A stretch of DNA of 64,000 nucleotides, taken from assembly GCA_963971405.1 (NCBI GenBank), contig OZ020489.1, positions 2,480,001 through 2,544,000 of the forward strand, in the 5' to 3' direction. This stretch comes from Psococerastis gibbosa (lineage: Eukaryota > Arthropoda > Insecta > Psocodea > Psocidae). Under the pieces are notes generated by a model. That model worked only from the letters and a program-made list of their open reading frames with translations, made no database searches and was not told where the DNA came from. A program made the translations under genes and the position numbers. Positions 1-64,000 of this stretch are shown here, one piece after another (position 1 is the first letter of the stretch; the number at the start of each line of letters is the position of its first letter).

Positions 1-65
1 AAGCTACAATAGGATATGCTAGACGTTTCATGTATACATAAATAATTACTATTTTAGTTCCATTG

Positions 66-250
66 CAAAGCCAACCTCGCCTCTAGGGCTAAAGCCCTCT
101 CATATTATCAATTAGGAAGGCACGGAACACCTATTTAGCATGCTCCCCGAAGCATGGCCAGAAAATTTACCAAAAAGTGGAATTCGAACCAATATTCTTA
201 CGGGTGACAATCAGAATCAGTACCCCTACTCCAAATTGTACTAACATATA
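66..250 (-). repeat. Old tRNA-derived SINE copy
   Basis: Read on the minus strand, this has a tRNA-like head with a degenerate B box, then the body motif CCATGCTTCGGGGAGCATG and a tail ending near GAGGGCTTTAGCCCTAG. The same order occurs at 17890-18078, 34290-34462 and 63196-63372. It is more diverged than those copies. It probably lies in an intron or the 3' flank of the leftmost gene. Confidence 0.7.
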
Positions 251-772
251 GGTAGCATCATAATAACACAGTAAACTAGCTCCTTCTTCTTACTCGGGGC
301 TACCATCGTCTCTAGACATTCGGGTTCATGCCTCGTGGATTAGTGCTCAGCACAGTCCTTGGCACCTTAGCTGTAGCCAAGTGAGTCTACAGGCTTTTTA
401 AGTCGTACAAAATGAACGGAGTCAGGTGTAGTGCTTCCTGAACATCGTTAATTCTCGTGAAATGATTAAGTAGCCTTCGGTGGCTCGGACCACTTCAGAG
501 ATATTTCACCGGACATTCCCTTCCCAACAACACTTATCGATTAAATAAAGTCAGATGGGGATGAGTCACCACAGACCTTCAGTCTCAGAACCCGTAAACA
601 AACATTAAAATACTGGCAAACCTGTTAGACATGAGCCTAGAAGACATACTATGCATCCCATTATATTAAGATGACATATTACGTCCTTTAGATATTGCTA
701 GAGTGATGGACATAAATGAAACAAGGCACCAGCTGTAGGCCTACCTAACCTAAAAATTTTAAACAAACTTAC

Positions 773-951
773 CCGAAAACAATGTTAATGCCTATTAAAA
801 TAGCCGCAGTAAGCACTGTGTTTTCCCACATGACTATTTTTCGCACTTGGTTTAAGCACTTAAGCCACAGGGGATGATTATTTGCCTCAATCTTAGGGGT
901 AGCGTTTCTGCCGAACCATGGAAGATGCCGCTTGAATATCTCCCACGACAT
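773..951 (-). CDS. First coding exon of a membrane protein gene leaving the window (reticulon-homology type?)
   Basis: The frame opens at an ATG (951-949) as MSWEIFKRHLPWFGRN and ends in a hydrophobic run, VLTAAILIGINIVFG. It stops exactly at a good splice donor, GTAAGT (772-767). The pattern of a basic/aromatic stretch, then R-K-I-V-M-W-E-N, then a hydrophobic hairpin half resembles the first membrane segment of RETREG or ARL6IP1-like ER-shaping proteins. That assignment is by pattern only. No further exon is recognisable in 1-772, so the rest lies outside. The frame is also open upstream to about 984 but with no ATG there. It could be another small ER membrane protein. Confidence 0.4.
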
Positions 952-1243
952 AATGACAGCACTTTTAAAACAAATAAAAAACACCTAAATTATTTAAATA
1001 CAAAAATGATAAACGATAACCTGTAGAAAATTGACATTTACTACCGTAACAAAGCAATGTGGGCACTACGACGTAAATTGGTAAATAACAATTTAGAGAA
1101 CTGTTTTCATTTTCTTTGCAGACGCCTCACCAGGGCTGCCAAATGACCAGGGCTGCCAAATGACTTCTGCCGTATTCCTCGGAAATTGTTAAATAGTTCC
1201 TCAGAATACCCCGGAATTTTTTTTAAATGTTGGTCCCCTTTAG

Positions 1244-1382
1244 ATGCCTCTTCCACCAACGTCAATAGTGATAGTAAATGTAGTATTGACGTGGTAGCAG
1301 ACATTTTTAGACTGTCTTAATGTCTGCTACCACTTCAATACCACATTTACTATCACTATTGACGTTGGTCGAATAAGCGCCT
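1244..1382. repeat. Foldback MITE, same family as 17665-17804
   Basis: Two arms (about 1250-1306 and 1317-1372) are near-perfect reverse complements, with motifs CCAACGTCAATAGTGATAGT and GTGGTAGCAGACATT around a short loop (TTTAGACTGTCTTAA). The copy at 17665-17804 has the same arms and loop. The ends are more decayed here. The short minus-strand open frame across it is a by-product of the repeat. Confidence 0.85.
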
Positions 1383-1814
1383 TATATATGATTTTTTTTT
1401 ATTTTTGAACACAAAGGATGTTACAAATTAAACTGGATATAAAGTTTGTTTTCATGTAGTATGCTAAGCATAGGCGGATTTTTATTATTTTTGAGAGTAT
1501 CGACTGCTGTAGTGCTGTACATCACCATGCCTACTTCACCAGTTTTCATCTTTTAATCTTGCTAATTTTCAGAAGCTAGAGCAGTATAGTCTAAGGCTCC
1601 TAAGCTTCACCCACGTATACCATAAGTAGGTACCTTTAATTGTGGCAAATTCAAAATTGGCAGTTGACAATTAAAAATACTTGGAGCGCTGAGAAAAGCA
1701 TTATAGGGGGCTGCGTAACCTTCTGGAGACTGGAGGGGGGGGGGGCTAGGTTGTTTGGGTTGTCATTATCAGATCTAAGCTGTTCTCCGTGAATCCAAGC
1801 CATTAATGTTATGG

Positions 1815-2215
1815 TAAACCTGAATTAGTGAGGTTTTACACATTTTATCCCCTGGAGAAGGGGGCGCAGCAGTCTCCCCTGCGGAAAAACAATGATAAAT
1901 GGGCCCAAATTAATGAGGTTTTTCGCATTTTATACCCTGGTGATAGGTGGGCCCGGGGGTCTCCCCGTAGAAAAAAAATTGATAAATAGGCCCAAATTAG
2001 TGAGGTTTTACGCATATTAAACCCTGGAAAATGGGGGGCCGGGGGTTTCCCCCGGAGAAGGAAAATTGATGTATATAGGTCCAAATTAGTGAGGTTTTAC
2101 GAATTTTCCAAGCAGTACAGTTGAGATTGTACCGACAAATAAACCTACCACTCAGGGGGCCCGGGGGTCTCCCCCGAAGAAAAAGCTTGAAAAAAATAGG
2201 TCTGAAATAGGCACA
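1815..2215. repeat. Tandem repeat, period about 84-88 bp, four to five units
   Basis: The motif AAATTAGTGAGGTTTTACGC recurs near 1823, 1907, 1994 and 2082. Each time it is followed by a G-rich block ending in TCTCCCC and then AAAAATTGATAAATAGG. A degenerate unit follows to about 2215. The 79-codon minus-strand open frame here is made of these units and is not a gene. Confidence 0.85.
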
Positions 2216-2390
2216 TTGGGATCTTAAGCATTTTGAGTAATATATTTTTGTGAAAATAAGTCAATGTGTTGATTTTTTCATGATGTCTTTAATGTAAAAT
2301 AAACATACCAGTATCAAGAATTAATTTCCCTTTCGTTATTGTGGATACTATGCCTTTCGCCTCCATAACGTCTTTGTCACCAGAAATCCT

Positions 2391-2437
2391 GGGGGGGGGG
2401 GCCTGCGGGCTTAGCCTCCCCCCCCCCCCCAGGACCC
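2391..2437. repeat. Poly-G / poly-C palindrome
   Basis: A run of G, a short GCC-TGCGGGCTTAGCC centre and a run of C pair as an inverted repeat. Similar poly-G/C blocks lie at 1732-1745, 8850-8864, 13890-13915 and 54619-54662. Homopolymer lengths at such sites are often misassembled. Confidence 0.7.
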
Positions 2438-2777
2438 CCCTATTTACGCCAATGCATGTATGTATAAACTTACAAACCTTTCTTGAAATAGGTTTGTGAT
2501 GGAAATAATGCAATAGGCTCCCATGATTTAATCATTTGATTTGACTTTTTCTCACCCTCACACTTTTATAGGCTGATATGAAACTCCCGGCATCTTATTT
2601 CAGGTTCATCTAAGTTTTATTCATTATACAAAGCTGAAGCTACTCAAGCTAGTAAATTTTTAAAAACATGCAGAAATCTAGAATAATTTTTAGTGCGCTA
2701 GCGACGGGAAATACACGACAGCTAAGTCGTAATAAATAGCTGACAATTAACTGTCATAAGATAACTATTGAGTTTCA

Positions 2778-2789
2778 TTTGGCGCGAAA
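2778..2789. promoter_or_regulatory. Perfect palindromic E2F-type site upstream of POLE4
   Basis: TTTGGCGCGAAA matches the E2F/DP consensus TTTSSCGC on both strands. It lies about 0.7 kb before the POLE4 start. With the nearer site at 3410-3422 it suggests S-phase control, as expected for a replication gene. Function is inferred. Confidence 0.45.
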
Positions 2790-3409
2790 ATTTTAGGCCA
2801 AAATATGGTGGACTTTCGATTGGTCCCCTGCTTCAGCATGCAAACATATGGAGGTGTAGGGCTCGGGGTGGAAATAGTGTTTATATTTTTTGAATTTTTG
2901 CGAAAATTTTATGAAACCGCGAGAGAATCAATGGTCATTCGACAAAAATCTTAAAAAATAAAATAAAAACAAATTTCCCTAAAATCCCACAGAAAAACCT
3001 CAAAAATTGTTGACCCCGGAAATTTTTCGGAATAAAATTATTTCCCACGGAATTCCGAGGTAAACCACGGAATGTGGCAGCCCTGCAAATGACTTGCCTC
3101 ACGCAAGTTGAGCGCGCTGCGCGTGCGCAGTGCGTCCTCAACCATCAACAATTCAACATAAATGTTTCGAACATTTATTATTTTATTTTATGAAAAATGT
3201 TCATAAAAATGCAGTATATCAGTAAATAAAAAATATTTATTTATTAAAACTTTTTAATGTTAAAGTATGTTAATGGTAATTATTAACAAGCCTTTTATAT
3301 TTAAAGTTCGATTTCTGTTTCTGTTGGGCTGGCTGTCTGTAGCTTACAAACAATTTTGCCATCGGCCCATCACACATGACACAATCACACATTCACATGA
3401 ATGATCACA

Positions 3410-3422
3410 TTCGCGCGGGAAA
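3410..3422. promoter_or_regulatory. E2F-type site in the proximal POLE4 promoter
   Basis: TTCGCGCGGGAAA reads TTTCCCGCGCGAA on the minus strand, a strong match to the E2F consensus. It is about 75 bp before the start codon, a typical position in replication-gene promoters. Confidence 0.55.
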
Positions 3423-3496
3423 TCAATGATGAAAAAAATTATTTCTGATTAAAATACGCAATTTCTAGTCAAGAAACTAATTTTAGAATTTAAAAA

Positions 3497-4537
3497 ATGT
3501 CGGAAGAAAAAATTGATGTTGGAGAAAAACTTGTAAAGTTGCCACTTTCTCGAATTCGGCAACTGGTAAACCTAGATCCTGATGTTAGTAACATAGCCCA
3601 AGAAGCCTTGTTCCTGATTACCAAAGCGACGGTGAGTACGAATTTTAATTATACCGAGCGTTATAATTCTGTATCATACAACTACCTGTGGCAAAAGTCA
3701 TAATCATAACGCTTACTTTCTACCCAGCCCTTCCTTGGCATTTCTGTCTTTAGGCCCCGCTCTTACCTGTAAAGATGTACTGTGAGTGATGCTCTTGTTT
3801 ATGACAGCGTCTGCCTTTCATCCCAAACAATTAGGCAGCTGCACAACACAGCAAAGGGAGTACTAAGTTTTAACTGAACTATGCAACTAGACAGTTTTGC
3901 CCTTCTGGACTTCCGTACTCTTGTTGTCAACCCAAGGTTCTCCTAGTTTTGGGAAGAGGGGTTTGACTTGAGATATCACCCTTTCGTCATTTGCAAGGTG
4001 TTGCAGTGTGTACCAAAGCGGAAGAAGGGATATCTGGTACAAGTGTAGACCGAGCAGGTCAGCAGGACGTTCGCTAACGTCTGTGTCCATGGCACCTCGT
4101 TCGTTAAAGTGAGAGTGTGTGCAAATAGACTGTGGTCTGTGTTGTCCATTTGTCCGACATTATAAAGTTATTGTTACATTGTGTCAATGGTAAGCTTGTT
4201 CATTGTCGCTTGTAACCCGTCTAGATTGACAACGAGCCTCGAGGACGTGTATCAACCAAAAATTACGAAAATATTATAAATTACTGTCTGATAATCCATG
4301 CAGGCGTTGGTATTGAGCCATCTTTGCCGAAATAGGTTAAATTATTGCTGATATAAATGCAGTGTAGTTAATCCTTCATAAATGTATTTTCAGGAACTAT
4401 TTTTGGAATCAGTTACGAGGGAAGCGTACGAAATTACTGCTAGTGAGTTGAAAAAGACGGTTACAAAGAAGCACGTTGATGCAGCTATCGACAGTATCGA
4501 TGCGCTCGCCTTTCTCGACGGAGTCTTTGACGACTGA
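3497..4537 (+). CDS. POLE4: DNA polymerase epsilon subunit 4 (histone-fold protein), two exons
   Basis: Exon 1 is 3497-3631, ending ACG before donor GTGAGT. Exon 2 is 4394-4537, after acceptor TTTTCAG, with a TGA stop. The junction is in phase 0 and the product is 92 aa. It reads as a single histone fold. KLPLSRIRQLVNLDPDVS covers alpha-1 and loop 1, QEALFLITKATELFLESV is the long alpha-2, and KKHVDAAIDSIDALAFLDG is alpha-3 and the C-terminal helix. This is the NF-YC/Dpb3-like pattern of POLE4, the small accessory subunit that pairs with POLE3 in the leading-strand polymerase and binds H3-H4. The CHRAC subunit CHRAC1 is related, but the LAFLDG end and short length favour POLE4. Two E2F-type sites lie upstream. 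The intron (3632-4393) holds no repeat I recognise. Confidence 0.88.
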
Positions 4538-4902
4538 ACACAACATTTTTACTTCTCGCTACATTTTTGTAGTGATTGATTTATGGAATGCGTCTATTGA
4601 ACAGCAGGTACAAACTGATTTTATCCCGTTGACACACTTACTTTGCATCCGAGGTGCGTTGTAACAAGACTACGTCTCTGATAACCTATAAGCCTGACAG
4701 TAACCCAAATTGCGTTCCAAGAATCCCCCGGCACTCTGTCCTTAAATAGAATTTGCTGCAATTGTTATTGGTTGCCCGTGGAATGGTCTTCCGAGCGTCG
4801 ATTCCACCACCCTTTGAAATGTCTAGGTATGGAATACAAAATGGCACCGCTCTGTATTGGAACGTGGTGGTGCCTAGACTTTTATAAATACATATATACT
4901 AA

Positions 4903-5070
4903 TATATATAGGTGAGATGGGACGCCATAAATATTTTTTACTCCTAGAGCCACCTGCTACGTTTTTTTTCAAAGAATGGTGGCGTGGGACAATAGGAAAT
5001 GTGGTGAGTAGCCCCAGAAATCAAAATATATTTTTGGCGGGAAGCAAATCTCCCATCTCTCCTATATAGA
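4903..5070. repeat. Short MITE with TATATAGG-GAGATGGGA termini
   Basis: The left end, TATATAGGTGAGATGGGAC, and the right end, TCCCATCTCTCCTATATA, are inverted repeats about 150 bp apart. A related full element is at 59673-59901, and one end is at 46585-46635. There is no coding capacity, so it is a non-autonomous DNA element. Confidence 0.75.
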
Positions 5071-5935
5071 ACTCCCGTGATGCCGTCCAGTATTCCTTAC
5101 CTTATACTGTAAACTTCGGTGCTAAGTAAGATTGTCCCCGAGATTAAAAGTTTAATTTAAATCATTAGTTAATCTAAGTTGACTGCCTTAGGGCTAGTTC
5201 AGGGTACTTCAATTATTGTCTTTAATACAGGAGCATAAAACAGGTAGTTGGAGGAAAATGTTGATGCTTACATATCTGCTGTATTAATTATTGTTACAAA
5301 ATTACACCATTTTATAATTTTATGGACTTCTTTTGAAGGATTACTTTTTCCTAATGTATTTATTTTAGATCAGACTACTTGGTTAAGTCAATAAGGAATA
5401 AAGGTAACGTCTAACTGAACGCAGATTCTTGCCACTAGTCTTAGTTTATGAAAGGATCGAAAAGTAATACATAATAACATACTGTATTAAACATTAACAC
5501 AAAACTAATTAACTTACGTCAGAGTTTCAAAAAGAACAAATGAAAACACGACATTTTTTACTAAAATAAGGTTTGGTATAAAATATGGGTTATACGAGTA
5601 GCCTAATTTTCAAAACATACAAACAGGTTATTTCTTCGACTGATTAAATTGTATTCTATAGAATCAGCTGATTGGCTCACTGCATCGGGTTTTCCGTTTT
5701 TTAGAATTAATATTTTACTTGATTCCTTACTGGAAGTGTTCAAAGGAGTTAATTGGGAGGAATTAATTAATTTCGTCATAATGACTGGGTGATTCTTAGT
5801 TAACAAAATATTAAGAAGTCTTTGTCTTAACAGTTCAACTGATTCTTATTGCATTTGTCACAATTTTTTTGTAACACTGGTCAATTAAAAAATAATAATG
5901 AATTATATTTATCTACATGAAACTTGGGCCTAATA
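5071..5935. other. Intergenic, no gene seen
   Basis: AT-rich sequence between POLE4 and family gene A. I see no splice-supported exon, RNA gene or clear repeat; the short minus-strand frame near 5603-5806 shows no family resemblance. Confidence 0.6.
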
Positions 5936-7387
5936 TTAATTCCCTATTAATAACTTTTTTTCACAGGCCCTTAGTATTAGCATTTCCTCGCCGATCTTAT
6001 CAGAATGTAAAAATGGCAGCTGATTGAGCAGCGCGTACTGATTGTAATCCTCCGCCATCGTCGATAAATCGTGGCCATGGGACAGAGCGAACAGAGCCAG
6101 TTTGGTCCACGATATCCCGTCAGCAATGTTGATCTCGGCCATTGCAAAATAATACGCCGGAATTCCTGTATGATTATAATTGCTCCCTTTCACTGCGTTG
6201 TATTTATCAAAACAGTGACGCGCCAAATTAAGAGTGTAATAGAAGTTGTACTCTTCAAGCGGAGTAACGCCGTAAGCGGCGGGAAAATTTTTCGAAATAT
6301 CATTATCAGGCGTATCTTCACTAATTTCCGTTATTTTCTTTAGTATGTATTTTTTCTCGGCCACAACCTCTGGCCTTGAGTGGACAAGTGTGCGCAATTT
6401 GAATGAGAAATAATTGGCATCGTAGAGCGGTTTAAATCCGCTGAAGTTGCAAGTCATAGATATTAAACTACCAACAATTGAGTCGCCCCGAAGGGGAGCG
6501 AAGCAACCCCTCACTATGGCGTGTTTGTACTCCGGGTTAGCATTACCTACGGCACAGAGTTTCTCTAAAGCAGCACGGGAAAACATCAAACCTACATGTA
6601 CATTTTCTTCTGCTTTAGTGATTAATTTTATTGCTTCATTATGGTGCTTGTCGAAGCCTTCGGTATCACCTCTAAACAAGTAGTACGTAAGCAAATGTCG
6701 GTTATATATAAAGTTCGTTTTTGTAAACATGGCGCCGTCGTATTGCAAATCACAAGGGAAGAAAATTTTCGTTGTAGACAACAACGACGAAAATTCCATC
6801 GTCATGTTGGGTAGGTGTAGAGTGTCAACAGTCATGTACCACAGTGACACAATTGTTCCGAACCCATACTCTACCATTAACCTCGACCGTACCTTATTGC
6901 CCGACGAAACATGTTTCAAGAAACCTATCGCGCTACTAGCATTGGCTGGGATTTTTGTCTTTGGCGTTGACGGAATTATCACTGAAGGGCAAATTGAGGT
7001 AATAGAACGGGATTTAAAAAATAGAAGTAAGTATTCTGCTGTGGGTGAAATGTTTTTCACACCCTCCATCAGGCTTAACATTTCTTGGCAAGTATCCCTC
7101 TGTAGCACCACACATTTCGTCTCTTTGATGATTTTCCACATTGCGGAATAATATACATTTCGCGTTATTTTAAATGAAAATGGAAGAAGTTCATTGTGTG
7201 GTTTGAGCTGTTCGTCGGTTATGATTATTATGTAATGTTGTTGTACTACCAAATAGTCAACACTTGTTCTGTAACACGGTGACTTCTTTTGCTTTATCGG
7301 CTTTGCACCAAAGTAAAGGCCATTTGTCTTTTGACTCTCTTGTTGTTTGGTGGTTTTCAAAATGACTTTATGGTCCGAAGTATTCAT
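5936..7387 (-). CDS. Nucleoprotein-like family gene A (intronless, 483 aa)
   Basis: A single open frame from ATG (7387-7385) to a stop at 5938-5936. I recognise no cellular domain. Landmarks shared with the other copies, in order, are: YIIIITDEQLKP (near residue 55), KITRNVYYSAMWKIIKETK, TCQEMLSLMEG, ICPSV, YGFGTIVSLWYMTV, FSSLLS, then an asparagine-tyrosine motif (here IYNRH), RLCAVGNAN or a variant (here KLCAVGNANPEYKHAIVRG), CFAPL, FPAAYGVTPLEEY, GIPAYYFAMAE and a C-terminal EDYNQYALLNQLP. There is no signal peptide or membrane segment, so the product is probably soluble and helical. The closest copy is F (EGFGT-type segment, NVHVGLMFSRAAL). The first 30 residues are basic and poorly conserved. 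It carries the shared upstream module at 7490-7690. Viral nucleoprotein ancestry is an inference; it could also be a lineage-specific cellular family. Confidence 0.75.
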   Translation of the reverse strand: MNTSDHKVILKTTKQQESQKTNGLYFGAKPIKQKKSPCYRTSVDYLVVQQHYIIIITDEQLKPHNELLPFSFKITRNVYYSAMWKIIKETKCVVLQRDTCQEMLSLMEGVKNISPTAEYLLLFFKSRSITSICPSVIIPSTPKTKIPANASSAIGFLKHVSSGNKVRSRLMVEYGFGTIVSLWYMTVDTLHLPNMTMEFSSLLSTTKIFFPCDLQYDGAMFTKTNFIYNRHLLTYYLFRGDTEGFDKHHNEAIKLITKAEENVHVGLMFSRAALEKLCAVGNANPEYKHAIVRGCFAPLRGDSIVGSLISMTCNFSGFKPLYDANYFSFKLRTLVHSRPEVVAEKKYILKKITEISEDTPDNDISKNFPAAYGVTPLEEYNFYYTLNLARHCFDKYNAVKGSNYNHTGIPAYYFAMAEINIADGISWTKLALFALSHGHDLSTMAEDYNQYALLNQLPFLHSDKIGEEMLILRACEKKLLIGN

Positions 7388-7489
7388 TTTCGTAGTTGCT
7401 TGAATATAGTGGGGAAATAAACTTTTTAATGCCGTATTAATTTTTAATATTTACTAACGTTGCAAACTGAAGGAAACAGGCCAGTACTT

Positions 7490-7690
7490 GCCAATATCTG
7501 CCTCTGCTGCCATTTGCAAACGCGTGGTACTAGCCAAGCCACTTTCACGCTGGCGCGAACTGAATGAATTTAAAAAGGAAAGCTAAAGCCTTCATTTTAG
7601 GAGCAGCCACGTCCTTTTTTTTCTGTTTATTATCTGACTGCGCAGTTACTTAGTCATATTTATCAGTTAGTTTAATTGACGAGGGTTAGC
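7490..7690 (-). promoter_or_regulatory. Conserved upstream module of family gene A
   Basis: Read on the minus strand: AACTGCGCAGTCAG, then TTTAAATTCATTCAGTTCGC, then GCGCCAGCGTGAAAG, ACCACGCGTTTGCAAATGG, and TATTGGCAAGTACTGGCCTG. The same blocks in the same order precede B, D, E and F. It ends about 105 bp before the ATG, a position that suits a core promoter with the start of the 5' UTR. Confidence 0.65.
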
Positions 7691-7875
7691 AGAACTTACT
7701 ACAGACTGACCGATTTTCTGCATGGAGCTGTTCAAATATATATTATTAAAATAAGTATGGCTTTGTTCCCATGTCCTGTGACGACTCAACTGTACTTGCG
7801 ATGAGTTCATATTATCTTGATTATTGATTCAACGCTTACACACACCCCCACACACCCCCCCCCCCCCCGCCCCCT

Positions 7876-8165
7876 TACTGCAATGTGGAGTTGTGGTACG
7901 GACTCTGACTTTCACCCACCCGAAAGGTTGTTGGTTCGGTCCCACACTGGCTACATTATCTGGCCAGGCCATGCTTCGGAGGGCATGTAAAGCAACACGT
8001 TTATTTTGGTTGTTCTATCTAAATAGGCCTATCTCAAAGTTCCTAGAACTACTGGCAATCCATCAGCAACCCACTGGAAGACGCCAACCAGACCGCTCAT
8101 GGTTATGATACTGTAGTGCTGCAGAATTATACACATACATGTGTATGTATTATAACTCTCTGCTT
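7876..8165 (+). repeat. tRNA-derived SINE
   Basis: The tRNA-like head has an A-box region (GTGGTACGGACTC) and a B box (GGTTCGGTCCC). It is followed by GCCATGCTTCGGAGGGCATG and a longer body ending TATGATACTGTAGTGCTGCA and ACACATACATGTGTATGTAT. It shares head and body with the copy at 17350-17880. Confidence 0.8.
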
Positions 8166-8439
8166 TGGTTGTTCTGCCTCAATATCTAAAAGATGCAAAG
8201 CAATCCATCAGCAACCATGATGTTGATAGTGCTGATCTAACGAGCAGCCACAGATTTTGCGGCCGATGTGTCAATACTTTGCAGATATGCCGCAACTCCA
8301 GGATGCAATTCTTCAAGCTATAGGCGTTCAACCGGATACGGTCCCCGCTAGTAACGCTAATGTACCTAAATGTAATGCTAGAAAAAACGACCGTAGCCAT
8401 TATAACGAATACTTTTTCTAATGACTATTCTTGGAAAGA

Positions 8440-8578
8440 TTGTGTCCCTAATGCCGAGGCCCTGAGGAGAATGGATACAGAAGTCGAGTTGCTGCTGACG
8501 GTTAAGAAACGGAAACTAATATTTTTTGGCCATGTGAGGAACGAAAAATATTGCCTTCCGCATGTTATAGACTAATAC
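8440..8578 (+). mobile_element. Fragment of LINE reverse transcriptase C-terminus
   Basis: The translation includes RRMDTEVELLLTVKKRKL followed by FFGHVRNEKY, the typical end of a CR1/RTE-like reverse transcriptase ORF. The related fragment near 47390-47650 has the same pattern. Only the 3' end is present, as usual for 5'-truncated insertions. Confidence 0.65.
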
Positions 8579-8733
8579 TGTAGTAGACTGTACCTACTAA
8601 CGAAAGTCAATACAAAATGCTCAGCGAATATTGATAAAATTATTGTCACCATGTTTTGAGGTAGGCTACAATGAATTACATGTGGCAGTCACTTACACCG
8701 ATCAACCACTAATATTGAACTTGCACGCGTTGG

Positions 8734-9572
8734 AAAGAACCGGTCCGAGTTTACTCGAACATGCTTTCCAATTTATCAATTAGTAGGGAGAGAAAATGAA
8801 TAATTTCATGGTAAATAATTTTCCTACGGTTAAATTTCGGATATCTCGGGGGGGGGGGGGGGGGTGTCCACCTGACGTCACTGGAGGTGAGGTAACCTCA
8901 ATATATTTAAAACACATTACAACACAGTAATAATAGCAGGGCAGGCAATGCATTTCAGCGGGAAGTTTCTATCATTTTTTAAAAAAAAAATTTTTGCGCA
9001 AAAGCAATTAGGTTTTTGGGAAAGCCAACTGTCCGGTTTCGTTACTCAACTTAACACCTAAAACATGCCTGAAGGTAGAAATCATCAACAGAAAAGTTTC
9101 GCAGAAATATTATTTTTTAGTCATTTTTCATTAAAATTAAGTTATTTTTATTTTTTTACCCCCAGAAGCAAACTATCAAGGGGTAAGCGACCCCCCGCAT
9201 TTTATCAACATTAAGAACGACTAGAATATATGTGAATTTAAAAGAAATCGTTGGAGCCGTTTTTGAGAAATAATTTTTTTTGACGTTTTTTTGGAGTTTT
9301 TTGAGAATGTAACCCCCCCAAATTGAGTTAGCCCCAAATAAAAAAAATGGACTCGAGGTATGATTTTTGTGAACCTACATGCCGAATTTCATCAAAATCG
9401 ACCGAGTAGTTTGCCCGGAAATCGATGCACAGACAGACAGACAGACATTTCGTAAAAACCACTTTTTTGGGTTCCTGGGACCTGAAAACGTGTAAATCCG
9501 TTGAAATCTCGGAATCGAAAATTTTGACCATCACAAAGCTTTCCTTCTACTACGTATAAATTGGAAAGCAAA
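8734..9572 (-). repeat. Dispersed repeat family X, copy 1
   Basis: On the minus strand it begins TTGCTTTCCAATTTATACGT, passes AAAGCTTTGTGATGGTC, GGTCCCAGGAACCCA and a GTCTGTCTG run, and ends AAACTCGGACCGGTTCTT. Other copies are at 20971-22482, 39503-41172 and 50452-50610. A poly-G run splits this one near 8850. Short ORFs in it are not genes. Confidence 0.85.
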
Positions 9573-9957
9573 AAATTACAGACACTGAAGAAGCCCGGAT
9601 GAAAGGGGTACCAAAACTGTAGCCAATTGGCGATAGTGACGGCCACAAGAATGTTGCCTACTTCGAAATGTGTAGCAGGATCCTTTTATCTCAGGGATTT
9701 CACATTTTATGTAACTTAATTTATAATTCCTAAAAAATGGCTACTTTTGTTATAAAAATAAATAAAAAATAGACCGTGAGTGTTCCAGACTGTCTCTTAA
9801 CAGAGTAACTGTTCCATGCAGCACATTCGTTCGCCAATTTTTCTTAGTATACCTACCAATCAATTTAAAAAAAAAGTACAAAACATAGCAAACATAGCTA
9901 ATCATTTACCAACTAACAACTTCTGGTCACAGTTCTCTTTTCCATTCCTCGTCGATG

Positions 9958-11352
9958 CTATCCGCTCCTTACACCTGGCAACTTATTGATTCGCACGTAA
10001 TCAAAGTACTCCTCCTTCAAAGTCCCTACATCCAGACCGTGGGACTCTGCGAAGTCAGCCAATTGGACCCACGTTAACCCCTCACCAATCTTGACCTCGG
10101 CCATTGCAAAATAATACGCCGGAATCCCTGTACTATTATTATTGTTCCCTTTAATTGCCTTGTGTTCGGCAGAACAATGTCGCGCCAAATTAAGAGTGTA
10201 ATAGAAGTTGTATTCTTCAAGTGGAGCAACACCGTAAGCGGCCGGAAATTTTCTCCGGAAATCACCCCTAATGCAACTAATTTCCATTAATTTCTTCACC
10301 AGGCGCTCCTTCTCTGCCTTAACCTCTGGCCTTGCGTGAACAAGTGTGTCGGAACCGAAAGCGAAACGCTCGGCTTCGCTGAATGATTTAAAGCCGTTGT
10401 AAGCGATACAACTCTGTATAGTGTGTTCAACAATTGGGTCACATTGAAGAGGAGCGAAGCAACTCCTGATTATGGCGTGTTTGTACGCCGGGTTAGCATT
10501 TCCTACGGCGCAGAGTCTCTCTAAAGCGGCTCGGGAAAACAGAAACTCTAAATGTACGCTTTCTGGTACGTTAGCAAGTGTTTTAAAATTATCCATACTC
10601 TGTTGTTGCCAGCACTCTTCGTAGTCTTCGGCGTTACCTTTTAGAAAGCGGTACGTCGCCACGTTCCTGTTATACAGCAGGTTCGTTTTTGTAAATAAGC
10701 CACCGTCGTACTGCAAATCAGAAGGGAAAGTTTTCAAATTTTTCATTATAGACACCAGCGACGAGAATTCTATCATCATATTGGGCAGGTGGGAACTCTC
10801 AACAGTCATGTACCACAGTGAGACAACTACTCCAAACCCATATTCATCCACTAACTCTGGCCGTACCTTATTGTCCGACAAAACATGTTTTACGAAACCT
10901 TTCGCGCTACTTACATTGGCAGGAATTTTTGTGTGTGGCGGAACTACCACTGACGGGCAAATTTGAGGAACATCTCGGGATTTGAAAAATTTCCACAAGT
11001 ATTCTGCTGTGGGTGAAAGGTTTTTCGCGACCGCCATCAGACTCAACATTTCTTGGCAGGTGCCCCTCTGTAGCACCACACATTTAGTGTCCTTGATGAT
11101 TTTCCACATTGCGGAATAATATAAGTTTCGCGTTATTTTAATTGAAAACGGAATAAGTTCACAGAGTGGTTTGAGCTCTTCGTCGGTTATGATTATGATG
11201 TAATGTTGTTTCATTACCAAATTGTCAACACCCGTTCTGTAGTAATAGGACTTCATTGGCTTCGCCGGGGCTTTTTCAAAGTATTGTCCGTCTATCTCTT
11301 GACTTTCCACCTGTCTTTTGGCCTTGAAATTAACTTTCCCAGAGCGATTCAT
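9958..11352 (-). CDS. Nucleoprotein-like family gene B (intronless)
   Basis: The frame is open up to 11409, but the ATG at 11352 starts MNRSGKVNFKAKRQ, which lines up with the starts of E (MNRTGHKINF) and F (MNRSGNKVKL), so I choose it; the product is about 464 aa. It has all the family landmarks: YIIIITDEELKP, KITRNLYYSAMWKI, TCQEMLSLMAVAKN, IPANVSSAKGFVKHVL, YGFGVVVSLWYMT, NLLYNRNVATY, RLCAVGNANPAYKHAI, FPAAYGVAPLEEY, GIPAYYFAMAEVKI. The patch from KCVVLQR to SLWYMT (genomic about 10800-11090) is almost identical in DNA to gene D, while the following segment is diverged, so gene conversion is likely. It is encoded in the same direction as A and divergently from D, E and F. The function is unknown. 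Confidence 0.75.
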   Translation of the reverse strand: MNRSGKVNFKAKRQVESQEIDGQYFEKAPAKPMKSYYYRTGVDNLVMKQHYIIIITDEELKPLCELIPFSIKITRNLYYSAMWKIIKDTKCVVLQRGTCQEMLSLMAVAKNLSPTAEYLWKFFKSRDVPQICPSVVVPPHTKIPANVSSAKGFVKHVLSDNKVRPELVDEYGFGVVVSLWYMTVESSHLPNMMIEFSSLVSIMKNLKTFPSDLQYDGGLFTKTNLLYNRNVATYRFLKGNAEDYEECWQQQSMDNFKTLANVPESVHLEFLFSRAALERLCAVGNANPAYKHAIIRSCFAPLQCDPIVEHTIQSCIAYNGFKSFSEAERFAFGSDTLVHARPEVKAEKERLVKKLMEISCIRGDFRRKFPAAYGVAPLEEYNFYYTLNLARHCSAEHKAIKGNNNNSTGIPAYYFAMAEVKIGEGLTWVQLADFAESHGLDVGTLKEEYFDYVRINKLPGVRSG

Positions 11353-11499
11353 TGTAGTGTTACAGTACGTTAAACACTTCCTTGCATTTGTCGAGGAAAT
11401 CAACGCCAAAATATTAATTATGTCATCGCAATTTTTATTATGGACCGAGCGTTACTATGTAGTATACAGATAAATTAAAATGGAACAAGCTATTCCAGA

Positions 11500-11712
11500 A
11501 CAGGTCAGTACTTGCCAATATCTGCTTCTGCCACTTGCGAAAGCGTGGTACTAGCGTTGCCTAATTTAGACTGATGCGAACTGTATTATATTAGAAGTTC
11601 TTTGGATGCGAACTAAATGAATAATAATGAAAAAAAATCTAAGAAGATCAACCGCGGCCTATTTGTTCGGATTTTCCTTTTCTACTATCTAACTGTGCAG
11701 TTCCTTTATTAC
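11500..11712 (-). promoter_or_regulatory. Conserved upstream module of family gene B
   Basis: On the minus strand: AACTGCACAGTTAGA, ACAAATAGGCCGCGG, TTATTCATTTAGTTCGC (partly duplicated here), GTACCACGCTTTCGCAAGTG and TATTGGCAAGTACTGACCTG. It has the same order of blocks as before A, D and F. A short internal duplication of the AGTTCGCAT block separates the two halves. Confidence 0.65.
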
Positions 11713-11984
11713 CGTTGTCCGTTAATTTAAAGCAAGTACCTATATCATCGTTCCTGAATTATATTAATTAGCTTACAGCATTAAGAAACAATTGGAGTGG
11801 GGAAAGCGTCATTTAAGACAGGAATGATGATTTGCTGGCGGCGGAGGGGGCGAGATATGGATGGAGGGGTGAACGCCTGTGACCGATTCCTCAAGGTTTG
11901 TCGAAGCGCGAGTATAGTAAAATGATGCCAGTACTGCCAAAGCTTTCGTGACAAGAGTGATGGCCCTATGTATGACATAGGCTG

Positions 11985-12375
11985 TCATAGTAGCAACAGG
12001 CCCAGTAACAGAACTTCCAAAAAACAAACTTCGAAGTATCCGTAGGCGGATGAAGGTTTCGACTGAAACAGTTGACAAAACGTTAAAAAGTTCACTGCAA
12101 GATGATTTAGGAGCGGTCCCCAACATCGCCTGGAAAGTAAATGTAAGGAATACTGGGCGGCACTTCCACCTACCAATGCATAGCGGGGCCGTGTGGTATT
12201 GCCAACGAAAATAGAATAGTTGGCGCCTATAACCATCATAAGTGGTGAAACGTAGGAGAAAATGGCAAAGGAAGCCACGTTGTAGGGCTCAGACATAAAA
12301 AAAATGAAGTAGCGGCAAATGAACGATTCAATAGGCAGGATCCGGCGCATTATTAAGTTTCTGCGCACTTGAGTC
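11985..12375. repeat. Dispersed repeat shared with 50850-51045
   Basis: Shared words include GGTGAAACGTAGG, GAGAAAATG/GAGAAATG, and TAAGTTTCTGCGCACTTGA / TAAGTTCTGCGCACTTGA at the right end. The 105- and 127-codon minus-strand frames across it follow the repeat and show no protein family, so they are not called as genes. Confidence 0.5.
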
Positions 12376-12695
12376 GCAATCTAAATAGGCAGGTAGCTTA
12401 ATTTGGATTAGTCCCGATTATGACCCGCTTAGGGCCCAATTGTAGCAGGTGGTTGCGAGGGCGGGTTCTGGCTACGGCCAGTACGGTCTTGACCAACCTT
12501 TCGATTCTGATTCATTGATTGTTCAGACCGTTGAAATTTTCATTGCACCGATTGTTGGGTCTATTATCAATTTACTCAGTTGACTCTTGGTTGAAGAGCC
12601 CTTACCTTGGCATCGTGTCTACCTCTACAGTAGGCTACCTACGGTAGGCATTAGGTTTCTCTTAATAATTTGGATATAGTTATAGTATAGTGTCC

Positions 12696-12776
12696 ATCAA
12701 GGCCGTAGCCAGAAATATTTTTTCCGGGGGGAAGGGGTCCAGCCCCCTGGACCCCCACTCTGGCTACGGCCATGGG
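12696..12776. repeat. Small foldback around a G/C-rich core
   Basis: GGCCGTAGCCAGA at the left pairs with TCTGGCTACGGCC at the right around a GGGGTCCAGCCCCCTGGACCCC core. The same word closes the units near 13920 and 14150. Confidence 0.6.
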
Positions 12777-13074
12777 GTCCATAGTATGATACGTGATAAG
12801 ATGTATTATTTAGTATTAGCTGCGGTCATACCAGCATAAGCATGCCGTTTAATAATAACTTAAACCTGTATTTTAAATATACACGGAATAATTTTAGAGT
12901 AATATGCCTTCTACAATTGTCTTATTTAGATTTTTAACCCCAGATATTACTAAACTAATAAAAAAATAATAATACTAAATTAATCGAAATATAGTTAAAA
13001 ATTTTAAAATTCCCGCTATTTTTCCTATAGAAACGTGAGGCATTCGACTAATGCCACGAGAACAGTTGACAGTT

Positions 13075-15012
13075 TTTAAAACAATGCAAACGTAAAACGA
13101 AAAAATGCTGGTCTTGATCCTTGTTCTGCGCATGCGTCAGGTCCAATAGAATTCTTGCGTAGTGACGTCACAGTAAGAGGGCGGAGCTAACACCGCATGC
13201 GCGATTGCGAAAATAATGTAAACAAAATCAGCTGTTCGGCCATTGGAGGATATGAAATGCATTGAGCGCTATTGAGTTTTACAGTTTTATGTTGTTATTA
13301 TTCATATTTCTAGCGTTAAGGTCAAGCATTGCTGCTATAGCTTGTTAAATAGTGATAGCCTACACCAGGACAGGACACATATGAGAGAGGTCCGAATTAT
13401 ATCGTTTCCCAAGCCACTGGAAAAAATTAAGAAATGCAAGTGGAGGTTGCATCTTTGTGGCACAACGAAGTCCACAATATTTAAAGTTACAAAATACACA
13501 TATATATGCATGGCCGTGCCCAGGAGGTGGTCCATGGGGTCCGCCCCCCCCAAATAAATTTCTGCAGATAAACCTGTAGACTATGGTTTGAAGAATTTAT
13601 CCATTAATTCATTAATAAATTACCGTACGTAAAAAATGTTTGGGACCCCCCCCCGAAATCATAACCTGGGAACAGCCTTGTATATATGTTCAAAACATTT
13701 AGTGGATCCTAGTGGGCCAACAAAAGATTTGCCAGATCCAATTGGACAGTCGATTGAGATTGAGGGGGAGTTCAACCTCCTTCCCCCCCCCCCGTGATGA
13801 AATGGCCCCCCTCCGTGATGAAATGGCTTGATACTAAATAGAATCGGATTTTGAGAGGAAAAATATAAAATACTATGTAGTATCCAATTAAATTTCTGAA
13901 CCCCCCCCCCCCCCCGAAAAATCCCGGCTACGGCCTTGATTGGGATCAATAATGTATATTAATATATATCGTCGTTACTTTCCAGTGGCCTTGCCCGTGC
14001 CCAGGCGGGTGGTCCATGGGGTCCGGACCCCCCCCCTCCCCGAAATAATTTTTTTATGTAAACCTGTATTGCTCGATGACCATTAATTCAATAATAAATT
14101 ACGTTAAAAAATGTTTGGACCCCCACCCCCGCCCGAAAAATCCTGGCTCCGGCCTTGATTTGGATCAATAATGTATATTAATATATATCGTCGTTACTTT
14201 CCAGTGGCCAGGCCCGTGCCCAGGTGAGTGGTCCATGGGGTCCGGACCCCCCCCCCCCGAAATAATTTTTTATGTAAACCTGTATTGCTTGATGACCATT
14301 AATACAATAATAAATTACGTTAAAAAATGTTTGGACCCCCCCCCCCCAAAAAACAAAAGCAAACGGCCTGTGGCCCTACGAAAATTAACTGCTTTGGTGC
14401 TCAGATACTAAATTGAATTCTAGTGATAGTATTATGGAGAGACAATAACCCTCTTTACGCTACTAATATTTACAAACAAAATGATAGGCTAGCGTGTCGA
14501 CAGCCCAGCCGACTAGGCTATATTTCATGGTAGTTGTGCAGTAAAGTTGTATGGTTGTATGGTTATGGTAATAAATCATTACTAATACATTAATTGTAAT
14601 ATGTATAAGCAAGCTTAGGCTCACATACCCATTTAAAAATCTGTTCTGCCCTCGCGGAAGCATCAGAACCAATGAAATAATATTAGATACACTAGTAAAT
14701 AATATTTTTCGACAATTATTTGCAGCTACTTCGCCGCAATTTTTTGTCAGTACCCGCGCAAGTATTGAAGGAACATATAAATAGCACTAATTTGCCGTTT
14801 AAAAGCGAAAATTTCTTAAAATAAAATAATTTTCATTGGAAAGTCTATACACTCCATGTTAAAATGAGGGGGTGATGTCCGAGAATCAGGGGTATTCCTC
14901 CCTTTCCGACAGCCCGCCATCTTTGTTTTACCTGCGCAAGAACTCCATTGGACTGACGCATGCGCAGAACAAGGATCAAGGCCAGCATTTAAGTTTTCGT
15001 AATGTAAAACGC
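13075..15012. mobile_element. Region bounded by an inverted repeat of about 60-90 bp
   Basis: The left arm (about 13085-13165) carries CTTGATCCTTGTTCTGCGCA and TGCGTCAGGTCCAATAGAAT. The right arm (about 14930-15010) carries the reverse complement with few changes. The interior, near 13300-14700, holds only tandem repeats and AT-rich DNA, with no transposase. It may be a large non-autonomous terminal-inverted-repeat element. I could not define its exact ends or a target duplication. Confidence 0.5.
13510..14352. repeat. Tandem repeat of about 220 bp, three units
   Basis: GTGGTCCATGGGGTCCG recurs near 13528, 14009 and 14228. TTGGATCAATAATGTATATT or its near match recurs at about 13938 and 14157. 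Each unit contains two poly-C tracts. The last two units are close to identical; the first is diverged and interrupted. Confidence 0.8.
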
Positions 15013-15138
15013 CCGCCATATTGGAATTGGAATTGAAATTTTTATTTTTTAATAAACAAATTAAAAAATATATTTTTATTTTTTAAAGTATTTTCTAGTA
15101 TACCTAGTATAGTGTTATTACAGTCGTATGCACGGTAT

Positions 15139-15835
15139 TTGATCATTTTTACGAAGAAGCCAGGTAAACGCGCGTGTAGCAGCCGAGTACTTTGACAAAA
15201 TGACGGAACTTTCCAAAACTGAGGACAAAACTTTGGACGTTGCCGATACCATAAAAGAGGTAAGCACCTCTAGCATGGTAATTCCAAAGATTCCCGGCGG
15301 CGTAGGCAGCGCTAAAGGTTTTCTAAAGATGGCACTTTCAACAGGTGACACAATCCCACCTGAATTAGTTGAAGAGTATGGTTTTGGTGTTATCATGTCA
15401 ATGTGGTACATGACAACTGAGTCGAAGCATTTACCTTTGATGATGATGGAATTCTCATCGCTGATGGATCGCGATGAGAGCTATATGGCATTTTCTACAA
15501 CCTACCACTACGAAGCATTTCCCTTGAATAGAAAGAATCTCATGTACAACTGCCATATGGCGACATATTTCTTCTTTAAGCAGACGACCGATGGCTACGA
15601 TGAGGCGGTTGTTGAGTGTAGTCAAGAGCATGGTGAAAATGAGACAGACCCTGCGGAAAAAGTTGCTCCGATGTTTACTGGCCCTGGCATAGAGCGGCTG
15701 TGCGCGCTTTCAATTGCCAATCCAAAGTATAGAGAGGCCATTGTTCGCTGCTGCTTTATACCCTTGAAACACGACAGGCTGGTGAATTACACCATTCAAG
15801 CGCTTCAAAATGAATGTCAACTCATCATTCCGTAA
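15139..15835 (+). pseudogene. Nucleoprotein-like family gene C, truncated at both ends
   Basis: The frame is open from about 15139 (after a TGA) to the TAA at 15833-15835; the first ATG is at 15200 (211 codons). Homology to the family starts upstream of that ATG with VAAEYF. It continues through GSAKGFLKMAL, YGFGVIMSMWYMTTES, HLPLMMMEFSSL, NLMYNCHMATYFFF, RLCALSIANPKYREAIVR and CCFIPLKHD, then stops shortly after NYTIQAL. The TCQEML-type N-terminal third and the whole C-terminal FPAAYG to YYFAMAE half are missing. The residues look closer to G than to the A/B/D/E/F group. It could still be translated as a short protein, but I read it as a decayed copy. Confidence 0.65.
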
Positions 15836-17340
15836 GAATAAAAAAAAATAGGGTTATTCCCACCAAGTAGATTAGTCCTTCGTTCAATCCAGCTGGGTGC
15901 TACCCGCAGGTGAGCTTGGGTACCGTAACAGATAGCCCAATATCCTTTGATGAATAATGAATAAGCTTTGATTTATTTAGCCCAATATCATTTAAAGCAT
16001 CATGGCACTCACCTGAAACCGAACTGACTCTTAATTTACTATTAATAATCCCTTAAATCGTACAATTTATTCGAAGTATAGCCCCACTATTAAAAGACAG
16101 AAGTTCTTGTAACTTTCGTCTGTCCAAAGGGTCCAAGCTTACCTCGCATTTGCACTCAGCGCAGCAATAATTCTTCCTACTTGGTGGAACCACCTTTAAT
16201 TGAAGACTGACGATGAAAACTAAAGACTGTTAAACTAAAATGGAATGTATTGTCACCAATAGCACAATAATTTTATACTAGTACTTTTACATTTTAATTT
16301 GGAGGATCATTATAGGAACATTTATTGACTCAAATTGTTTTTTTTTTTTTCGGTTACAAAGTCCATCCGAATTGTACCACTATCCATTTTTTTTTTCTTT
16401 GTAACAAAGAAAATTTTACGGGAAATATTGGTCGTAGAGCTATCAATAAAGCGATTTCAAAATATTATGCAAACAAAGGATGCCTAGGTATTCCCGACTA
16501 AATTATTTAATTCCTTTAGATACACACCCGCAAAGATGTGAAAATGATCTCATACAAGATAGGCTACTAGTTTTCGTACTAAATTTGCTTTTTTGCGCCT
16601 GAGAAATAGGTCTAAAAGACATTATCAGTAGCCGTCATTAGTGAGATTTTTGTGAATGACCAAGTATTTTTATTAGATGTTCATAATTTTGCGGCTGTAG
16701 AACAAGGAATTAATTAATTTCGTAATAAAATAGGTACTGTCATTAAGAATCAACCGGATGGGCAAAAGCATTATAAGTGTAAAAATCAAATGTTTCATGA
16801 AATATCAAATGTAGAGTTGTCAACAATATCAGGACAAATATAACTTGGAAATTTTGGAATCGAATAGAATAGATTATATTGGTCAGGGAAATAGAACAAT
16901 ACAATACACAAAATATATAACACTCAAGTCTAACGTTAACATTGCAACAAACTATGTATGATGTGTGGTATGTACCTCTTTCTAACGCAGATTGGCCACA
17001 ATAATTGAATTTGATTTGTACAAAACGATTGGTGTGGTGGTCCTGAGTAAGGAGTTTAAGAACTGTGGCCAATTAGTATTATTGAAGGCCACTTGTCATA
17101 CATCGAAATGTAGGGGTGCATTTCTGCTAAATTAACGGCTGTAATTTTATTGTGACCGCTCTACGATCGATATCTCCTGAAAATCGAGTTGTACAACAAC
17201 TCATTTACTCCGATTTGCTCCACCGATTGTCGATAGTTAAGGAAAGCGTGGAAGTAGCACACATTTTCTGTATCCTCGTCAGTTTTCCAGAACTAATGCT
17301 TCCAAGCGACTGAAATCAGGTTAATAGCTATAAAAAAAGA
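15836..17340. other. Intergenic, old repeat relics only
   Basis: No gene is supported. Two stretches (about 16355-16445 on the minus strand and 17080-17175 on the plus) carry relic family Y, with words such as GGCCAC, ATCGAAATGTAG and CTCTACGATCGATAT. The 109-codon minus-strand frame at 16743-17072 has no recognisable family. Confidence 0.5.
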
Positions 17341-17349
17341 CTACTACAA

Positions 17350-17880
17350 ATGCGATAATGTAGAGTAGTGGTACAGACTCAGACTTTTGTTGTTGGTTCG
17401 AGTCCCATACTTGCTACTTTTCCTGTCCATGCTTCGGAGGGCATGTAAAGCAGGCGGTTCTTGGCCGTTTATTTTGGTTGTTTCATCGAAATATCTCAAA
17501 GATGCTAGCACTTCTGGGAATCCATTAGCAACAGAGTGGAAGACGCCTACCTGGCCGCTCATGGTTATGATACTGTAGTGCTGCAATATTGTACACATAC
17601 ACGTGTATGTATTATAACTCTCTGCTTTAGTTGATCTATCTCAATATCCAATAGCAATCCATTAGGCGGGTATTCCACCGACGTCAATAGTGATAGTGTT
17701 GGTGTTATTGACGTGATAGCAGATATTTTTAGACTGTCTTTAATGTCTGCTACCACGTCAATACCACCAGTATTATCACTATTGACGTCGGTGGAATAAC
17801 CGCCTTAGCAACAGAGCGGAAGACGCCAAACTGGCCGCTCATGATGGTAGGTATTATAATTCTACTTTAAATAAAGAAAT
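17350..17880 (+). repeat. tRNA-derived SINE interrupted by a MITE
   Basis: Head GTAGAGTAGTGGTACAGACTC and B box GGTTCGAGTCCC, then GCTTCGGAGGGCATGTAAAG. The body includes CCATTAGCAACAGAGTGGAA, part of which is repeated on the far side of the MITE at 17665-17804. Confidence 0.8.
17665..17804. mobile_element. Harbinger-like foldback MITE with TTA target duplication
   Basis: The ends GGCGGGTATTCCACCGACGT and its reverse complement form nearly full-length arms around TTTTAGACTGTCTTTAA. TTA flanks both sides (17662-17664 and 17805-17807). Joining the flanks recreates the uninterrupted SINE word CCATTAGCAACAGAG seen at 17521-17535. A 3-bp TWA duplication is typical of PIF/Harbinger-type elements. 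Confidence 0.85.
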
Positions 17881-17889
17881 ATTGACTTT

Positions 17890-18078
17890 TTGATCCATTA
17901 CTAAGCCAATCTAGCAGTGTTACGGCTATGAAGCCCTCACTTACACTCAACTAGGAAAGCCCGGGACCGCCTGCTTTACATGCCCACTGAAGCATGGCAA
18001 GAAAATGTAGCCATGGGACTCGAACCAACAACCTTTCGGGTGAAAGTAGGAGTCTGCACCACTACTCTACATGTCCTG
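17890..18078 (-). repeat. tRNA-derived SINE
   Basis: On the minus strand: ATGTAGAGTAGTGGTGCAGA head, GTTCGAGTCCCATGG B box, CCATGCTTCAGTGGGCATG, then TTCCTAGTTGAGTGTAAG tail. It has a complete layout with moderate divergence. Confidence 0.8.
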
Positions 18079-18127
18079 ATGGTTAAATGCTTAAATGCTC
18101 TCAATACCTCAGTGACCAGGTAAACAA

Positions 18128-18312
18128 CAACTAACTGCGCAGTCAGAGAATTCGGAAAATTCGGACGAATAGGCCGTGGTCGTTACTAGGCTTTGATTAC
18201 TTTATTTAAAGTTATATAGTTCGCGCGCCTGGGAAAAAAGCTATGATAGTGCCACGCTTTTACCAGTGGTTGGAGCGTATACTGGCAAGTACTGGCCTGC
18301 TCCCGTTAGTTC
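18128..18312 (+). promoter_or_regulatory. Conserved upstream module of family gene D
   Basis: AACTGCGCAGTCAGAG, GACGAATAGGCCGTGGTCG, TTTGATTACTTTATTTAAAG, AGTTCGCGCGCC, GTGCCACGCTTTTACCAGTG and TACTGGCAAGTACTGGCCTG occur in this order, ending about 110 bp before the ATG. CTGCGCAG is a perfect 8-bp palindrome. Confidence 0.7.
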
Positions 18313-18422
18313 CAATAGGTCAGTGAATATTTATTATTGACATTTTCGAGTTGATTTCCTCGATATATTCAATCAAGTGTATAATGTACTACAAAAATTA
18401 ATCTTTTAACCATAATGTTAAT

Positions 18423-19784
18423 ATGGAAACCACAGGGCAAGCTAAAAGTCAAAAGATATCAGATGGCCCATTCTCCGAGGAAAACCAGACGAAGTCAAAG
18501 CAGTCCTTCCATTATAGAACGAGTGTTGACAATTTGGTAATGAAACAACATTACTTAATAATCATAACCGATCAACAGCTCAAACCACTCAATGAACTTA
18601 TTCCATTTTCATTTAAAATAACGCGAAATTTATATTATTCCGCAATGTGGAAAATCATCAAAGAGACGAAATGTGTCGTGCTACAGAGGAACACCTGTCA
18701 AGAAATGTTGAGTCTGATGGCGGTCGCGAAAAACCTTTCACCCACAGCAGAATACTTGTGGAAATTTTTCAAATCCCGAGATGTTCCTCAAATTTGCCCG
18801 TCAGTGGTAGTTCCGTCACACACAAAAATCCCTGCCAATGTAAGTAGCTCGAAAGGTTTCGTCAAACATGTTTTGTCGGACAATAAGGTACGGCCAGAGT
18901 TAGTGGATGAATATGGGTTCGGAGTAGTTGTCTCTCTGTGGTACATGACTCTTGAGAGTGAACGCATACCCAATTTGATGATGGAATTCTCGTCGTTGGT
19001 TTCTCTTATGAAAAATTTGATAACTTACCCTTCTGACTTGAAATCAGACGGCGACTTATTTAGAGAGGCGAACCTGGTGTATAACAGAACTGTAGCGACG
19101 ATCAACTTTTTTAAAGATTACGCCGAACCCTTGGATGAACCGGAACCTGGTGCCTGGAAACTATTTGCTAAAGTACCGGACGGCGTGCATTTAAGGCTGA
19201 TGTTTTCCCATGCTGCTTTAGATAGACTGTGCGCCGTAGGAAATGCTAACCCGGCGTACAAACACGCCATAGTCAGGGGTTGCTTTGCTCCCCTTCAGCT
19301 CGACCCAATCGTTCGATTCACTTCAGCAACTTGCCACGCTTACAATGGCTTCAAATCGTTGGGCGAAGCGTTTTGTTTTTCCTTCGGTTCCATAACGCTT
19401 GTCCACACGAGGCCTGAGGTTCGGGCCGAGAAATGCCACATCGAGCGGAAATTATTGGAAATTATTAGTATTGGCGCTTCCTTCCCAGAATCATTTCCTG
19501 CCGCTTATGGCGTTGCTCCACTTGAAGAATACATCATTTATTACACTCTTACTTTGGCGCGACATTGTTCTGGCAAACACAATGCAATTAAAGGGAACAA
19601 TAATAATAGTACAGGGATTCCGGATTATTATTTTGCAATGGCCGAGGTTGACATAGCTGACGGGATGACGAGGACCGCATTGAGCGATTTCGCTGAGTCC
19701 CACGGTCTAGATCTAGAGATCATAGCGGAGGAATACAATACATACGCGCTTAGCAATAACTTGCCAAGTCTACGGATCGCATAA
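18423..19784 (+). CDS. Nucleoprotein-like family gene D (intronless, 453 aa)
   Basis: One open frame from ATG to TAA. Landmarks by residue: LIIITDQQLKP 45-55; KITRNLYYSAMWKIIKETK 65-83; TCQEMLSL 91-98; ICPSVVVP 124-131; KIPANVSSSKGF 135-146; YGFGVVVSLWYM 164-175; MMEFSSLVS 186-194; NLVYNRTVAT 217-226; a variable patch 228-250; RLCAVGNANPAYKHAIVRG 268-286; CFAPLQ 287-292; FPAAYGVAPLEEY 358-370; YYFAMAEVDIADG 402-414; EEYNTYALSNNLPSL at the end. There is no signal peptide, membrane helix or known catalytic motif. The 3' flank (AAGATCGTAG...GGCGGCAT) matches that of E, so the duplicated unit included the 3' UTR. It shares a converted patch with B. Role unknown; if derived from a viral nucleoprotein it may bind RNA or interfere with related viruses, which is speculation. 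Confidence 0.78.
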   Translation: METTGQAKSQKISDGPFSEENQTKSKQSFHYRTSVDNLVMKQHYLIIITDQQLKPLNELIPFSFKITRNLYYSAMWKIIKETKCVVLQRNTCQEMLSLMAVAKNLSPTAEYLWKFFKSRDVPQICPSVVVPSHTKIPANVSSSKGFVKHVLSDNKVRPELVDEYGFGVVVSLWYMTLESERIPNLMMEFSSLVSLMKNLITYPSDLKSDGDLFREANLVYNRTVATINFFKDYAEPLDEPEPGAWKLFAKVPDGVHLRLMFSHAALDRLCAVGNANPAYKHAIVRGCFAPLQLDPIVRFTSATCHAYNGFKSLGEAFCFSFGSITLVHTRPEVRAEKCHIERKLLEIISIGASFPESFPAAYGVAPLEEYIIYYTLTLARHCSGKHNAIKGNNNNSTGIPDYYFAMAEVDIADGMTRTALSDFAESHGLDLEIIAEEYNTYALSNNLPSLRIA

Positions 19785-20084
19785 GATCGTAGACGATAAG
19801 AAAAGGCGGCATTTTTTTAAAAAATAGGATGATTATATACAGTACTTGCAACTTTATGTACGGTAACTGAAGTTTCGACCGCAATGTACATTATTTTTAT
19901 TTTTATTGTAAAAAATAACATATAAAAACATACAAATAATGTATTCGATGGAATCCCCTTCTAAGAGCATACCTTAGTGGAAATGTTGCTCTACATTTTG
20001 ATACACAGCATATGTGTACTACACCGATTGGTTACAACTATTGCGAAGTTGATTAATTACTGTACTGCGATATAAACGATTGAC

Positions 20085-20180
20085 GTAGACGGCCGCATGT
20101 CGAAATGTAGAGGAATTAATTTAATTTGATTGATCGACTACCCAATTAATTGTGTAATTGGACTTGGTACAAAAAACGCG
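20085..20180 (+). repeat. Relic repeat family Y
   Basis: GACGGCCGCATGTCGAAATGTAGAGG followed by a TTGG-TACAA end. Other members are near 9620-9680, 17080-17175, 33945-34055, 38905-38990, 44070-44175 and 61825-61940, with inverted members at 16355-16445 and 43815-43925. Age and origin are unknown. Confidence 0.5.
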
Positions 20181-20635
20181 TAGCGGCCGATTCCTCTAAA
20201 GACTGAGATTTCCAACTGTTCTGGAACCAAGTTTTTTAATTAATTTAATACTTATTAGTACTATCCTAAGCTTCCATTCGTTCTTTTTTAACATTAACAG
20301 TGACAAAAGTGCTGAAACGTACGATTATAAGATATTATACTATGTAACTATGTCTCATGTACAATTATACAGTAAAACTCGTTAGCAGGCTATAAGTTGA
20401 GTTGCAGCGTCGCAGGGCACACAAATTTAGTCATTACCCTACCAATATTTAAGTCTTTATCTTTCTTTTCTTTTTTTTAAGAAACCTATATAGATTTCAG
20501 CAGCTTCCTACGGATATAAGAAAATAAAATCAAACTGTATTTGTAGTTTTAGAAAACATGATTGCAAGTTAGCCGGCTTTCGCTTAAGTAGGTACTATTT
20601 CATTTAAATTAACTGATAGAGATATTAGTCTAAGT

Positions 20636-20785
20636 TAACTGCACAGTCAGCTAATGGAGCAGAAAATCGCGGACAAATTTGCCTTGGTCGATAACTTTTG
20701 ATTTATATTTTTAATTCATTCAGTTGGCGTCATTATGAAGCAGGCTTGGGTAGTACGTGGTATAGTGTCCAGAATGCAGAATAAA
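20636..20785 (+). promoter_or_regulatory. Orphan copy of the gene-family upstream module
   Basis: AACTGCACAGTCAG, GGACAAATTTGCCTTGGTCG, TTTTGATTTATATTTTTAAT, TTCAGTTGGCGTCATTATGA and AGTACGTGGTATAGTG follow the order seen before genes A, B, D and F. No family gene follows; the next is about 2.8 kb away and has its own partial module. It is either the remnant of a deleted gene or of E's original upstream region, displaced by the repeat inserted at 20971. Confidence 0.6.
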
Positions 20786-21484
20786 TGGACATTTCAAATG
20801 TTACTAGGCCTAAAGATCTCACCGGAGTGTAGGCCTAACTTACTATTATCATTTTCCAACTGCTCTGTAAACAAAGGAGGCCTGGGTATTTTCGATTTAA
20901 TTTATTAATTCCTCAGCGCAAAGATACGAAAACGGTCTAAAGAAAAACACAAAACAAGTTTCTAGCCTAGTTGCTTTCCAATTTATACGTAGTATAAGGA
21001 AAGCTTTGTGACGGTCGAAATTTTCGATTCCGAGATTTCAACGGATTTACACGTACCAGGAACCCAAAAAAGTGGTTTTTACGAAATGTCTGTCTGTCGC
21101 TCTGTCTGTCTGTCTGTTCATCGATTTCCGGACAAACTAAACGGTCGATTTAAATGAAATTTGGCATGTAGGTTTCTAAAAATCATGCCTCGAGACCATT
21201 TTTCTTATTTTGGGCTAACTCAGTTTGGGGGGTTTTATTCTCAAAAAACTCTAAAAAAAAGTATTTCTCAAAAACGGCTGCAACGATTTCTTTTAAATTA
21301 ACATATATTGTAGTCATTATTAATGTTAATAAAATGCGGGGGGTCGCTTGCCCCTTGATAGTTTGCTTCTGGGGGTAAAAAAAATATAAAAATAACTGAA
21401 TTTGAGTGAAAAATGACTAAAAAAGCATTTTTCTGCGAAACCTAGATTCTATCTATGATTTCTAACTTCACTTTAAAATTCATC

Positions 21485-21843
21485 TCCCGCGGAAGAAATA
21501 GCACACGGATCATCTCGGCTTTACTTACAGGACACGGTCCTTTCCGGAACCATCTATCCAAGATAGGGGTACTCGTGGAATCAACGATGTGTCGGTACTG
21601 CGAGGAAGAAGAAGATGGCATATTTTAGTGGAGTGTCCGGCGATTTGGCGAGCAAGACTGAAGAATTTTGAATTTTCCACGCTGGAGCCCAGGCAGCACA
21701 CCGAGGCATTAAGCTTTGGGGCCATTGTGGACTTCTACAAGGAAATCGGGCTGGCGTAGGACAGTCAAGTCGGGGTCGCTCTATGGGCCCAAATTTGAGG
21801 CCTAAGTCGTTATTAACCCGGCGAACAACACTACTACTACTAA
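21485..21843 (+). mobile_element. 3' end of a non-LTR retrotransposon
   Basis: The translation LLTGHGPFRNHLSKIG, then CRYCEEEED and VECPAIWRARL, is the RNase-H/zinc-knuckle tail common in R1- and Jockey-like ORF2 proteins; ECP and the Cys pair are visible. A stop at about 21757 is followed by a 3' UTR ending in an ACT repeat. It inserted into repeat family X. Confidence 0.7.
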
Positions 21844-22084
21844 CTTCAAGCATGTTTTAGGTGTTAAATTGAGTAATGAAACCGGATAGTTTGGTTTTCC
21901 AAGAAAGTATTGGGTTTTGTAAAAAAAAAAAATTTTGAAAAAATGAATGCAAATTCACGCTCAAATGCATTGCGTGCCCTGCCATTATTGCTGTGTGGTA
22001 ATGTGTGGGTCTGACCTATCTAGAATTTTCGTCACCTTCAGTGACGTTTGGTGGACCCCCCCCCCCCCCCCGTCATATCCGAAA

Positions 22085-22183
22085 TTTAGTAGTAGTAGTA
22101 GTGTTCGTCGGGTTAATAACGACTTAGGCCTCAAATTTGGGCCCATAGAGCGACCCCGACTTGACTGTCCTACGCCAGCCCAT
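22085..22183 (-). mobile_element. Inverted, severely 5'-truncated copy of the same LINE 3' UTR
   Basis: On the minus strand it matches the last 100 bases of the 21485-21843 element (GACAGTCAAGTCGGGGTCGC through the ACT repeat). The two copies face each other 240 bp apart inside one family X repeat. Confidence 0.75.
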
Positions 22184-22574
22184 AGGACAGTGGACCTCCT
22201 GATTATAGTGGATTCCGAACCACTTGGGAAACACAGTCAAGTCACACGATTAGTTCGGAGGTGACCAGGACAAGTCCTACCATGTTTCCCTACCGGCACT
22301 GTGCACACGACCAAGTTATCTGCAGCTTTGAACCTGCTCTGGTCCGCTGGATTCAACTTGGTACGGCGGCCGGTCATCCGAAATTTAACCATAGGAATAT
22401 TATTTAGCATGAAATTAATCATTTTCTCTCTACTAATCGATAAATTGAAAAGCATGTTCGAGTAAACTCGGACCGGTTCTTTAATTTGCATTTTTGCTCA
22501 AGAATATTAATAGCCTGATAAACACACGATCCACTGAACAAATTTTATTGAATAGTTGTGTAGACTAAATCAGA

Positions 22575-22700
22575 AAGAAAGAAAATTGTCTTTATTTTCC
22601 ACATGGCCTAGTGTTGGGCACTCTTACAATCAACCCAGCATAGTAAATAATACAATTTTATAGAAAATTACAAATTTAACTGAAAAAATTAAAAAAGACG
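22575..22700 (-). mobile_element. Probable LINE 3' end
   Basis: On the minus strand the sequence ends ATGTGGAAAATAAAGACAAT followed by TTTCTTTCTTTCTG. It resembles the AATAAAGACGA ends of other LINE copies here (32440-32900). No protein is recognisable. Confidence 0.35.
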
Positions 22701-23334
22701 ATATTTTACACACCATACATACCCATAAAATAGTCATGACAAGCGCCTTTAAACTTGTTTACTTTTCTTAACTTTTTTCATTTCTGATGGTGAAAACCAG
22801 GCGGATAAATGGAATATTTTATAATGTTTTATAGGACAATCTTCATATATTTGGCCATTGGAAAGGAAAACGGAAAACCTTTCAGCCAAATATTTGCCTT
22901 GTAGATTGAACAAAATATCGTCTGTTCAGACCTCGAACATAGGCTATTTTACCACTTTACAGGAGAGCGAAAGAACTAATTGCCAACTGCGCGCCAATTC
23001 ACTAACAAGAATTGTTTTTCTCTAAGAAGATATTGTTTTGATCCCACTATGGAAATTTGGCTTTTCAAATTATAAAGTTTCGCGCATAAACTCCTTTTTG
23101 TTAAAAATGTTAGTTACCGTACGACTTACTTCTTCGGCGTCATGATATGCTCACTGTCATTATCACCGATTGTCAGCAGCAGTGGCGGATTTCGCCCGAG
23201 ACGACGCTATGGCGACCAGCTAAAGGAAGATGTGCAGGAAGTTGGCCTTCGGGCTGAGTGGCGAAGGACAGGATCCGTTGGCGTGGTGTTGTGAATGTGG
23301 CCAAAAGTCCCCCAGGGCTGACAGCGCCAACTTA

Positions 23335-23525
23335 AGTCAAGTCAGTGGTCAGTTTACAAAACTTCTATGTGTATAAGTCAACTGTAACTTTTTATCTTGG
23401 TTTTAAATTCATCCAATTGGCGCCAGTATGAAACAGGTTAAACTGTTGCCACGCTTGTACAAGTGGTAGACGCAGTCGCAGAATGCAGAAATATTTTTGG
23501 CAAGTACGGGCCTGTTTAAAAAGTT
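23335..23525 (+). promoter_or_regulatory. Upstream module of family gene E (distal part lost)
   Basis: The proximal blocks are clear: TTAAATTCATCCAATTGGCGCCAG, GTTGCCACGCTTGTACAAGT, GCAGAATGCAGA and TTTGGCAAGTACGGGCCTGT. The distal CTGCGCAG block is not evident. TTGGCGCC is a perfect palindrome here and in F. Confidence 0.6.
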
Positions 23526-23619
23526 TAAAAAGCTCAGTAAATATTTAAAAAAAACCATTGAAAAATTAATAATTGGGCAAATATACAGTACATTCAAGCA
23601 CATAAAACGTGCTACCAAA

Positions 23620-25014
23620 ATGAATCGTACTGGGCATAAAATCAATTTCAAAAGTAAACGAAAAGTAGAAAGTCAAAAGACAGAACAACTATACTTTGAG
23701 GAAAACCCGACGAAGCCAATGAAGGCCTTGGACTACAGAACTAGTGTTGACTATTTGGTAATTAAAAAGCATTTCATCATAATCATAACCGACGAACAGC
23801 TCCAACCACCCAGTGAACTTGATCAATTTTCATTTAAAATAACAAGAAATTTATATTATTCAGCAGTGTGGAAAATCCTTGCTGACACGAAATGTGTCGT
23901 GCTGCAAAGGAGCACCTGCCAAGAAATGGTAAGCCTGATGGCAGGCGCGAAAAATCTTTCCCCTACGGCTGAATACTTGTGGAAATTTTTCAAAACCCGA
24001 GATATTCCCCCAATTTGCCCAGCAGTGGTAATTCCACCAGAAATAAAAATTCCAGCCAATGTAAGTAGCGCGAAAGGCTTCATAAAACATGTTTTGTCCG
24101 ACAATAATGTACGGCCAGACGTAATGAATGAGTATGGGTTCGGAGTAGTTGCCTCACTGTGGTACTTGACTGTTGACAGTCCCCACCTTCCCGATATGAT
24201 GATGGAATTCTCCTCGTTAGTGTCTACTATGAAAAGTTTAATTAACTTCCCCTCTGATTTGCAACACGGCTGTGACTTGTTTTCAAAACCGAATCTGGTG
24301 TTTAACCGAAACCTAGCGACGTTCTACTTGTTTAAAGGTAACGCTGAAGACTTCAAGGGCTGGGAACAACGGAGTATCAATAATTTTAGAATTGTTGCCA
24401 ACATACCGAAAGATGTACATTTAAGGTTTATGTTTTCCCATGCTGCTTTAGAGAGACTCTGCGCCCTTGGAAATGCTAACCCGGAGTACAAACACGTCAT
24501 AGTCAGGGGTTGCTTCGCGCCCCTTCAGAGCGATCTACTTGTTTACCAGGTCACAAAATTGTGCAACCCTTACAACGGCATTGAATCGTTCCTCGAAGCG
24601 GAGCAATTTGCCTTCGGTCCCGCCACGCTTGTCCATACAAGGCCTGAGTTTCGGGCAGAAAAAGGCCGCATTTTGATGAAATTGGCGGAAATTTATAAAT
24701 ATGATGGTGACATCCCGAAAAAATTTCCTGTCGCTTACGGTTTTACTCCACTTGAAGAATATAACTTTTTTTACACTTTTAACTTGGCGCGTCACTGTTG
24801 TGGAGAATACAAGGCGGTGAAAGGGAGCATTTGTAATCATACAGGGATTCCGGCGTATTATTTTGCAATGGCTGAGATTAATATTGAAGACGGGATCACG
24901 TGGTCCGAATTGGCCAAGTTCGCCAAGTCCTACGGTCAAGATTTAATGACCGTGGCTGAAGAATATACTATATATGCGCTTCACAATGACAAGCCAGATA
25001 TACGGCGCGGCTAA
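23620..25014 (+). CDS. Nucleoprotein-like family gene E (intronless)
   Basis: The frame is open from 23497, but that part crosses the conserved upstream module. The ATG at 23620 gives MNRTGHKINFKSKRKVESQ, matching the starts of B and F, and a product of 464 aa. It has all the landmarks: FIIIITDEQLQP, KITRNLYYSAVWKI, TCQEMVSLMAGAKN, IPANVSSAKGFIKHVL, YGFGVVASLWYLTV, MMEFSSLVSTMK, NLVFNRNLATFYLF, RLCALGNANPEYKHVIVRG, FPVAYGFTPLEEY, GIPAYYFAMAEINI. The N-terminus is lysine-rich. Its 3' flank is homologous to D just after the stop, and further downstream (25555-25720) to the flank of G. The function is unknown. Confidence 0.78.
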   Translation: MNRTGHKINFKSKRKVESQKTEQLYFEENPTKPMKALDYRTSVDYLVIKKHFIIIITDEQLQPPSELDQFSFKITRNLYYSAVWKILADTKCVVLQRSTCQEMVSLMAGAKNLSPTAEYLWKFFKTRDIPPICPAVVIPPEIKIPANVSSAKGFIKHVLSDNNVRPDVMNEYGFGVVASLWYLTVDSPHLPDMMMEFSSLVSTMKSLINFPSDLQHGCDLFSKPNLVFNRNLATFYLFKGNAEDFKGWEQRSINNFRIVANIPKDVHLRFMFSHAALERLCALGNANPEYKHVIVRGCFAPLQSDLLVYQVTKLCNPYNGIESFLEAEQFAFGPATLVHTRPEFRAEKGRILMKLAEIYKYDGDIPKKFPVAYGFTPLEEYNFFYTFNLARHCCGEYKAVKGSICNHTGIPAYYFAMAEINIEDGITWSELAKFAKSYGQDLMTVAEEYTIYALHNDKPDIRRG

Positions 25015-25554
25015 GATCGTAAGAAGAAATGGAGAAAGAACGGCGGCATACCATATAATCAATTTTTTATTTAACAGTGCTGAGAAAAATTGCGACGAAG
25101 GGCTCAATAATTTTATGCCTGTTTTTTTTAAAAATAATTTGCAGGTAACATCTGTAACAATTCATTATCATTATAGAAGAAGAATTTAAATTCGCAAATT
25201 GCCTGTTTTTTAGCTTACCTACTGAAGTGAAGGAGTTTCTACCACTATCATTTTTTCCCAAGCATATGCTGGGCCTGGATCTTGTTGACGAAATTAATAA
25301 ATTAATTAATTCTTCAAGCCACAGCCGCAAAGATATGAAATTGGTCTTATGAAAAAAAAAAAAAATAGGGCCCATAACCTTTTGTTTTGAATTTGCATTT
25401 TTGCACGTGAATTATTGATATGATTTTATTGAGTAATAGTCGTAGGCTAAATCAGTCAGGTATCATGCTTTTCTATAAGAAAATATTATTATTTTTTTTA
25501 TGAAACGAGGAATGGAATCTTTTAACAAAGCATGGAATATATGACTTAATCTTA

Positions 25555-25860
25555 ATAATGGTAAATTTTAATGGCAAAGGTGTAATATTATTTAACGAAG
25601 TGTTTGTTGGACTAACATTACCTGCTGTGTATGAGTCAGGCCTCTCAGTCATCGAACAATTAGAGCGAAAGGGAGCGACGTTTCGGGAGTGGGTGCTACT
25701 CCCAACATCTGGCCAAGTCCGGCGAGTGTAGTGGTCGAGAAATCTTGCACTTCAATCGCAAGAACGGTCGGTAGTTCGAATCCTCAAGGGGATTGGGTTC
25801 ACTCAATAATTCAGAGTAGAATACAAGAGCAATGATTTAATAATACAGAAACCGTCAGTC
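25555..25860 (+). repeat. Segment shared with the G downstream flank, including a tRNA-like SINE head
   Basis: GGTGTAATATTATTTAACGAAG, CATCGAACAATTAG, GGGAGCGACGTTTCGGGAGT and GGGTGCTACTCC match 38990-39350. From 25730 it contains an A-box-like TAGTGGTCGAG and a B box AGTTCGAATCC, a tRNA-derived head of a different SINE type. In this copy the element follows gene E by 0.6 kb. Confidence 0.6.
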
Positions 25861-26129
25861 TTTATCAAGACTAAACCACTCTTTCTCGGAACTTGGGGCT
25901 CATTGAACATTGGTATTGTTCCAATCAGGGCCCCGGGATTGAGTTTTTCGATTGAGTCGATTTATCCGTTGAAATGTTCCATTTCCAAAAAAACGAAGGG
26001 GGAATGGGTTGGTACCCCGAGTAGCATGGCCACGGGTAGAAACCGTTTCGTTTGCCCCTCATTCCCGGGGGGCGTGCTGCTTGGAATATGCCCTCGTTGC
26101 CAGCGAGAAAAATGAATTGGTAATGATGA

Positions 26130-26325
26130 TGGGCTGACCGCGCAGGCAGACAATGGAAGAGAAAAATCCGGACAAATAGGCCGTGTTCGATTCTTGAAAG
26201 GCAGCTTTTGATCTATTTTAAATTCCCCCAGTTGGCGCCAATATGACGTCAAAGTTAGTGCCACGCGTTTTCAAGTTGCAGCAGAGTCAGACATTATTGA
26301 CGGGTGCAGGACTGTTCCCTTCAGT
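26130..26325 (+). promoter_or_regulatory. Conserved upstream module of family gene F
   Basis: GACCGCGCAGGCAGAC (degenerate CTGCGCAG), CCGGACAAATAGGCCGTG, TTTTGATCTATTTTAAATTC, CCAGTTGGCGCCAATATGA, AGTGCCACGCGTTTTCAAGT and TATTGACGGGTGCAGGACTG. A GAAGAAGAAG repeat lies between it and the ATG. Confidence 0.65.
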
Positions 26326-26401
26326 GTCAAATATTACCATAAATAAATAAATTCTTCAGGGGGAAGAAGAAGAAGAAGAAAATAACGTACTAGTTACTAA
26401 A

Positions 26402-27784
26402 ATGAATCGTTCTGGAAATAAAGTCAAGTTAAAAGTCAAAAGACAAGTAGAAATTCCAAAGATAAACGGACCATACTGTCAGGAACCCCCGACAAAGCCA
26501 ATGTATCCCAGAACGAGTATTGACAATTTGGTAATGAAACAACATTACATAATAATCATAACCGACGAACAGCTCAAACCACTCAATGAACTTATTCTAT
26601 TTTCAATTAAAATAACGCGAAATGTATATTATTCAGCAATGTGGAAAATCATCAAAGAGACGAAATGTGTGGTGCTACAGAGGGAGAACTGCCAAGAAAT
26701 GTTAAGCCTGATGGAGGGTATGAAAAACCTTTCACCCACAGCAGAATACTTGTGCAAAATTTTCAAATCCCGTGCTATTCCCCCAATTTGCCCGTCAGTG
26801 GCACTAATTCCGACAAAGCCCGAAACAATAATCCCAGCCAATGTTAGTAGCGCGAGAGGTTTCGTAACACATGTTTTGTCGGACAATATGGTACGGCCGG
26901 AGTTAATGGAAGAGTATGGATTTGGAACAATTGTCTCATTGTGGTACCTGACTGTTGAGAGCACAAATAGTATGATAAAGGAATTCTCTGCTTTGGCAAC
27001 TGTAACAAAAAGTTTCTTCCCTTCTGATTTGCAATGCGACGACGCCTTGTTTAACACGACGAACCTGATGTATAACAGATCCATTGCAACGTCGTACATG
27101 TTTAAAGGCAACGTCGAAGACTTCGATCAGGAAAAACTACAGGACAGTGCTGATAGTTTCAGATTTCTAACAAACTTAGTGGGGAACGTACATGTAGGTT
27201 TGATGTTTTCCCGTGCTGCTTTAGAGAGACTCTGCGCCGTTGGAAATGCTAATGAGGCGTACAAACACGCCATAGTCAGGGGTTGCTTTGTGCCCCATAA
27301 GGACGACGACATTATTCGACATACCGCAGAGATGTGCCGCGAACACGGCGGCTTTCAATCGTTCATCGAGGCGCAGAAATTTTCCGTCGGCTCGTTGAGA
27401 CTGGTCCACACAAGGCCAGAGGTTCGGGCCGAAAGAGAGTGCATAAAGAAGAAATTGAGGGAAATTTGTAATATTGATGGCCATTACCCGCGAAGATTTC
27501 CTGCCGCTTATGGAGTTGATCCACTTGAAGAATATAACTTCTATTACACTCTTAATTTGGCGCGACACTGTTCTGGCACACACGAGGCATCGAAAGTAAA
27601 TGATGATACAGGGATTCCGGCGTATTATTTTGCAATGGCCGAAGTCGACATAGCTGACGGAATAACTTGGACCGAAATGGCCAATTTCGCTGAGTCCCAC
27701 GGTCTTGATGTAAGGGCCATGGTGGAGGAATATAATCAATTGGCTCGACTCAATCATTTGGCCCATCTATCCATAGACTATTAG
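26402..27784 (+). CDS. Nucleoprotein-like family gene F (intronless, 460 aa)
   Basis: One open frame from ATG (MNRSGNKVKLKVKRQVE, basic) to TAG. It has the family landmarks YIIIITDEQLKP, KITRNVYYSAMWKIIKETK, CQEMLSLMEGMKN, IPANVSSARGFVTHVL, YGFGTIVSLWYLTV, NLMYNRSIATSYMF, RLCAVGNANEAYKHAIVRG, CFVPH, FPAAYGVDPLEEY, GIPAYYFAMAEVDIADG. It lacks several residues in the HLPNMMMEF region (NSMIKEF instead) and has FVPHKDDD where others have FAPLQ. It is closest to A (MEG, FGTIV, NVHVGLMFSRAAL) although A lies 19 kb away in the opposite orientation. Long open frames on its opposite strand (for example 27221-27766) mirror the conserved sense codons and are not called. Confidence 0.78.
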   Translation: MNRSGNKVKLKVKRQVEIPKINGPYCQEPPTKPMYPRTSIDNLVMKQHYIIIITDEQLKPLNELILFSIKITRNVYYSAMWKIIKETKCVVLQRENCQEMLSLMEGMKNLSPTAEYLCKIFKSRAIPPICPSVALIPTKPETIIPANVSSARGFVTHVLSDNMVRPELMEEYGFGTIVSLWYLTVESTNSMIKEFSALATVTKSFFPSDLQCDDALFNTTNLMYNRSIATSYMFKGNVEDFDQEKLQDSADSFRFLTNLVGNVHVGLMFSRAALERLCAVGNANEAYKHAIVRGCFVPHKDDDIIRHTAEMCREHGGFQSFIEAQKFSVGSLRLVHTRPEVRAERECIKKKLREICNIDGHYPRRFPAAYGVDPLEEYNFYYTLNLARHCSGTHEASKVNDDTGIPAYYFAMAEVDIADGITWTEMANFAESHGLDVRAMVEEYNQLARLNHLAHLSIDY

Positions 27785-27859
27785 AAGGTACCTACATAAT
27801 TAATTTTGAGTTGATTACATATATTACATATTATTTATATTTAAACTGAACAGCATTAT

Positions 27860-27975
27860 AAGAAAAATCCCTTTCGGCTCTGGCCGATCAGGTGTAGGGA
27901 GATTCCATACAAGCACAGACCCCGATTTTCCTCTATACTACGCCATTGTATGGAGATTAAAAAAAACCGGGAGTG
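27860..27975 (-). repeat. Dispersed repeat shared with 37040-37180
   Basis: On the minus strand GGAATCTCCCTACACCTGAT and GGCCAGAGCCGAAAGGGATT match ATGGAATCTCCCTACGGCCT and GGCCAGAGCCTAAAGGGATT at 37080-37130. It lies just downstream of F, and the other copy lies just upstream of G. Confidence 0.6.
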
Positions 27976-28181
27976 ATGGCAGAAGTGAAAACATAAACAC
28001 GTAATGTAAACAATAAAAATCCGTTTAAGACAATCCTTAATAAAATAAAACATGTTGAGTGTCAATTCGAGCACATACAGTATATTCGGCAATGTAGCTG
28101 TTCACGGCAAGAAGCATTTCTCAGACCCATCAATCCATCATCATCAAAGGTGCGAGCACAGGCTCAGAAAGAGAGTCCGAG

Positions 28182-31100
28182 CAGTGTTGCCAAACTGGAA
28201 TGTTTAGTTTCCATGAGATCATAGCATGAGATTCGTAAAAAAACATGAGAAATTTCCCAACGCAGTTAGCGTTAAAATAATAATAATTGGTGACCCTTAA
28301 CTGAAAAACTAGATTGTTAGGCCTACTTATGCGCTCTCAAAATTACGGATTAAGGTTTTAGTTGCTCAATTCAAATACCTAAGAATTATAACGTTTTGTT
28401 AAGGCCAGACCGTACCCCTATGAATCATCGGGCACACATTGTACACTTCAAAAATTAATATCAGCTAAACTGCTAAAGTATTAATTTCGAAGTGATTATT
28501 TTTGTGCTATTACATAGTAAAGTAAATGTGTAGGCCTATCTTTATTCAGAGTTTTCAAGTATGGCTGTATTGTGATTCCTTACTGATTTGATGATGAAGA
28601 CGCGAATTTTTCACCATAATTCGTTCAATTTTTTACGCCTTCAATTCGGATACAAATCACAATACAGCAGTAAATAGAAATGCTGAATAAATATACATAG
28701 GCCTACATATCTACTTTAGTGTGTAACACAAAAATTATCACTTCCAAATTGATATTTTTGCTGATAGGCTATTAATTTTTAAAGAGTGCGATTTGTCCCT
28801 AATAGGGGTCCGGTCTGGCCTTAAAACATTTCAACATTATTTTAACGTTTAAACAAGCTTATGACGTAGGCTATGTAAAAAATGGTGTCCAACCAATTAA
28901 AAACAACAAATTCATGTTCACAATAGCCTATATAATTACACAAGTAACGTAAAATTGTGAATTAACTAATCGTACATTTTACTATTACATTTATCAAGCA
29001 TATTTGGTGCAATTTTTAGTTTGTAACAGGGATTTTCTCCAATGTATGACTTTGCAAGAAGAAGTCCTTTTATAGTTGATAGGTCCAACCTATTTCTGGT
29101 TTTCAATTTTATCAGGTTGACACTGGAAAATACTCTCTCACAAGCCGCGCTTGAGTGTGGCAGACTAAAAATATTTTCCACAAAAGATTCTAGACTTTTA
29201 AATGGATAGCTGCTATCAGCTCTTTGAATCTTCCCAACTTCTTTCCAGAATTCTGTGCAGGTTAATCTGCTACTTCCTCCAATATCAATGTGGCTTGTGA
29301 TAAGCTCCCTATACTCCTGGTCAATAATTTCAATTTCCCTATCTTCATAGGGAAACTTTACCGCCAATGGAGCAATGGAAGGGAATTTTCCACTTTTAAT
29401 GTTTATGGGGTCGATCATCTCCAGCAGATCCAGGCGATCATCAGTTGGAAACCTTTTAAACATTTGATCTGTTAACTCTATGTAAAAGTTAAGGCAGTTG
29501 ACAAGAAATTTACCTTTTTCTTCTCTGTCCAAGTTGGGCAGAAATACTGCTAGCTTCGAACCCAAGTACATATTTTCAATAGAGAGAAAATGGCTGCGGT
29601 TTTTGTACTGTGTCGCCAGAATGTCCAGTGGAATATATTTCCGGTCTAAAAAATTATGTAGGACAACTCGCAAACCATCAGTTATAGTTTTTTTTAAGTG
29701 GTGGATTTGCGGCCGTTCCGCTTGAAATTGTCTATTCAGCTTATTAACAATTGGAAGAATGTAGTCAAGAAACATTATGTATGCTTTGGTTGTAGAATTC
29801 AAGGAATTAAATATAAATTCGGCTTGCAAGTCTTTTTCACTGTCGAAAACAACATCCGTAAAAACAATTTAAGGGCATCCCATTGCTCCAGAAGCCTTGA
29901 TATCACAGCCTCTAATGATAACAAGCGAGTAGCACTTGGGTGCAGTATCTTCTGTGGCTTTACATTTACAAAGTTTTGAAATTCTTTCAATGCAGCCGTT
30001 CTTTTCGGACTGCAACTAAAATAGTTATAAACACATCTGGTAAACTGTTCAACATATGGTGGTAATTTTTTACACGCATACGATGCACACAAATGAAATG
30101 AGTGGCAGATACATTTCATCACGAACAATTTCGGGAGTTGTTGTGTAAATTTTTGTTGAACTGAATTATTACCTCCCATCATGACACTTGCACCATCAGC
30201 GGCGAAACCAATCATATTTTGGCGCCATGGAATGTTCTTACTTTCCAAAGCCTGGACAACTGTGTCAAACAGCGTCTGGGAATCAGCATTATGAATTTTT
30301 ATTAAGTCAAAAAATATATCTTCAACTTCATGATTGTTGACAGTTGTACGTATGACTATGCACATGCTCTTTTCGTTTGACAAGTCGGTCGACTCATCAA
30401 TCATCAGTGAAAACTTACGTGTTTTCAATATTTCAATTAATATCTCTTCTTGCGTTAAACCAATTACATTGGTCACCAACTTCGTGCACTTGGTTCTACC
30501 ACACGTTAATTTTTGGGCGACTTTTGACTCAGGACAGATCTCCTTAATTAAATTTGGAATGTGTTCTGCTGCCAAAAATGATAAATTGTGTTCAGCTACA
30601 TAGGCAGCAATTTTTAACTCTGCAGCCTTAACATCTTTATCTGAACTCCCTGATGTGGAGGCCAATGCGCTTCTAATGTCTTTAACTCCAACAATTGACT
30701 TGGCCTTTAAGATGTGAGTATTTGATTCACTGTGCCTTTCTAGGCTTGTTTTACCAGCGAGTATGCTAATTTCTGTATCACAAGCCTTACAGTGTGCAAA
30801 ATGCACTCCCTTTCTGCTGGAAGTTAACCAGTGTTTAAACAGTGCATTGTCTTCCCAGTCTTTTTTATAGCACTGTCCATGCCTTGCTTTAGGGGGCATC
30901 TTAACTTAATAGAGCAGAACAACACTACACTATTAAAAAAACTAATACTTATGAAAAATGAATACGCTACACAGAACAAAATCTGAATAATAATAATAAA
31001 CAAGGAATAAAATCAAAATGGCGTTCGATTCGAGATTTCGACTTTCGAGAATCGCCAGAAATCAGAAGTGGGAAATTTAAGAAGAATGGGGTCACCAATT

Positions 31101-31373
31101 GTAATGTGAAAGTTTTACAACTCATTTAAGAAATCTTTGGCACAACAGAAGTTTGAGTTGCGCAAACATCTTATATATTGAATGTAGAGGGGAAAATGTT
31201 GAAATATAAATCTAGATGGTAACTTTGAAAGATACAAAGGTTATTTTTTTCGTACTTCCAAAAAAATTGAAAATGCATGAGAATTCGGAGTTTTTGTACA
31301 ATCCATCATGAGATCATGAGCTGCTCAGAAAATCATGAGATCTCATGTAATTGCATGAGGTCTGGTAACACTG
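28182..31373 (-). mobile_element. Complete hAT transposon, 3192 bp
   Basis: The left terminus CAGTGTTGCCAAACTGG and the right terminus, read inward as CAGTGTTACCAGACCTC, are imperfect inverted repeats. An 8-bp target duplication AGTCCGAG flanks it exactly (28174-28181 and 31374-31381). Termini starting CAG with an 8-bp duplication are diagnostic of hAT elements. The intact duplication and TIRs point to a fairly young insertion. The transposase is on the minus strand (28966-30899) and carries a frameshift, so this copy is probably not autonomous. Confidence 0.93.
28966..30899 (-). pseudogene. hAT transposase with BED zinc finger, one frameshift
   Basis: The first part (30899 to about 29865) starts MPPKARHGQCYKKDW. 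It has a BED-type finger, CKACDTEI...LERHSESNTH, at residues about 38-62. It then has the DDE-like core with LMIDESTD and GFAADGASVMMGG, and a CICHSFHLCAS segment. The second part, in another frame, ends with LPHSSAACERVFSSVNLIK and NRLDLSTIKGLL, the hAT C-terminal dimerisation motif. The frame changes near 29855-29870 at a run of A, where the continuation reads DVVFDSEKDLQAEF. Only one lesion is visible. The protein resembles ZBED-like domesticated genes, but intact termini show it is a transposon. A sequencing error in the homopolymer could explain the break. Confidence 0.9.
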
Positions 31374-31381
31374 AGTCCGAG

Positions 31382-32430
31382 GGATATACCTAGGTACATG
31401 TTACTCGCGAGAGAACGAGACGGCAGGCCGGCTTTTCTGTGTTTTAAATTGGAGTATATTTTGGGCATAGTATGCATAGTCAAAACCGTTCTTCTTACGT
31501 TAATCATTTTGTTCTACATACAAATTGCTGTGCAGTTTGTGTATAGTGCCCATAGTCAAAATAGGTCCTCTTACGTTAACCAGGCGGGTTTTTTCTTTTA
31601 TCATTGAACACACCCTAGATGCGTAGTCTTCTTACATTGCAATTTCTTTCATCCCAATTTTCCTTTTATCCCTCATCAAAAGTGCTCAACACCGCTAAAG
31701 AAGTTTTCACTTCAAAAATTAAAGTAACTTCCTTCCCCAATGAAAAATTTAAGCAACTGGGAGAGCTAAAAGCGGGTATAAAGAAATGGTTGGAGATCCC
31801 GATGTAAAATAAATATTAGTCTGCATTTGAAATTAAACATATTTTTTTATTTTATTTTCTTTATATTGTTCAATTTGTTGTACATTTAATTTCAAATACC
31901 TCGGACAAAACTCATTTATTGTTATGCGTTATAGGTGCCGCAATGTGTCTTCATTTCTCAGTTGCCACTTTTTTTCGTTGGTTCATATTGGTTGGGTGTA
32001 ATAATTTTATTGCTTTGACTTTTTTAAAAAAATGGGCAGACCTGTTGGCAACACAAAGGCCGGGTCCCATTATCATTTGAAAAGACTTGGTAAGGAATGA
32101 ACAGTGGTGCTGGCCGTGCAGTGTTACGGACTTTACGGAGACTTCTCAAGCGATAATGGGCCCTTCGTGCTGTGAACAGGGCCCCAACAGACAGGCCTTA
32201 TCAGTTAAAAATACCTGCAGCCCGAACATGGCGAGTTGGGATTATTATTATAATACCGGAGTTTATTCAATTGTTTTAAGCAAATGAATGCAAAATGCGC
32301 AGGAAATTCAAACTGACACAGATTGTGTAAAGTGTGAACTGAGAGTCGCTTTGAAACCCTGAAGGGGGACTAACAAGGTACCTAGATACAGAAAAAAGAG
32401 CAGGCCTGTTTCCGAGATACGCCATAACTT
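31382..32430. other. Intergenic; one open frame of uncertain meaning
   Basis: A short plus-strand frame (31619-31807) ends LKAGIKKWLEIPM and is followed within 6 bp by AATAAA. It might be the last exon or a retrocopy of something, but I cannot place it and found no acceptor-supported partner. The rest shows no feature. Confidence 0.3.
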
Positions 32431-32439
32431 GTGGAATTC

Positions 32440-32900
32440 ATTTAATAATAATAATAATAATAATAAATCGTCTTTATTGAACAGCGTAGTTAGGGCCAGT
32501 GGCCTTTTCTTACACTAAACTGCCTTTACATGTTTTATAGTATAATTATTTCTTATTCTATTTTAATTACCCATTCATACTAACATACGTACTTACATGC
32601 ATCCATCATTCATATCCCTAATCCCTAACCATTTAACCTGGGCTAATGCTGTTCAGACTGCTTTGCTAAAAGGAACTTTAATAATTTGGACTTAAATGTT
32701 GCTGTGGTGGAGCTGTCGCGAATCTCTGCTGGTAAAATGGGGAAAATCATACTAGGCCTATTGCACCCATTAAAACGAACGAAACAGTTTATTCCAATAA
32801 TTGCATACGCATACATTAATAAACTCGGTGTTTCGTTTGTATCAACTATCAATAGAATTCCCCAAAGGCAGACATCATTAATAAGTCTCTACCATATTAT
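32440..32900 (-). mobile_element. LINE 3' end with an (ATT)n tail
   Basis: On the minus strand the translation has LPAEIRDSSTTATFKSKLLK, the typical C-terminus of Jockey/CR1-like reverse transcriptases. It ends with CAATAAAGACGA and an ATT microsatellite tail (32443-32466 on the plus strand). It is 5' truncated. Confidence 0.75.
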
Positions 32901-33944
32901 AACTTAACTTGTAATAGATAAGTTAAGTATCTACATAATAGTCTCCTTAAAACAAAACAAACAAAAAATCTCAAAAGACAAGTGAATTAGTGAAGCAAAG
33001 TGGCCGCCTACATATATTCTCTATGTGCGGGATTTTTCCTAGCTTGAAATGACAGCTGAATACGTAAATCGTATAGGCATAACATAGCACCGAAAGACCA
33101 GTGCAGCCATGTTTCAACAGGTCCTCAGCCAAACCAACTAGCTTATTCAAACAAGTTGCAATATTCGTTAGTATGTGTTGATTTTAACACGTAGCCTAAT
33201 CATTCATTTTGATTTTTTTTACCGTATAATAGGTACAGTAAATGACAATTTTAACGGCTGAACTAGCCTAGAAATACTACTAGTGACGATAAAGAAATAG
33301 TCTGTGTGTGCATGTGAGTACAGCTTACATTTAGTCTCAGATTTCCTTCAAGTACGGCACTGGGGGCTGTGTTATAAATTACTAAGACTACTTTTTTCGA
33401 AGAAAGAATAAACAAATATAAAAGGCATACACAGCTGTAGGCCATCTAAAGAACCTGGTACGGTGTATCAAAAACCCTCCCAAATCGGCCCCAACTACGC
33501 GTTTTTTGTACATCAATGTCGAATATCACAGGAAATATCCATTGTAATGCTATGAAACAAGTCGCATCCCATAAATTTTCTCTAAATTAAGATATCGCTC
33601 CTTGATTTGCCAAATGTATTCACTGCAAAAAAAATTGTATATTTTTTTTAATTATTAAATGTTTTCCTCTTTTTTACGTCCAATCGTCGTATCTGCAAGC
33701 CTGTAAAAAATTGAAAATTTCTTGGCTGAAGTGTGGGAGATACATAAATTAAAACCACCGGAAAAAACTTTGGAACGCTCTCCTGAAAAGTTAGCAATTT
33801 GCAAATAGAACACTTGGCAAGTGAAGGAGCGATAATTATGTGGCCGTCACTAATAGCGATTGACCACACTCCTACCACCTGAGTCCATCCCTAACCGTTT
33901 TTCGTACCAATCAAGTTTAATAATTACGGCCAAAGGATAATATA
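32901..33944. other. Intergenic, nothing recognised
   Basis: AT-rich DNA with no supported exon, RNA gene or repeat family. Confidence 0.5.
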
Positions 33945-34289
33945 GACGGGCACATACTGTATGTATCAAAGTGTAGAGGATCAATTCTGCATGTGAGGAG
34001 ATCTTTTCGCCAGCTCTACGATCGATATTTCATGAGACATTAGAATTTATACAATTATAAGGCTTATATTCCCCCTCCAATTGTCTCATAAATTAGAATT
34101 TTACGGGATTATTTGTATCAGTTTGGTGGAGTCTGGTCCAATGGAAAAATTTTGTTTGATTCGAACCTCGACCTTCCGTTTCACTAGCCAGTTCTTTACC
34201 AATTGGGCCATTCCTGACAATAGCCTATGAAATTGGATTTGAATTAAATAAATACTTTTTGTATTTTTTATTCCATATTCTTTTTGTAT

Positions 34290-34462
34290 TACTAACCGCA
34301 ATCTAGCGGAGTTAAAGCCATGTCTTACACTCAACTAGGAAGACCACCTACTTTACACGCCCTCCGAAGCAGAAAATGTAGCAAGTGTAAGTCTCGTACC
34401 AACAACCTATCGGTTGAAAATCTGAGTCCGTACTGCTATTCTACATGTCCTGATTTAGTGCA
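34290..34462 (-). repeat. tRNA-derived SINE
   Basis: On the minus strand: CATGTAGAATAGCAGTACGG head, GTTGGTACGAGACTT in the B-box position (degenerate), GCTTCGGAGGGCGTGTAAAG, and tail TTCCTAGTTGAGTGTAAG. Confidence 0.75.
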
Positions 34463-34889
34463 TACTCATGGCAACACCCTGTTTTTTATGTACCGTACTT
34501 TTTGAGTTGTTGAATTTACTTTACATTTCAATACTACGTATTTTACTTTAATATATTTATTTTTTGGGCCATGAACCCTCGTGAGCGCCCTAGAACACCC
34601 TACCAAAGTTTTATCAGAATCTAATCTGTGCTTTTGGCATCGGGGACTGTTTTAGGGAGATTCATCTAGGTACCCATTGAGATGGCGACCAATGTTCGAC
34701 TTCCGGAAGATTTCTTCACAACTTTTCATTTCATGACCCCCTGAGCATAAACCACCCTCAGTTCAAAATGTTATATATATATATAAAATTAATGTATGTC
34801 TGTATCATAGCCTGCCAATCGAAATAAGAAGACTGGCATCCCTATGCTTATCCGTAGGATGCAATATTTCAGAGCTTTGTGATTTTTTT

Positions 34890-36550
34890 CAATGAAATCA
34901 CAGGATCGAAGTCACAAAATATTTGGGTCCCACTGTTCCTATTTTGGCCACTTGGGGGCGCTTAGGTGCTTCCAGCACAAATTTAAAAATGTAAACACTT
35001 AAGTCAGCACTAATTTAAATAGATGCCCTCTCTACATTAATGAATGATTTATATTCATATTTGTAATTTGAACGAAAATTCCGAACTAGAGGCATATCTA
35101 CGAATAGGGTTTGGTATAATATCTTCATAAGCAAGTATCTAGGTAAGATAACTTATAAATACCTATACCATTTTACCCAATGAACATTAGTTCTCGATCA
35201 TCTCATGATCTAGGTAAACCTGATCCTGGATGCAACTAATTTGCATCTATTTTAGTAGTACCTATTATCTACCAATGATGCGAATGGGGTTTAGCATCAT
35301 ATAGATTTTCCCATATACAATGGACATAGGCTGCAAACAAGCCTAATTATTTCTCATTGAAGGTAATACCGTACTGTACTATAAACTATTCCTATGTACT
35401 ATAAACGATTTTATTATTACAGTTATTAGTTAGGCGCTATAGGTCTTCGTACGCAATATTATGATTAATATTGATTTGTAAGACAATCGTTATTTTAATT
35501 GTACAATCAAACATTTTAGAAATTCTGATGGAGCAGATAATAATAGAAGACCCGAAAAAGGGAAAATTAATAGTACCAAGAAGAACATGAATAGCTTACA
35601 GTAACGGCAATAACCAAGACAATAACGCTACACTCAATACAAAATATTTAATAATGGCATGAGGAGGTTGCCCTTTCAACATATTAGTTTAATGTCAGTA
35701 TTATACGCCATATAATGCTGCAATATATGGAATAAAGCGTTGCCTTTACGCAATAAAAGTCAGCTCACAGACCTCAGAGCTCACAGATAGCTGGTGCTAA
35801 CCTGTCTAAGCGAATACGATGGTCATGGTCAATTGTGCTGTTGAGGGGGTGTGGGTCAAAAACTGGGGCTAAACCTTCCTACCTACAGTGAAAATTGAAG
35901 AATCAAGTAAGATTTAAAAGGTAAGTTTCCAATTTTCATTTTCATACATGTACCGTATGCAATTACAAAGAGAAGATATGCTCTCTTCCCGGCTTTCATC
36001 ATATTATATTAATCAAGAGGTATGTAGGCACAATTTACTCTTAAATTTCAAATATCCTTATTAAATTAATCTTATATTGTGAATAGCCTTAAATATATAT
36101 TTTTTACTTATTAATTATTATTGTAGTTGCATACGGTACGTGTACAGTATAAAAATGAAAATGGAAAACTTACCTTATAAATCTTACTTGATTCTTCAAT
36201 TTACCTTGTAGGTGGGAAGGTTTACCCCCACTTTTTGACCCACACCCCACAACAGCACAATAGACCATATTAATATTTAATAAAGTAATCAAATATTGTA
36301 TTATTTATCTTCTATCTAGAAAGTTGTGTTTGTTGTGAAAACGAATGACGAATGTTGACATTTGAAAATTTGAAAGTAGGCAACCAATCGTGGGCCAAGT
36401 TTTATAGAACGTTGGAACGCACTCATGAATGTTTTTTTAATATTTTTTTCTGATTGGTGAAACACCAGAGCCCCCTGTTGGCCGAAGTGGGAACAGTGGG
36501 ACCCAAATATTTTGTGACTTGGATTCTGTGATTTGCAAGGTTCGAGTCAC
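34890..36550. mobile_element. Inverted-repeat element with a nested foldback
   Basis: The left arm (about 34890-34975) has GTCACAAAATATTTGGGTCC and CACTGTTCC. The right arm (about 36465-36545) has the reverse complement, GGGAACAGTGGGACCCAAATATTTTGTGAC split by a few changes. The 1.6 kb interior has no transposase and contains the nested element 35824-36269. It is probably a non-autonomous DNA transposon. Its exact ends are not defined. Confidence 0.65.
35824..36269. mobile_element. Foldback MITE with arms of about 145 bp
   Basis: The left arm 35824-35967 and right arm 36122-36269 are reverse complements with few differences. Shared words are CAATTGTGCTGTTG / CAACAGCACAATAG, AAGATTTAAAAGGTAAGTTT / AACTTACCTTATAAATCTT and ATGTACCGTATGCAA / TTGCATACGGTACGTG. 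The loop is about 154 bp. Confidence 0.85.
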
Positions 36551-36884
36551 AGACGGCCCTATACCAACTAGCATTCTATAGTAAATATTATTCTATGGTC
36601 TGTATGTATATCGATTTTAGGAAACACTCTAACTTCCGTAATTATTATCTAATTTTGATGAAACTTGGCACAAAAATTGATCAAACAATTGTCTTGATCG
36701 AGCTCGTTAACCAGCTAGATCCAGTATTTAGTTCCAAGATGGCAGCCGATTAAAACCTTATATAATTCATACCTCAGTTAATATTGGTCGCAGAGGAATT
36801 AAATAAGATCTGACCGAAAGCCCGTGTTATTATGTATAATAATGGATATAATATAATGAATGTAAATAATAACGTATATTGTAA

Positions 36885-37012
36885 CTGCAAAGGCTTTCAC
36901 GGCCGGAGTCAAATGAAGAACCAGTAGAATCCGGGCTGATGAAGTGGAAGTTCACTTTCAATTCGACCACGACCCATCAGCCCGGATTCTACTGGTTCTT
37001 CAAATAACGTAT
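36885..37012. repeat. Foldback repeat of the TTCACGGCCG family
   Basis: AAAGGCTTTCACGGCCGGAG is followed by AAGAACCAGTAGAATCCGGG, which reappears inverted as CCCGGATTCTACTGGTTCTT. Related sequences occur at 44755-44990, 45085-45290, 47660-47765 and 60360-60520. Confidence 0.8.
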
Positions 37013-37271
37013 ATAATGGAAATCAACACTAAGAATGAAGTATTTTATTTTATTTTTATCTTCATACATAGCGTAGCATTTGCATGGAATCTCCCTACGG
37101 CCTACACCTAATCGGCCAGAGCCTAAAGGGATTTTTTGTTGTTGCCTGGATGGCTTTGGCCTGGACGTCTGGGACGTCTGGGACACAAACCGGGGACATT
37201 TTTATATCGTGTCATCTCTGTCTAGAACAAATTCTGACTAGTTTTTCTTTTCAAACAGGTCTACTTCAACA

Positions 37272-38567
37272 ATGTCAAAACCAATCGATCCGGCGACAGT
37301 CCTTACCAGCTTCACTTTAATACTAACTGACACTTTCTTAATAGAAGAAGGCTTACAAATATTCCGTTTGAAAATTTCTGGAAGAGCCAAATATGCCGGA
37401 ATATGGAAACTCATGAATAACAGCATGGTTGCCATAGAAAAAAATACGTGTCAAGAGATTCTCACCATGATACTACGGGTTTCTAAGGAAACCATGATCA
37501 CCGGAAGAACGGCACAAATCCAAGAAATATTTCTGTCCAAAGGCATTCTGCCACATTGTCCAAGCTATCGGGTCAAACCTATTATTGGAATACCTGCCAA
37601 TGTAGGCAGTTCGAGGGGTTTCTTGGAGAAAGTAATGGGGGATTCCACGTCTAGTATAAGAGAAGAGGCAGTGGAAGAATGCGGCTTCGGTATCATTGCC
37701 GCACTGTGGTATATGACAAGCGAGAGTAAATATTTGCCAAACATGATGGCCGAATTTAGCTCTCAAATGGTTGACGCCCATAGCTTATACGCGTTCCCAG
37801 CTCAGTTTGTATACAGCGAATGCTGCTGGACAAGAGAAAATCTCCTGTATAACCGCCACTTACTGACGTATTATTTCCTCAAAGGAAACCCCGAAGGGTT
37901 TAGAGAGAGGAGACATGCTGGCGAATTTCGCAAAGTTCTTAATTGCACCGATAAAACGCCACTGTGCTCATTTTTAGCTGAGTACGGCATTAGAAGCCTG
38001 TGTGCGATGAGCGTAGCTAACCCTGAATACAAGGGGGCCATAGTTCGTGCTTGCTTTGTGCCTTTGCAACACGATCCAGTTGTTCAATTTACTATCAATG
38101 ACAGCCGTGACACGGACTGTGATGGTTTTCTAGCTTTCCGCGAAGCCTATGAGTTTTCCCAGCATCACACACTCGCTCATATGCTACCACAAGTTCAAGA
38201 GGAGAAAACACGTTTGGAAGAGAAAATGAAAGAGATTGATAAGCTTGACGATTGTTGTAAAAAAAGGTTTGCAGGGTATTTTGGTGTAGAGCCTATACCT
38301 GAAAAAGACATAGAGCTGTGTTTTAAATTAGGTCGCCATTTGAGGGGAATAGGAGGCTTAAAGAGCAAAAATGACAAGGGAGAGATTGTAGATGAGCAGT
38401 TAGCCATGGCTGAGATAGATATCGCTTTCGGTATAACGCAGGAAGAGTTGAACGCGTTTGCGAAGAGTACTACACCTAAACAGAATGGCAGTAAGCTAGC
38501 TATTGCCTACAACAAGTATGCTAGTGCGAACAACTTGCCGCAGCTGCATAAAAAGAAAGGAAAATAG
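37272..38567 (+). CDS. Divergent nucleoprotein-like family gene G (431 aa)
   Basis: One open frame from ATG (MSKPIDPATVLTSF) to TAG. It aligns with the A-F group through TLILTD, FRLKISGRAKYAGIWKLM, NTCQEILTMI, IPANVGSSRGFLEKVM, CGFGIIAALWYMTSES, LPNMMAEFSSQM, NLLYNRHLLTYYFLKGNPEGF, SLCAMSVANPEYKGAIVRA, CFVPLQHDPVVQFTI, FAGYFGVEPIPE, QLAMAEIDIAFGIT and YNKYASANNLPQL. Identity is clearly lower than within A-F, and the C-terminus is lysine-rich (HKKKGK). A strong splice acceptor (TTTTTCTTTTCAAACAG, to 37258) sits 13 bp before the ATG, suggesting a 5' UTR intron not seen at the other genes. The A-F upstream module is absent. AATAAA occurs at about 38649. The function is unknown. Confidence 0.75.
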   Translation: MSKPIDPATVLTSFTLILTDTFLIEEGLQIFRLKISGRAKYAGIWKLMNNSMVAIEKNTCQEILTMILRVSKETMITGRTAQIQEIFLSKGILPHCPSYRVKPIIGIPANVGSSRGFLEKVMGDSTSSIREEAVEECGFGIIAALWYMTSESKYLPNMMAEFSSQMVDAHSLYAFPAQFVYSECCWTRENLLYNRHLLTYYFLKGNPEGFRERRHAGEFRKVLNCTDKTPLCSFLAEYGIRSLCAMSVANPEYKGAIVRACFVPLQHDPVVQFTINDSRDTDCDGFLAFREAYEFSQHHTLAHMLPQVQEEKTRLEEKMKEIDKLDDCCKKRFAGYFGVEPIPEKDIELCFKLGRHLRGIGGLKSKNDKGEIVDEQLAMAEIDIAFGITQEELNAFAKSTTPKQNGSKLAIAYNKYASANNLPQLHKKKGK

Positions 38568-38984
38568 GTTGAGGGATGAGCTTTTTTCAATTGAGTAATT
38601 ACTTGTTTATCTTAGCCGGGGTAAGTGGACCATCGATTATACTTTCGAAATAAATGTAAGAAATGTTGCTTATTAAAGGAATGTTGCAATTTTTAAATGT
38701 GACAGACTTGACTTTTTACAATACCTTATTTAAGACAATCGTATCGACAACACCGTCAGGCGGTGAAAAATTAAATCCAACTTTACAGGAAATATCCATA
38801 TAGAGCCGTAAAAGTGATAGAAGCCTTATACTCCAGTTTTGGAACTCCATCGATCTGACATCCTTAGATTTTTTAAAATCAAGTTGACTAACTGCAGCGC
38901 ATCCGTGCTATAGTGACGGCCACATGGTGTGCATCAAAATGCAGGGAAACATTTTTTCTGCTTTATACCGTCGATATTACATGT

Positions 38985-39425
38985 TCTATTGGTAAAGGTA
39001 AATGGGAATGGTGTAATATTATTTAGCAAAGGGTTACTACTACTAATAATAAATGTATTTTTTCCTTCTTACAAGACAACAAATATAAATATCATACCCT
39101 ACCCAAAATTATCCCAAGGGATTGTGCTAGGGGAGGAAGCATACCATACTACTTGTAGTTACAGTACTATCGTCTCCTGTTGCAACAAATAATCTATTGA
39201 AACTTCATAAATATATAAATTGACTTACATTGCCTGTTGTATTAATAGTTTTAAGAGACAGGGCCATCACAGTCATCGCACAATTAGGGCGTAGCCCATT
39301 AGCAGGGGAAGGGGCGACGTTTCAGGAGTGGGTGCGACTCCCGTCATCAGGCTGATGGTTTCTGGACCATTAACTCATTGCTCTTGTATTCGTCTCTGAA
39401 TTATTGAGTAAATCCGATCACCATG
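38985..39425 (+). repeat. Segment homologous to the E downstream flank
   Basis: GGTGTAATATTATTTAGCAAAG (near 39010), ACAGTCATCGCACAATTAGG, GGGCGACGTTTCAGGAGTGG and GTGCGACTCCCGTCATC parallel 25570-25700. It lies 0.4-0.9 kb after gene G, as its partner lies 0.5-0.8 kb after gene E. Confidence 0.6.
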
Positions 39426-39502
39426 ACGAGCAGAAAATTCACGGTTTATTATTTTATATTATAATAATATAAATAATATAATAATATGAATATATTATTA
39501 TA

Positions 39503-41172
39503 ATTTACGATTCCGAGATTTCAACGGATTTACACGTTTTGAGGTCCCAGGAACCCAAAAATGTGTTTTTTACGAAATTTCTGTCGGTCGCTCTGTCAGT
39601 CCATCAATTTCCGGACAAACTACTCGGTCGATTTTAATGAAATTTAGCATGTAGGTTCACAAAAATCATACCTCGGGACCATTTTTATCATTATTTTGGG
39701 CTAACTCAATTGGGGGGGTTTTATTCTCAAAAAACGTCTAAAAAAATTATTTCTCAAAAACGGCTCCAACGATTTCTTTTAAATTTACAAATTTTGTAGT
39801 CATTATTAATGTTAAAAAAAAATAAAAATAACTCAATTTTAATGAAAAATGACTAAAAAATAATTTTTCTGCAGGCCTAGAACCTTTCTATCGATGATTT
39901 CTACCTTCAGGCACGTTTTAGGTGTTAAATTGAGTAACGAAACCGGACAGGTTGCTTTCCCAAAAAAATTTTTGGTTTTGTGCAAAAAATGTTTTTTTGC
40001 TTTCCAATTTATACGTAGTATAAGGAAAGCTTTGTGATGGTCCAAATTTTCGATCCGAGATTTGAGGTCCCAGGAACCCAAAAAAGTGATTTTTACGAAA
40101 TGTCTGTCTGTCGCTCTGTCTGTCTGTTCATCAAATTCAGGGCAAACTACTCTGTCGATTTTGATGAAATGGTCCCAGGAACCCAAAAATGTGTTTTTTA
40201 CGAAATTTCTGTCAGTCGCTCTGTCTGTTCATCGATTTCCGGACAAACTACTCGGTCGATTTTGATGAAATTTAGCATGTAGGTTCACAAAAATCATACC
40301 TCGAGACCATTTTTATTTTATTTTGGGCTAACTCAATTTGGGGGGGTTTCATTCTCAAAAAACGTCTAAAAAAGTATTTCTCAAAAACGGCTCCAACGAT
40401 TTCCTTTAAATCTACACATATTGTAGTCGTTATTAATGTTCACGAAATGCGGGGGGTTGCATGCCCCTTGATAGTTTGCTTCTGGGGGTAAAATAATCAG
40501 AATAACTAAATATTATTGAAAAATGACTAAAAAAAATAATTTTTCTGCAAAACCTTTCTATCGATGATTCATACCTTCAGGCATGTTTTAAGTGTTAAAT
40601 TGAGTAACAAAACCTGACAGGTTGCTTTCCCAAAAAACTATTTAATTTTGTGCAAAAAAAATGTTTTTGAAAAAATTAAAATTCACGCTCAAATGCATTG
40701 CGTTCCCTGCCATTACTGCTGTGTGGTAATGTAATGTAATGTCTGACCTATCTAGAATTTACCTAGAATTTACTTCACCTCCAGTGACGTCAGGTGGACC
40801 CCCCCCCCCAAGATGTCCGACATTTAACTATAGGAAAATTATTTACCATGAAATTACTCATTTTCTCTGTGTACTAATTGATAAATTCGAAAGCATGTTC
40901 GAGTAAACTCGGACAGGTTCTTTTTTAAATGATAGAAAATTCACGCTCAAATGCGTTGCGTGCCCTGCCATTATTGCTGTGTGGTAATGTGTTGGCCTGA
41001 CATATCTAGAATATACCTCACCTCCAGTGACGTGAGGTGGACACCCCCCCCCCCCTCCCGAGATATCTGAAATTTAACCATAGAAAAATTATTTACCATG
41101 AAATTACTAATTTTCTCTATCTACTAATTGATAAATTGGAAAGCATGTTTGAGTAAACTCGGACCGGTTCTT
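39503..41172 (+). repeat. Dispersed repeat family X, three partial copies in tandem
   Basis: A 5'-truncated copy (39503-39996) starts within GATTCCGAGATTTCAACGG. A near-complete copy (39997-40924) runs from TTGCTTTCCAATTTATACGT to AAACTCGGACAGGTTCTT. A 3' fragment (40925-41172) ends AAACTCGGACCGGTTCTT. Part of the middle of the second copy is duplicated around 40165-40235. Confidence 0.8.
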
Positions 41173-42062
41173 ACAAATTTATTTTAGTCTGAGTGTCATC
41201 GCAAAAGGGGGTTGGACAGGCAATTTTATGTTCATCAACTTTTATTTACAGTGGAACTAGGCTAACCAATGGCGTAAATACCTAATGAAATTAATTTTCA
41301 ACCATCGAAAAATCCATTTTTTTTTCAGGGCCCTTTTTTTAGCATATCCCGTTAGAGTGTGTGAAAAAGCCCTAATAAAACTTGAACAGAAGCTGTGCCG
41401 ACATGTGAACGCAAGTTCAGTTTATTTCACTGAAAAACTTCATTTTGATTCATAACTAAACAAGTTGTAATTTTCATACGCGAGTTGTGAAGAAGTGAAA
41501 CTGACAAGAATCTTTATTAAATATTATAAAATATGGCACCAACTGTCAAGCAGAGTGATCGAACACCTACTACAAAGTAGCAGGATAAAGTACTCAAAAA
41601 GTCAGAAGAGAAGAGCATTAAATAACAATTGTTTGCTAACAAGTAGTAGGAGACCTGACAGGAATAAATAAAAAAAATAGTTTAATAAATGACACATCTT
41701 GATTAGGAAGCCAATTTTTGACCTACTAGGTAGTTTTATGAGACGTGAGACGTAGTGTACCTTAAAGTGTTCTGTCTATTTCTTTCAAATATTGCATCGA
41801 AGCGTTCGCCTATTTCTTAAACCGTTGACCAGAGTGATCGAACACATGGAAGGTACAGTACTCAAGAAGCCTAAACAATAACAGATTGCAAATTCCCTTA
41901 TCTACCGACTAGGTTTCTGAGACTGGAATCTTTGAACCTAGAAGTGTTCTATTTCTTCAACTGATGTGCAGAGTGATCACAATACCCAGCACAGTACATA
42001 CTCAAGAACAAAAGAAAAGTATTGAAGTTAAAGTTTACACTATTATTTCCCAGGCACGTACC

Positions 42063-43319
42063 ATGTCCTTTGTGGATTACATTCAATATAAGAAATACGA
42101 CCTAGTAATACCAGAAGATTTACCCCCCAAAGACGTAACCATTTTTGATGTTTACGTCGCAGGCGACGCTAAATTTAGGGGCGAATGGGTAATTATGAAC
42201 GATACGAAAACTGTCGTAATTACAAGAACCACTTGCCAGGAATTGCTGTCAATGATAGTAGTTGCTGCAGACAAGGGCCGATCTTGCACCAAACAAGCCA
42301 AATTCATACGAGAAACGTTAAATGCCAAAAATGTCCCGGTATTTTGCCCCACATTCTCGAATGAAATGGTTGTTGAAATCCCTGCAGATGCCGGCAGCGC
42401 TAAAGGGTTTCTTAAAACTTTGCTCACGGAAGACAACAAGATACACCCGATGCTAATTTATGAACTTGGGTTTGGTGTAGTCGCAGCGTTATGGTATATG
42501 ACCTCAGAACCCCAATACCTGCCAAAAATGATAAAGGAATTCTCAATTCTGTTGGAAGAACCGAGCTTGACGGTTAGTTACCCAACAGATACACAATACA
42601 ATGAATTTCCATTTACAAGGGCAAATTTACTTTACAACCGTCATATAACATCTTACTATATGTTCAACTTCAACTTCGATCGCTACTGCGAATGGGTTAC
42701 ATGTGATTATGGACCTTTCTACGCTGTTGCAGCTCAACTCAATGAAACTGTGAAACCGTTATTTTGTGCCGAGGGTATACGGAGACTTTGTTCATTCACA
42801 TTTGCAAATCCAGAGTACAGAAATGCTCTAGTACGTGGATGTTTCGAACCCATGCAAGGTGTCCCTCTAGTGGAATATCTTATAGAATTATGCTATGATG
42901 TACAAATCCTTCACGCCCATGACTTTGCGGTGAATTATCATACGTTTGCACATGTACTACCTTTTATTCAAGAGGAAAAAAAAATTCTGATTACGTACAT
43001 GGAACAAATGAACACTATTCAAGACGATTTTCAAAGAAAATTTCCTGCAGCTTATGGGAAGAAGCTTCCGCCGCCTATTAGTTACCACTGCTGTTGGAAA
43101 TTGTACAAGTACCGCAGAGGACAGCTGTCAGATCACATTATTACTGGAGAATCGCTTACACTTTTCAAAATGGCGGATGTGAGTATTGAGAAAGGGTTAA
43201 CGTATGATGAAATAGTTGATTTGGCAAAAAGAATTAACCAGAACGTTGATGTTCTTCTGACTTCATACAATAACTATGCAATGTGTAACAGTTTGAAAAC
43301 TGCTGAGAAAGTTACATAA
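42063..43319 (+). CDS. Divergent nucleoprotein-like family gene H (intronless)
   Basis: The frame is open from an ATG at 41964, but the ATG at 42063 (MSFVDYIQYKKYD) aligns better with the family N-terminus and gives 418 aa; either start is possible. Landmarks: FRGEWVIMNDTK, TTCQELLSMI, IPADAGSAKGFLKTLL, LGFGVVAALWYMTSEP, YLPKMIKEFSILL, NLLYNRHITSYYMF, RLCSFTFANPEYRNALVRG, CFEPMQGVPLVEYLI, FPAAYGKKLPPPI, KMADVSIEKGLTYDEIVDLA, YNNYAMCNSL. With G it defines a second, older branch. The 5' region (41540-42000) contains three imperfect AGAGTGATCGAACAC repeats. No shared upstream module is present. Confidence 0.72.
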   Translation: MSFVDYIQYKKYDLVIPEDLPPKDVTIFDVYVAGDAKFRGEWVIMNDTKTVVITRTTCQELLSMIVVAADKGRSCTKQAKFIRETLNAKNVPVFCPTFSNEMVVEIPADAGSAKGFLKTLLTEDNKIHPMLIYELGFGVVAALWYMTSEPQYLPKMIKEFSILLEEPSLTVSYPTDTQYNEFPFTRANLLYNRHITSYYMFNFNFDRYCEWVTCDYGPFYAVAAQLNETVKPLFCAEGIRRLCSFTFANPEYRNALVRGCFEPMQGVPLVEYLIELCYDVQILHAHDFAVNYHTFAHVLPFIQEEKKILITYMEQMNTIQDDFQRKFPAAYGKKLPPPISYHCCWKLYKYRRGQLSDHIITGESLTLFKMADVSIEKGLTYDEIVDLAKRINQNVDVLLTSYNNYAMCNSLKTAEKVT

Positions 43320-43814
43320 ATTTGTTATGTACATAGTGAAACAGGGCAGTGTTTTTGTCCTATAGACTTTAAATCGGTATGCTTTAGTTTTATTGATAAA
43401 CATGGACAAGGGTAAACTGTACACTTCATAACCGTTCTTTTTTTACAAAATAATATTTCTCAATTATAATAATCGTACAAGTCATCAGTATGATTTTCTT
43501 GCTCCCCTTCTCTGGCATAATATGCAGGGGTCGCTCAGCCATATCACATATTCTTGGTAGTAATAGTATGATACAGCTTTCCATGTTCCGTACTATGGTC
43601 TAAAGATATTTAAATAGATTTATGCCCATTTAAATTATTCACCGAGATTAATGTTATATATAAGGTCATAAGGGGTGGAAATTATTTCAGCTGGATAAGT
43701 AGTTGAAATCTGTCTAGCACGTAACTTGGGCACTCCAAAATAAAATACTGAAATGTATCCAACACAGGATCAGAAAAATTCGGGGGCAAGGCACCTAGCA
43801 CATTCTACTAGCAT

Positions 43815-44180
43815 ATTTATAAGTGATGTTTATTGTACAAAGTCCAACTTTTATGAAAATATTGATCGTAGAGCCATAAGTGAGATTGAACAAATGGCTA
43901 AATGCTCCTCTACATCGTTAGTATATAGCGAGCGCTAATATTTATTTATTTGCTTTATAAAAAATCCACAACAATATAAACCTGCCTTCGCAACGAAGTT
44001 AATACCGCTTGGCCTCAGTTTCTTAAGGGGTGGACCGAACATAACCATGCATTTTCTTAATGCCTTCAAAAAAATGTGGCCGAACAAGATGCATAGAAAG
44101 ATAAAGGAGCCTTTCTTCTAATCTCATTTATCGCTCTATGATTAATATTTCATAGAAATTCGACCTTGTACAAAAACAGC
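43815..44180. repeat. Two members of relic family Y
   Basis: An inverted member at about 43815-43925 (GTACAAAGTCCAACTT, ATTGATCGTAGAGC, TCCTCTACATCG) and a direct member at about 44070-44175 (GTGGCCGAACAAGATGCATA, CGCTCTATGATTAATATTTC, CGACCTTGTAC). Confidence 0.5.
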
Positions 44181-44542
44181 CGCGATTCAGTGGCAGTTTC
44201 CTAAAATAAATCTTCCTCCGATAGTCTTAATTTGCCTGCAGTAATTACCGCTATTTTAATGTCACATGTCTGAAAACAGAACTTACGAACCTCCTAAGTA
44301 AACCTTAAAAACGATAGGTAATGCAAAAGATATCACAACTAAAAACGTGACATAGTATATTAAAATGTACATTAAAAAATTATGGGTATTTGTTAAGTAG
44401 CCTTTATCATTTTTTGCATGATAACTATTAGTGCAGTGTCAAACTCCAGTAGGTAGGAAGAAAATAAAACCAGATGACCATGTCCCCACTATTATACAAC
44501 AGAATAGAAGAGAACGTCTCCTTATAATAGAATATAGTACCT

Positions 44543-47500
44543 TTACTTGTACAACGCAGACGCCTGAAGGTTGGTGAGCATACAGAGGTCCCGCGCAGCC
44601 GCTCTACGACCCGCTGTAGTCGTAACGTCATACAAACCGGCGATCAGATCTACAGTCAGCATATCCGGCAGCCATCTTATTAAATTGGGCATCTGGAACC
44701 AATGGAACTATCATAAGTAATAGTAGTAAGTAGTTGTTTATTGTGAACTCACATGATTACAAAGGCTTTCACGGCCGAAGCCGGGTGATGGGGCAGTAGA
44801 ATCCGCCCGGGCTGATGAGCCGTGGACGATATGAAATTGAGCTTGGTTGTCACTAGAGCATCTAAGTACGTTTATATTACAATGACTTTCACGGCCGGAG
44901 TTATATGGAGCAGGAGAATCCGGGATGATCGACCGCGGCCCATCATCCCGGATTCTACTGCTTCATTACCGATGTAAGGGAAGACGTGGAAACGGGTTTG
45001 GTGATTTGTTCAGCACAACACCCCGGCAAGGTAGTCACTGGGGTTCAAATCCCGTTTCCGTCCATTTTTCCATGTTTTTCTTTTTCTAGAACTTACAAAC
45101 GGTTCGTCAACATCTGTGGTCAGCATCTTCAGTGGAACTGCGTAGACTTCAAAGATTCCATCTCGGAGGCTTCGCGGGAATTCTACAAAAGAAAATGTCG
45201 AGCGCAGATGTTGACGAACCGTTTGTAATTTCACATTCAGATGGATCACAGCCAATCAGCCCGCATTCTACTGCTTCATCATATTGTGGGGTTGATATCT
45301 GCGGTGTTAAGTTGCAACTCACCAAGCTGTCTAACGGCTGTCCCTGTAGGACCAGCCTGGTCTTATCACCACCACACTGAACCATCGTCTCCAGGAACTT
45401 GTAGACGAAATGAGTCTGTTCGGATATTTCCCCCTCCCTGTTGGATATCACCTAAGACATTAAAAATGGAAAATTAATAATAGCCAATAACAAGAGGAGG
45501 CATAGTTCAGTTGGTATAGAACTGGACTATGAAATGGAAGATCGGGGTTCAAAGCTCGATATGAACAAAAAGAATTTTCACCTGACTTGGGTGTGGAACA
45601 GCTAATTTCCACGTGTCTTGCAGAGGCACAGACATGAGGGGAGCCTTGAAGTCCGGCCAGCAGGTCCCGAACTCCACAGCGGAACCTCCTGTCATCGGCA
45701 TCTTCGCAATCTTTGCTGGCTGGGCACAGATAGAATTAATACACCGAAAATACTTACTAGAAAAGCATTGAACAGCTGATTGCAGGCAGCTTGCAGAGGC
45801 GCAGACATTACGGGGGCTTTGAAGTCCGGCCAGCAGGTCCCGAATCCCACAGCGGCATCTCCTGTCGTCGACATCTTGAGCAGTTTGCTGGCCGGGTACA
45901 TGACGTCATCGTCCTCACCCTCCATCTGGCGACGAGCCCTTTTCTTGCCCGCCACCTCCTTGCAGGGGGTCTGCGCGGCCGAGAATATGCAGTACACGCA
46001 CAGCTTGGCCAGTGCGCTCAGTTGAGGTTCTACTAGTTCATCACACCTGCAGGGGATAAAACAATGTTACCAAAATACTAAGAACAGTCTGCCAGAGGAC
46101 AAGAAAGGAGGAGGAAGAAACCAGATTCAGGACAATCTCAGGAGGATGGGACTAGAACAGGACGACCGGAATGGAGGAGACTCGTAGCCACACCCGGGCA
46201 ACTGCAGCTGATTATTGATTATGATTCCTATAATATACCAATAGTTTATGCAAACAGTACGTCACAAGACAAAAAGGTATAAGATAAGTAATGAAGTGAT
46301 TAGAAGAACCCATGGCGGGGAGAAAAGCAAGAAAGAGAACAGGTCGGTCATGTAAAGATAACGAATAACTGCCGATGAGTGAGCAAGTAGTTGGAGAGGA
46401 AGACCAAGGAAGGGTTACAGAAACCAGATGGAGGACGATCTCAAGAGAGAGGAAGCTGGAACTGGAAGATGAGGCAAGTAGTCAGAAGTACAGTGTGAAT
46501 TGTAGTGGAGATGGCTATACAGTTCTGTATAAGAGAAATGGGACATTAGTTCTCGAAGAGGTTCGAAGATGTTTAATAAAATAATTTTTAGCGGGAAGGA
46601 ATGTCCCAAGTCTCTCCTATATCGAACTCTAGCTCATACATAATCCTAATGCTAATGACAGACGTCCCAGCGGCCCGATCATGGCGATTATAATACCGGG
46701 GTTAATATAATACCCTGGTATTAAAAATGTAAACATGATAATTTTACAATGGATATTCAAAACTTGTTTTTTTTTTACAGTTTTAACCCCAGGAGTAAGT
46801 TAATACCAATCGCCATAATTGGCCCACTGATGATGATGATTACTCAGTAGACTATTGCCCTTGCATCTCCACATATTATGTTACATATATTCCAGATCTC
46901 TGGTTTCTCATGGTCTCTGTTTTTTTTAAATACCTTAAGCTAACTCCTAAATTATAGTTCAGAACCCAAGGAAAACCTCACAGCATGTGTATTAGTACTT
47001 ACTGCAGCTTATTATGTAGATACTGGGGTAACACTTCCAGTAACATAGACAATGTACAGTTCTCAATGTCTAGATGGAACACAGCAAACGCCAGGTCAAC
47101 AGCTTTGTTCAGTTCCTCCTGGTACCTGTACTTGAAGACTTCCTTGAGCACGTTGGTTATGAACCACCGTGGACCACCGGTTGCAAACAGACTTTGCAGT
47201 TGATGCGTCGCCTCAATGTTGACCCAGCCCTGCTTGTGGATCCTCAACCAAACAGTTTCCAGCTGAGCGCTGATCGGTGTGTTGGAAATAATACTGAAAC
47301 GATGAAAAAGATCAATAATTTGATACATATAGTATAACGATGCTATGTTACGTGTTCCCAATCGTTCTACAGGGTTCAGTGGGAGGGACACAAGCTAAGA
47401 CGAATGCTGCGCATAGCTTTGATCGTACGCCCTAATATCGAGGTCCTGAGGCACATGAACACAGATGCCGAGTTGCTGCTGGCGGTTAAGAAATGGAAAC

Positions 47501-50500
47501 ATATTTCGGCCGTGGTATGAGGAACGAAAATTATCGCCTTCTGCATGTTATAATCCAATGAAAGATAGGACTGAGGGCTCCCGGCACAAGACCATTCTGG
47601 TTGAAAACCAGCGGCCAATCTTCGCTAGAAGAGGTGTATAAAGAATAAGAACGATGGTTTATAATGATGAAACAGCAGAATCCGGGCTATGGTCAATAAG
47701 AAAGCGTACTTTCGAACATTTCGTTTGCATCTGCGGTCGTCGGCATCTTCAGGGGCACTATGTACACTTTACGATTATATATAGGAGGCTCGGTGGCAGT
47801 AGCAGCGTTTGGGTTAGGGGATGTGGACAAATCTTTATACTATTTACGGGCGTGATGGGATAAATAATAGTGCTATCGACATCCTCTTTAGCACTAAATA
47901 TACATCTATGATTGTATTTCGACAGACAGACAGTTAGAAACTCCAGCTTCCCGGGTGTGATATACGAACATCATCCACTCCTACCCGTCCCTCCGGTTCT
48001 GATCAGTTCCAGTTCCAATCTTCGGAGTTTGTCCTGAATTTAGTTTCTGTATCTCTCATTATCTATTTCCTTCTTCGCGCACCGGCTTCTATCCATTCTC
48101 TTTACTGACTTCCAATAATCCCAAAGAAAACTTTCCAAACGTAGGCGGGACCGGGTCTAAATATTATAAACATACTAAACTTACCCATGTTGCAATGAAA
48201 TTTTACTTGAAGTAGCCGGATGTATATTATGCTGCATACGTCTGATAATCTGGTACATGAACGCGAACCGCTCCGCCTTGAAGTTCTCGCTGTGCTCGTC
48301 AGAAGGCGCAGTGGCCAGGAACTGTTGGACCATATTCATGGGCTTAAGCAGGGCGTCCTGGTGCAGGGTCTGCATAAAACTGCACAGCCAGGCGGTTACG
48401 CAAACCGGCAGGCAGCAGATGTTGGCGCGCATCGCGTCTAGAATACGCTTCACGTCGTTAGCCGTCAGTGCGCCCTGCTCCCACGCGAGCAGAACTTCTT
48501 TGATGGCGCCCGGCGCACTGAGACACGCCTGGTCCCATTTTACTTGACTGAAAGGAACAAGCATTGGTTTTATGGCGGCTTTACCATTTGTCAAACTGTC
48601 CCCAGCTCCAGAACAACAGTACCATCATCTTAGACGCTGCCCTTTTACAAAAAAAAATACTATGTCTGTTGCGCCTTTTTTCAGTCCAACGTTTTTTGCC
48701 TCTACACAGTCGAGCGAGTATGACGATCATCAGCTTGCGCGTAGGCGTCCGTGATAGTCTCCTTATGGTTGCCAACTTACGCAAATTTGAAATCTTCGGT
48801 TGAATTGAACTGGGCCAACAGAGCGTCAACTTTGGTAGAGTCAGAGAGATTGATAATTGACTCAGGCGGTTTGGGGTGTCCTTTTTCCACCATACAGTCT
48901 CGAACCCAGCACTCGAAGAAACTCTCCCCTCCGTCTTCGGACAGCACAACCTGAAAGTATTAACCAATAAGCTGTAATAAGTAAAGAAATAAACATGTAT
49001 ATTTACGTATATTAATTCACTAGTAATGTACATATCTATTCTTAAAATGACGAGGAGGATTTCTTTGTGATAGCTCTACTTTCGACTATATCAACAAAAC
49101 GCGTTTTGCGGGTGTCCCATTTGATCTAAGCAACAAAACACTGAAAAAACAATAAGTTCTAAAAAAAACTTGGCACAGCCTTACCTGAGATCCATACTGA
49201 TTTACAATAGAACACAGCATCAGAAAACTGACATCAAACAGCGAAGCCCTGTTCTGCGCCTGTTTCGGTGTCTCTCCCTGCACCCCGTGTTTATAGTTTT
49301 CGTTGAACTTAATTAGTTTTTGTACAAATGTCCGCAGCTTTCCCTCCACCGTCGCTACTGACAGAATTACCTCGAAGCTCTTCCCCGTCAATACCTGACC
49401 CAGAACGCTTAGCAGGTTCTCCTGTAAATTTAGAGTTTATTAAAACAAAAAACAGTGCCACGATAACCCAAAAAGGTTAAAGGCTTGTGGAGGATTCTTT
49501 TTCTCATGGCCACAGCTCAATTTGGGATGCTTTCGCCTGCAATATGCCCAGCAGTGTATTTCCTCCGCCGTTGACGGTAAGATAGTCAGGGTACAGGAAA
49601 GGAGCCTCCCCGAAAATCGCTTTTTATACATGTTGATAAAAAAAACCCATCGGGCAACACTAAGTGGAAACATCTTTTATCACTGAGAAGAGACCAAAGA
49701 CTTCAACTCGGACATGAAAAACAAACAAGGTATTCAAAAGGCTCGGATGGAACTAGCTAGGGAGGAATTGTTTCCTTTAATGTATCCGTGTCAATTTTCA
49801 ATTTACGCTGTATTGAATCATCAGTTAGTGTATTATCTACGGAGAAATGAACTGAGGCGCATACCATTTTGGAGTTATCAGTGTCTAGAGTACGTAACAG
49901 CCTAGGGAATGTAGTTCCCGCGTGGACTATGACTTTTGGTATGGATTGCTGTGACTGAACACTATCCGGCGGCTCTACCATGCAGTTTCCTTGCTCTCTG
50001 GAAAACCAAATTAGAAAATTATGCAACCACGCTACATTATGCATCAATCGTAAGAAAGGAGTCCAAGGAACCTGGATAATCCAAAAGGTATTTCAGACAG
50101 GCGTCCTGGCAGACCCGTGAAAACTTGTTTGTTTACATACCTCCTATCGTTGATTTTGGTAAACTGCTTAGATGTAATGAGTTGTAACTTTAGAAACTCG
50201 TTGAGGAGACACTGAACGAAATTGCACTTGCACTTGCTGTCGACAATGCCCAGTAACGGTCGTAGTTGAAGTAAGAGATCAAACGAGTCTACAATATCTT
50301 GTGAGTATTCAGCTGTACTGTTGTCATCTGTAAGAAAGCAACATGACAATCATCAGCCATTTTTGGAATTTTTAGGCAATAAAGCCCGCAAAAATTAAGC
50401 CATAAACAATGAAAACAGTACTCCGGGACAATAATATTATTAACCTATATGCCGAAGTTCACCAAAATCTAAAGACTAATTTGGCAGCAAATCAAAGTAC

Positions 50501-53500
50501 AGACAGACATTTCGAAAAAACTCTCTTTGGTTCCTGGTATCTAAAAATGTGTAAATCCGTAGAAATCTCAAAACCGAAAATTTCGACCATCACAAAGCTT
50601 TCCTCGTAGGTACTAACGGATAAATAAGAAAACAATAAGCACAAAAACCCCAAGATATTATGCAAAGACCAACTGATTTGTTTCCGCGTCTTAGCAACAA
50701 TTCTACCAATCCCAATGATCAGTGCCCTATATTGCAGAAACATTGCAGTTGATACAATTTTCCCCTTAATCCGTCACTGAATCAAAATTGGTGAACTTTC
50801 AGCCATGATGATCTTCGATGTCATCCCAACAAAGATATAAAATAGAATAGAGGGCGCCTAAGTAATGCTGATAGCGGTGAAACGTAGGGAGAAATGTCGA
50901 AGGTGGTAAAAGGAAATGTGACTGAGTTTATCGGGTTCCAACTTAAAAAAATTGCAGCGAATGAAGAACAAATGTACAATCCAGCAGACAGTGCTGACAA
51001 CAGAACAAGCGCAATAAGTTCTGCGCACTTGACCTGGCTATCTTAATAGCTTTATTATGACTCCAATTAGTTTATGACGAGAATCTTCAAGTTTAATCTC
51101 AATTTTTGCCGCTTCGTTGCATATGCAATGTGGATGCTCGCTACGTCCACCTGCCCGCCAGCATCCCACACATAATGGACAAACTGAGACGTGCTTACCA
51201 TTGGCTCTAAGCAACTCTAAGCGTGGCTTAACCTAAAGTTCGGGTACAAGTCACCAATGATGAGGGTTAAATTTTACTGCCAATGCCCGCTAACGCTCTA
51301 CCACATATATTATTCAGCTAAGGCCTCTGACCTTTAAAAAAATGGTTCTCCGGTTCCTCCTGGTTCACCAAACTACTTGACTTAGGTTGGCGCGTTCAGC
51401 CCGGGGGGACTTTTGGCCGCTGCCACTACACCCCGTCATCTCGGACGATCTACCGCTGCTAGCTTCCAGTCTCAGGTGCTGGTGGCGTGCACATCTTCGA
51501 GCACTGAAACTCCATCTTAGTCTTGGCTCTTGGCCTACCGGGACACCTAGGGTGGTTGAAGGTGACTTCAAAAACCAGTTTCGGCGTCCTCTCCGCTTGC
51601 ATACGGTGCTTCAGTTCAATTATTAGGCGCGCTTAATTTTTGCAATGCGGGCCTCCCTAGTATTGCTTGGTGCAAAATGATAGACAACTAATATACATAC
51701 AGTACCTTTTATAGTTAGGTGAAGTTGTCTAAATAAATGTGGCAGTTTAAAGAAGGTAAAGGCGCCCCACTGGGACTCTTCGGATGTGCCCAAAACATTG
51801 TTCAGCGCTATTAGGCAGGCGCGCATGATCTCGCAATAAAGCCGCGCATTGCTGTAACCCTGCAACAGGAAATTCAAGCACATACAGTATGTACTTCGTA
51901 CAAAAGCGGTAGTCATGAAATGTGGTCAAAGTGCAGAATAAGGAGGCGTGCAACTGGAAGGAAAGTTTAAAAGAGGCAGCATCAAAAAATCAAGGTAAAA
52001 ATGAAGAGTGCCAAGAAATATATAATATTCTATTTGATCATCAAGCAAGGTCTCTCCTCTGGGATCCCCAAGAACTTAGCGAACATTATTCAAAACTTCG
52101 TTCACACCAATTACGATGAACAGTACGAAGACAGTGGTCACGAATAACTGACAACATAGTTAACAGTTCACAGCGACTGAGATGAAGTTCACCAGAACAG
52201 CTCGTCAGAGGACAAGAGGGATAGGATTAGAAATTAAATGATGAGAAGAGAGCTCGGGGTGGAAGAACCATCCGTGGAGAAGATAGCGAGGAGGAGACTG
52301 CGTAATGTGAATGGATGACAGCAGGTGCATGCTTTTATTCTCTTCAATAATATAGATCTATTTACAATCATGAGGGTTTATTTAGGATAGTTTATTCTTA
52401 TTCATATCCTCGAGAAGATTCAAGTAGATGGGGCACTAGAGGGGGGGGGGGGGGGTGCTTCCAAACACCATAATACAGGCACCACTGCGGGCAACAATGC
52501 TAGGGGCTCACCAAGGAAGGCGTATATGGATGACCTCAAGCACGATATGAGATGTGGAACCAAGTTAGAACTCAAGAGAACGGCCCAGCACAGAGAAGGG
52601 AGAAGAAAATGGAAAGATTTGCTGCAAACCAATCGATAGATTGGGACTAGAGTTTTCTTCTCTATGTGGGCATAAATAATTATTCTATTCCGCTTGTGCT
52701 AGGCCCGTTGGAAAGTCGTTAGGCGTATTTATTTATTTACCTTTAACCGCTGCAACATGACCAGTTTATTAACTAAGTGCCCGGTCTCCGCACTGGGGTT
52801 CATGGTGACCTCAACCGATAGCAGTGGCTGCAGACAATACGTCACAGACTCGCTCTCTCCAATGGTTTGCAGCTGCACCTTGCTCAATTTCTTCAGACAC
52901 GATTCTATCTCCACGTACTTTCCCTTGGTCTCGCCATTGACTGCTCCCAGCGACAATTCTATTTCCTTACACATGCGAAGAACTTCAGAGTATAGATCTG
53001 AAAGAAACGATATAGGGTTACGACTTGCAACCAGACATAGACAAATATGCTACCGTTACCTTAAGAACACGGTTTTAAGCAAGTCAGAAGTGCATTTCGG
53101 ACAAAACGCTGGTTAGCCTGGTTATCGGGGTCCACTTAAATAGGGATAACTCGATAACACCGACATTGTGAAGTCCCTTAATAATATCAAAGCTATTACC
53201 TTTATCCTCGTGCTTGGCTAAATATAAGATAGCCATGGTAAAGCTGCTGGAGAGCATTGTAGATAGGACAGACACAGACTTGGTCTCTATTTCGTCAAAC
53301 AGCGGACACCTGTCCGTGGTTTTAGTAACATAGTATTTGTAGCACTGCAGCAGCCACAGCACAATGGATAGTGTGGACGTAGCGAGGATCCCCTCCTCAG
53401 TCCGCCCCCGGCATGGAGTGCCAACCTAACAAACAAATCAGTATTTAGCCTAGTTTGCGCTAGCCTTACTTTCAAGTTTAAGAGTTTCTTTTTAATTTAC

Positions 53501-55720
53501 CTACTTGTAGTGCGGCCCATTGAAACGTCAAGCTCAAAGTAACAGGTGACTATAAAATTGGCTCTATTTATCCGATTTTCATTCAACTTCATACATCAAT
53601 TCACAGTACAAATCGCTTCCCGTTGAAGAACTTGTCCACATGGCTCTGCGCTGCCTAATTTTCAATGGATATTGGCATTCTGAATTGATGTGCCAACTTT
53701 GATGAAAATCAAACAAAAAGAGCCTAAGTTATATTCACTTTACAACGGAACACTTGGCTCTTACTTATTATTTACTATTAAAACATTATAACATTATTAT
53801 GCCTAGGGATGGTAGTGCAAATTACCTGGCTCGTCTCCAGCAACTCAAGTAGACATATAATGCAGTGCGGCTTCTGGAAGTGGTGGTACTTGGAAATGTG
53901 CTGCAACAGGGCGGCGTAGGAGACCAGCTGACTGCTAAGCGAGTGTCGCAGATAAGACAGTACCAGGTGGTTGGGTCCGGGCCCAACCAACCCTTGCTGC
54001 AGTATACAGTCTGCCAGGTCATACACGTCCCCGGACACACCCCGGGGCAGGATCTGAAAGAAGAGACAAGGAGATGTATAATGCAAGGAAGCGTACTAGA
54101 CTAAGGAGGTATGAGGTATGTCAGTTCCGCTGCAGCTAAGCCGGTATTTAAATGTTGTTGCTACAAAATTAACAATTGAGTACTCACAGTTTTGATATGT
54201 ATTCCCCACTGCAGGTCACTCCATCTCTCTCGCCACGCTCTCAGCAACAACGCTTTTATACTGGACGTTTTGCTAGTCACCTTGCTTAACTCCATGGCCC
54301 CCATTAAAAATCTGCAAACAAATTGAAATCACAATATACAAATGCAGTTAAATTAGAGTTACGAAACGTCTCAGGGCCAGGACTACAAAAGGAGTAAGAA
54401 CCGGTACTAGTGAACCCGTACATGGTTTGCAATTTATCAATTAGTATACCTAGTCTCGCCATATGTTGTTACAAAGTTTCTAATATTTAAACACTTTTGT
54501 TGTAAATAAATGAATGATTCAAAGTTTACCATTTTATGCACCAAATATTAAAATTTCACCAAAATGCAACTTGAAATGGCTGACTTACGAGGTAGCAAAG
54601 AGCAGGGGCGTAAAGTTGGGGGGGGGGGGGGGAGCACGGTCCAACTTGCCCCCCCCCCCCCGGCCTCGAGTAATGTAAGACGTGGTTCATGTCTCCCCGG
54701 GCCCCTTTGCAGCAATATGAATATAAGCACTCCTTTCTTAGCTTTGTAAAATCTACAGCTATACTTTACTACTATTAAAATGCTGATGACGTCATATGGT
54801 ATACTTAGTTTTGCCCCCGCAATCATTCTAAAACTTGACGCCTCTGGCAAAGAGGACCGGCAGTAATTGCGCTGTTGAAATGTGGCCACACTCCAAGACA
54901 AATTATGTAATTAAGCGGTGAAATATTGATTATTAAATATTAAAAAGTTACGATCTATTGTTCTCTTAATTTTGGATTAATTTAACAAAATGTATGTAAC
55001 AGAACATATGGCGAAAGTAGGTAGGTACCGAGATAATGTGAGTAGTTCCATGGCCAATAGTAATTGTCTTAGCGTTAATTTCGGTTGCCTCGATTATCCT
55101 TATCCCAAAGCACTGAATTGATCGTTGGGACGATCGCAAATTCAAGAACGAGCAGACCAATATAATACAACAGAGTAATAATGGCAGGGTTTGCAATTTA
55201 TTGGGGGCATGAATTAACCGTAATATTTTTTGCATACAGAACCATACTTACTTAGCGTGTCCAGACGGAACACGTTTTATGGGTTGTCCGGAAGGTAGTG
55301 GCCTGGATGGCCGCTACGTTCTACCTTCAATTATTATTGGCCATGTATCGCTAACATACCGTACTATCTTTATACAGTATACATAGGAAAGCAAAAAATG
55401 GTTCCAGGACAAACCTTTCCTTATACTCCCCTCCATCTTATCACTGAGCTCAGCAAATTTAACCATATATGCTGGTTACTATTCACCTCAGATCTTTGAC
55501 CAATATAATATTCAACAACTCTACAACAAAAACAACAACCTACATCTTCGCGGCAGATTGAAATCAAGTACTATTGGTCACATAGCTCATTCACTGAATC
55601 ATTTATAGCAACAACACGTGCAAGAGTGTTGCAATTACAACTTTAACTTACTATAAGGAGTAAAAATTAGGAACTTACCTTAGAATTTAAAACTTACTGC
55701 TTTGACACCACAATCGACAT
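44543..55720 (-). CDS. MED24: Mediator complex subunit 24, 15 coding exons, 986 aa
   Basis: Coding exons in transcript order are 55698-55720, 54188-54311, 53826-54053, 53200-53425, 52741-52997, 51706-51859, 50141-50327, 49865-49997, 49185-49421, 48781-48950, 48185-48547, 47003-47293, 45758-46046, 45323-45451 and 44543-44692. Every junction is GT-AG and phases agree, totalling 2961 bp. The 986 aa compare with 989 in human MED24. Recognised segments are [14 protein letters not shown] near the N-terminus, [131 protein letters not shown], and near the end [13 protein letters not shown] basic KKRARR (about 832-837) followed by an acidic run is nuclear-signal-like. MED24 is a tail subunit of Mediator, linking activators to RNA polymerase II. 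Introns hold SINEs, LINE ends and a partial copy of exon 13. The start exon encodes only MSIVVSK plus two bases; an internal start at MGAMELSK is possible. Confidence 0.92.
44755..45290. repeat. TTCACGGCCG-family foldbacks and a tRNA-like SINE in MED24 intron 14
   Basis: Copies at 44757-44830 and 44880-44975 carry CTTTCACGGCCG and AGAATCCGGGATGAT, inverted as ATCATCCCGGATTCTACTGC. At 45035-45062, GGGGTTCAAATCCCGTTTCC looks like a tRNA B box with T-arm stem. At 45095-45230, ACAAACGGTTCGTCAACATC is repeated inverted as AGATGTTGACGAACCGTTTG. Confidence 0.7.
45500..45565 (+). repeat. tRNA-like SINE head
   Basis: TAGTTCAGTTGGTATAGA resembles an A box and D arm, and GGGGTTCAAAGCTC a B box. There is no complete acceptor stem, so it is a tRNA-derived repeat, not a functional tRNA gene. 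Confidence 0.45.
45615..45732 (-). pseudogene. Partial duplicate of MED24 exon 13 in the next intron
   Basis: On the minus strand the block [19 protein letters not shown] parallels [19 protein letters not shown] of the real exon 13 (45785-45905), with a one-base length difference before it and stops in other frames. The two blocks are about 170 bp apart. It is not needed for a continuous MED24 frame, so I read it as a decaying tandem exon duplicate. Confidence 0.75.
46585..46640 (-). repeat. One end of a GAGAGAYKGGGA MITE
   Basis: AATGTCCCAAGTCTCTCCTATATCG matches the right end of the elements at 4903-5070 and 59673-59901. The opposite end is not recognisable. Confidence 0.5.
47385..47650 (+). 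mobile_element. LINE reverse transcriptase C-terminal fragment
   Basis: [20 protein letters not shown], then [14 protein letters not shown] and later [11 protein letters not shown] with stops between. It has the same ending pattern as 8440-8578. It lies in MED24 intron 11, antisense to the gene. Confidence 0.6.
50452..50610 (-). repeat. Dispersed repeat family X, fragment
   Basis: On the minus strand, GAGGAAAGCTTTGTGATGGT, GAAATTTTCGGTTTTGAGATT and ACCAGGAACCAAAG match the 5' third of family X. It lies in MED24 intron 6. A further 3' scrap (AAGAACCGGT) is near 54400-54455. Confidence 0.7.
52495..52642 (+). mobile_element. LINE ORF2 C-terminal fragment
   Basis: [20 protein letters not shown] and then [14 protein letters not shown], followed by a stop, is the usual arginine-rich end of a LINE ORF2. 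Similar, more decayed pieces occur near 46085-46200, 46380-46480 and 52230-52320. A poly-G tract precedes it. Confidence 0.6.
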
Positions 55721-55897
55721 TTTGGAAATTTGGAATAAGTATAAAAAAAATGACGCCGACGCCATGCAATTCTGCTTCCACGACATCAGGCTCCTGCTAC
55801 GTTTTGTCGTGTCTTTAGACACAACGTAAATATCAACAAAATTTCATTCATTTTTTTATTATATGTTTTTACGCAATTACAATTTAATTACAGTAAA
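55721..55897. promoter_or_regulatory. Shared bidirectional promoter of MED24 and ERCC1
   Basis: Only 177 bp separate the two start codons, which face away from each other. The interval contains a short GC-rich patch (TGACGCCGACGCCATG). Near ERCC1 it has an acceptor-like AATTTAATTACAG ending 4 bp before that ATG, so ERCC1 may have a tiny 5' UTR intron. No TATA box is obvious. Confidence 0.75.
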
Positions 55898-58800
55898 ATG
55901 AGTGATTTGAATGAGCCGTCTACAAGTCGTCAGGCTTTAGAAAAAGATGCAGAAGCTGAGAAGAGTGGCAATGACTCCCCTCTGCATGTCAAAGCTAATG
56001 GAAATGCAATTTTAGTTAGTCCAAGACAGGTGAGTTTTCTAGCCATCTAGCCTGCGATATGAGGACAGGCTCGGTTTAAAATATGCATTATAGCTTGAAT
56101 AGCTCAGTAAATGGACGCATTAATTTTAAATTTATGCTCAAAACGTCCGACGGGGAGATTCCGATTCTTCCGGCGCCACGGCTCCAAAAGTCTGATGAAA
56201 GTTGTTGTTGTTGATGATAGTGGGTAATGATAAAGCTATTTACAATTACTTGACTCCTGTGATTTTGGGACTTGATAAAGGCGAAAAGGTTGCTGCTTGC
56301 CACATTGATTTAAGCAAGTGTTTCGATAAAAAAAATTGCGGCTGCAGGCATAAGAGGCAAACGATTAATGTGGATTAAATCCTATTTATTAAATAGAGTA
56401 CAGATAACAAAAGTTCATGATCAGTATATAAGTGCTAAAAGACCCCTAAAATATGGAATTTTTCCTTATATTTATAATGGGTTAAGCAACTTAAAATTAA
56501 AAAATAATAGTCATTTTTTAAGTTTCGCTGATGATTGTGCAATAATTCGTTCTGCTTCAAATGCATCACTGCTACAGTGCTACTTGCTTGATTCTATAAA
56601 AAGAGTCATGAAGTGGATTACGGAACACCAGCTTATGATAAATTGGTAAAAAAACTAACATTATCGAATATTCTTATAATTATTCACCTTATAGAGTGTC
56701 TAGTATTTCGAATACGATTGAAATTAAATGCCATTTGCTTAATTGTTATCATTCAGACATGACCAATGTGATGACAAATTGTTTCTGCCCAAGTATTCTA
56801 ATCGTTAACAACATCAAATATCTGGGAATAATAATTGATAGCCATCTTTCTGTTTCATTGGTAGTAAATTTCTAAGTCAATCAATCAAACAATAATCTTT
56901 GTCCATGACCCACCAAGGTGGGATAGACGGCGTCCAAAACAAAAAATCTAGAACAGAAACAAAAAATTTCATGCGGAAGCATACGTTAGATGGGGGAGGG
57001 GGGGGGGTTATGTTTGAGCATCCCAGCTTATTTCCCTGCACTCGTCCAAGCTGTACAGTGGACATTCTGTTCTTTGTCACCACGGCCTTGTATCCTGAAA
57101 AATCCTTATTAGTAAGGCTGATGGGTAGGGCGTTGTAGTACCTCATTGCCGAGTTTGGGAATGATGCGATGGACCTACTCAGCCTGCATCCGGGCAGATC
57201 CAAACGGTGAGCATTTAGTCTATATAACAGGGAAACGTTTCGGTTAGCTTTATCATGAGTATACCTAAAGTGATCTTTAAACAAAAGGGGAGAGTCAATG
57301 TAAACACCGAGATATTTTATATTATCAGCCAATCCGATTACTTCACCCCCGTGCATATAAAGTGGAAGGCAAACGCCCCATTGGAAAAATAATTTATATT
57401 TTAAGGCTGAGTGTTCAAAATGTTTTGTAAACAAGAAATTTTACTGATTTTTTGACGAAAATAATTTATTGCTCATTCCACAGATACAAAGATAACAATG
57501 TGAACAGATAAAAAACTCATAAAAAATCCAAGTTATCGCAGGAAGTTTATATTTTCTGAACTGAAATATTATTTCCTTAAAAAATTAGATAAATAGCCTT
57601 AAACCCATTTCGTAGCACAGTTGTAAATCTGTAAGGGAAATAGACAGCTTTCGCAGAAAGCTCGTATTTTTTAAGATTTTTTCATCTGTTCCCTTTTATA
57701 TCTTTGTGGCTGTGGAACGAGCAATTAATTAATTACGTCCAAAAAGTACGATAATTTCTTGTTTACAAAACATTTTGAACACTCAGCCTTAAGCAAGGAT
57801 TGTTTTAATTACACGCCTCTGCCATGTTCCTTCCATAAAAATTTGTCATAGGCAAATGGGCCCATAATTGCCAATGTAAATGTTTTTCATTTTTGATTTT
57901 TAAGTATCGATATCTCGAAAACTAAGCGAGATATCGAAAAATTGTATTCTTACTTTTCGTTTTATCGCGATCTATGCAAGTCGTGGTGCCGGAAGAATCG
58001 GTCAGTCAGACTTCTCTTCAAAACATCTTTTCCCAACAACATCTGCTTTCCAGATTGTCATTCATTGCGAGCCTTTTGTGGGCTGAAAAGTTCTTATGAA
58101 ACCTATGTTTCTGAGGCTTCCATATGTGGTTTGAATCAGTACCACCACTGTGCAGGAGATTGACCTAGCGACAGTGAGGAGATGGTTTCCCTCTCAGCGC
58201 TCTGCCTACGCTGGGGTTTTCTTTTAGGACCTTCCCTTAGCCTTTGGGTCAATACCCTTCCCTCAAGGCAGAGGGGTAGCTGGTCCCTTGCTCATCTGCC
58301 TCCCCCGTTGTGGTGTTATTAGGCACCATCTTCCGCCAATTGCGCCATTGGCATTGGGCTTACACTTATTTAAAGGCGGTACCAAGCACTTTGTCGGCGT
58401 TTTATGGTATAGTATAGGCCACCCCCTCCAATACCGCCCCTCCTCCTTTCTCATACGGGCTTGGAACCGTCTACGGCGGAGTTCTATTCTTCTATGAACT
58501 ATATTAATTTTTTCAGCGTGGGAATCCATTGCTAAAGTCAATAAGCAGCGTGCCATGGGAATTCGACGATCGCATGATTGCTGACTACGTTATGGGACAG
58601 ACGACGTGCGCTTTATTCTTGTCCATCCGCTACCATAATCTCAATCCTGATTATATTCACGAGAGGCTCAAGGTCTTGGGTAAAAACTATTTACTGCGAG
58701 TATTATTAGTTTTGGTAAGTTCATCAAGATCGCATGACTCTTGATAAAGCTGTAAAATCGGGGCTGATGACACTTCCAAATGTTTCATGAACTTCTGTGG

Positions 58801-60326
58801 TTGAATGATGTCGTCACCCGGATGCATGCCTGCTTTTATTATGTCTATGGCCCCATATCGAGTGGAGTCAGCAGTGAGCCAATCAATCCTCTTAGTATTA
58901 ATATTTGGGCATGCCCTTACACTCACAATTGACACTAAGCCGCCTAGATTCAATCTTACTGTAAAAATGGCAAAACGTTTGGAAGAATGCTGTTAAATCG
59001 ACCACGGTCCATCAACTCTTCAACTGCTTCATCATGTGACATCGACCGTCACCAACACCGATAGGCCACAGTTTTTTAACTCTTTCCTCGCGCCACCATC
59101 ATTGTCCGTAATTTTTTTGAAACCGAATTGAAGAATTGCGGCAAATCTGTGTTAGAAACAGGTACATTATCATTTGACTCATGTGATATTTTATTTTGTA
59201 TACCTGTAAGGCTTTTCCTCCTCTGACTGTCTCTTCAGCTAGTTAATTTCTTTCAGGTGGATATCAAAGACCCGCATCATGCACTAAAAGCATTAACGCG
59301 AGTTTCCATACTGGCAGATCTAACTCTGATGTTGTGCAGAAATTCCGAGGAGGCGGGAAAAATTATAGAGCGCTACAAAATATACCAGTACAAACCGCCT
59401 GACCTTATCATGGAGAAGAAGGACGGCGACGCCTATTCGAGGGTAGGCATTCATTTTGCTGTGTGTATTCCCAGGCCTTTCGTAAAATAGACCATAGGAT
59501 TGCTTTGCAATCCTGTATTTTATACTTATGACACCTCGCTCATTGAGAAAATGTGCGTTTCATCAATAACTATGGAATGTGGAATGTATTTATTGCAGTG
59601 GCATAATACGTGTATCGATGAACTGCTGTCAGACTACACTATCCAACAATTGTGGAAGTGGCGCGTACTGAGTTCTATGTAGGAGAGGTGGGACATTCGC
59701 TCGCGCCAAGGGAATTTTTTAATTTCAGTTAACACCTGCCACGTCTTCAGAGCACGCCTTAGACACTTCCAAATAAGTAGAAGTCCCGTCGGCAGTTGGG
59801 GCTGCAAGGCGTGCTATGATTGGCCAAAAAGACGTTGAAGTAGACACTGTGGCACTGTGAAATTAAAAAATCGAGAGCGAATGTTCTACCTCTCCTATAG
59901 AAAACTCTAGCCCATACTAGGTAACCTAATTCTCTGTTTAATAAAATGTGCCGATTTTTTAGTCTTGTAATAGATTGATTTTTCAATCTTCCATGTATAT
60001 TTATGGTATTGGAGTAAGCACAGAGTTTCATATCTTTGAATTCCCGGTCAGGCAGTACCGGCAATGCACTAGCTATCTAATTGATTACTTTCTTGTAGCT
60101 GGTAGCTGCGCTGACTTCAGTACGTTCCGTGAATAAAACCGACGCGGCCATTTTGCTCTCTACGTTCGGTACGCTTGACAAAATTCTGCGAGCGTCTGAG
60201 AGCAGCCTCGGGTTGTGTCCCGGGTTCGGACCTCAAAAGGCTTCGCGACTGTACAAAGTTTTGCACCAGCCGTTCCTGAGAGAACCTTCCGCTGGTGGCC
60301 CTCTTAAGAAGAAAATGAAGGTTTAG
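55898..60326 (+). CDS. ERCC1: DNA excision repair protein ERCC-1, four coding exons, 247 aa
   Basis: Exons are 55898-56029, 58517-58714, 59257-59442 and 60099-60326 (TAG stop), all in phase 0 with GT-AG junctions. The N-terminal 35 residues are acidic/serine-rich and poorly conserved. The central XPF-nuclease-like domain (about 36-165) shows [73 protein letters not shown] and [17 protein letters not shown]. It lacks the nuclease catalytic motif, as is normal for ERCC1. The C-terminal tandem helix-hairpin-helix (about 173-235) has [17 protein letters not shown] and [17 protein letters not shown], which bind XPF and the DNA junction. A basic KKKMK ends the protein. ERCC1-XPF makes the 5' incision in nucleotide excision repair and acts in crosslink repair. 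Human ERCC1 is longer, mainly at the N-terminus. Introns 1 and 3 contain transposons. Confidence 0.93.
56220..56875 (+). mobile_element. Decayed LINE reverse transcriptase in ERCC1 intron 1
   Basis: [20 protein letters not shown] followed by FDKK is RT motif A. After a lesion come [32 protein letters not shown] (the FADD catalytic box) and [14 protein letters not shown]. Several stops and frameshifts interrupt it. Confidence 0.75.
56885..57400 (-). mobile_element. LINE 3' fragment in the opposite orientation
   Basis: On the minus strand: [60 protein letters not shown] and [10 protein letters not shown], the C-terminal part of a Jockey-like RT. It is interrupted upstream by the TTAA element at 57401. 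It belongs to a different copy from the plus-strand RT next to it. Confidence 0.7.
57401..57792. mobile_element. piggyBac-like MITE with TTAA target duplication
   Basis: TTAA at 57401-57404 and 57789-57792 flanks inverted ends GGCTGAGTGTTCAAAATG / CATTTTGAACACTCAGCC that extend to about 50 bp. The interior of about 290 bp is non-coding. TTAA duplication is the hallmark of piggyBac-type transposition. It inserted into the LINE fragment in ERCC1 intron 1. Confidence 0.85.
59673..59901. mobile_element. MITE in ERCC1 intron 3
   Basis: TTCTATGTAGGAGAGGTGGG at the left and TACCTCTCCTATAGAA at the right are inverted. The match continues inward with ACATTCGCTC / GAGCGAATGT. It is the same terminal family as 4903-5070. 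Confidence 0.8.
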
Positions 60327-60354
60327 CGAAGGATGAAAATCGGCCAGTAACAAG

Positions 60355-60530
60355 TGAAAAGGTAACCGCAAAGATTTTCCCAACCAGAGCCAGATGATGA
60401 AGCAGTAGTAAAATCCTTGCTAATGGCCGTGGTCGATCTGAAAGTTGACTTCCAAACGCTACGCCAATAGCTGCGGTTGACGTATTCAGTGGTACTAAGT
60501 GGACTTCAAAGACTTTATTCTTTAGCTGTT
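60355..60530 (+). repeat. TTCACGGCCG-related repeat downstream of ERCC1
   Basis: AACCGCAAAGATTTTCCCAACC, GATGATGAAGCAGTAGTAAAATCC, GCCGTGGTCGATCTGAAAG and CAGTGGTACTAAGTGGACTTCAAAG follow the order seen at 36885-37012 and 45110-45160. Confidence 0.55.
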
Positions 60531-62690
60531 CCATCAATGAGGGAAGGCTATGGACCTAATCTGGTGTTGAGGTGGTTTAGGCAGTTGTTCGTCTCATCAA
60601 AGGGTTCTTTAAAGTCAATTTTAAACTTGTTCACCAATGCTTTGTTATTGTCCCCCTGGAAAACCAAATAAGGCGCGTTTTGGGGCTACTTAAGAGGAAG
60701 CTTACCGTTGGCACCAGCCACCCCTGCGGATCACGCCAAAATAGGTTGGTTTTTATAATAATAATTAAGTCTTAATTGAAAAAGATTGACTATAGATACA
60801 GCGAGATGAGGACCTATGGCCCTCTTTTACACCTAATTGTGTAAACGATAGTTTAATTGAAATATTTGTATATAATAAACTACATTCATACCGAATATCA
60901 GTCATACCAGTAATAAATTAAATAAAAAATAAACCACGGTTATCCAGGTGACCAATGTCAACGGTTCCTCTTAAAACTAAATGCGCATAGGGTAGGTATT
61001 CATTGTCTCTATATCTCCTTGTAGAAAGGGTCATAATAATATGTACAAATGTAAAAATTGTATATTTAATTGAAAATGTATAAAATTACAACTAATTATC
61101 CTAAATTTAATGCAGTATTACGATTAAATATGAGCCGTTCAATTAAAATTACTAACACGAAGACCAAAGTTACAGGGTATAATACAATAGTCAATAGCCT
61201 AGACCAGGTATACAACAGCTGATATAGTTGTTCATAGGTTAAACTTGGGTACAAAACATAATTATTAAAATTTTGTAGTGATGCCTGCTAAAATGTCAAA
61301 AAAAAATTAAGTGGAAGAAAGCGTATCACTTACAGTCGACAGTTTAAAGAAAGTTTCACTCTGAATGCACAATTTCTAGTAGTTTTATATGCAACTTTCG
61401 AAGAAAAAAAAAGGTCCTAGCCTATGTACTTTTTGATATCATCATAGGGAATTAGCATTGGGAAGAAGACAAAACAGGATTATACTGTTTATATGGTAAA
61501 CCCAGTCCAAATTTAGAGTGAAACTTTTTTAAATTGCGGTGAATTGTAGATGTTTTACAAAAATAGGTAGGTACACCGGTTGCATATACACACTTATCCA
61601 GGATGATAGATGAAATAATTTCGCTACACTTAGTTGACAATAATTGTTAATTTCTATAACAGGCTTACAAGCATGACTTAACCAAGTGCTTCTCAAATGT
61701 AATAGCTGTATTATGGCAATACTGATATAAAAATGTATTATTAATTAATTAATTAATTGGCCGCGGTTATGGATGGAATGTTCGGAAAATATGCCCACTC
61801 TGTCCAACCGGTGTTACCGACGACCACATACTATAGGTTCCCCGTATATTAAATTATACTGTATATCGAAATGTATAGGAACATTTACATCTACTGAACG
61901 TTAATATTTCCTATAAATTTGCTTTTATACAAAATGAATCATATCAATGGTCTTTTTAGTAGGGCTGCTATTGACATAATTGGGTAATTCTAGTCTATAT
62001 TTTGTACATTCACCCTATTTACTAGACCTCTTAAATTACAAGTTTATCCTATTACGTAGCCGTAGATTAAAGATAAGCAAGAATAGTCCAACAGTGATTA
62101 CGCGGGTAACTCATTTCAATGGCTTCTGTTTCTGCATAAGATTTTATGCGGCTTTTTTGATGTTACAAGTAATTGAAGTATTTTGTTTCTAATTATAAAA
62201 ATGGGGCACTGTCTGCTTGAGGACTGTTGGCCTTAGCGGGTATTGTGCCTACAGTTTCAAACCAGAGCGGTAGTTTCTGCATCTTTTAACCAGGTCGAAT
62301 TTCCTGTAGCGAAGGCAATGCCATTGGGGTATTTCTCGCATTTGCTCGATTACCTGCAAAGGATTTAAAGATTATAATTATAGCCGAGAGTTCTTCTTCT
62401 TCTTCTTCAAAACAATGCCCCTGCCTCTACCTTCTGTCCAAGATTGGACATCATCATGACAATGAACCATGGGGACTGCTGCTCTGAAAAGGGAAATAGT
62501 GCTCTTGCCAAAGCAAGTGCTATTCAAAATTTTATAGTTTTGTTAATGTTAACCCCAAGAATAAGGTAGCCTAATACTAATCGCCATAGTAGACCCACTG
62601 CTGCTGCATGGTTTTCCGAAAATAAACACAGTATATTGTCAACTTCTGAAAATCGTAAGCCAGCGGAAGCTCAGCAGAGAAACATCCACT
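60531..62690. other. Intergenic, no gene seen
   Basis: AT-rich DNA. A relic family Y member lies at about 61825-61940 (GACGACCACATACTATAGG, ATCGAAATGTATAGGAAC), an ATTA microsatellite at 61739-61759 and a TTC run at 62390-62407. No exon or RNA gene is supported. Confidence 0.5.
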
Positions 62691-62699
62691 GAAGTAAAT

Positions 62700-63195
62700 A
62701 AACAATGAATGTTGACTTGTTGTTCTATTACTAAGCACTTCATTGACCTGAGCATACTAACGGTACCTAGCCTGTATATTTTGCACGTGGCTGTGTATAT
62801 TCACAAAAATTTAAGCAGTTTCCAGCGGGTAGAACATGTCCACAATCTTGGAACGAGGTCAAGGTCAAACTTGGTTGCCATGCAACACAAAACCCGGCGG
62901 TACGAATGTAAGCCGTCTTTTATCGGTATGCGCATATATAACAAACTGCCCAATTTAATAAAGACAGCCAAGAACTTGGCAGAGTTCAGAAGGAGTTTGA
63001 AGTGTTACCTTATTCAAAGGACATTGTACAACATTCAAGAGTTTTTTGAATAGGGAAGCACTTTGAACTTTTCTTTGGATTCTGTTAAGTTCTTGACTGC
63101 ATTGTACAATTTAACATTTATTATTTACGCTATTGTATTGAAAATCGGTGCAATATAGACTTTCTATTCTATTCTATTCTATTCTATTCTATTCT
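62700..63195 (+). mobile_element. LINE 3' end with a (TATTC)n tail
   Basis: HNLGTRSRSNLVAMQHKTRR, SFIGMRIYNKLPNLIKTAKN and FRRSLKCYLIQRTLY form a typical RT C-terminus. After the stop (63051-63053) a short 3' UTR ends in TATTC repeats (about 63161-63196). The SINE at 63196 abuts the tail. Confidence 0.8.
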
Positions 63196-63372
63196 AACCT
63201 AGCGAAGTTAGGGCTATAAAGCCCTCTCTTACACTCAACTAGGAAGGCCAGAGACCGCATGCATTACATGCCCTCCGAAGCATGGCCAGGAAATGCAGGC
63301 AGTGTTGGACTCGAACCAACAACCTTTCAAGTGAAAGTCAGAGTCCGTACGACTGCGCTACATGTCCTGACG
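63196..63372 (-). repeat. tRNA-derived SINE, well preserved
   Basis: On the minus strand: GGACATGTAGCGCAGTCGTA (A box region), GGTTGTTGGTTCGAGTCC (B box), GGCCATGCTTCGGAGGGCAT, and CTTCCTAGTTGAGTGTAAGA ending GGGCTTTATAGCCCTAACTT. It is the best copy for defining the family in this window. Confidence 0.85.
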
Positions 63373-63474
63373 AAGCATGGATTCTTATGTATAACCCTTC
63401 TGTTGCAAGGACAAATCTCCCACCAGATCTGCTGCTTAGAATCTGTCATTGCCTACCGGGTCTTAGTAGTCAGA

Positions 63475-63725
63475 ATGGCGTAGAGTAGTCAGAATGGCGT
63501 AGAGGTAACGACTCGGACTATCATCCAGAAGGTGACTGGTTCGAGTCCCACCCGAATGCCAAAATTTTCTAGTGGTACAATTATTTATCTTCTGACTACC
63601 ATGCTTCGGAGGGCATGTAAAGCCGGCGGTCCCGGCAGTCTTCCCTGACTGTCGATAGGTTAAACAGGAGGCTGTTGATGCAACCTGAAAACTCCTGTAC
63701 CACGGGTAGTACCACCCCGACACGA
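63475..63725 (+). repeat. Related tRNA-derived SINE with a different head
   Basis: GGCGTAGAGGTAACGACTCG and GACTGGTTCGAGTCCCACCC form the head, joined to the familiar CCATGCTTCGGAGGGCATGT body and a distinct tail (CTGTACCACGGGTAGTACCA). GGCGTAGAGTAGTCAGAAT is duplicated just before it. Confidence 0.75.
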
Positions 63726-63732
63726 ATTTACT

Positions 63733-63812
63733 TTACTTAGTAACTAACTGTTATAAGCGATATATGCCTACCGGGTCTTAGTAACTAACTGTTATAAGCG
63801 TTATATGCATAC
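63733..63812. repeat. Short direct repeat, period about 42 bp
   Basis: CTTAGTAACTAACTGTTATAAGCG occurs at about 63736 and 63778, joined by ATATATGCCTACCGGGT. CCTACCGGGTCTTAGTA also occurs near 63452. Confidence 0.7.
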
Positions 63813-64000
63813 TGAATGGTGCAAAATATCTGGCAGTATGAAAATAAATTTCAATGCTTTTGTGTTCCAGACGGTTGCCTAATTTAATAAATGCAGTTTT
63901 TCGTGAGGCTGATTTTTGACAAACTTTCTTTTGGATTTCAGTTTGGATAAGAACTCACAGATGCTGTTTTAGCCTAAGCAAGGAATAATAAATAAAAAAC

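What the first reader, a model, noticed from the sequence alone, without database searches (positions are those of the whole stretch)
5936..43319. Array of eight related intronless genes with no recognisable cellular homology, possibly of RNA-virus nucleoprotein origin
Genes A-H share about 20 ordered motifs (TCQEM, YGFG...LWYM, YNR, NANPxYK, AAYG, AMAE), a common length of about 420-480 aa and no introns, while the neighbouring conserved genes have introns. Seven are open over full length despite deep divergence, so they appear maintained. A soluble helical protein of this size, multicopy and intronless, without cellular relatives, fits a domesticated nucleocapsid gene of a negative-strand RNA virus (for example borna-, nyami- or chuvirus-like) expanded by duplication. 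That origin is inference. If right, it would be a candidate paralogue cluster for RNA binding or antiviral interference.
Basis: partly seen in the sequence, partly recalled or inferred. Interest (0 to 1): 0.9.

Follow-up and report, generated by a model that had tools for sequence, protein, structure and literature searches.

The report
Tandem genes resembling viral nucleoproteins
An animal chromosome carries a row of eight related genes, seven with intact single reading frames, whose distant relatives elsewhere in the same genome look like inserted fragments of RNA-virus nucleoprotein genes, so they may be captured viral genes that the animal multiplied and now evolves rapidly, perhaps as virus decoys.

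Summary
In detail: A-H are one family, seven full-length open frames (431-483 aa) and one truncated copy (C, 211 aa), between a histone-fold gene and MED24/ERCC1. The genome holds a second cluster of seven copies on another contig (five lack the C-terminal part), one more full-length copy and a broken one. No library searched gives a relative, but other animals' genomes and RNA-virus proteins were not searchable. The viral reading gains support from inside the genome: three partial N-like pieces lie on other contigs, two of which match the family profile (E 3e-16, 8e-13). Two pieces share 529 bp and no flanks, and diverged under strong constraint (dS 0.67, dN 0.025); one adjoins a segment of a high-copy retroelement-like polyprotein. 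RNA-virus genes insert this way. The five close array genes instead have w 0.46-0.68 and a site class with w 4-5, mainly in the C-terminal third (2dlnL 42.5; 0 of 60 simulations come near). Best reading: nucleoprotein-derived host genes, duplicated and diversifying against a moving partner; antiviral interference is inferred, not shown.

The parts
5936..7387 (-). copy A, 483 aa open frame
9958..11352 (-). copy B, 464 aa open frame; shares a converted tract with D
15200..15835 (+). copy C, truncated copy (211 aa frame covering the middle)
18423..19784 (+). copy D, 453 aa open frame; the start codon used by A, B, E and F reads ATT here and the frame opens at an ATG 26 nt downstream
23620..25014 (+). 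copy E, 464 aa open frame
26402..27784 (+). copy F, 460 aa open frame
37272..38567 (+). copy G, 431 aa open frame, 33-36% identical to A, B, D, E, F; acceptor-like site just upstream (by eye)
41964..43319 (+). copy H, 451 aa open frame, 28-35% identical to the other full-length copies
28966..30905 (-). hAT-type transposase pieces lying inside the array, not part of the family
   Evidence: Dimer_Tnp_hAT 1.1e-06; DUF4371 below its cut-off
3494..3703 (+). host stretch with a histone-fold domain, left flank of the array
   Evidence: CBFD_NFYB_HMF 3.9e-05
48181..53049 (-). exon stretches of the host gene MED24, right flank of the array
   Evidence: Med24_N in 3 of the 4 stretches tested here
59227..60326 (+). 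exon stretches of the host gene ERCC1
   Evidence: Rad10 8.1e-10; HHH_5 1.6e-08, assigned to ERCC1 by position and recall

Best explanation
The array is a host multigene family that descends from the nucleoprotein (N) gene of a negative-strand RNA virus. An N messenger was reverse-transcribed by a retroelement and inserted long ago, then the gene was duplicated as DNA, together with a short upstream stretch, into this array, a second cluster on another contig and one lone copy. The copies are kept open by purifying selection on a core, exchange sequence by gene conversion, and diversify at a subset of sites, mostly in the C-terminal third. Most likely working (inferred): N-like host proteins join or poison the N-RNA complex of an incoming relative of the ancestral virus, as reported for the bornavirus-like N of ground squirrel, and the fast-changing C-terminal region follows the viral partner. 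Shown: family, genome copies, maintenance, diversifying selection at a subset of sites, one gene-conversion tract, homology to inserted N-like pieces. Inferred: that those pieces are viral N, expression, RNA binding, antiviral action.
For: Family and copies: (20 matches: 8 in the window, 1 further full-length frame on C14, 7 in a C2 cluster, 3 pieces of one broken copy on C3, 1 on C12). Maintenance. Homology of up to about 290 bp upstream and at most about 20 bp past the stop among A, B, D, E, F points to DNA duplication. N-like pieces: the profile of 16 members finds C12 (3.1e-16) and C19 (7.7e-13) among 3000 shuffles whose best is 1.8; in reverse, the C12 piece finds 6 family members in the genome, best 6.7e-6. 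C12 and C13 share 529 bp, 87% identical, and no flanks, with w 0.037 over 114 codons. The stretch directly before the C12 piece has 150 scored matches in the genome (279 candidates), many in frames of 1700-1800 aa, whereas the N-like piece has one close copy; so the polyprotein's other copies do not carry it. Selection: M1a/M2a 2dlnL 42.5, M8a/M8 44.4; with their own branch lengths the two fast regions give 13.6, p 0.001; simulations: 0 of 30 with uneven rates reach 41.3 (largest 9.1), 0 of 30 homogeneous (largest 4.1). Precedent for the mechanism: PMC10741599, passages.
Against: No direct match to any viral N: Pfam, none among 19 sequences; PDB sequences; 5.8 billion proteins, three searches; IMG/VR. 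A Rhabdo_ncap locus and a polymerase fragment of this genome also find nothing in IMG/VR, so that collection is no test. The fold was not predicted. The C13 piece alone does not match the family (hhalign probability 1.9); it is tied in only through C12. The contrast in w holds against the ten close pairs only: 12 of 18 pairs with G, H or C give w 0.11-0.41 (dS 1.9-5.8, near saturation) and 6 give no value. Rate unevenness alone makes 4 of 30 simulations exceed 5.99, and gene conversion (B-D), which can inflate site tests, was not simulated. The N-terminal and middle thirds alone are not significant (p 0.12, 0.06), and the C2 cluster only weakly (p 0.02). Five of seven C2 copies lack the C-terminal part. 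PMC11398700 (passages) reports positively selected sites in a disrupted NP-like element too; PMC12282059 (passages) argues that N and L elements are less likely to be kept. No expression data.
Confidence: 0.58

Rival explanations
1. A cellular family of unknown function (for example lineage-specific immune or reproductive genes) that evolves fast; the C12, C13 and C19 pieces are retrocopies of old, slowly evolving members of it, not viral.
For: No viral match by sequence; fast evolution and clusters are usual in such families; other animals' genomes could not be searched; deep pairs with G, H or C have lower w estimates (0.11-0.41), so slower members are conceivable.
Against: The C12/C13 pieces diverged under w 0.037; the ten close array pairs have 0.46-0.68 and the C2 cluster M0 0.51. 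They share no flanks, and one adjoins a high-copy polyprotein segment. Pieces this far from every family member still have frames of 217-296 aa, so they probably evolved as coding sequence until shortly before insertion. No intact, slowly evolving source gene was found.
Confidence: 0.22
2. Of viral N origin, but used for something other than fighting viruses, for example packaging host RNA or a developmental role.
For: Conserved basic positions (G254 in 18 of 18 rows, G259 in 16 of 18) could be a kept RNA-contact surface (positions only); knock-down of human EBLN1 is reported to inhibit cell growth (PMC4848891, title and start of abstract in a listing).
Against: Diversifying selection and copy-number growth fit conflict better than housekeeping.
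Confidence: 0.2
3. The copies are separate viral insertions, not duplicates of one gene.
For: G, H, C, the C2 cluster and the lone C14 copy are about 28-44% identical to the close five, so separate captures from related viruses cannot be excluded for them.
Against: A, B, D, E, F share upstream non-coding DNA; the seven C2 copies form one clade (support 92) in one cluster and orientation.
Confidence: 0.1
4. Relics without protein function, kept at most as a source of small RNAs against viruses.
For: C is truncated, the C3 copy is broken and five of seven C2 copies lack the C-terminal part; small RNAs from an endogenous nucleoprotein-like sequence are reported in a dog whelk (PMC6085071, passages).
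Against: The five simulated frames stay open against 6.3-10.5 expected stops each; 41-47% of codons fall in a class with w about 0.1.
Confidence: 0.05

Closest known systems
[quoted passage not shown]
   Same: Host genes derived from a viral N; itEBLN is reported to be incorporated into the viral RNP and to appear to affect polymerase activity (PMC10741599, passages).
   Different: No bornavirus N match here; here two clusters, a gene-conversion tract and a class of sites under diversifying selection.
Yeast tandem gene family derived from a totivirus capsid gene
   Same: A virus structural gene turned into a tandem host family with products that appear antiviral (named in the introduction of PMC11398700, passages).
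   Different: Different virus type; here the source virus family is unknown.
Filovirus NP-like and VP35-like open reading frames in mammals
   Same: Frames from negative-strand virus genes kept by purifying selection (PMC11398700, passages).
   Different: Recognisable by sequence there, not here; no arrays are mentioned in the passages read.
Chuvirus-derived elements in horseshoe crabs
   Same: Negative-strand virus genes duplicated and transcribed in an invertebrate (PMC12282059, passages).
   Different: Those are recognisable by sequence, mostly glycoprotein, with some polymerase pieces.

Membership tests
Endogenous bornavirus-like nucleoprotein | sequence match to bornavirus N (PF06407) | tested here: not met
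   not among the families matched by any of 19 members at E<=10. The genome search rang nowhere, controls included, so it adds nothing.
Rhabdovirus nucleocapsid | sequence match to Rhabdo_ncap (PF00945) | tested here: not met
   not matched by any of 19 members; no profile match with four Rhabdo_ncap loci of the same genome, which do match PF00945.
Chuvirus, nyamivirus or lispivirus nucleoprotein | sequence or fold match to a member | not testable with these tools
   no reference sequences held; structure prediction failed and was switched off
Co-opted non-retroviral endogenous viral element | descends from a viral gene | tested here: inconclusive
   homologous to N-like pieces that look inserted through RNA, but no virus matches those pieces
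Co-opted non-retroviral endogenous viral element | lies in a host chromosome among host genes | tested here: met
   histone-fold stretch, MED24, ERCC1; a 46.5-Mb contig
Co-opted non-retroviral endogenous viral element | frame kept by selection | tested here: met
   (A, B, D, E, F)
Co-opted non-retroviral endogenous viral element | expressed | not testable with these tools
   no transcript data held
Virus restriction-factor multigene family | positive selection at a subset of sites | tested here: met
   (A, B, D, E, F); gene conversion, found, was not modelled
Virus restriction-factor multigene family | blocks a virus | not testable with these tools
   bench work needed

The most novel reading that the evidence does not exclude
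An invertebrate or other animal keeps a germline repertoire of decoy nucleoproteins: at least 16 virus-N-derived loci in two clusters and a lone copy, diversified by duplication, gene conversion and positive selection in the C-terminal part, each tuned to poison the N-RNA complex of a different negative-strand virus.
Probability: 0.33. Interest if true: 0.85.

Novelty: new variant of a known kind. Interest (0 to 1): 0.63.

Why it matters
Capture of viral nucleoproteins is known to me mostly as single genes or relics. A tandem, gene-converting, positively selected family would make protein-based interference by captured N genes directly testable in an animal, and would show hosts building a repertoire out of a viral structural gene. 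It also suggests an ancient virus lineage whose N is not recognised by the family models searched here.

Tried and rejected
Sequence searches for known relatives gave nothing: Pfam (only weak, unrelated hits), PHROGs (two weak hits), NCBIfam (weak hits only), PDB sequences (none, or weak hits to DsbG, designed proteins, proteasome subunits and others), 5.8 billion proteins, IMG/VR. IMG/VR was then shown to be no test, since a Rhabdo_ncap locus of this genome (Pfam 2.7e-28) and a polymerase fragment also find nothing there.

Relation to rhabdovirus N: the best hhalign alignment of one comparison puts the family's YNRH helix on the DYCR helix of the genome's Rhabdo_ncap loci, but at probability 0.1; rejected as evidence. 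The L fragment on C13 is rhabdovirus-like, but nothing ties it to this family.

Retrocopy origin of A, B, D, E, F from one another: rejected because homology reaches upstream of the start and hardly downstream. Retroelement domains beside the C12 and C13 pieces by Pfam: not confirmed (DUF1759 below its cut-off); replaced by the copy-number test, whose query ends near the junction, so it cannot show by itself where the similarity stops. Calling that stretch a BEL/Pao-type polyprotein is recall and comes from no call. A guess by eye that 769-984 is a RETREG exon was not confirmed (no family). The host species was not identified. Paper searches listed nothing that by title or start of abstract describes such an array; of the listed papers four were opened, in passages only.

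Full report
What is there. Eight places in 5936-43319 encode one protein family. A and B lie on the minus strand, C to H on the plus strand. Seven are full-length frames of 431-483 aa; C is a 211-aa remnant of the middle. A, B, D, E and F are 58-71% identical; G and H are 28-36% identical to the other full-length copies. The family lies between a histone-fold stretch (3494-3703) and MED24 (matches in 48181-53049, 3 of 4 stretches tested) and ERCC1 (59227-60326); a hAT-type transposase lies inside the array.

Copies elsewhere. The window is part of contig C14 of a 409-Mb genome in 68 contigs. A search with copy D gives 20 matches: the eight of the window, one further full-length frame on C14 at 4.565 Mb (43% identical), seven on C2 at 47.74-47.83 Mb, all on the minus strand, three pieces of one broken copy on C3, and one distant piece on C12. 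Five of the seven C2 copies lack the C-terminal part; in one of them the frame runs on for 1194 aa, its second part a KSP-AAK-type repeat. In a tree of 18 of the 19 sequences (the C13 piece left out), A, B, D, E, F form a clade (support 87) with the C14 copy as a weakly supported sister (64), and the C2 copies form a clade (92). Searches of the genome with copy H and with a C2 copy did not complete, so the copy number is a lower bound.

Maintenance. Random substitution at 0.15-0.25 per site would leave on average 6.3-10.5 in-frame stops in each of A, B, D, E, F; at most 2 of 1000 replicates had none, in 15 settings. Pairwise dS among these five is 0.34-0.57, dN 0.19-0.29, w 0.46-0.68, ten pairs. 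Of the 18 pairs that involve G, H or C, 12 give w 0.11-0.41 at dS 1.9-5.8, near saturation, and 6 give no value.

How they multiplied. Alignments between A, B, D, E, F, with 2-kb flanks included, run up to about 290 bp upstream of the start and at most about 20 bp past the stop (upstream alignment). Retrocopies would be expected to show the opposite, so this looks like duplication of DNA with its upstream region. B and D share a run of 37 polymorphic sites (0 of 1000 shuffles as long), a mark of gene conversion; with the 74 silent codons alone there is no significant signal (p 0.35). dS varies along the gene from 0.34 to 0.68.

Selection. A class of 9-10% of sites with w 4.3-4.7 improves the fit: M1a/M2a 2dlnL 42.5, M8a/M8 44.4. 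Five sites have posterior above 0.95 under M8, four of them in columns 306-370. In thirds, only the C-terminal third is significant alone (24.1, p 6e-6; the others p 0.12 and 0.06). Columns 306-370 plus 431-491, with their own branch lengths, give 13.6 (p 0.001), and 14.9 on a star tree; the rest gives 6.1 (p 0.047). Away from gaps (383 codons) the value is 37.0. The C2 cluster, six of its seven copies, gives 7.7 (p 0.02). Control: data simulated under the no-positive-selection model, 30 with the observed kind of rate unevenness and 30 without, fitted with fixed relative branch lengths; none reaches the observed 41.3, largest 9.1 and 4.1, but 4 of the 30 uneven ones exceed 5.99, so weak values should be distrusted. 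Gene conversion was not simulated. A published caution: site tests found positively selected sites in a disrupted filovirus NP-like element as well (PMC11398700, passages).

What they come from. No library gave a relative, and no collection of animal genomes or of RNA-virus proteins was available, so absence of relatives means little. The genome itself gives the lead. The C12 piece (282-aa frame) finds the C13 piece (95% identical over 116 residues), a C19 piece and six family members. A profile of the 16 family sequences scores C12 at 3.1e-16 and C19 at 7.7e-13, with the best of 3000 shuffles at 1.8; the C13 piece, which holds mainly the N-terminal half, is not found by itself. C12 and C13 share 529 bp, 87% identical, and nothing in the flanks; the stretch lies within C13's frame and runs about 160 bp beyond C12's present frame. 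Over 114 codons dS is 0.67, dN 0.025, w 0.037: they diverged as strongly constrained genes and were inserted separately. The stretch directly upstream of the C12 piece, reaching to within about 25 bp of overlap with it, belongs to a polyprotein with 150 scored matches in the genome (279 candidates), many in frames of 1700-1800 aa, while the N-like piece has a single close copy, on C13. A retroelement message joined to a foreign message during reverse transcription is a known route by which RNA-virus genes enter genomes (general knowledge). This does not prove that the pieces are viral N. No known virus was matched, and a retrocopy of a slowly evolving host gene would look similar, though no such intact gene was found.

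The genome has met negative-strand RNA viruses: 47 matches to the mononegaviral polymerase model, one of them best to VSV L at 2.8e-60, and four Rhabdo_ncap loci. The array family shows no profile match with these Rhabdo_ncap loci, so it is not simply rhabdovirus N.

Likely working. The family keeps a core common to the array, the C2 cluster and the N-like pieces, including basic positions G254 (18 of 18 rows) and G259 (16 of 18), while the C-terminal third of the close five changes fast. I think it most likely that these are nucleoprotein-derived host proteins that enter or poison the N-RNA complexes of viruses related to the ancestral one; itEBLN is the precedent (PMC10741599, passages). Confidence is about 0.7 for viral N origin, 0.85 for maintained fast-evolving host genes and about 0.45 for antiviral interference as the function. 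Against it, PMC12282059 (passages) argues that N and L elements are less likely to benefit the host than glycoproteins.

Novelty. Captured N genes and a tandem family from a totivirus capsid are known (PMC10741599 and PMC11398700, passages). A gene-converting, positively selected N-like array in an animal was not seen in the listings of eight paper searches of an open-licence library. I file it as a new variant of a known kind, provided the viral origin holds.

Noticed in passing
G000:C20:15613694-15722263: 46 of 47 matches to the mononegaviral polymerase model (PF00946) lie in about 110 kb, often spaced about 1458 bp: a mononegaviral polymerase fragment seems to have become a tandem satellite.
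   Followed up: partly
L050, L051, L052, L053 (G000 C14:10.17, C14:43.98, C14:38.20, C19:31.61 Mb): Four Rhabdo_ncap loci, two with open frames of 488 and 423 aa; C14:10.17 and C19:31.61 are 89% identical in protein over 263 codons while silent sites are saturated, so they diverged under strong constraint.
   Followed up: partly
L048 (G000:C13:17957501-17960500): Polymerase fragment, 247-aa frame, best match VSV L at 2.8e-60.
   Followed up: partly
G000:C2:47762346-47765927: A C2 family copy continues in an open 1194-aa frame with a long KSP-AAK-type repeat tail, a possible new architecture.
   Followed up: no
L010, L025, L029, upstream of three C2 copies: A TGACGTCA (CRE-like) word about 70-90 bp before the start in three of seven C2 copies; read by eye.
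   Followed up: no
18397-18425: Copy D has ATT where A, B, E and F have the start ATG and opens at an ATG 26 nt downstream.
   Followed up: partly
L033 (G000:C3:6568001-6578000): A broken family copy interrupted by a retrotransposon-like frame that, by eye, also occurs in the C2 stretch.
   Followed up: partly
1823-2107 and 40066-40271: Two tandem repeat arrays, periods 87 and 101 bp.
   Followed up: no
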